Virus record (IMG/VR): IMGVR_UViG_3300025687_000309
Location: 1 to 24,746 of that record
Reading direction: 5' to 3' (one strand)
Length of the DNA stretch: 24,746 nt
Source: a virus
Under the pieces are notes generated by a model. The model saw only the letters and a list, made by a program, of their open reading frames with translations, had not been told where the DNA came from and did no database searches. Positions 1-24,746 of this stretch are shown one piece after another; position 1 is the stretch's first letter; each line of letters begins with the position of its first letter. A program made the translations under genes and the position numbers.

Positions 1-118
1 CGTCACCGAGGTCACCGCCAGCGACTGGCGTGCCCCGGTCGGCGACGACATCGCCCAAACGTATGCGGCCGGTCTCGGCCAGCCGTCCACCCCACCGCCC
101 ACCCCACCAGAACCCTGA
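1..118 (+). CDS. Portal protein, C-terminal end (partial)
   Basis: An open frame enters from the left edge and ends with TGA at 116-118, overlapping the next ATG at 118 (TGATG). The visible 38 residues finish in a proline/threonine-rich tail (PSTPPPTPPEP), a common flexible end of phage portal proteins. The assignment rests mostly on position: in HK97-type modules the portal lies directly upstream of the prohead protease and capsid genes, as here. No domain of the portal itself is visible, so another head protein cannot be excluded. Confidence 0.6.
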   Translation, partial: VTEVTASDWRAPVGDDIAQTYAAGLGQPSTPPPTPPEP

Positions 119-1434
119 TGCCGTACTTCATCACCGACTCTTCTCCTGACTGTCCGAACTGGGCGACTGTCAAGGATGACGGCGAGGTGATGGGCTGTCA
201 CACCTCGAAGCAGGATGCGATCGACCAGATGGTTGCGTTGAGCATTGAGGAAGGCATCGAGCCTGGCGGCGAACGCAACGTCACACTCATGGAGGTGTTG
301 CGTCAGGTGGACACCGACCCGCCCGAGTACATCATGAACGCTGCCGCCCGTGGACTGGAGTTGCGTGCGGAGGGTTTCGGTGGTGATGGTGTCACCGACA
401 AAACGGTGAGGGAAGCCCGTTCGATGGCTGACGGTTTCATCTCCGAAGACAAGGTGATTCGGGCGAACGCTTGGGGTGCTCGCCACGCTGTCGATTTGGA
501 GGCGGCGCAGAATTCGGACAGCAGCGACGAGGCATGGCCTGGTGCTGGTGCTGTGGCACACTATTTGTGGGGAATCAACCCACTCGATCCAGAACCTGCC
601 CGTGAATGGTTCGCACGCAAAGCCGAACAAATCCAGCAGGAGCAGCGCAACATGGACACGCTCATCAAGCGAGACACCGAAGACATCGTGCGACAGTTGG
701 CGTTCGATGTTGAGCGGGCAGACGACGGACTGACCCTCGAAGGCTACGGCGCAGTCTTCAACGAATGGACGAGCATCGAAGATCAGTACGGCGAATATCG
801 CGAACGCATCATGCCTGGCGCGTTCAAGCGCACCCTCGGACAGCGGATGCCGATCCTCCAGTTCGATCATGGCGCACACCCGCTGATCGGCTCCATCCCG
901 CTCGGGCGCATCACCTCCATCGTCGAAGACGACCACGGACTCAGGGTGAAGGCACGCCTGTCCGACAACTGGCTGGTGCAGCCTGTTCGAGATGCGATCC
1001 GTGACGGTGGTATCACCGGCATGAGCTTCAGGTTCCGCATCATGGATGAGACGTGGAGCCGAGGACAGGACGGCATGGAAGAACGCAGCATCCGTGAAGT
1101 GGCGTTGTACGAGGTCGGGCCCGTGGTGTTCCCCGCTTACGAACAGACCTCCGTTGGCGTTCGTTCCCGTGCCGCACTCGACGCATTGAGTGATCCCACT
1201 GTGCGTGGTGAGATCGCTGCTATTCTCGCATCAGGCACCGACCTCCGGTCGCTCGCCGAAGATGACAAGCGTGACTCCTCGGAGCAAATCCACGGGTCAC
1301 AAGAAGAGCCCTCGATCATGGATCACGGTTCACATCCCACCAGAGCACAGCGCATGGCCCGCATGGCCCTCGCTGGCATTCTCACGAAGGACGTGAACCA
1401 CCATGAACAAGAAGGAACTCCAGGCGAAGCTTGA
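118..1434 (+). CDS. Prohead protease (peptidase S78-like) with long N-terminal extension
   Basis: Capsid maturation protease that cleaves the scaffold part of the capsid protein inside the prohead. The protease core begins near residue 185. It has LEGYGAVFNE (207-216), a histidine in LQFDHG (His251) and a serine in GMSFRF (Ser303), matching the His/Ser catalytic pattern of HK97 gp4-type proteases, then VALYEVGPVVFPAY (328-341). Residues 1-178 are an extra region: a first block containing WATVKDDGEVMGCHTS and a second containing NAWGARHAVDLEA, both familiar in head-gene proteins of actinobacterial phages. At 438 residues it is about twice the usual size. Its last 32 bases overlap the capsid gene. 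An in-frame ATG at 652 has AGGAG at 638-642 and would give a protease of ordinary length. Confidence 0.9.
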   Translation: MPYFITDSSPDCPNWATVKDDGEVMGCHTSKQDAIDQMVALSIEEGIEPGGERNVTLMEVLRQVDTDPPEYIMNAAARGLELRAEGFGGDGVTDKTVREARSMADGFISEDKVIRANAWGARHAVDLEAAQNSDSSDEAWPGAGAVAHYLWGINPLDPEPAREWFARKAEQIQQEQRNMDTLIKRDTEDIVRQLAFDVERADDGLTLEGYGAVFNEWTSIEDQYGEYRERIMPGAFKRTLGQRMPILQFDHGAHPLIGSIPLGRITSIVEDDHGLRVKARLSDNWLVQPVRDAIRDGGITGMSFRFRIMDETWSRGQDGMEERSIREVALYEVGPVVFPAYEQTSVGVRSRAALDALSDPTVRGEIAAILASGTDLRSLAEDDKRDSSEQIHGSQEEPSIMDHGSHPTRAQRMARMALAGILTKDVNHHEQEGTPGEA

Positions 1435-2800
1435 TGAGCTTCGCAGCCGCATCGTTGAACTGAGCGAGCGGGACCAGATCACCGACGAGGAGAACGTCGA
1501 ATTGGACGCACTCCTCCCCGAGTTCGAGGGTCGCACCGCTGAACTCGCTGCTGTTGAGGCCCGTGAGGCTCGCATCGCCGAGGTGCGTGCCGCCACCACC
1601 GAGCGCCACGCCGGCTACGACGTGCCCGAGGTGATGAAGCGGACGAGCACCGAGCTGGACGTTGCTCGGGCGAGCCGCCAGGAGCTGCGTGACGCTGCTC
1701 TCGCCATCCTCGACCGTGACGGCAAGCAGCTCGCCGCCCGCAACGGCGATCATGTCGACTCGCTGCTCCGCACCCGCAACGCTCTCACCGACGGTTCGGT
1801 GATCGCCAAGCGGATGATCCTCACCGAGAACGACGACTACCGTTCGGCGTTCATGAAGGCTGTCACCAGCCCGGCTCCGGCGTTCACCGCTGACGAGGCT
1901 CGGGCGATGACCGAGTTCCGTGCGATGAGCGAAGGCGTCGACACTGCAGGCGGTTTCGGCATCCCGGTGCTGATCGACCCGTCGATCATCCTCACCTCGG
2001 GCGCTGCTGCCGCTCCGGTCCTCGACCTCGCTCGGGTTGTGACGATCACGACTGACGAGTGGAAGGGTGTCTCCTCCGCTGGTGTTTCGTGGAGCTACGA
2101 CGGCGAGGGTGCAGAGGTCAGCGACGATTCGCCGACGCTCGCCCAGCCGACGGTGCCGGTCTACACCGCTCGGGGTTTCGTGCCCTACTCGATCGAGGTT
2201 GGTGCCGACTATCCGTCGTTCGCCGCTGAGATGCGTCGTCTGCTCGACTCGGGCTACATCGACTTGGTCGCCAACGGCACGATCAACGGCACCGGCTCGT
2301 CGCAGCCGACTGGCATCTTCACGGCACTCGATGCGAACACGAACGTCGAGGTCGTCGTGACGACCGATGGTACGTTCGGCGGGCCCGACCTGTTGAAGGT
2401 CTGGAAGTCGCTGCCGGAGCGCTATCGGGCATCGTCCACCTGGATCATGAACACCGATGTGGAGAACGAGATCAGGGCGTTCTCCGCTGGTGCTGACAGC
2501 GCCTACTACACCGTCGACTTGGCGGCTGGTGGCATCGGCACGCTGTTCGGTCGTCCGATCCGCACGACGGACTATGCTCCCGAGTTCACGGGAACGACGG
2601 GTGCTGCGAACATCCTCGTCGTGGGTGACTTCTCGAACTTCCTGGTGGCCCAGCGTGCGGGCATGAGCCTTGAGCTGATCCCGCATCTGTTCGGCACGAC
2701 GAACGGTCGTCCGACTGGTCAGCGTGGATGGTTCGCCTACGCCCGCCACGGCTATGACAGCGTGAACGATCTCGGGTTCCGTCTCCTGCAGAACCAGTGA
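1403..2800 (+). CDS. Major capsid protein (HK97 fold)
   Basis: Major head protein of 465 residues. The first roughly 70 residues are highly charged and heptad-like (KKELQAKLDELRSRIVELSE), as expected for the N-terminal scaffolding (delta) domain that the upstream protease removes. The remainder has the HK97-type capsid layout: a GGFGIPVLIDPSIIL segment near the start of the mature protein, FVPYSIEVGADYPSF, then IDLVANGTINGTGSSQPTGI, and a C-terminal domain with NFLVAQRAGMSLELIPHLF and ARHGYDSVNDLGFRLLQNQ. The start at 1403 lies inside the protease gene. The gene is followed directly by a strong terminator-like hairpin, fitting the high, separately bounded expression usual for a capsid gene. 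Confidence 0.93.
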   Translation: MNKKELQAKLDELRSRIVELSERDQITDEENVELDALLPEFEGRTAELAAVEAREARIAEVRAATTERHAGYDVPEVMKRTSTELDVARASRQELRDAALAILDRDGKQLAARNGDHVDSLLRTRNALTDGSVIAKRMILTENDDYRSAFMKAVTSPAPAFTADEARAMTEFRAMSEGVDTAGGFGIPVLIDPSIILTSGAAAAPVLDLARVVTITTDEWKGVSSAGVSWSYDGEGAEVSDDSPTLAQPTVPVYTARGFVPYSIEVGADYPSFAAEMRRLLDSGYIDLVANGTINGTGSSQPTGIFTALDANTNVEVVVTTDGTFGGPDLLKVWKSLPERYRASSTWIMNTDVENEIRAFSAGADSAYYTVDLAAGGIGTLFGRPIRTTDYAPEFTGTTGAANILVVGDFSNFLVAQRAGMSLELIPHLFGTTNGRPTGQRGWFAYARHGYDSVNDLGFRLLQNQ

Positions 2801-2821
2801 TCATCTGATCCCCACAACTGG

Positions 2822-2851
2822 AAGAGCCCGGGCAGCGTTGCCCGGGCTCTT
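2822..2851 (+). terminator. Strong hairpin terminator after the capsid gene
   Basis: A perfect 13-bp inverted repeat (arms 2822-2834 and 2839-2851, core GAGCCCGGGCA / TGCCCGGGCTC) closes on the 4-base loop GCGT, 21 bases after the capsid stop codon. Only a short T stretch follows (TTTC), so it may act as an intrinsic terminator of the GC-rich actinobacterial type with a weak U tract, or as an mRNA-stabilising 3' end. Confidence 0.8.
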
Positions 2852-2905
2852 TCGGTTCTATGGTGTCCACACGATCGTCCACATGAGCGGACTATTGTCG
2901 TTGGT

Positions 2906-2940
2906 GCTCCCCGCCTGTTCGGGCAGTGCAGGCGGGGAGC
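2906..2940 (+). terminator. Second stable hairpin, terminator or structured RNA
   Basis: A perfect 12-bp stem (GCTCCCCGCCTG at 2906-2917 with CAGGCGGGGAGC at 2929-2940) closes an 11-base loop that contains GGGCAGT (2921-2927). It follows the capsid terminator by about 55 bases and precedes the next gene start by 39. The downstream sequence TTCTGT is a poor U tract. It may be a second terminator, but the loop is exactly complementary to the ACTGCCC element found before several start codons, so a regulatory RNA structure is an alternative. Confidence 0.6.
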
Positions 2941-2971
2941 TTCTGTCCAATGTCTGCCCATGAATGAGAGG

Positions 2972-2979
2972 ACTGCCCA
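2972..2979 (+). promoter_or_regulatory. ACTGCCCA start-associated element, copy 1
   Basis: ACTGCCCA sits between the Shine-Dalgarno-like GAGAGGA (2966-2972) and the ATG at 2980, directly abutting the start codon. The related CTGCCCA also occurs at 2954-2960. The same octamer fills the spacer before four other genes (6459, 17247, 18992, 20907). Confidence 0.65.
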
Positions 2980-3207
2980 ATGGCACATGTTGTCGCAATC
3001 GCAACGCTGGTGACGAGTGATCGTTCCGGTAATCGGATCAGACTCCAGGAGGGAACGGTGTGGGATGCCAGCGATCCGTTCGTCCGCCATCGTCCTGATC
3101 TGTTTCGTCCGCTCGACGGTGAGAGGCGTGCGCCGGTGGAGCAGGCGTCTGCTGCACCTGGTGAGGTGCGTCGTGGGCCTGGTCGTCCGAAGAAGTCGTT
3201 GCAGTGA
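2980..3207 (+). CDS. Small basic-tailed protein, unknown function
   Basis: A 75-residue protein. The N-terminal half (VVAIATLVTSDRSGNRIRLQEGTVWDASDPFVRHRPDLF) resembles small proteins that often follow capsid genes in actinophages, where a short beta-rich module is followed by a 'D.P.V..HPD.F' motif. The C-terminus RRGPGRPKKSLQ looks like an AT-hook (GRP core flanked by basic residues), suggesting nucleic-acid contact. The start is supported by GAGAGGA at 2966-2972. The stop overlaps the GTG of the glycosyltransferase (GTGA), so the two are likely translationally coupled. Function not known; a head or packaging accessory role is only inferred from position. Confidence 0.7.
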   Translation: MAHVVAIATLVTSDRSGNRIRLQEGTVWDASDPFVRHRPDLFRPLDGERRAPVEQASAAPGEVRRGPGRPKKSLQ

Positions 3208-3974
3208 ATCGGAAGCAGCGTCGAGCGGAGAAGCCGCAAAGACCGATGCCTGGTTCGTCGGACAAGGTGGCGCTCGCCTATGTGCATGGCGCCGAGGTGA
3301 CGCACAGTTGGCATCAGTCGCTGATGGCGATGGTCGCTCACGATGTGGCACACCATCAACGGTTGATCGGTGGCGGGTGGTTGGCTACGAAATATGGCAC
3401 TGGCGGGATCGTCGCAGCACGCAATGACACCGCACGCGGATTCACACATGACATGCCGCACTGCGATTGGATGTTGTGGACTGATACCGATATGGGGTTC
3501 GAGGCGAAAGCGCTCGATGATTTGATGGCGGTCGCCGATCCTGTTGACGCTCCGATCGTCGGCGGTTTGTGTTTCATGATGCGCGAGGTTGAGATGGATG
3601 GTGTCGGCGGGTATCTCGTCCAACCTGCACCGACTGTCTTCCAATGGCATCAGGTGGATGGTGTGTCGGGTTTCCGTGTGGAGCGTGACTATCCACGGGA
3701 CACGATGCATCAGGTGGCGGCGACAGGTTCGGCGTTCATCCTGATTCACAAGTCTGCGTTCCAACGGATCGAGCAGCAGTACGGACCGTCGTGGTATAGC
3801 CCTGTGTTCAATCAGTCGTCGCAGTCGTGGATCTCCGAGGATCTGTCGTTCTGCATGAGAGCGAATGCATGTGAAATTCCGATCCATGTTCACACCGGTG
3901 TGAAGACGACGCACTACAAGTCGCTGTGGCTCGACGAGCGTGTGTATGACCGCATGGAAGTGATCGGTGATTGA
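3204..3974 (+). CDS. GT-A-type glycosyltransferase (GT2-like)
   Basis: Predicted nucleotide-sugar glycosyltransferase of 256 residues. The metal-binding DxD motif is DTDMGF (Asp94, Asp96) after a hydrophobic strand (CDWMLWTD). It is preceded by an ARNDTARGF segment (72-80) typical of the GT-A core and followed by SEDLSFCMRA (211-220), which supplies the catalytic-base-type acidic residue. HVHTGVKTTHYK (228-239) holds a conserved C-terminal histidine. The lysine/arginine-rich first 12 residues look like a disordered tail. The gene starts with GTG in a GTGA overlap, and the next gene encodes a GT-C-like membrane protein. Its place between capsid and connector genes suggests modification of a virion protein or a host surface polymer; the substrate is not visible. 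Confidence 0.85.
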   Translation: MNRKQRRAEKPQRPMPGSSDKVALAYVHGAEVTHSWHQSLMAMVAHDVAHHQRLIGGGWLATKYGTGGIVAARNDTARGFTHDMPHCDWMLWTDTDMGFEAKALDDLMAVADPVDAPIVGGLCFMMREVEMDGVGGYLVQPAPTVFQWHQVDGVSGFRVERDYPRDTMHQVAATGSAFILIHKSAFQRIEQQYGPSWYSPVFNQSSQSWISEDLSFCMRANACEIPIHVHTGVKTTHYKSLWLDERVYDRMEVIGD

Positions 3975-3976
3975 GC

Positions 3977-4783
3977 ATGTCTGGCCCTGACGCTGCTCGG
4001 TATTGGCATCTCGCCGGTGGTGGTGTGGTGCCTCGCCCGTTTGTGTTGCGTCGTCTTCTGCCGTGGGTGTGCGGTCAGGATGAGCGACGCTGGTGGATTG
4101 TGTGTGTTGGCGGATGGTTGCTGACTGGCGCAGGGATGTTCGGGTGGGTGGTGCAGCGTGCCGATTGGCGTGTCGCTGCCGCTGCGACAGTGCTGCTTCT
4201 CGGGCTGCCTGGCATCCTCGGACCGCATGTGGTGACACCTGTCGGCGTGGACATTGTGGCAACAGGTTTTGTCCTGTGTGGTGTCGCAGCGTTCGAGGCG
4301 GGCGTGTGGTGGATGGCGTTGTCGTTGTGGTTGATCGCCGCCGGCGTGAAGGAGTCCGCTCCGGTGTGGGCTGCGTTGTTCGCCTGGTCTCCGGTAGCGC
4401 TGGTGGCGTTGATCGTCCCTGCGGCGATCGGGGTGGTGCGGAAGCCTGGCCCTGATCCGACAGGGCCGAAAGGACAGTTCATCGCCGATCATCCTGTGAA
4501 GTCAGCGCTGATGTTTCATCGTGGTCGATGGCGTGACGGTTGGTTATTGGTCGCTCCGTGGGGTGTGACGTTGGCGGCGCTCGTCGATCCGTCGTGGACG
4601 TTGTTCGCCGTTCTGGTGGTGGCGCATCTACAACTGCTCGTAGCGACGGACACGGTACGTCTGGTGGCGCATGGTGCAGGTCCGGTCATGGCGCTGGCGG
4701 CTGCGGAGACGATCCCTGTCGAATGGTTGCTGTTGGCGTGCGTTCTCCATGTGGTGTGGTTCAAGCAGCCGGAGCGGGTGTGA
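3977..4783 (+). CDS. Polytopic membrane protein, candidate GT-C-fold glycosyltransferase
   Basis: A 268-residue integral membrane protein with about seven to nine hydrophobic helices, for example WWIVCVGGWLLTGAGMFGWVV, VAAAATVLLLGLPGILG and WLLLACVLHVVWF. The N-terminal RPFVLRRLLPWVCG resembles the 'PyryR.L.P' signature at the first helix of many GT-C or EpsG-like proteins. WLIAAGVKESAPVWAALFAW resembles the conserved 'l..lfKE..' helix of those families. These are motif-level similarities, so the enzyme class is inferred. ATG at 3977 is preferred; a TTG at 3971 would add two residues and overlap the upstream stop. It is coupled to the preceding glycosyltransferase, consistent with a lipid-linked sugar pathway, although a superinfection-exclusion membrane protein is an alternative. 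Confidence 0.65.
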   Translation: MSGPDAARYWHLAGGGVVPRPFVLRRLLPWVCGQDERRWWIVCVGGWLLTGAGMFGWVVQRADWRVAAAATVLLLGLPGILGPHVVTPVGVDIVATGFVLCGVAAFEAGVWWMALSLWLIAAGVKESAPVWAALFAWSPVALVALIVPAAIGVVRKPGPDPTGPKGQFIADHPVKSALMFHRGRWRDGWLLVAPWGVTLAALVDPSWTLFAVLVVAHLQLLVATDTVRLVAHGAGPVMALAAAETIPVEWLLLACVLHVVWFKQPERV

Positions 4784-4798
4784 GAGTAGGATGATGTC

Positions 4799-5440
4799 GT
4801 GGCTGTCACTCGTCTGATCGAACCGCAATCACTCAAGGATTTGCTGGGCATTGCTTTCACAGACGCGGAGGATGACGCTCGGCTGATCATGGCGTGTGAT
4901 GCGGCGACCTCGATGATTCAGGCGCATTGCGACAGGCAGTTCATCGCCGACACGACAGCGACACCGAGAGTGTTCGTTGCGGGCACTCCGTGGATCGTCC
5001 AGGTGGATGACATCTCGACGACAACCGATCTTGTCGTGAAGACCGACGAGGATGACGACGGCGTGTTCGAGACGACATGGGCGTCGACCGACTACCAGTT
5101 GGAACCGTTGAACGGGCGTTTGTCTGGACAGCCTTGGCCGTATACCTCGCTGCGTGCTGTCGAGTCTCGGGAGTGGCCGTTGGAATACGGGCGTGCGGTG
5201 GTGGAGATCACTGCACGTTGGGGCTGGAAGACGAGCGACGCAACCGTCGTCGACTATCTCCCGTCGTCGGTGGTGCAAGCAGCGCAGATTCAAGCGACCT
5301 CGCTCTACAAGAGCGCTGAGGCTCCGCTCGGTATTGCAGGGTTTGGTGATATCGGCATCATGCGTTTGCGTCAGGCTTTGCATCCTGTCGCTGCTTCGCT
5401 GCTCGCGCCGTTCCGCAAAGAGACTGTGCTGGTGGCTTGA
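4799..5440 (+). CDS. Head-tail connector (gp6-like / adaptor)
   Basis: A 213-residue protein with the layout of phage head-tail adaptors. The helical N-terminus has SLKDLLGIAFTDAEDDARL and then MACDAATSMIQAHCDRQF, the usual first two helices. A beta-rich middle follows (TDYQLEPLNGRL, GRAVVEITARWGW). The C-terminal helices are SSVVQAAQIQATSLYKSAEAPLG and a basic end. Such proteins form the dodecameric ring below the portal. The start is GTG at 4799, with AGTAGGA at 4786-4792 upstream. Its stop overlaps the next ATG (TGATG). Confidence 0.82.
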   Translation: MAVTRLIEPQSLKDLLGIAFTDAEDDARLIMACDAATSMIQAHCDRQFIADTTATPRVFVAGTPWIVQVDDISTTTDLVVKTDEDDDGVFETTWASTDYQLEPLNGRLSGQPWPYTSLRAVESREWPLEYGRAVVEITARWGWKTSDATVVDYLPSSVVQAAQIQATSLYKSAEAPLGIAGFGDIGIMRLRQALHPVAASLLAPFRKETVLVA

Positions 5441-5847
5441 TGGCTGCGACGCTCGCCCAGATGGCTGACGGGTTGGAGGCTCGTCTCGGAACGATCGACG
5501 GGTTGCGGGTGTTCGATCATGTGCCTGATTCGTTCGCTGTTCCGTGTGCGTTCGTCATGCCGGAGTCAGTGAATTTCCACGGTGCGTTTGCCGGTGGTGA
5601 TGCGGAGACAGAGTGGACGGTGACCGTCATTGTCGGTCGTGTCGCAGGCAGAGCAGCGCAGAAGTCGCTCTACGAGTTCTGTTCTTATTCTGGTTCTCGT
5701 TCGGTGCGTGCTGCGATCGAAGGTGATCTGAGCCTTGGCGGTCGAGTGCAAACCTGCGTGGTCGACACGGCGCAGAACATGAGGATGATCAGTCAAGGCG
5801 ATGGTGACTACTTGGCGGTCGACTTTCGTTGTAGGATTCATCCGTGA
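5440..5847 (+). CDS. Tail terminator / tail completion-like protein
   Basis: A 135-residue protein following the connector. The pattern of an N-terminal helix (LAQMADGLEARLGTIDGLRVFDHVPD), a strand with proline (VPCAFVMPES), then beta strands (WTVTVIVGRV) and a C-terminal strand block (YLAVDFRCRIHP) fits tail terminator or tail-completion proteins that cap the tail tube at the neck. The assignment relies on fold pattern and on the conserved position between connector and major tail protein. ATG at 5440 is favoured over TTG at 5437 because it overlaps the upstream stop. It ends in a TGATG overlap with the next small gene. Confidence 0.65.
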   Translation: MAATLAQMADGLEARLGTIDGLRVFDHVPDSFAVPCAFVMPESVNFHGAFAGGDAETEWTVTVIVGRVAGRAAQKSLYEFCSYSGSRSVRAAIEGDLSLGGRVQTCVVDTAQNMRMISQGDGDYLAVDFRCRIHP

Positions 5848-6038
5848 TGATCTACGAAGTCGTCGGTCCTCGGAGGGTGTGCGGCTATTGGCCTGGCTCG
5901 CATCTCACCGTCGACGATCTCGCAGATGCGAACATCGATCATTTGATCGCCGCCGGCCATATCGTCAAAGTCTCAACTGCCCAAACCAAGAAAGCATCCA
6001 ACGATGACGGCGCTGCCGTCGAGGAGACAGAGCAGTGA
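5847..6038 (+). CDS. Small neck-region protein, unknown
   Basis: A 63-residue protein with an N-terminal beta hairpin (MIYEVVGPRRVCGYWPG) and the helix LTVDDLADANIDHLIAAGHI, ending in an acidic, low-complexity tail (DDGAAVEETEQ). Similar short proteins occur beside connector genes in actinophages, but I cannot assign a function. ATG at 5847 overlaps the preceding stop; GTG at 5844 is possible and adds one residue. The stop overlaps the GTG of the major tail protein. An internal copy of ACTGCCCA lies at 5976-5983, not next to a start. Confidence 0.65.
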   Translation: MIYEVVGPRRVCGYWPGSHLTVDDLADANIDHLIAAGHIVKVSTAQTKKASNDDGAAVEETEQ

Positions 6039-6442
6039 GCAAATTCGTCCTGTTGTCGCCATCCATCACAGTAGGCGGGGTGGACCTGAGTGACCACATT
6101 GCCTCGGTGACGATCACCGAAAGCTACGCCGAGGTCGCCACGACGGCGTTCGGTGACAGCGCCGTCACCCGAATCGCCGGTCTCGGCGATCATTCGATCT
6201 CGCTCGACTTCCACGAAGACTTCGCTTCGGGTGAGGTTCATGCCACGATCGCTCCGCTTGTCGGTTCAACCTCGACGGTGTCGGTGAAGCCGGTGAATGA
6301 CACCACCTCAGCGACGAACCCTGCCTTCTCGGCGACGATCCTCGTCACCGAATGGCCGTTGCTGAATGGCGCTGTCGGCGATCTCGCTTCGGCGTCGGTC
6401 ACCTGGCCAATCTCGGGTGCGATCACCACCTCCACCTCCTGA
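6035..6442 (+). CDS. Major tail (tube) protein
   Basis: A 135-residue protein that polymerises into the tail tube. It shows the actinophage tail-tube pattern: VGGVDLSDHIASVTITESYAE near the N-terminus, then FGDSAVTRIAGLGDHSISL with the characteristic 'FGD....R.aGL.d.s' motif, a DFHEDFASG segment, and beta strands such as STVSVKPVN, FSATILVTEW and ASASVTWPIS, ending in a Thr/Ser tail. The GTG start at 6035 overlaps the upstream stop (GTGA). Seventeen bases after its stop begins the tail assembly chaperone gene, the standard order. Confidence 0.88.
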   Translation: MSKFVLLSPSITVGGVDLSDHIASVTITESYAEVATTAFGDSAVTRIAGLGDHSISLDFHEDFASGEVHATIAPLVGSTSTVSVKPVNDTTSATNPAFSATILVTEWPLLNGAVGDLASASVTWPISGAITTSTS

Positions 6443-6451
6443 CCGAAAGGT

Positions 6452-6459
6452 ACTGCCCA
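6452..6459 (+). promoter_or_regulatory. ACTGCCCA start-associated element, copy 2
   Basis: ACTGCCC at 6452-6458 runs directly into the ATG at 6459 (ACTGCCCATG). GAAAGG at 6445-6450 is the Shine-Dalgarno-like tract. The octamer occupies the whole spacer, as at copy 1. Confidence 0.65.
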
Positions 6460-6734
6460 TGATCGCACTGTGGAAGGTGCGTGTCGTCAAGACTGACGGC
6501 ACGAAAGCGACCTACGACGTGAGCCCTCGCACCATTGTGGCGTTCGAGCGCCATTTCAAGTCGGGACTGTCTCAGGCTTTTGCGAAAGAGCAGAAGAACG
6601 AGCACACCTATTGGCTCGCTTGGGAAGCTGAGAAGCAGGCTGGCGTCGTCGTCAAGCCGTTTGATTCGTGGCTGGAGGATGTGCTCGGTGTCGATATTGA
6701 GGTGGAGCGCATCCCTTTCGACGAAACAGTTTGA
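6459..6734 (+). CDS. Tail assembly chaperone, short form
   Basis: A 91-residue protein (MIALWKVRVVKTDG... to ...RIPFDETV) directly downstream of the major tail protein and upstream of the tape measure gene, the invariant place of the G / GT-type tail assembly chaperones. It is rich in aromatic and helical segments (TIVAFERHF, TYWLAWEAEK, SWLEDVLGVDIEVER). The start at ATG 6459 is fixed by GAAAGG at 6445-6450 and by the ACTGCCC element that abuts it. In-frame codons upstream of 6459 overlap the tail-tube gene and are not needed. The zero frame stops at 6732-6734, 13 bases after a slippery heptamer. Confidence 0.85.
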   Translation: MIALWKVRVVKTDGTKATYDVSPRTIVAFERHFKSGLSQAFAKEQKNEHTYWLAWEAEKQAGVVVKPFDSWLEDVLGVDIEVERIPFDETV

Positions 6735-6862
6735 CGCATCTTGTCGCCCAGTTGTCGGTGACGACTGGGATCGCACCGAACGATCTGCTCGACGCTCCGT
6801 GTGGCATGATTGAGACGATGGTCGACGTGTTGAACGAGCGTGCGAAGCAGGCGAAACGATGA
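6459..6862 (+). CDS. Tail assembly chaperone, -1 frameshift product
   Basis: A -1 slip at 6713-6719 extends the chaperone into a second frame that is open until TGA at 6860-6862, giving about 134 residues (87 before the slip and 47 after). The extension reads SLTHLVAQLSVTTG, then IAPNDLLDAP, and ends NERAKQAKR. This has the hallmark pattern of the second chaperone domain in actinophages, where 'L.HL.AeLa..TGi.P..LL' precedes a terminal 'ERAK.A'. The second frame has no good start codon of its own, which supports fusion by frameshifting. The stop overlaps the next ATG (ATGA). The long form is expected to bind the tape measure protein during tail assembly. Confidence 0.85.
6713..6719 (+). other. 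Slippery heptamer C CCT TTC for -1 frameshift
   Basis: In the chaperone zero frame the codons are ATC CCT TTC, giving C_CCT_TTC, which fits X_XXY_YYZ exactly. After slipping by one base the two tRNAs re-pair on CCC and TTT. The zero-frame stop follows 13 bases downstream. I did not identify a strong downstream pseudoknot by eye. Confidence 0.75.
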
Positions 6863-7431
6863 GCGATGTCGGCATTGTCACGAACGTCACCGGTGTGCGT
6901 GAGGTGTTCCGTGAGGTGCGTAAGTTCGAGCCGAAGCTGGTGGCGAAGAGTCAGGCGCAGATGAAAGCGGCGGCGCATCCGATCGTCGTTGAGGCGCAGC
7001 GCAACATCCGCATCGCCGCTTCGTCTTCGGTGTATCTCGGTGGTGGTGGTAACGCTCCGTTGTCGGGGTGGAGCCGTGGCGGTCGTCTCGGCTGGGATAC
7101 CGGCAAGGTGGCGAAGGGTGTGTCGATTCGTGCTGGTGGCAGTTACTACAAGTCGAAGCACCAGTGGGAAATCATCCGTGCGTTCCAATCGAGTCCTGCC
7201 GGGATGCTTTACGACTGGGCTGGTCGCACCGGGAAGTATGTTGATGCCCGTGGACGTGTCGGGCGTGGACGTGCGTTCGTCGACAATCTGCCACGGTTCG
7301 GTTACATCCGAGGCTCCAAGCACAGCCGTACGATCTTCCCTGCGATCGCTGCTACCCGCAGTGTCGTGAGTGAACGGTTCGTTCGTGTGATCGATCGTGT
7401 GACTGCCGACATTCAGAACAGGATTAGCTGA
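6859..7431 (+). CDS. Minor tail / tail-completion-like protein between chaperone and tape measure
   Basis: A 190-residue basic protein. An N-terminal helix (GVREVFREVRKFEPKLVAKSQAQMK) leads into a Gly/Ser-rich section (SSVYLGGGGNAPLSGWSRGG), then WEIIRAFQSS, the motif AGMLYDWAGRTG, and a C-terminal helix (FVRVIDRVTADIQ). The 'a..fd.AGR' motif and early long helix recall HK97 gp10-type tail-completion proteins, which in many phages lie upstream of the tail tube. Here the gene sits between chaperone and tape measure, an arrangement also known in some actinophages. ATG at 6859 overlaps the frameshift-product stop, and TGATG joins it to the tape measure gene. The function is inferred. Confidence 0.6.
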   Translation: MSDVGIVTNVTGVREVFREVRKFEPKLVAKSQAQMKAAAHPIVVEAQRNIRIAASSSVYLGGGGNAPLSGWSRGGRLGWDTGKVAKGVSIRAGGSYYKSKHQWEIIRAFQSSPAGMLYDWAGRTGKYVDARGRVGRGRAFVDNLPRFGYIRGSKHSRTIFPAIAATRSVVSERFVRVIDRVTADIQNRIS

Positions 7432-9317
7432 TGGCAAAACCAAAAGGCATCTCGGTATCGGTCATCTCGGAGTTCAACCCCAAAGGTTTCATCGAGGCAC
7501 AGAAAGAAGCGGAAGGTCTCGCTGGCGAATTCAAGAAGCTGGCAGGCAAGGCGGCGGCGGTGTTCGCTGCTGCGAAGGTTGGACAGTTTGCGAAAGATTC
7601 GATCGGTGCAGCGTCCGATCTGGCGGAGTCGGCGAACGCTGTCAACGTCACGTTCGGTGATGCGGCTGACGGCATCCTCAGTTTGAGTGAGGCTGCTGCA
7701 ACGACAGTCGGTTTGTCTGCGTCGGAATTCAACTCGTTCGCAGTTCAGTTCTCAGGGTTCACGCAGCAGATCGCAGGTTTCGGTGGTGATGTCGCCGCTG
7801 TGACTGACGATCTGACGGTGCGCATCGCAGACTTCGCTTCGGTGATGAACCTCGATGTGGCCGAAGCGGCGCAGGTGTTCCAGTCTTCGTTGGCTGGGGA
7901 GACAGAACCGATCCGCAAGTTTGGTGTCGATCTGTCGGCGGCTGCGGTCGAGTTGTATGCGCTCGAAACGGGACTGATCCGTAACAAGGGTGAGCTGACT
8001 GAGTCGATCAAAGTCCAGGCACGCTACGGCCTGTTGATGAGGTCGACGGAGAAGGTCGCCGGCGACTTCGCTAACACGTCTGATTCGTTGGCGAACCAGC
8101 AACGGATTCTGAACGCCGAGTTCGAGAATGCTCAGGCAGAACTCGGCGAGAAGCTGCTGCCGATCGCCAACGATTTCACAGGCGCACTGCTCGACATGTT
8201 GGATGTCGCCGAGAAGTTGGGTGTCGTCGATTTCATCGGGAACGTCCTAGCGATCGAAGAGTTGGGCACGAACATCGGACGCAATCTGCGCTCAGTGTTC
8301 GACGCTGGTGCCCGTGAGAATTTCCGTTACGCCAACTCGGTGCAGAACGCTGAGGATCTGTTCAAGCAGTTCGACTACACGCTGCTGGAGGGTCGTTCAT
8401 CGTTGGCAGAGATCCAAGAGTTGGTCGCCGACAATGTCGGTGCGAACTCCGATCTCGTCGATGTGTTGCACCTGTCGAATCTGGTGTTCGTCGAGCAGAC
8501 GAAACGGATCGAGGAGGCCGCCGAGGCGCAGGAGCGCTCGTACTGGAGCGCTCGTTACGGTGCGTCTGGTTTCGATGAGTTGAAGGATGCGGTCGAGGAT
8601 TCGAAGGATGAACTGATCGAGTTCGTGTCGGTGTGGGATGAGGAGATCGCCCGCATCACACGCGAGCAGGATGTTGCCGACATCGCCGAGGATTTCGACG
8701 AGTTGCGTGAGTTGGCGATGGAGGCGTTCGTCGCTGCGAGCGATGGCGCTGTTGATGCCGATGAGAAGGTGAAAGAGTTTGAGGACGGACTCCGTGACAG
8801 CTATCTGCAGGCGTTGGAGTTGGCAGGTCAGTTGGACGGGTTGCCTGACGAGGTGGTGACGGAGATCAGGCAGGAGTTTGAGACTCGGGATCTGGATGCG
8901 TTGGAGGTGCGTCTGCACAATCTGGCGTTGGGTGTTGTCGCTCCGTTGGAGTTCATGATGACACCGGAGACGGCTGCGATCGCCGGCTATTTGGCGATGG
9001 GCACGTTGCGTGAGATCACTGCGCCCGCTCCGAACATTCCGTCGTTGGGTACGGGCCCGATCGGTGTCGGCGCGTACGGCGGTTTGGTGACACAGCCGAC
9101 GTTGTCGCTGATCGGTGAGCGTGGCCCGGAGATGGTCGTTCCTTTGTCGCAGATGCCTGGTGCGTCGCCGCTCCCGTCAGGGATGGGTGGTGCGATGCAT
9201 GTCACGATCAACTTGCCTGCGGGATCGAACGGTGATGATGTGGTGCGTGCGTTGCAACGGCAAGCTCGACGGACCGGCACATTGTCAGTGCCGACGACAG
9301 CGAAGGTGCGACGGTGA
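7431..9317 (+). CDS. Tail tape measure protein
   Basis: A 628-residue protein, mostly alpha-helical, that sets tail length. The N-terminal part has FKKLAGKAAAVFAAAKVGQFAKDS and AVNVTFGDAADGILSL, then FTQQIAGFGGDVAAVTDDLT and FQSSLAGETEPIRKFGVDLS. This is the familiar tape-measure region with 'sl.Ge..plr.fGv.l'. Long acidic helices follow (residues about 300-490). The C-terminus YGGLVTQPTLSLIGERGPEMVVPL is a classic tape-measure signature. At roughly 0.15 nm per residue this suggests a short tail near 90-100 nm, a rule-of-thumb estimate. It starts with a TGATG overlap and ends in a GTGA overlap with the next tail gene. Confidence 0.92.
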   Translation: MAKPKGISVSVISEFNPKGFIEAQKEAEGLAGEFKKLAGKAAAVFAAAKVGQFAKDSIGAASDLAESANAVNVTFGDAADGILSLSEAAATTVGLSASEFNSFAVQFSGFTQQIAGFGGDVAAVTDDLTVRIADFASVMNLDVAEAAQVFQSSLAGETEPIRKFGVDLSAAAVELYALETGLIRNKGELTESIKVQARYGLLMRSTEKVAGDFANTSDSLANQQRILNAEFENAQAELGEKLLPIANDFTGALLDMLDVAEKLGVVDFIGNVLAIEELGTNIGRNLRSVFDAGARENFRYANSVQNAEDLFKQFDYTLLEGRSSLAEIQELVADNVGANSDLVDVLHLSNLVFVEQTKRIEEAAEAQERSYWSARYGASGFDELKDAVEDSKDELIEFVSVWDEEIARITREQDVADIAEDFDELRELAMEAFVAASDGAVDADEKVKEFEDGLRDSYLQALELAGQLDGLPDEVVTEIRQEFETRDLDALEVRLHNLALGVVAPLEFMMTPETAAIAGYLAMGTLREITAPAPNIPSLGTGPIGVGAYGGLVTQPTLSLIGERGPEMVVPLSQMPGASPLPSGMGGAMHVTINLPAGSNGDDVVRALQRQARRTGTLSVPTTAKVRR

Positions 9318-10615
9318 CCACCTGGCGTCTCCGCATCGGAGATATCACTTCGCCGACCGACTTCTCTGATTGGACCGCTGGATGCAGCGTGTCTCAGCCG
9401 ATCGAGTTGCTGAGACCATCTACACATTCGGCGACGTTCACACTCCACAACGTCGACGGTGCGTTGACTCCGGCAGCAGCCGGCGGAACTGGCACATACA
9501 AAGATTTCGATTGGTTTGCTAGCGGTGTCTGGTTGGAGGCTGACGCAACAGGCTCAGGTTATGTGACGGTGTTCGCTGGGATTGTCGACGATTTCGAGAT
9601 TGACGATGATGGTGTGAAGAGCATGGTGACGTTGACGGCGGTGGATGGTTGCACGATCGCCGGTCGTGCGCCCGCCGACTGGTCATCGTTTGTGTTCTCT
9701 GAGGCGAGCGCTGCCGACACGATCATCAGCGTGCTTTCCGAGTTGTACGGGTTCCAGGTTGTGCCGTTGCCCCGACTCGGCAACTCTGACAGCGATGTGA
9801 GTGGTACCGCTCTTTCGTCTGGTGGTGTGCTGCTTCGTGGCACAGCGTCGCAGACTGGACAGACGATCGCTGATGTGTTGACGACAAACATCATGTCGTC
9901 GACGTTGGCTGCGTCATGGCCGACAGTGATCGTTGATGCTTCAGGAACGACAACCTATGGATTCCAGACGATCAGCGACAACATGTTGCGTGTCGATGCT
10001 GGAGCACACCAGTTCACGTTGATCGATGCGAAGACTGCTGGCGCTTCGTCGGATTTCCGTTTCTCTGACTTGCAGGTTGGTTACGAGTCTCGACATTTGG
10101 CGAACTGGGCGATCATGACTTCGCTGATTTCTACGAACGAGATCGAAGCGTTGAACAGTTCGAGCATCGAAACGTATGGAGCACAGCAGTATCAGGCAAC
10201 GTCAACCACTTGCCGGTATGACGATGACACGTTGACGCCACTCGGCATTCGTGCCGGGATGCGCACTGCGGCTGGGAACATCGTGAACCGTCTCGGCGAT
10301 GTCAGGTTGTCTCCTCTGTCGGTGAGAATTGTTGGCGGTCAAGCGGACGCTGTCGATGACACGGAGATTGAACTGCTGCTTGATGTGACGACAGGGTTCT
10401 GGCAGTTGGTCGAGTTGACGAGGACTCCGACTGGTGCGTCGTCGAGTTTGACTGATCATCATTTGATTGTCGGTAGACGGTTGGAAGTGCTGCCAGATAG
10501 GTGGTCGATCACGCTTGATCTGGTGCCTGCTGTGCAGTATGCGCCGTTCGTCCTGAACTCCGCAGATTTCGGTGTGCTGGACAGCAATAGACTCGGTATT
10601 GACACTTACATCTAG
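9314..10615 (+). CDS. Minor tail protein (distal tail / baseplate hub type)
   Basis: A 433-residue beta-rich protein after the tape measure, the position of distal-tail and hub proteins. The N-terminus (WRLRIGDITSPTDFSDWTAGCSVSQ) and the block ATFTLHNVDGALTP followed by VFAGIVDDFEIDDDG and MVTLTAVDG match the actinophage minor tail pattern, in which 'tlT..n.dg.ltP' and 'v..G.v.d....' elements precede a 'v.a.D.l' strand. The C-terminal part (WSITLDLVPA) is also typical. It starts with GTG in a GTGA overlap. The C-terminus lacks an enzymatic motif that I can see. Confidence 0.8.
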   Translation: MTTWRLRIGDITSPTDFSDWTAGCSVSQPIELLRPSTHSATFTLHNVDGALTPAAAGGTGTYKDFDWFASGVWLEADATGSGYVTVFAGIVDDFEIDDDGVKSMVTLTAVDGCTIAGRAPADWSSFVFSEASAADTIISVLSELYGFQVVPLPRLGNSDSDVSGTALSSGGVLLRGTASQTGQTIADVLTTNIMSSTLAASWPTVIVDASGTTTYGFQTISDNMLRVDAGAHQFTLIDAKTAGASSDFRFSDLQVGYESRHLANWAIMTSLISTNEIEALNSSSIETYGAQQYQATSTTCRYDDDTLTPLGIRAGMRTAAGNIVNRLGDVRLSPLSVRIVGGQADAVDDTEIELLLDVTTGFWQLVELTRTPTGASSSLTDHHLIVGRRLEVLPDRWSITLDLVPAVQYAPFVLNSADFGVLDSNRLGIDTYI

Positions 10616-10623
10616 GAGCAGCG

Positions 10624-11088
10624 ATGACAGCGCTTGGCAGTTTCACAAGTGGGCAGGTTTTGACTGCTCAGGATTTGAACGAGATCGGCACTTGGCAGGA
10701 CTTCACACCGAACTGGTCCGGTCTCACCGAAGGTAACGCTCCGACGACGATCTACAAATATTTGAAGCTCAACGAGATCGTGTTCGTGAAGTTGTATCTC
10801 CAGTTCGGGTCGACGACTGCGATCACCGGCTCTGTGACCTTTGAGCCGCCAGTCGCCTCCGACAACTACTTCAGCGAGTTCTCACAAGGCAACGTGCTGT
10901 GCGAGGACAACACCGGCACCGACTACTGGGGCACCCTGTTCCGTCTCAACTCCACGACGTCGACCGTGCGCGTCTACAACTCGAGCACCACCTACCTGTC
11001 GTCAACCGATTTGTCCTCTACTGTCCCGTTCACTTGGAACACGAACGACAAGCTCTCGATCGAGATGTGGTATCGCACGACAGTGTGA
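10624..11088 (+). CDS. Small tail fibre / receptor-binding candidate
   Basis: A 154-residue protein. It begins with LGSFTSGQVLTAQDLNEIGTW, an N-terminal motif ('f..G.vLTAaDlN') shared by many tail-tip and fibre proteins of actinophages. The rest is rich in beta-strand, Thr, Ser, Tyr and Trp (SVTFEPPVASDNYFSEF, WGTLFRLNSTTSTVRVYNSSTTY), suggesting a jelly-roll or lectin-like tip. The start at ATG 10624 is supported by GGAGCAG just upstream. As the last gene of the tail module before lysis, it is the best receptor-binding candidate in the window, but this is an inference. Confidence 0.65.
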   Translation: MTALGSFTSGQVLTAQDLNEIGTWQDFTPNWSGLTEGNAPTTIYKYLKLNEIVFVKLYLQFGSTTAITGSVTFEPPVASDNYFSEFSQGNVLCEDNTGTDYWGTLFRLNSTTSTVRVYNSSTTYLSSTDLSSTVPFTWNTNDKLSIEMWYRTTV

Positions 11089-11149
11089 CCTCAGGTTGTT
11101 GCATCCGCCTGTGACACCGACTACGGTGGTCCGCCAGGAGGAATGAATC

Positions 11150-11749
11150 ATGCACACGTTGATCAAGTTGTTGTTTGCTGCTGCCACCACCCTGTCAGGG
11201 ATGTGGGTGTTGGAACGGAGTGAGGATCGCATCCTGGAGATGCGTGAGAGCGTGTCGGAGGTGGCTCCACCGGTGCCCTCCTCGCCAGGTGTCGCAGACA
11301 CCTCCGACACGTCAAGTGTTGAGCGTGGTGTGGCGGTGCAGGTGGAGGTGTCGACGACGATCCCTGCGCCTGTCGTCGAGCCTGTCGGTGTTGCTGCCGA
11401 CTGTGAGTCGTGGCGGGCAGTGTTCGCTTGGCGTGGTGCGTCGATCGCAGCGCAACAGTTCTTCGTCGACGATGGCATCCTCGCCAGGGAAACTGGTTGT
11501 GGGACTGACATGCTGAACGAGTCGACAGGTGATAGCGGCATCTGCCAGATCAACCCGATTCACAACCGGCCAGGCTGGTTCGGCGGCAAGGAGTTCGGTC
11601 CTGGCGGTTGGCTGCTCGCTTTGCATGGGATGACCACACGTCAAGATTTGCACTCTCTTGGTTGGGTGGATGCTTGCATCACGCTGTTCGAGGTGTGCGG
11701 TCGAGGTCCGTGGACTCCGCCGTATTCGTGCGAAGGGAACCGTCTGTGA
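11150..11749 (+). CDS. Lysozyme-like muralytic enzyme with membrane anchor or signal
   Basis: A 199-residue protein with a hydrophobic N-terminal segment (residues 3-20, LIKLLFAAATTLSGMWVL) that could be a signal anchor, then a Pro/Ser/Thr/Val-rich linker (about 38-82) and a lysozyme-fold domain. The likely catalytic glutamate is Glu114 in ILARETGCG, followed by LNESTGDSGICQINPIH (122-138), the SLT/lysozyme signature. Cysteines 85, 117, 132 and others suggest disulfides outside the membrane. AGGAGGA at 11136-11142 with 7-base spacing fixes the ATG at 11150. It cuts peptidoglycan glycan strands, either as endolysin or as a virion-associated enzyme. The stop overlaps the next tiny gene (GTGA). 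Confidence 0.82.
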   Translation: MHTLIKLLFAAATTLSGMWVLERSEDRILEMRESVSEVAPPVPSSPGVADTSDTSSVERGVAVQVEVSTTIPAPVVEPVGVAADCESWRAVFAWRGASIAAQQFFVDDGILARETGCGTDMLNESTGDSGICQINPIHNRPGWFGGKEFGPGGWLLALHGMTTRQDLHSLGWVDACITLFEVCGRGPWTPPYSCEGNRL

Positions 11750-11820
11750 TCTGGTTCATTTCTGCTATGCAGCTCACTGTCGGTCTGCTGTTGTTGCTGA
11801 TCGCTGCACGTCTGCGTTAG
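11746..11820 (+). CDS. 24-residue single-helix membrane peptide
   Basis: GTG at 11746 overlaps the lysozyme stop (GTGA) and is preceded by AAGGGA at 11732-11737, a well-placed ribosome binding site. The peptide reads M-IWFISAMQLTVGLLLLLIAARLR: one hydrophobic helix of about 20 residues ending in Ala-Arg-Leu-Arg. The basic end suggests a cytoplasmic C-terminus. The position inside the lysis cassette and the coupling argue for a real micro-gene such as a pinholin or holin regulator. The frame is also open further upstream within the lysozyme gene, so I accept only the coupled start. Confidence 0.5.
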   Translation: MIWFISAMQLTVGLLLLLIAARLR

Positions 11821-11832
11821 AGGCAGATCGCT

Positions 11833-12720
11833 ATGATGGCGGGCATGGCGGTGCTCTACGATCTGATCGATCGTGCCGTGTGGGAGGAGCCAGGCTGGCG
11901 TGTCGGTGCGCACACGAACTCCGGTCCGCAGCCGTGGTCGAAAGCCGAGTATGTGGTGATTCATTACACCGCTGCGCCGTCCACGCCGGAGGACTACGAC
12001 GGCGTCCTCGCCAAGTTGCGTCAGTCGCAGCGATCGTACGTCACCAGCCGTGGCTACAGCTATGGCTACAACTGGGAAGTCGATCGGGCGGGTCGCATCT
12101 GGGAGATTCGTGGCGACGACTACATGTGCGCCGCCAACGGCAACACTGACAGCAACTCTCGAGGACCGGCAATCCTGTGTCTTGTCAACGGTGCCGAGCC
12201 TGCGAACCAGGCGATGATCGACTCGGTGAGGCGTGTCGTCGCCTACTGCGAGCAGCGAGCGGGACGCACCCTGCGAGTCGTCGGGCATCGTGACGTGCGA
12301 GCCACCGCCTGCCCTGGCGCTGGGCTCTACGCCCAGGTGCAGAACGGCACGTTCCGTCCTCAACCGATTCCACCTCTCACACCGGAGATGACCATGCGTC
12401 TCGTCGATCCACCGCAACGCCTGCTCGACACTCGCCAGACACGACAGCCGAAAGATGGTGAGACGATCTACGTCCAGATCCCTGGTTCACCGAAGGCTGC
12501 GTTTGTGAACATCACGATCGTCAATCCTGCGAAGGGTGGTTTCTGTTCGGCGTTCAACCCGGCGACCGGTAAGCCTGCGACCTCGAACGTCAACTTCCCG
12601 CCGCCAGGACAAGCAGTGTGCAACACCTCGTGGGTGGCGTGCGGTGGCAACGGGATGATCGGGGTTTACGTTTCCGCATCCGCTCACCTGATCGTCGACC
12701 TTCAGGCGGTTGCGTCGTGA
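11833..12720 (+). CDS. Endolysin: N-acetylmuramoyl-L-alanine amidase with RLLDTR C-terminal domain
   Basis: A 295-residue endolysin. Residues 35-165 form an Amidase_2/PGRP domain that cleaves the bond between N-acetylmuramic acid and L-Ala. The zinc ligands are visible as His44 (VVIHYTAA), His152 (VVGHRDV) and Cys160 (TACPGAGL). After a Pro-rich linker (177-186), residues 187-295 form a domain beginning RLVDPPQRLLDTR and containing VNITIVNP, SNVNFPPPGQAVCN and HLIVDLQAV. This matches a domain I know from secreted proteins of environmental actinobacteria ('RLlDTR ... NvT ... SNlN ... vivDv.G'), probably a cell-surface binding module. No signal peptide is seen, so export depends on the holin. 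ATG 11833 has GAGG at 11820-11823; ATG 11836 and 11845 are alternatives. Confidence 0.88.
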   Translation: MMAGMAVLYDLIDRAVWEEPGWRVGAHTNSGPQPWSKAEYVVIHYTAAPSTPEDYDGVLAKLRQSQRSYVTSRGYSYGYNWEVDRAGRIWEIRGDDYMCAANGNTDSNSRGPAILCLVNGAEPANQAMIDSVRRVVAYCEQRAGRTLRVVGHRDVRATACPGAGLYAQVQNGTFRPQPIPPLTPEMTMRLVDPPQRLLDTRQTRQPKDGETIYVQIPGSPKAAFVNITIVNPAKGGFCSAFNPATGKPATSNVNFPPPGQAVCNTSWVACGGNGMIGVYVSASAHLIVDLQAVAS

Positions 12721-12941
12721 ACGGCAACACGTTGACCATCGTGCTCGCACTACTTGCACCTGGCGGGATTCTCGCAGCGATGATCGAACGCACCCGACGA
12801 GAGAACAACCGAGACCACAACCGCAACTCGGAACTGCTCCACAAGATCGACGGCAAAGTCGACCAGATCGACGGCAAGGTCGACAAGGTTGACGAGCGTC
12901 TGTTCGCCCACCTCGAAGACCATTGGAAGAAGGATCGCTGA
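12717..12941 (+). CDS. Membrane-anchored coiled-coil protein, holin/lysis accessory
   Basis: A 74-residue protein read from GTG 12717 (GTGA overlap with the amidase). Residues 4-23 (TLTIVLALLAPGGILAAMIE) form a membrane helix. A strongly charged segment (RTRRENNRDHNRN) follows, then a heptad-like coiled coil with the internal repeat KIDGKVDQ / QIDGKVDK (43-57), and a basic end. One membrane helix plus a coiled coil next to the holin is a common arrangement in actinophage lysis cassettes. It may be a second holin-like factor or a spanin-like bridge; which one is not decidable here. Its stop overlaps the next ATG. Confidence 0.7.
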   Translation: MNGNTLTIVLALLAPGGILAAMIERTRRENNRDHNRNSELLHKIDGKVDQIDGKVDKVDERLFAHLEDHWKKDR

Positions 12942-13138
12942 TGAACGCTGCACTCAAGTCCTGGCTCAAGGTTTTCCTCGCCACCATCTTCGGACTGTTT
13001 CTCGCTGACGGCGCAGACGTGTTCGGTGTTGGCATCGACGAGGCACGCACCTGGCTCGCCGCCGGCACCGCTTCTGTTCTGCCGCTGATCATCACCTGGC
13101 TCGATCCGAGCGACGACAGGTTCGGGCGAACCCGCTGA
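12941..13138 (+). CDS. Holin, two membrane helices
   Basis: A 65-residue protein with helices at about 8-24 (WLKVFLATIFGLFLADG) and 37-54 (TWLAAGTASVLPLIITWL), followed by the polar tail DPSDDRFGRTR. The pattern of helix, 'DgaDvf', second helix and 'l.P.D..fGr' matches the short holins of actinobacterial phages that permeabilise the membrane for the amidase. The ATG at 12941 overlaps the preceding stop (TGATG). It closes the lysis cassette. Confidence 0.82.
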   Translation: MNAALKSWLKVFLATIFGLFLADGADVFGVGIDEARTWLAAGTASVLPLIITWLDPSDDRFGRTR

Positions 13139-13151
13139 GAGAGGAGGCGAG

Positions 13152-13385
13152 ATGAATCTCGCCGACCTGCTGTCTGACATCCGTCGCACACCTGGCACGA
13201 ACTGTTGGGTGGCGATCCTCCTCCCGGAACTGCAACCCGAAGACAGGCAGACGCTTCTCGCGGCGATTGACGATCCGACGATCCCTGCTACGAAACTCGC
13301 TGAAGCGTTGCAAGTGCTCGGGCATGACATCGGAGCACACAGCCTCCAACGTCATCGTCGAGGACTGTGCAGGTGCGGCAAATGA
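13152..13385 (+). CDS. Small helix-turn-helix-like protein with Cys/His tail
   Basis: A 77-residue protein with an excellent ribosome binding site (GAGAGGAGG just before ATG 13152). The body WVAILLPELQPEDRQTLLAAIDDPTIPATKLAEALQVLGHDIGAHSLQRH reads as helices consistent with a helix-turn-helix ('a..La.aL...G..i...sl.rH'), ending in RRGLCRCGK. Proteins of this pattern are common and uncharacterised in actinophages. DNA binding is inferred from the helical pattern and basic tail. It is coupled to the downstream exonuclease by an ATGA overlap, so a role in DNA metabolism or packaging is plausible. Confidence 0.65.
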   Translation: MNLADLLSDIRRTPGTNCWVAILLPELQPEDRQTLLAAIDDPTIPATKLAEALQVLGHDIGAHSLQRHRRGLCRCGK

Positions 13386-14158
13386 CGTTGGCGGACGCTC
13401 TCGCTGATCGTCTCCCACGGCTACTGACGATCGACATCGAGACGAGACCACTCACCGCCCATGTGTGGGGTCTTCACGATCAGCACATCGGCATCAACCA
13501 GATCGTCGACGAGGGTGGTGTGCTGTGCTGGGCTGCGAAATGGCATGACGACAAACGGGTCATGTTCGCATCGGATCATCATGACGGCCACGACGAGATG
13601 GTGCGTCGAGCATGGACCGTGCTCGATCAAGCCGACATCGTCGTCGGCTGGAACCACAGAGCGTTCGACATCAAGCACCTTCAACGTGAGTTCGTGTTGG
13701 CTGGTTTGGGTGCGCCAACACCCTGGCAGGATGTCGACCTGCTCCAAACGGTGCGCCGGCGCTTCAGGTTCCCGTCGAACAAACTCGATCACGTCGCCCG
13801 TGAACTCGGGATCGGGGCGAAGGTGTCGCACACTGGCATGGACCTCTGGCAGCGTTGCATGGACGGCGACGACAAAGCCTGGCGGCTGATGAAGCGCTAC
13901 AACGTCCAAGACGTGCGCCTTACCGAGCAGATTTACGATCGTTTGGTTGGTTGGGTGCCGTCGCATCCGAACATCAACATGCTCCGCGACCAGCGAGTAT
14001 CGGCATGTTCGACGTGTGGCAGCAAAGACCTCGAAGACGCAGGGATGCACGTCACCGCCACCAGGGCGTACGAACGCTTCCGCTGCCTGTCGTGCGGTGC
14101 GTATTCGCGTGCGACACATTCCGATCCTCGACGCACACAGCATCGGAGAGGCGTGTGA
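13382..14158 (+). CDS. DEDDy 3'-5' exonuclease with C-terminal zinc ribbon
   Basis: A 258-residue RNase H-fold exonuclease. ExoI is LTIDIETRP (Asp18, Glu20), ExoII is VVGWNHRAFDIKHL (Asn91, Asp96) and ExoIII is YNVQDVRL (Tyr173, Asp177), giving the DEDDy set of the DnaQ/DNA polymerase B proofreading type. A zinc ribbon follows: C-S-T-C (209-212) and C-L-S-C (235-238). No polymerase domain is attached. It could supply proofreading for a separate polymerase or degrade host DNA. The start at ATG 13382 overlaps the upstream stop; a GTG at 13367 would add five residues inside the previous gene. The zinc ribbon suggests nucleic-acid targeting. Confidence 0.87.
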   Translation: MTLADALADRLPRLLTIDIETRPLTAHVWGLHDQHIGINQIVDEGGVLCWAAKWHDDKRVMFASDHHDGHDEMVRRAWTVLDQADIVVGWNHRAFDIKHLQREFVLAGLGAPTPWQDVDLLQTVRRRFRFPSNKLDHVARELGIGAKVSHTGMDLWQRCMDGDDKAWRLMKRYNVQDVRLTEQIYDRLVGWVPSHPNINMLRDQRVSACSTCGSKDLEDAGMHVTATRAYERFRCLSCGAYSRATHSDPRRTQHRRGV

Positions 14159-14310
14159 GAGGGAAGCGTTGCCGATGGTGTGCGACACCACTCCGACCGA
14201 TCCAATCGATCACCACGAAACAGTTGAGCGATGTGTGGGGTTGTGAGCATTGCGACAACGTGTGCTCGCAGCCTGGCTGTCATCGGTGTGCGTCGCTGAA
14301 AGTCCGCTGA
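14155..14310 (+). CDS. 51-residue cysteine-rich zinc-ribbon protein
   Basis: GTG at 14155 overlaps the exonuclease stop (GTGA). The protein has seven cysteines (6, 9, 30, 33, 37, 42, 45) arranged as CRWC, then CEHC, then C-x4-C-x2-C, in a basic background. This is consistent with one or two zinc sites. Its place after the exonuclease, which itself ends in a zinc ribbon, suggests a joint nucleic-acid role or an ancient split. Function unknown. It is the last gene before the promoter gap. Confidence 0.65.
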   Translation: MRGKRCRWCATPLRPIQSITTKQLSDVWGCEHCDNVCSQPGCHRCASLKVR

Positions 14311-14330
14311 GAATTTTCTCGGATTTTTTT
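14309..14330 (+). terminator. Weak T-rich terminator candidate
   Basis: A short GAGA/TCTC stem (14309-14312 with 14317-14320) and a run of seven T (14324-14330) follow the last gene of the left module. The outer CTGAG/CTCAG pair (14307-14311, 14332-14336) might extend it. The stem is weak, so this is tentative. Confidence 0.25.
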
Positions 14331-14340
14331 CCTCAGGTGC

Positions 14341-14376
14341 TTGACATAGAGTCATAGAGATAGTTCAATCTATGAC
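14341..14376 (+). promoter_or_regulatory. Promoter with overlapping operator repeats; probable leaderless start
   Basis: A consensus -35 TTGACA (14341-14346) is followed after 17 bases by the -10-like TTCAAT (14364-14369). Transcription would begin about 14376-14377, at the A of the ATG at 14377, and there is no Shine-Dalgarno tract, so the mRNA would be leaderless, which is common in actinobacteria. The half-site GTCATAGA (14351-14358) is preceded by the near copy GACATAGA (14343-14350) and is inverted as TCTATGAC (14369-14376). The repeats cover the -35/-10 region, as expected for a repressor operator. The gap is the most AT-rich stretch I noticed in the window. Confidence 0.65.
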
Positions 14377-14742
14377 ATGACAAGGAACGCAGTCCACAGC
14401 CCCGCCGAAGTCACCGCCATACTCAACCAACTCGTCAACGACAAGACGACCATCAAGTTCACGAAGCGTGAGCAGGGCGGCTACTTCGTCGAGTGCAACG
14501 GCCTTCGGCTCGGCTGGGTCGTGAAGTCCTACGGAAGCAGCAAGTGGAGCGCCTACACCTACGATGATCGCCAGGAATACGGTGTCATCAAGCTTGGCTT
14601 CCAGTCCTCCACTCGACAGGATGCTTCCGACTCCCTCGCCGAAAGGCTTGGACGGCTTTGCAGCAGCCGCGAAGAGTTCGAGGTCGCTGCGGAGCGCCGC
14701 TACTGCGACCAGCAGCGTTCGCTTCTCATTGCGGCCCGCTGA
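14377..14742 (+). CDS. First early gene, unknown function
   Basis: A 121-residue protein translated from ATG 14377, which coincides with the predicted transcription start. It has an N-terminal helix (SPAEVTAILNQLVNDKTTIKF), a beta-rich centre (GGYFVECNGLRLGWVVKSYGSSKWSAYTYD) and a C-terminal helix rich in Arg and Glu. I do not recognise a family. Being first behind a probable operator, it could be a regulator or an early host-takeover protein, but that is only positional. A long opposite-strand frame covers the same bases and is judged a shadow. Confidence 0.65.
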   Translation: MTRNAVHSPAEVTAILNQLVNDKTTIKFTKREQGGYFVECNGLRLGWVVKSYGSSKWSAYTYDDRQEYGVIKLGFQSSTRQDASDSLAERLGRLCSSREEFEVAAERRYCDQQRSLLIAAR

Positions 14743-14824
14743 GACAGTCGAAACCCGCTGCGGCGGGTCGTGCGGAACTCGCCCACCGCACCTGATGAGA
14801 CAGGCGACAACCAAGGAGACCAAC
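14743..14824 (+). other. Short intergenic gap with small hairpin
   Basis: The gap holds one 6-bp hairpin (ACCCGC at 14753-14758, GCGGGT at 14763-14768, loop TGCG) without a T run, and the ribosome binding site AAGGAGA shortly before ATG 14825. I see no promoter. Confidence 0.4.
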
Positions 14825-14995
14825 ATGACCAGAGCAACTGCCCAGCCCACCTACGCCGACTACCTGCGCTACTGCGAATACGCCAAGGTCGATCCGTATC
14901 CTCGTGACGGATTTGAAGGCACCAGCATCAACGCCGTGATGGTGCGTCGCATCGTCGCTCAATGGGTCGCTAAGAACGCAGAGGAGATCGCCTGA
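14825..14995 (+). CDS. 56-residue protein, unknown
   Basis: A small protein (MTRATAQPTYADYLRYCEYA... to ...KNAEEIA) started at ATG 14825 by AAGGAGA with normal spacing. It contains aromatic YADYLRYCEYAKVDPYP and a C-terminal helix (NAVMVRRIVAQWVAKNAEE). No family recognised. An ACTGCCCA copy lies inside it at 14837-14844, twelve bases after the start codon's first base. It begins a run of very small, closely packed genes. Confidence 0.6.
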   Translation: MTRATAQPTYADYLRYCEYAKVDPYPRDGFEGTSINAVMVRRIVAQWVAKNAEEIA

Positions 14996-14996
14996 C

Positions 14997-15200
14997 ATGC
15001 GCATCTCACGAATCTTCGTCCACGACGGCGACGACGCCACCCCACACATCGATCACTACGACACGACTGGTCGTGAGTGGTGGGCGTTGCGGATCGCTGG
15101 CAGCAACCTCGAAGTGTCGATCCATTTCAACGACGCTGACGCTCTCATCCATTTCGTCGCCGAACTCGACCGACTCAAAGAAGCGCTGGAGATCGACTGA
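14997..15200 (+). CDS. 67-residue protein, unknown
   Basis: Begins one base after the preceding stop. The sequence MRISRIFVHDGDD, REWWALRIAGSNLEVSIHFNDADAL and a C-terminal helix (LIHFVAELDRLKEALEID) suggest a small alpha/beta protein. No conserved catalytic residues stand out and I do not recognise a family. It ends in a TGATG overlap with the next gene, so it belongs to the same translationally coupled run. Confidence 0.6.
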   Translation: MRISRIFVHDGDDATPHIDHYDTTGREWWALRIAGSNLEVSIHFNDADALIHFVAELDRLKEALEID

Positions 15201-15346
15201 TGCCGAAGACCATCAAGCCGTGCGGCACGATCGCCGCCTACCGCCGACACCTCCGCAACAGCGAACAGCCGTGCGAAGCTTGCCGTCTCGAATGGGCCAG
15301 ATACAACCGAGAGTTGTGGCAGGGACGCAAGGTGCTCAAGCGATGA
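15200..15346 (+). CDS. 48-residue zinc-knuckle protein (CGT-H-PCxxC type), copy 1
   Basis: The start at ATG 15200 overlaps the upstream stop (TGATG). The protein carries C8-G-T, His17, and P-C25-x2-C28 with the exact spacing C-x8-H-x7-C-x2-C. The consensus CGT..aY.rH.r..E.PCeaCr is common in short actinophage and actinobacterial proteins. The four Cys/His residues probably bind zinc. The same motif recurs at 23341-23619 and as a C-terminal domain of the WhiB protein at 23609-24007. The remainder is basic, suggesting nucleic-acid or protein contact. Function unknown. Confidence 0.7.
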   Translation: MPKTIKPCGTIAAYRRHLRNSEQPCEACRLEWARYNRELWQGRKVLKR

Positions 15347-15495
15347 ACCGCATCCGCTGCCTCAACTGCGATCGGGTGTTCCCGTCGCCTGGCTCGTTCG
15401 CACATCCCGCCCACCTGTGCGCCCGCACCACGAAGCCGACAGAGCACGAACGGCTCGCCAAGATCATCCCACTCTTCCGTAAGGAGCAACCGTGA
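15343..15495 (+). CDS. 50-residue zinc-finger-like protein
   Basis: Begins in an ATGA overlap. Cys6 and Cys9 (RCLNCDRVF) together with His21/His24 and Cys26 (FAHPAHLC) form a compact zinc-finger-like pattern in the first half. The second half is a charged helix (EHERLAKIIPLFRKEQ). No named family is recognised. It is one of five mini zinc-binding candidates between 14155 and 17218. The stop overlaps the GTG of the next gene. Confidence 0.65.
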   Translation: MNRIRCLNCDRVFPSPGSFAHPAHLCARTTKPTEHERLAKIIPLFRKEQP

Positions 15496-15641
15496 ACCCG
15501 AAGAAGCATCGAAGCCCGCAGCAGGTGCGCACCGTCATCGCCAACATCTTGGACGAGATGGAACGCCACGGGATCAGCGCACTCAGCCAAGAGGATTTGC
15601 GTCGCATCATCCGACGTTGCGACAAGGAACTCGAACGATGA
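15492..15641 (+). CDS. 49-residue basic helical protein
   Basis: GTG 15492 is in a GTGA overlap and AAGGAG lies just upstream at 15481-15486. The peptide is helical and basic (SPQQVRTVIANILDEMERHGI, EDLRRIIRRCDKELER). It may be a small helical DNA-binding or adaptor protein; I do not recognise a family. It is coupled by an ATGA overlap to the resolvase-like nuclease that follows, so a joint expression unit is likely. Confidence 0.6.
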   Translation: MNPKKHRSPQQVRTVIANILDEMERHGISALSQEDLRRIIRRCDKELER

Positions 15642-15976
15642 AGCCCGCCTCGATCAAAGCCAAGGGTCGCACTGCTGAGAACCTCGTCGTCGAGTTTCTG
15701 CGCACCTGGTGGCCGATGGCTGAACGTCGGCGTCTCGGCGGCATCCACGATCGTGGAGATGTCGCCGGTGTGCCTGGCACCGTCGTCGAGGTGAAGTCGG
15801 GTGCGAAGATCGAACTCGGAACGTGGATGCGTGAACTCGATGTGGAGGTCGCCAACGACCACGCCGAACACGGTGTGCTCGTCATCAAGCCGAGAGGGAC
15901 AACCGACGCATCCCAGTTCTACGCTGTCGTCAGGCTCGACGAATGGTGTCGTCTGCGGAGAGCATCCAATGTCTGA
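15638..15976 (+). CDS. PD-(D/E)XK nuclease, Holliday-junction-resolvase-like
   Basis: A 112-residue nuclease. The order of motifs is AKGRTAENLVVEFL (Glu14), RRLGGIHDRGDVAGVP (Asp41), VVEVKSGAKIEL (Glu51, Lys53), then VLVIKPRG and a C-terminal strand/helix (YAVVRLDEW). This is the PD-(D/E)XK core as seen in archaeal Hjc-like and phage resolvase-type proteins of similar size. It probably cleaves branched DNA during replication or before packaging. ATG 15638 overlaps the upstream stop, so longer upstream readings are not needed. It is the first clear DNA-metabolism enzyme of the right-hand module. Confidence 0.8.
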   Translation: MKPASIKAKGRTAENLVVEFLRTWWPMAERRRLGGIHDRGDVAGVPGTVVEVKSGAKIELGTWMRELDVEVANDHAEHGVLVIKPRGTTDASQFYAVVRLDEWCRLRRASNV

Positions 15977-16097
15977 CATTTGGCGTTGCCCTGCCTGCGG
16001 GCAGACGATCACTGTGCTGGTGCCTGTCACCACACCACCGACCTGCACCCGTCACGCCGGCGGAGGCAAAGCAATGAAGAAAGAGGAGAAGCCATGA
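15969..16097 (+). CDS. 42-residue zinc-ribbon protein
   Basis: ATG 15969 starts eight bases before the upstream stop in a different frame. WRCPACGQTITVLV gives Cys7 and Cys10, and TCTRH gives Cys26 and His29: a CxxC...CxxH ribbon. The tail KKEEKP is charged. Small proteins of this form are common in phage early regions and their function is generally unknown. It ends in an ATGA overlap with the next gene. Confidence 0.65.
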   Translation: MSDIWRCPACGQTITVLVPVTTPPTCTRHAGGGKAMKKEEKP

Positions 16098-16378
16098 ACC
16101 GTTCGAGGATCATCGTCACCGTGCTGCACCCTGACGGCACCTATCACCTGCTGGAGGTGCCATCCGATCATCGACTCACCGTCGACGGGATGGGCGCTGT
16201 CATCCTGCGAGACCTCACCCACACCACGGGCGACGCATCCGAGATCGAGGTCGACGACATGCCGACACAACTGCGGTTGCTCGCACACCCGTTCACCGGC
16301 CTCACGATGAGCAACAAGGACCGCTCCGTGATCGCTCACGCCGCCGACCTCATCAAGAAGCTGGAAGCGAACCGATGA
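16094..16378 (+). CDS. 94-residue protein, unknown
   Basis: Starts at ATG 16094 with GAGGAG at 16083-16088 and an ATGA overlap. The first half is beta-rich (RIIVTVLHPDGTYHLLEVP, GAVILRDLTHTTGD) and the second carries the helix SNKDRSVIAHAADLIKKLEANR. No family recognised and no enzymatic signature is seen. It is coupled by an ATGA overlap to the hexapeptide-repeat gene. Confidence 0.6.
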   Translation: MNRSRIIVTVLHPDGTYHLLEVPSDHRLTVDGMGAVILRDLTHTTGDASEIEVDDMPTQLRLLAHPFTGLTMSNKDRSVIAHAADLIKKLEANR

Positions 16379-17046
16379 CTGATTCGCAGATCCCTGACGG
16401 TTGGCATCGTCACCCGAACGGTGGAGGACTCGTCGAAAACACGGCATGCGTTGAAAACAGCGCCTACATCGCTCATGACGCTCGGGTGTACGACAACGCT
16501 CATGTGTACGACAACGCTCAGGTGTACGACAACGCCCAGGTGTCGGGCAACGCTCAGGTGTACAACAACGCTTGGGTGCACGACAACGCCCAGGTGTCGG
16601 GCAACGCTCGGGTGTACGACAACGCCCAGGTGTCGGGCAACGCTCGGGTGTACGACAACGCTCATGTGTTCGGCGACGCTTGGGTGTACGACAACGCCCA
16701 GGTGTCGGGCAACGCTCGGGTGTACGACAACGCTCATGTGTTCGGCGACGCTCGGGTGTCGGGCAACGCTCAGGTGTACGACAACGCCCAGGTGTCAGGC
16801 GACGCTGACCTCAACCATCGGCGAGACATCCTTATGATCGGGCCGATCGGCAGCGAACATCAAACGATCACCGTTTTCTGCACAGCAACCGGACATTTAG
16901 TGTCAGTCGGCTGTTGGCAAAATCATCACATCGACGAGTTGGCAGACGAAGTTCAACGTCGAGCACCAGAACACGCCGACGAGTATGCGGCTACGGAAAC
17001 CCTGATCCGTTTACGAATCAAAGAATGGGAGGATCGCCGTGACTGA
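16375..17046 (+). CDS. Hexapeptide-repeat left-handed beta-helix protein
   Basis: A 223-residue protein. After a short start (MTDSQIPDGWHRHPNGGG), residues about 19-144 form roughly 21 six-residue repeats of the type x-V-(Y/S/F)-(D/G)-(N/D)-A, the pattern of a left-handed parallel beta-helix with three repeats per turn, about seven turns. A C-terminal domain follows: DILMIGPIGSEHQTITVF, then VSVGCW and HHIDELADEV, ending in RIKEWEDRRD. I recognise this combination from bacterial and phage proteins of unknown function. Being in the early module it is unlikely to be a tail fibre. No acyltransferase catalytic residues are evident. Its first 19 bases after the initial base are repeated at the start of the gene at 17039. 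Confidence 0.82.
   Translation: MTDSQIPDGWHRHPNGGGLVENTACVENSAYIAHDARVYDNAHVYDNAQVYDNAQVSGNAQVYNNAWVHDNAQVSGNARVYDNAQVSGNARVYDNAHVFGDAWVYDNAQVSGNARVYDNAHVFGDARVSGNAQVYDNAQVSGDADLNHRRDILMIGPIGSEHQTITVFCTATGHLVSVGCWQNHHIDELADEVQRRAPEHADEYAATETLIRLRIKEWEDRRD
16376..16394 (+). repeat. 19-bp direct repeat at gene starts, copy 1
   Basis: TGACTGATTCGCAGATCCC, starting at the second base of the ATG of the beta-helix gene, is identical to 17040-17058, the start of the 59-residue gene. Confidence 0.9.
16483..16806 (+). repeat. Tandem 18-bp repeats (18 units) coding the beta-helix
   Basis: Eighteen in-frame 18-bp units encode uninterrupted hexapeptides such as QVSGNA, RVYDNA, HVYDNA and HVFGDA. Some blocks recur almost identically, for example a 36-bp QVSGNA-RVYDNA pair (three times) and the HVFGDA unit (twice after RVYDNA). 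The high DNA identity, beyond what the protein pattern needs, suggests recent expansion or recombination. Confidence 0.9.
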
Positions 17047-17218
17047 TTCGCAGATCCCACGCCCCGAACCTGGCACCACCGTCTGCTTGGCTCACCACAC
17101 CTTCGCCTGGTGCGCCTGGTGCGAAACCGACGAAGAACGCCTCGCCAACTGGACCACCGATCCTGACAAGGTTGACGCAGTCAGGCAGTACGTTCGGACT
17201 CGCTCGCAATGGCAATGA
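17039..17218 (+). CDS. 59-residue zinc-binding candidate
   Basis: GTG 17039 lies seven bases before the upstream stop in another frame. The N-terminus MTDSQIP is identical to that of the beta-helix protein, and the shared DNA runs 19 bases. VCLAHHTFAWCAWCE contains Cys16-x2-His19 and Cys25-x2-Cys28, a compact zinc-site pattern. The C-terminal half is helical and ends RTRSQWQ. Function unknown. The shared start suggests that a small gene-boundary segment was duplicated or reused. Confidence 0.65.
   Translation: MTDSQIPRPEPGTTVCLAHHTFAWCAWCETDEERLANWTTDPDKVDAVRQYVRTRSQWQ
17040..17058 (+). repeat. 19-bp direct repeat at gene starts, copy 2
   Basis: Identical to 16376-16394. The two genes share the amino-terminal MTDSQIP but no similarity after it. 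Confidence 0.9.
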
Positions 17219-17239
17219 CCAGCACCAACACAGAAAGCA

Positions 17240-17247
17240 ACTGCCCA
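17240..17247 (+). promoter_or_regulatory. ACTGCCCA start-associated element, copy 3
   Basis: ACTGCCC at 17240-17246 is followed directly by ATG 17247. CAGAAAG at 17231-17237 is a weak Shine-Dalgarno-like tract. The arrangement is the same as at 6452. Confidence 0.65.
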
Positions 17248-17513
17248 TGAAAACCAGAGACAAGACCACGATCCAACTCACCGCCGACCTCCACATCGAG
17301 GTGGAGCGCAGCATCTTCCAGCACCACAACGGCGAAGTCTGGGTTGCGCTCACCACCCAGAACCGCACCTATCGAGGCTCCTGGAGCGACGGTGAAATCG
17401 ACGCCGCCGAAGGTGTCGCCATCAAACAGTTGAAGCGTGAGTTCAACCGCTGGCTGATGTCGACGACGATCGACAAGACCGATCCGCACGCCGACGCTGC
17501 GAGGCGCATCTGA
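17247..17513 (+). CDS. 88-residue protein, unknown
   Basis: Starts at ATG 17247, fixed by the adjoining ACTGCCC element. The protein is beta-rich at first (TTIQLTADLHIEVERSIFQH, GEVWVALTTQNRTYRGSWSD) and then helical (AAEGVAIKQLKREFNRWLMS). It resembles no family that I can name. The stop overlaps the RecB-like gene (TGATG), so it may be a small partner of that nuclease. Confidence 0.65.
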   Translation: MKTRDKTTIQLTADLHIEVERSIFQHHNGEVWVALTTQNRTYRGSWSDGEIDAAEGVAIKQLKREFNRWLMSTTIDKTDPHADAARRI

Positions 17514-18970
17514 TGAACGACGATCTGATGACATCCGAAACCCGGCGAGACCGCTGGGGCCGATACCTCGTCGTGCCACCGCAAGGCGGCAAACCGCAGG
17601 GCTACACGCGTGCCACCACCATCGCCAAAACACTCGATGACACCTCGTCGCTGATGGCATGGGGTGAACGGATGACAGCGATCGGGCTCGCCCGCCGCCC
17701 TGATCTCGTCGCCACGATCGACACAGTCAAAGACGACAAAGACGCACTCAACCGGATCTGCAGCGCAGCGAAAGAAGCAGGTGGTGCGACAGTCAGGCGT
17801 GACCTCGGCACAGCCCTCCACAGCATCCTCGAACGCTGGTGGACCGAACCAGGCTACGTCCCACCTCCAGCACACATCGCCGATGTGAACGCTGTCTGCG
17901 ACGCACTCAAAGCACACCAGCTCACCGTCGTCGACGGCATGAACGAACGGATCGTCGTCCACGACACACATCGTGTCGCCGGCACCTTCGACCTCATCCT
18001 CGAAGACGCCTCAGGGTTGCGCACCATCGCCGACATCAAAACCGGCAGCAGCGTCAAGTTCGGTGCGCTCGGCTTCGCCGTGCAGTTGAGCATCTACGCG
18101 ACCGCCGACAACCTCTACAACCAAGGCAGCGCCGCAGACGGCAGCGAAGACGTGCGTGAACCGATGCCCGAGGTGCGACAAGACCAGGCGATCATCATCC
18201 ACGTCGAACCAGGCTCAGGTGTGTGCGAACTCCACCGGCTCACCCTCGACCCGACCCTCGTCGACCTCGCCATGACCGTGCGCCGAATGCGAGCACGCAA
18301 AGACCTCATCGACGTGCTCCCCAACATCCGCAACCCGCGAGACCAATGGTTGCGTGACAGGGTGTGGCGACTCGTCGACGAAGACCGGCAACGAGTCGTC
18401 GCAGCCTGGCCACGACACATCGCCACACCCACCAAACACGTCGAGCCGTACACAGACGCAGAGATCGACGAGATCATCCCAGCGCTTGAACTTGTCGAAC
18501 GAGCGTTGGAGTTCCCGTTTGCCGACCCTGATCCTGGCAAACCTGCACCAGCCAAGAAGCCACGGAAGAAGGCGCAACCGGCTGCACCGTCCACGGAGGC
18601 ACCCGCAGAAGGCCCGCTGCGGGCCGAACAGCTCGACGACCTCCGCATGTCGTTCGCACAACTTGACGAGCGTCAGAAAGCGCTCGTGGGTGAACTCGTC
18701 GCCGAAGCACATGCCGCCGACCTCCCGATCCGAGTACAAAAGATGCCGTCACGACGCCGATGCGAGATCGCCGCCGGCATCTTCGAAGCGCTCACCCGCT
18801 GGCCCGACGACCACGAAACCCGAATGCGAGATCTGCTCGCTGTCGCCCTTGACGACGACACCGTGCTCATGCCAACCTTGCCGCTCGGCGCAGCAATCGG
18901 ATTGCTCGACGACGAGCAGGCTGCCACCTGGCGGCAAACCATCTCCCTCGGCGCAACCGTCGAGGCGTGA
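17513..18970 (+). CDS. RecB-like PD-(D/E)XK exonuclease
   Basis: A 485-residue protein whose residues 95-200 carry the RecB/Cas4-type nuclease motifs: GTALH (His103), VAGTFDLIL (Asp160), TIADIKTG (Asp174, Lys176) and AVQLSIYA (Gln191, Tyr195). It is expected to degrade or resect DNA ends, for recombination or host DNA turnover. After about residue 340 a Pro/Ala/Lys linker leads to a C-terminal helical domain (LRAEQLDDLRMSFAQLDERQKALVGELV) of unknown role. No helicase domain is fused, but a SNF2-type helicase lies 2 kb downstream. ATG 17513 overlaps the upstream stop. Confidence 0.85.
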   Translation: MNDDLMTSETRRDRWGRYLVVPPQGGKPQGYTRATTIAKTLDDTSSLMAWGERMTAIGLARRPDLVATIDTVKDDKDALNRICSAAKEAGGATVRRDLGTALHSILERWWTEPGYVPPPAHIADVNAVCDALKAHQLTVVDGMNERIVVHDTHRVAGTFDLILEDASGLRTIADIKTGSSVKFGALGFAVQLSIYATADNLYNQGSAADGSEDVREPMPEVRQDQAIIIHVEPGSGVCELHRLTLDPTLVDLAMTVRRMRARKDLIDVLPNIRNPRDQWLRDRVWRLVDEDRQRVVAAWPRHIATPTKHVEPYTDAEIDEIIPALELVERALEFPFADPDPGKPAPAKKPRKKAQPAAPSTEAPAEGPLRAEQLDDLRMSFAQLDERQKALVGELVAEAHAADLPIRVQKMPSRRRCEIAAGIFEALTRWPDDHETRMRDLLAVALDDDTVLMPTLPLGAAIGLLDDEQAATWRQTISLGATVEA

Positions 18971-18982
18971 CACCAAGGAGAC

Positions 18983-18990
18983 ACTGCCCA
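18983..18990 (+). promoter_or_regulatory. ACTGCCCA start-associated element, copy 4
   Basis: ACTGCCCA at 18983-18990 is one base short of the ATG at 18992, with AAGGAG at 18975-18980 upstream. Together with the preceding C it is complementary over 8 bases to the loop GGGCAGTG of the hairpin at 2906-2940. Confidence 0.65.
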
Positions 18991-18991
18991 C

Positions 18992-19447
18992 ATGAATGAC
19001 CTTCACGAACTGATCGAGCAGCATCGTTGCGATGATCCTGCCGACACGACCGCTGCGATCTTTGCTGCGATCCGACTCCCTGAGCGTTACCGCTCACTGT
19101 TCTTCGCTGTGGTGCGTGACGAATGCCGACGGATGGCACGTTACGCAACTGTGGCGAACCTGACCGGCACGACCGACGACCAAGGGCAGTACGAAACCCA
19201 ATGCGTCTCCGTCGTCGGTCGTGCCGCTTGGCTTTCTGAACGCATCTACTGCGGTGGGGAGCGAGGCTACGTCGTCATCGGACAGATGACCGTCGAAGAC
19301 CACCTTGCACGCATCCAGTTCCAGCAGTCGTTGGTGAACGGCATCAGCCGTGACATCGAACGTCACCAGGAATGGATCGCACAGATCGAAGCCACCCCGA
19401 ACGCCGTCTGCCTCGACGACGTGTACGTTCCGGCGGTGGCATCATGA
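18992..19447 (+). CDS. Phage protein of unknown function (DECRR motif)
   Basis: A 151-residue protein started at ATG 18992 by AAGGAG plus the ACTGCCCA element. The N-terminal region has LIEQHRCDDPADTTAAIFAAIRLPERYRSLFF, then VVRDECRRMARYATVANL, a pattern I recognise from conserved hypothetical early genes in actinophages ('lf.pvlrdECRr..R'). The second half includes ISRDIERHQEWIAQIE, a helix. No catalytic motif is clear. Neighbours are a RecB-like nuclease and the IS110-like protein, with which it overlaps by four bases. Confidence 0.7.
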   Translation: MNDLHELIEQHRCDDPADTTAAIFAAIRLPERYRSLFFAVVRDECRRMARYATVANLTGTTDDQGQYETQCVSVVGRAAWLSERIYCGGERGYVVIGQMTVEDHLARIQFQQSLVNGISRDIERHQEWIAQIEATPNAVCLDDVYVPAVAS

Positions 19448-20433
19448 ACTCGCATCCGACCAATACCTCTCCGACTCCCAGCGAAGGCACGTCGGATGCG
19501 ACCCCTCTGCAACTCGGCCAAACCGAAAACGAAAACCATGAGGGGAACGCCGAGTTGCACCTTCTCGACCCTGACCACACTCTGCACGAAACCCATACAC
19601 CTCCCGTCAGGGTCGACCCTTCTGCCGACGACCATCACCAAGGCGAAACCCACCGGCGTCTCGTCGTCGGCAACTTCTCCAACCAACCATCGTCAGCAAA
19701 TGGATTAACGCAGAGCCAAGGTTCTCGCGCTGGCGATGGTTGGTTGGAACTCCGCATCTGGGCAGAAATGTTCGAAGACGCAATGCAACAACGCATCGCA
19801 GCGAACAACCGTGCAGAACGAGGCGGAGTCGACCCGAGCGTCTACGCCGCCTACACCGACGCACTCCAAAAAGCGGAGAACGTCTGCGCACTCGAAATGC
19901 GACGCTGCTACCGGCGAGTCGTACCCGAGTCGATCCGCACATGGCAGAAGAACACGCACGGCCTCGGCGAACACGCCATCGCACGCCTCCTCGGCCACCT
20001 CGGACATCCCAGAATCGCCACACCACACCATTGGGAAGGCACTGGCAGCGCACGCACCCTCATCGCAGATGAACCGTTCGAGCGCACCATCGGCCAACTC
20101 TGGCAATACTGCGGACATGGTCGAGCAGAACGCAAACGGAAAGGGATGACCGCCACCGAACTCGCAGCGCAAGGCTCACCGGTGTTGAAGATGATCGTCC
20201 ACATCATCGCCGAATGCACCATGAAGCAGAAGGCGTCGCCGTACCGTGTCGTCTACGACGACATCAAGACCAAATGCGCAGACAAGACGCACAGCGTCGA
20301 ATGTGTCCGCTGCGGACCGAGCGGCAAACCTGCGCAACCAGGCACACCGTGGAAACCTGGACACATCCACGCACACGCACTCAGGATCACCGGCAAGGAA
20401 ATCCTGCGAGACCTCTGGCTCGTCGCCAGATGA
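19444..20433 (+). CDS. Protein with IS110-transposase-like C-terminal (Transposase_20-like) domain
   Basis: A 329-residue protein starting at ATG 19444 (ATGA overlap). The first roughly 95 residues are low-complexity and polar. A helical segment (ELRIWAEMFEDAMQQRI to LEMRRCYRRVVPESI) is followed by HGLGEHAIARLLGHLG, a helix-hairpin-helix-like G-x-G element, then QLWQYCGHGRAERKRKG, SPVLKMIVHIIAECTMK, PYRVVYDDIK, and the end HALRITGKEILRDLWLVAR. This order resembles the C-terminal half of IS110-family transposases. The RuvC-like DEDD domain of those enzymes is absent, and I cannot place their catalytic serine. It is probably a DNA- or RNA-binding relative rather than an active transposase. A CVRC pair lies in a variable loop. 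The similarity is motif-level. Confidence 0.6.
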   Translation: MNSHPTNTSPTPSEGTSDATPLQLGQTENENHEGNAELHLLDPDHTLHETHTPPVRVDPSADDHHQGETHRRLVVGNFSNQPSSANGLTQSQGSRAGDGWLELRIWAEMFEDAMQQRIAANNRAERGGVDPSVYAAYTDALQKAENVCALEMRRCYRRVVPESIRTWQKNTHGLGEHAIARLLGHLGHPRIATPHHWEGTGSARTLIADEPFERTIGQLWQYCGHGRAERKRKGMTATELAAQGSPVLKMIVHIIAECTMKQKASPYRVVYDDIKTKCADKTHSVECVRCGPSGKPAQPGTPWKPGHIHAHALRITGKEILRDLWLVAR

Positions 20434-20470
20434 ACCAACCAACCCCAACACACCAAAGGAACCAACAACT

Positions 20471-20890
20471 ATGAACGACATCGACGACTTCACCTCCGGC
20501 GGCACCAGCCTGCCCGCAGTCAAGTTCTCAGAGATCGGAGACACCATCTCCGGCCAGATCGTCGACGGACGCAAACTCGAAGACCGCGCACCCGACGGCA
20601 CCGTCAAAACCTGGTCGAACGGCGACCCGATGCACGTCTACGTGTTTGACCTCGACACTGATGGTGACGGCAGCGCCGATCACAGCCTGTGGGTCCGAGG
20701 CAACATGGTGAAGGTGCTGCGCCAGGCGCTCGCCGACGCCGGCGTCAAGCCCAGCGACAACCCGAAAATCACGGTCAAGTTCACCGAATACGGCGAACCG
20801 TCACGGAAGGGCTACAGCGCACCCAAACTGTTCAAGGCGAAAGCGGAGAAGGTGGCGAAGCCGACCGCCGCCGACCTCGACGACTTCTGA
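20471..20890 (+). CDS. Single-stranded DNA-binding-like protein
   Basis: A 139-residue protein from ATG 20471, with AAAGGA upstream at 20455-20460. The opening FTSGGTSLPAVKFSEIGDTISGQIV, then MHVYVFDLDTDGDG, SLWVRGNMVKVLRQAL and the final basic/acidic tail match the phage SSB-like family of OB-fold proteins found beside RecB-like nucleases in actinophages. The terminal DLDDF resembles the acidic tip used by SSB proteins to recruit partners. It would protect replication intermediates. The methyltransferase downstream has the same last four residues, VDDF versus LDDF. Confidence 0.72.
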   Translation: MNDIDDFTSGGTSLPAVKFSEIGDTISGQIVDGRKLEDRAPDGTVKTWSNGDPMHVYVFDLDTDGDGSADHSLWVRGNMVKVLRQALADAGVKPSDNPKITVKFTEYGEPSRKGYSAPKLFKAKAEKVAKPTAADLDDF

Positions 20891-20899
20891 GATTGGACC

Positions 20900-20907
20900 A
20901 CTGCCCA
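20900..20907 (+). promoter_or_regulatory. ACTGCCCA start-associated element, copy 5
   Basis: ACTGCCC at 20900-20906 abuts the ATG at 20907, ten bases after the SSB stop. The upstream Shine-Dalgarno match is poor (GATTGGA), so this is the copy where the element may matter most for start selection. Confidence 0.65.
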
Positions 20908-22277
20908 TGACATTCGAAGACTTCATCGCAAGTCGACAACACCTCGCAAGCGTCGGCGGGTTCGAGCCCGTCTACATGCCCGACGGCCTGTTCGACTTCC
21001 AACAACTACTCGTCGACTGGTCGATCCGCACAGGTCGAGCGGGACTGTTCGCAGACTGCGGACTCGGCAAAACCTTCATGGAGATGGTGTGGGCGCAAAA
21101 CGTCCACCTACACACAGGCAAGCCGGTCCTCTATCTGACACCTCTCGCAGTCGGATTCCAGGCACAAAAAGAAGCCGACAAGTTCGGTATCGAAGCTGCC
21201 GTATCCAGAGACGGGGAGATCGTTGCACCGATCACCATCACGAACTATGAGCGTCTCGACAAGTTCGACTCGTCACAGTTCGCCGGCGTGGTCTGCGACG
21301 AATCATCAGCGATCAAAGCATACGACGGGCAACGTCGAGCAGTCGTAACGGAGTTCCTCCGATTGATGCCGTACCGGCTGCTCGGCACCGCCACAGCAGC
21401 ACCGAACGATTACATCGAACTCGGAACATCCAGCGAAGCCCTCGGGCACCTTGGCTACATGGACATGCTCAACCGGTTCTTCATCAACAAGAACAAAACG
21501 AGCGACACCCGTGGTCGGTGGCAAGATCGAGGGCAGGGCGGCTGGAGATTCAAGGGCCACGCCCACGAACCGTTCTGGAAATGGGTGTCGTCGTGGGCGA
21601 GAGCGATCCGCAAACCGAGTGACTACGGTTTCGACGACGGAGGGTTCGACCTGCCCGCATTGCAGCATCGGACCACCGTCGTCGAAACAACCACACCTCG
21701 ACCCGATCGACTGTTCGACCTCCCAGCAGTCGGGCTCCACGAAGAACGTGAAGAGCAACGCAGAACGATCAACGAACGATGCGAAACCGCTGCGGGGCTC
21801 CTTGTCGATTGCGACTCGGCAGTCGCCTGGTGCCACCTCAACGAAGAAAGCAAACTGCTCTCTCGCATGATCGACGGAGCTGTTGAAGTTTCCGGCTCCG
21901 ACAGCGTCGACGTGAAAGAGGAGAAGCTTCGAGCGTTCAGCGACGGCGAAATCCGTGTGCTGGTGACAAAACCGATCATCGGTGCGTGGGGCCTCAACTG
22001 GCAGCACTGCAACCGCATGTCCTACTTCCCGAGTCACAGTTACGAGCAGTACTACCAGGCGATCCGACGATCATGGAGATTCGGTCAGCAACGTGACGTA
22101 CTCATCGACGTGGTCACCACCGAAGGCGGCAAAGCGGTCCTCGAGAACCTGCAACGCAAAGCAAAACAGGCAGACGAAATGTTCGACGCTTTGATGCGCC
22201 ACATGACTGACGCCATCCGCATCGACAACGACAACAAGTTCACACAACCAATGGAGGTACCCACATGGCTCTCGTAG
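20907..22277 (+). CDS. SF2 helicase, SNF2-like
   Basis: A 456-residue DNA-dependent ATPase. Motifs in order: Q-like DFQQLLVDW (30-38), Walker A ADCGLGKT (49-56), motif Ia YLTPLAVGFQ, the II box DESS (131-134) in place of DEAH, motif III GTATAAPND (160-168), and in the second RecA domain TKPIIGAWGLNW (354-365) and QAIRRSWRFGQ (384-394) with arginine fingers. Similar phage proteins work in replication or restart. Its gene is preceded by ACTGCCC and overlaps the methyltransferase gene by 13 bases, so the two are likely functionally paired. Confidence 0.87.
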   Translation: MTFEDFIASRQHLASVGGFEPVYMPDGLFDFQQLLVDWSIRTGRAGLFADCGLGKTFMEMVWAQNVHLHTGKPVLYLTPLAVGFQAQKEADKFGIEAAVSRDGEIVAPITITNYERLDKFDSSQFAGVVCDESSAIKAYDGQRRAVVTEFLRLMPYRLLGTATAAPNDYIELGTSSEALGHLGYMDMLNRFFINKNKTSDTRGRWQDRGQGGWRFKGHAHEPFWKWVSSWARAIRKPSDYGFDDGGFDLPALQHRTTVVETTTPRPDRLFDLPAVGLHEEREEQRRTINERCETAAGLLVDCDSAVAWCHLNEESKLLSRMIDGAVEVSGSDSVDVKEEKLRAFSDGEIRVLVTKPIIGAWGLNWQHCNRMSYFPSHSYEQYYQAIRRSWRFGQQRDVLIDVVTTEGGKAVLENLQRKAKQADEMFDALMRHMTDAIRIDNDNKFTQPMEVPTWLS

Positions 22278-23254
22278 CCGACCAACTCGTCACCGACAAG
22301 TTCGCCATATACAACGGCGACTGCATGGATGTGATGAGAGCACTGCCCGACCAGTCGATCCACCTGTCGGTGTACTCGCCACCGTTTGGAGGTCTGTACC
22401 ACTACAGCTCCAGCGACCGAGACCTGTCCAACGCACGCAACTATGACGAGTTCTTCGAGCACTACGACTACGTCGTCGCCGAACTCGCACGCATCACGAT
22501 GCCGGGCCGGATGACGGCGGTTCACTGCATGGACGTGCCGACAGGGAACAGCGGGAAGGATGCCCTGACCGATTTCCCTGGCGACATCATCCGGCAGCAC
22601 GAGCGGTTCGGGTTCGACTACATCGCCAGATACTCGATCTGGAAGGAACCGCTCGCAGTTCGGAATCGCACGATGGCGAAGAACCTCGCCCACAAAACCA
22701 TCGTCGAAGACTCGTCGAAATGCTCTGTGGCGTCAGCCGACTACCTGCTGGTGTTCCGCAAGAAAGGCGAAAACCCGATCCCGATCGAACATCCAGTCGG
22801 GTTACTCGACTACGCCGGTGAACGTGAAATCCCACAGGAACTCCACCGCTACCGAGGGTGGACCGGCAAGCAGATCGAGAACCGTTACTCGCATTGGATT
22901 TGGCGGCAGTACGCTTCCGCATTTTGGGATGACATCCGTATCGGTCGAGTGCTTCCGTTCCGTGAAAGCCGAGAGGATGAGGACGAGAAGCACATGCACC
23001 CGCTGCAACTCGACGTGATCCACCGGTGCTTGCAACTGTGGAGCAACCCTGGCGAGCGTGTCTTCACGCCGTTCATGGGTGTCGGTTCTGAAGTGTTCGA
23101 ATCGGTGAAGTACGGTCGGTTCGGGATCGGTGCAGAACTCAAACCGTCCTACTTCCGTCAGGCGATCAAGAACTTGCAAAGCATTGACAGCATTGACCTC
23201 GACGAGCCGACATTGTTCAGCGACACCGAACCGCTGGTCGTCGACGACTTCTGA
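22265..23254 (+). CDS. DNA methyltransferase (N4/N6, beta-type order)
   Basis: A 329-residue S-adenosylmethionine-dependent DNA methyltransferase. Motif IV is YSPPFGGLY (SPPF at 38-41), and the AdoMet-binding motif I is FMGVGSEVF (270-278) after HPLQLDVIHRCLQLWS, so the order is IV then I, as in beta-class enzymes. SPPF is compatible with cytosine-N4 or adenine-N6 methylation. In motif I the usual DPF is TPF. It overlaps the helicase gene by 13 bases and ends with VVDDF. There is no restriction nuclease next to it, so protection of phage DNA from host restriction is likely. The target site cannot be read from the sequence. Confidence 0.87.
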   Translation: MALVADQLVTDKFAIYNGDCMDVMRALPDQSIHLSVYSPPFGGLYHYSSSDRDLSNARNYDEFFEHYDYVVAELARITMPGRMTAVHCMDVPTGNSGKDALTDFPGDIIRQHERFGFDYIARYSIWKEPLAVRNRTMAKNLAHKTIVEDSSKCSVASADYLLVFRKKGENPIPIEHPVGLLDYAGEREIPQELHRYRGWTGKQIENRYSHWIWRQYASAFWDDIRIGRVLPFRESREDEDEKHMHPLQLDVIHRCLQLWSNPGERVFTPFMGVGSEVFESVKYGRFGIGAELKPSYFRQAIKNLQSIDSIDLDEPTLFSDTEPLVVDDF

Positions 23255-23270
23255 CCTGCCCACCACACCA

Positions 23271-23278
23271 ACTGCCCA
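23271..23278 (+). promoter_or_regulatory. ACTGCCCA element, copy 6 (next to a hairpin)
   Basis: ACTGCCCA lies 17 bases after the methyltransferase stop, with a partial copy CTGCCCA at 23256-23262. No ATG follows directly; a GTG at 23284 opens the frame of the next gene but lies inside a strong hairpin. It shares the gene-junction context of copy 5. Confidence 0.45.
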
Positions 23279-23282
23279 CCAA

Positions 23283-23321
23283 GGTGCGCCCGTCCTCTAC
23301 CCTCCGGAGGACGGGCGCACC
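23283..23321 (+). terminator. Strong 15-bp hairpin after the methyltransferase
   Basis: A perfect inverted repeat: GGTGCGCCCGTCCTC (23283-23297) with GAGGACGGGCGCACC (23307-23321) around the 9-base loop TACCCTCCG. It has no following T run. It could be an intrinsic terminator or an RNA stabiliser, or it could mask the start of the downstream gene, whose ATG is at 23341. Confidence 0.65.
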
Positions 23322-23340
23322 CGTATCACCACCATCGAGC

Positions 23341-23619
23341 ATGAACCGACGACAGATCGCAGAAGCCAACCGCATGAACAAACAAGCACTCAAGCTGTAC
23401 GCCCGACTCGGACGCACACCACGCTGCGCAGACATCCGAGACTGGGGGCCGCTCGACCGCACACTCCCCAACGAACAACTCCTCCCCAAACAATGGCCTG
23501 CCGAATGTGGAACCGAATCAGGCTGGAAACGACATCGGGTCGCCGGAGAACAACCGTGCGCAGCCTGCCTCGAAGCGCACAACTCTCGCTACCGCAAAGG
23601 AGGCGGACGTGGCAAATGA
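23341..23619 (+). CDS. 92-residue zinc-knuckle protein, copy 2
   Basis: A basic N-terminal helix (NRRQIAEANRMNKQALKLYARLG) leads to a variable stretch and the motif ECGTESGWKRHRVAGEQPCAAC, with Cys56, His65, Cys73 and Cys76 in the spacing C-x8-H-x7-C-x2-C, then a basic Gly-rich tail (RYRKGGGRGK). The start is uncertain: ATG 23341 has no good ribosome binding site, while GTG 23284 falls within the hairpin and would add 19 residues. It overlaps the WhiB gene by 11 bases. Function unknown; it may work with the WhiB protein, which carries the same motif. Confidence 0.65.
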   Translation: MNRRQIAEANRMNKQALKLYARLGRTPRCADIRDWGPLDRTLPNEQLLPKQWPAECGTESGWKRHRVAGEQPCAACLEAHNSRYRKGGGRGK

Positions 23620-24007
23620 CGACCCATACCCGCAAATCAACATCCTGTTCACCCGTGAACCGTGGATGAGAGAAGCCTCATGCCGAGATATGCCGACCGA
23701 CTGGTGGTTCCCGGAAAGAGGCCACAACTGGAGCAAAGCCAAAGCCATCTGCAACGAATGCCCAGTCAAACAAGACTGCCTCGACTACAGCCTCACCCTG
23801 CCAGTCTGTGTCGGCATCTGGGGAGGGCTCACAGGTAGAGAACGCCGCCAATACAAAAGCCTCAAAGGTGACGGGCCGATCAACCACGGCACCAACAGCG
23901 GCTACGTCATCCACCGCCGGCGAGGCGAAGAACCCTGCCAAAAATGCCGAGAAGCACACGCCACCTACACCTCAATCCGACGACGCATCCAACACCGAGA
24001 TGACTGA
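23609..24007 (+). CDS. WhiB-family Fe-S regulator with C-terminal zinc-knuckle domain
   Basis: A 132-residue protein. Residues 1-85 form a WhiB domain: Cys25, Cys48, Cys51 and Cys57 (the C-x2-C-x5-C set) and the GIWGG turn at 69-73 followed by LTGRERR. WhiB proteins bind a 4Fe-4S cluster and act with the host sigma factor; several actinophages encode them. Residues 91-120 add INHGTNSGYVIHRRRGEEPC and QKCREAHATY, the same (C/H)-x8-H-x7-C-x2-C motif as in two other proteins here, with His93 as the first ligand. GTG 23609 is fixed by AAAGGAGG at 23596-23603. The gene ends in an overlap with the primase gene. It probably controls host or phage promoters. Confidence 0.88.
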   Translation: MANDDPYPQINILFTREPWMREASCRDMPTDWWFPERGHNWSKAKAICNECPVKQDCLDYSLTLPVCVGIWGGLTGRERRQYKSLKGDGPINHGTNSGYVIHRRRGEEPCQKCREAHATYTSIRRRIQHRDD

Positions 24008-24746
24008 ACCTCACGCCACCACCAACCCGGAAACAGCGCACCAACACGCCCTCAAATACGCTGCACTCGGACTCAAAGTCCTACCAATAAGACCAGGCGG
24101 CAAACACCCGCCAATGTCATCGTGGCAGCACGCCGCCACCGACGACCGCAGCAAAATTGACAACTGGTTCAACGGCCTCTACTCGAAATGCGGAGTCGGG
24201 ATCGCCCTCGGAACACAACCAAACGGACAACACCTCTTCGCCCTCGACATCGACCGTCACGGCGACATCGACGGCCACGACGAACTCCACGACCTCGAAC
24301 AAACAAACAGTCCACTCCCCGACACCTGGCGAGCCATCACAGGCTCCGGCGGCACCCACATCATCCTCGCAGCACCAACCGGCATCGAAGTACGCAACCA
24401 GCAGACACACGGCAACCGACTCGGCACATCCATCGACGTGAGAGGCGAAGGAGGACAAATCGTCGCCGCACCCACCCTCCACCCAGACACCCTCAACGCC
24501 TACGCATGGGAAGACGGCTACGAACCGTGGACGATCCCTGTCGCAGACGCACCACAATGGGTGATCGACCTCGTCGCCGAACCACCACCACAACCGAAAC
24601 CAGCACCGACACCGCCCGCCCAGCCACGACGCAACGACGACCTGTTCGACGCCCACCGCAACGACTGGGACTGGCACAGCGAACTCCTACGTCGAGGATG
24701 GACCGAAACACGCAGCCACGGCGACGACACCTACTGGACCCGCCCA
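24000..24746 (+). CDS. Bifunctional primase-polymerase (PrimPol domain), partial
   Basis: ATG 24000 opens a frame that runs off the right edge after 249 codons. The PrimPol core is clear: HALKYAALGLKVLPIRPGGKHP (16-37), VGIALGTQPNGQHLFALDID (Asp83, Asp85), ITGSGGTHIIL (His120) and IDVRGEGGQIVAAPTLHPD (Asp146, His161). A Pro-rich linker (195-209) and WHSELLRRGWTETRSHGDD (225-243) followed by YWTRP then begin the segment that usually joins the helicase part. It would synthesise primers for phage replication. It overlaps the WhiB stop by 8 bases. Confidence 0.88.
   Translation, partial: MTEPHATTNPETAHQHALKYAALGLKVLPIRPGGKHPPMSSWQHAATDDRSKIDNWFNGLYSKCGVGIALGTQPNGQHLFALDIDRHGDIDGHDELHDLEQTNSPLPDTWRAITGSGGTHIILAAPTGIEVRNQQTHGNRLGTSIDVRGEGGQIVAAPTLHPDTLNAYAWEDGYEPWTIPVADAPQWVIDLVAEPPPQPKPAPTPPAQPRRNDDLFDAHRNDWDWHSELLRRGWTETRSHGDDTYWTRP

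Follow-up and report, generated by a model that had tools for sequence, protein, structure and literature searches.

In the 24,746-nucleotide stretch of viral DNA analyzed here (the window, from a fragmentary record), an octamer repeated at the starts of several genes, ACTGCCCA, was found to be the reverse complement of the loop sequence (TCGGGCAGT) of a hairpin that lies directly after the capsid gene and 5' of a head-tail connector gene. In related phages the loop and the gene starts change jointly, which suggests that the virus, whose host is probably an actinobacterium, uses RNA-RNA pairing to regulate several of its own genes. We consider it reasonably likely that a phage-encoded antisense hairpin pairs with translation starts in trans (in cis at the connector gene), most likely repressing them. 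Start-associated repeats occur in several actinophage clusters, where they are not known to have a partner; here a partner is visible in the sequence.

The element and the genes that carry it

Eight copies of ACTGCCCA had originally been reported on the + strand, and all eight were recovered at exactly those positions (2972, 5976, 6452, 14837, 17240, 18983, 20900, and 23271); the reported absence from the - strand was also borne out, a recount of the window giving 0 copies there. The chance expectation for both strands of the window summed is 0.79 copies versus the 8 observed, and none of 100 shuffles attained 8. The core CTGCCCA was counted 10 times forward and 2 times in reverse in the window. 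When the 7-mers immediately preceding the called gene starts in the window were ranked without bias, ACTGCCC and CTGCCCA came first, and the element can be written as ACTGCCC(A), located 3' of the Shine-Dalgarno (SD) sequence. Five copies (2972, 6452, 17240, 18983, and 20900) had been described as filling the SD/ATG spacer; all five do end 0 to 1 base before an ATG or overlap it. The SD-like stretch is clear at three of these starts (GAGAGG, GAAAGG, and AAGGAG) and weak at the other two (GAAAG and TTGGA).

The element at 2972..2979 (+) is followed by the ATG at 2980 of a 75-aa head-tail connector-like gene (2980..3207, +; PHROG 9538 head-tail connector, E value of 1.2e-7) with the SD GAGAGG, occupies the identical position in relatives, and has a predicted duplex with the loop of -14.5 kcal/mol. 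A further upstream copy of the core CTGCCCA is present in the leader at 2954..2960 (+), between the hairpin and the SD of the connector gene, and relatives have two to three tandem leader copies at similar offsets. The element at 6452..6459 (+) precedes a 91-aa gene (6459..6734, +), an open reading frame (ORF) both read from the sequence and called, and an orthologous element is found in most relatives, altered in step with the loop. This gene had been named the tail chaperone, and its position fits a tail assembly chaperone, although the product had no Pfam or PHROG match.

The element at 17240..17247 (+) belongs to an 88-aa gene (17247..17513, +; a called ORF without a family match in Pfam or PHROG) whose stop overlaps the start of a PD-(D/E)XK exonuclease gene (17513..18970, +; PHROG 466, E value of 2.4e-59; PF12705). 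The exonuclease is possibly coupled to the preceding 88-aa gene, and its orthologues in three relatives bear the element directly. The strongest loop duplex (-16.4 kcal/mol) was predicted for the element at 18983..18990 (+), ahead of a 151-aa gene (18992..19447, +; from the ORF list) that likewise gave no match in Pfam or PHROG, and the element at 20900..20907 (+; -16.2 kcal/mol) precedes the DNA helicase gene (20907..22277, +; PHROG 62, E value of 5.5e-49). Altogether, the five starts in the window have loop-duplex energies of -14.4 to -16.4 kcal/mol versus -10.2 kcal/mol for the next-best start.

Of the remaining copies, that at 5976 (+) lies within coding sequence, and that at 14837..14844 (+) occupies codons 5 to 7 of the gene at 14825-14995 and is a possible candidate target. 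A tandem pair at 23256..23278 (+), consisting of CTGCCCA (23256) and ACTGCCCA (23271), is located between the stop codon of a methyltransferase gene and a GC-rich hairpin; no SD or ATG is close to either copy, which counts against pairing at starts.

The post-capsid hairpin

The proposed antisense element (2906..2940, +) has a 13-bp stem (2906-2918/2928-2940) and a loop at 2919-2927 (UCGGGCAGU) whose core, GGGCAGT, is at 2921-2927. Its predicted fold is -30.7 kcal/mol with a z score of -5.9, and it is the only hairpin in the window with GGGCAGT in its loop. In the window and nine relatives (10/10), there was a single strong core-bearing hairpin per genome, always post-capsid. The stems were compared in register because a MAFFT alignment of the whole hairpin loses the stem register. 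The stem changes are compensatory between relatives: across 12 close comparisons, pairing is preserved by each of the 23 double changes, and every single change gives G-U. Another hairpin past the capsid gene, GC-rich and terminator-like (2823..2851, +), is separate from the antisense one and was read directly in the sequence; it has no 5-T tail and was therefore left unscored by the scan.

A sequence scan revealed no clear promoter upstream of the window hairpin; in the relative L063, a consensus-like -10/-35 is present just upstream of the hairpin. The hairpin RNA may be a leader or a processed RNA. No Rfam family reached its gathering score in any of ten related loci, and the window gave sub-threshold matches only; a known RNA family was therefore rejected.

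Covariation of loop and elements in relatives

The relatives (63 to 85% capsid identity) retain the hairpin; most of the sequences are metagenomic fragments. The loop GGGTAGT is accompanied by ACTACCC-ATG, GGGCGGT by ACCGCCC-ATG, and TGCAGTCTC by GAGACTGCA-ATG. This co-change extends to gene starts kilobases away. By the capsid tree, GGGTAGT must have arisen twice; together with GGGCGGT and GTGCAGT, this makes four independent loop changes, and the distant chaperone start mirrors every one of them. A matrix of loop class against genome class was diagonal (8/0/0, 0/4/0, and 1/0/8). Among SD-preceded starts, the phages with GGGCAGT had 34 with CTGCC and 0 with CTACC, those with GGGTAGT had 7 with CTACC and 0 with CTGCC, and those with GGGCGGT had 17 with CCGCC and 2 with CTGCC.

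In 70 non-redundant capsid loci, a loop complement of at least 7 nt was found no more than 60 nt 3' of the post-capsid hairpin in 32 (shuffles, mean of 3.4 and maximum of 9), and one of at least 8 nt, likewise placed, in 15 (shuffles, mean of 0.7 and maximum of 3). At non-adjacent gene starts, 18 of 449 had at least 7 nt complementary to their own loop, whereas permuted loops gave a mean of 1.1 and a maximum of 7 on the same distant starts, and 0 of 1,000 permutations reached 18. The element was in gene sense at 22 starts and antisense at 2. In one relative, the exonuclease element and the capsid operon lie on opposite strands, and action in trans would therefore be needed there.

These results also bear on the earlier proposal of an independent start-associated element. 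The enrichment at starts was upheld by the 7-mer ranking and by the permutation test on distant starts, and the element is kept at orthologous starts in relatives; start association, conservation, and a likely regulatory role therefore stand, and neither of the two outcomes originally named as refuting the proposal was seen. The element is not independent, being one half of a pair with the hairpin loop. Complementarity to 16S rRNA was unsupported, because no complement of the element lay close to the 3' end of 16S rRNA in three actinobacteria and because the element varies with each phage's own loop.

Proposed mechanism and alternatives

The hairpin, the complementarity, the start association, the loop-target coevolution, and the gene-sense orientation are computational observations. 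Pairing between loop and element appears well supported by them, with a structured RNA, a loop complementary to target initiation regions, and seed-target covariation all found as in antisense RNAs. From the sequence, we infer that the RNA would be made and available for action in trans, with pairing as the mechanism and repression, rather than activation, as the effect. The ACTGCCCA copies would then be target sites of the phage's own RNA. The leader of the connector gene would fold into a hairpin of 13 to 16 bp presenting GGGCAGU in its loop, which would pair with the ACUGCCC located between SD and AUG in a number of mRNAs. At the connector gene this pairing would take place in cis or between two leader RNAs; at the chaperone, helicase, and exonuclease-linked genes, among others, it would take place in trans. 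The resulting GC-rich spacer duplex of 7 to 8 bp is predicted to block 30S binding, so that translation from these genes would fall as late (capsid-region) RNA builds up, and the extra leader copies may buffer the loop. Rather more tentatively, the capsid-side leader hairpin might be an RNA "master key" that represses the phage's own late and early genes in trans through one loop-target code, rewritten several times with all the locks changed together.

Several findings count against pairing. Internal mismatches in the leader copies are all G-U, but terminal mismatches have no G-U bias, and gene-start elements with one mismatch are mostly non-wobble. The chaperone start lacks the element in L089 and L094, the leader copies are only partial in L063 and L067, and nothing matched in L074. 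In many cases the first leader copy directly adjoins the stem, a position in which a pseudoknot in cis would be under strain.

One alternative, which we regard as unlikely, is that the elements are double-stranded DNA sites of a stoperator-like phage regulator, a protein that binds ACTGCCC at starts and, inverted, in the hairpin region, with its specificity shifted between phages. Loop and element are indeed one duplex sequence in opposite orientations, drifting protein specificity would also give covariation, the 23256/23271 pair has no start, and Cluster A stoperators are asymmetric and run with transcription (PMC4351075). Such a protein leaves unexplained why the inverted copy is always in the loop of a long hairpin whose stem changes are compensatory, why the other copies occupy the spacer between SD and ATG, with gene sense favored 22 to 2, and why mismatches inside the leader copies are of the G-U type. 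The visible partner, with natural compensation on either side, makes the RNA-versus-protein question for start-associated repeats directly testable.

Equally improbable in our estimation is RNA pairing as proposed but with an activating or coordinating effect, such as stabilizing mRNA or recruiting ribosomes. The evidence for pairing applies equally to this possibility, and the sequence does not fix the sign; however, as with antisense RNAs, a duplex of 7 to 8 bp between SD and AUG normally inhibits 30S binding.

Still less probable is that two distinct features are present, a cis structure in the connector leader and a stand-alone translation signal elsewhere. More distant phages (L103, L115, L117, L133, L139, and others) have the loop complement beside the hairpin and no convincing distant copies; this result covers the cis-only phages other than G019/L135, whose element contains ATG. 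In the window's clade, however, distant starts track the loop through four changes, and 16S rRNA has no consistent complement. Chance or recent duplication of short sequences is very improbable: the octamer is short and the search was guided by the finding, but the element was recovered by the unbiased 7-mer ranking, the permutation tests on capsid loci and distant starts contradict chance, and orthologous sites are conserved in relatives at approximately 70 to 75% nucleotide identity. If the proposed antisense hairpin is real, a phage could link its genes through a single RNA code open to rewiring by a loop change.

Comparison with known systems

Start-associated sequences (SAS) and extended SAS (ESAS) have been described in Cluster K mycobacteriophages (PMC3203893) and Microbacterium cluster EF phages (PMC7302621), and the Cluster K paper leaves open whether RNA or protein binds the SAS (PMC3203893). 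The Cluster K SAS are the nearest precedent found. The original likeness to them holds for position and goes no further: both are short asymmetric repeats found in one orientation immediately upstream of the start codons of unrelated genes, with orthologous sites conserved. The SAS, a 13-mer (GGGATAGGAGCCC), includes the SD, whereas the present element lies 3' of the SD, and ACTGCCC(A) does not match the SAS consensus GGGATAGGAGCCC or GGGAAAGGACCCC covering the SD. The ESAS are 17-bp imperfect inverted repeats at about half of the sites, in contrast to the one hairpin per genome, beside the connector gene, observed here. No comparable hairpin with an SAS-complementary loop was found in TM4 or Adephagia (first 50 kb), where a few weak matches share only GGGCTC, and identity of their SAS with the present system was rejected.

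Isolated phages with related capsids (Gordonia WelcomeAyanna, Mycobacterium Brujita, Mycofy1, REQ1, and prophiGD90-1) gave no loop-element match, and relatives found through the helicase were too distant, with a helicase start lacking the element. A scan of viral contigs with a 14-base DNA pattern was approximately at chance level among the matches listed and was set aside. Cluster A stoperators, as described in PMC4351075, resemble the present sites in being many, short, asymmetric, and oriented with transcription, but they are bound by a repressor protein, whereas the present sites lie in the SD-ATG spacer and are partnered by a hairpin loop. Phage-encoded small RNAs such as lambda aQ regulate phage genes by pairing, and the passages retrieved on them from a review (PMC12197685) include no actinophage, capsid-linked, or hairpin case. 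A search of the open-access literature gave no match for a hairpin or small RNA that is linked to a phage capsid gene and targets starts.

Plasmid antisense RNAs and the actinobacterial 6C/B11 RNA (the subject of PMC10470900) act in trans, use a hairpin-loop seed, and block translation starts. These RNAs share with the present hairpin a loop complementary to the initiation regions of several mRNAs. Unlike the plasmid antisense or 6C/B11 RNAs, the present hairpin is in a leader beside a phage capsid gene, its predicted targets are the phage's own, and its loop/target code appears to have been rewritten several times.

Results

Start elements in the window and its relatives

The original prediction held that the octamer ACTGCCCA recurs on the forward strand and fills the gap between the Shine-Dalgarno (SD) sequence and the ATG of five genes. 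An exact search of the window, a complete IMG/VR record of 24,746 bases, returned all eight predicted copies and none on the reverse strand, compared with 0.79 expected on both strands together (eight reached in 0 of 100 shuffles). The copies at 2972, 6452, 17240, 18983 and 20900 do occupy the spacer between an SD-like stretch and ATG. The core CTGCCCA occurs 10 times forward and 2 times reverse, and when all 7-mers upstream of starts called with a home-made caller were ranked, with no motif named, ACTGCCC and CTGCCCA came top. At 23252-23322, a tandem element pair lies 3' of the methyltransferase stop, similar to the leader copies of two relatives (L076 and L082), followed by a long GC hairpin with a nonmatching loop and no nearby start codon. 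The gene at 16375-17046 carries a tandem 12-residue repeat (VYDNAQVSGNAR-like) and resembles a hexapeptide-type repeat protein.

GenBank phages matched the window only over short helicase stretches. A capsid-protein search gave 80 loci, mostly metagenomic fragments, about 36 of them at 63 to 85% capsid identity. In these 36 or so, the element recurs at the same two genes, the post-capsid connector gene and a gene of about 90 residues a few genes further on, which we take by position to be the tail chaperone.

A hairpin carrying the complement of the element

Comparison of the post-capsid region in all relatives revealed a strong hairpin 5' of the connector gene, with a loop that is the element's reverse complement. 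In the window, this putative antisense hairpin lies at 2906-2940 (loop UCGGGCAGU; fold, -30.7 kcal/mol; z, -5.9), and no other hairpin there has the loop core. With hairpins picked by a simple pairing score, nine relatives each had one strong hairpin with their own loop core, always the post-capsid one; one relative pair had a second, weak candidate. Stem sequences vary while pairing is kept: in 12 close comparisons, 23 of 23 double changes preserve the pair and all single changes yield G-U. Promoter signals for a hairpin RNA are weak. Small accessory ORFs lie between the capsid terminator and the hairpin in L066, L071, L072, L074, L075, L077 and L081, some with a near-consensus sigma-70 promoter upstream (such as TTGACA..TATAAT in L066).

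The connector leader often holds two or three tandem copies of the element, at the stem foot, about 11 nt further and in the SD-ATG spacer. Among capsid relatives further removed from the window, many have a loop of unrelated sequence and its complement directly beside the hairpin; complements of at least 7 nt were found beside the hairpin at 32 of 70 loci, versus 3.4 in shuffles. The geometry in L115, L117, L118, L121, L133, L136 and L139 is almost constant despite otherwise differing sequences (11- to 14-bp stem, 8- to 10-nt loop, 4- to 5-nt linker and then the complement). L287, a Mycobacterium palustre contig, has a hairpin 3' of the capsid gene with loop TTTCCAGAG and CTCTGGAAA 4 nt past the stem; it shows the cis arrangement within the genome of a cultured bacterium and is experimentally usable. 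No convincing distant element copies were found in these remoter relatives, including L287. In G019 (L135) and L300/L301, the loop is TTTCATCGGAC and several TCCGATG starts follow an SD. This may be another, independent instance of distant targets, but with ATG included in the element the contribution of chance is hard to assess.

Loops and elements change together

Phages with a GGGTAGT loop (L068/L097 and L079) have CTACC(C) elements, including ACTACCC-ATG at chaperone starts, some 4 to 5 kb from the hairpin. Those with GGGCGGT (L089 and L093 to L096) have ACCGCC(C), at the starts of chaperone (L093 and L095), exonuclease (three genomes) and WhiB-like (two) genes. L090 pairs loop TGCAGTCTC with GAGACTGCA-ATG at the chaperone. 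At SD-preceded starts, CTGCC, CTACC and CCGCC numbered 34, 0 and 8 in GGGCAGT phages, 0, 7 and 0 in GGGTAGT phages and 2, 2 and 17 in GGGCGGT phages. On a tree built from the capsid only, GGGTAGT has two origins separated by well-supported branches, which brings the number of loop changes to four or more.

When genes adjoining the hairpin were excluded, 449 starts remained in ten genomes, and 18 of these matched their own loop over at least 7 nt, although independent matches are somewhat fewer because G002/G009 and G003/G004 are near relatives. With 1,000 permuted-loop sets, the same starts gave 1.1 matches on average and never more than 7, figures that convey strength rather than a blind test because the pattern had been spotted by eye beforehand. 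Own-loop matches were lost when loops were exchanged between classes. Recombination could carry loop and targets jointly, retaining the match.

Discussion

We infer pairing between the loop and the spacer element, which would mask the start from the 30S subunit. Predicted loop:start duplexes for the five window genes range from -14.4 to -16.4 kcal/mol, the next best being -10.2. The acting RNA may be the leader, a 3' fragment released by processing or an independent small RNA. Putative targets comprise the connector, chaperone, helicase, and exonuclease or a gene coupled to it, and in L068 also a gene judged TerL-like by eye from sequence; this mixture of late and early functions fits dosing against capsid-region RNA. 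The cis arrangement appears to be older, with extension to other genes in the window's clade.

A DNA-binding protein whose specificity drifts is a possible alternative that would likewise make loop and elements co-vary. Three features favor RNA: the partner copy always occupies the loop of a hairpin whose stem changes are compensatory, start elements run in the gene sense (22 versus 2 opposite), including that of the G008 exonuclease on the other strand, and internal mismatches in the leader copies are G-U. Host 16S rRNA, whose complementarity the original prediction had proposed to check, is not supported as the element's partner: no complement was found near the 3' end of 16S rRNA in the three actinobacteria searched.

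No Rfam family reached its gathering score in ten related loci, with matches in the window all below threshold, and no comparable loop-complement hairpin was found over the initial 50 kb of the Cluster K mycobacteriophages TM4 and Adephagia. The Start-Associated Sequences of Cluster K and of Microbacterium EF phages share the position and orientation of the window element but, unlike it, include the SD.
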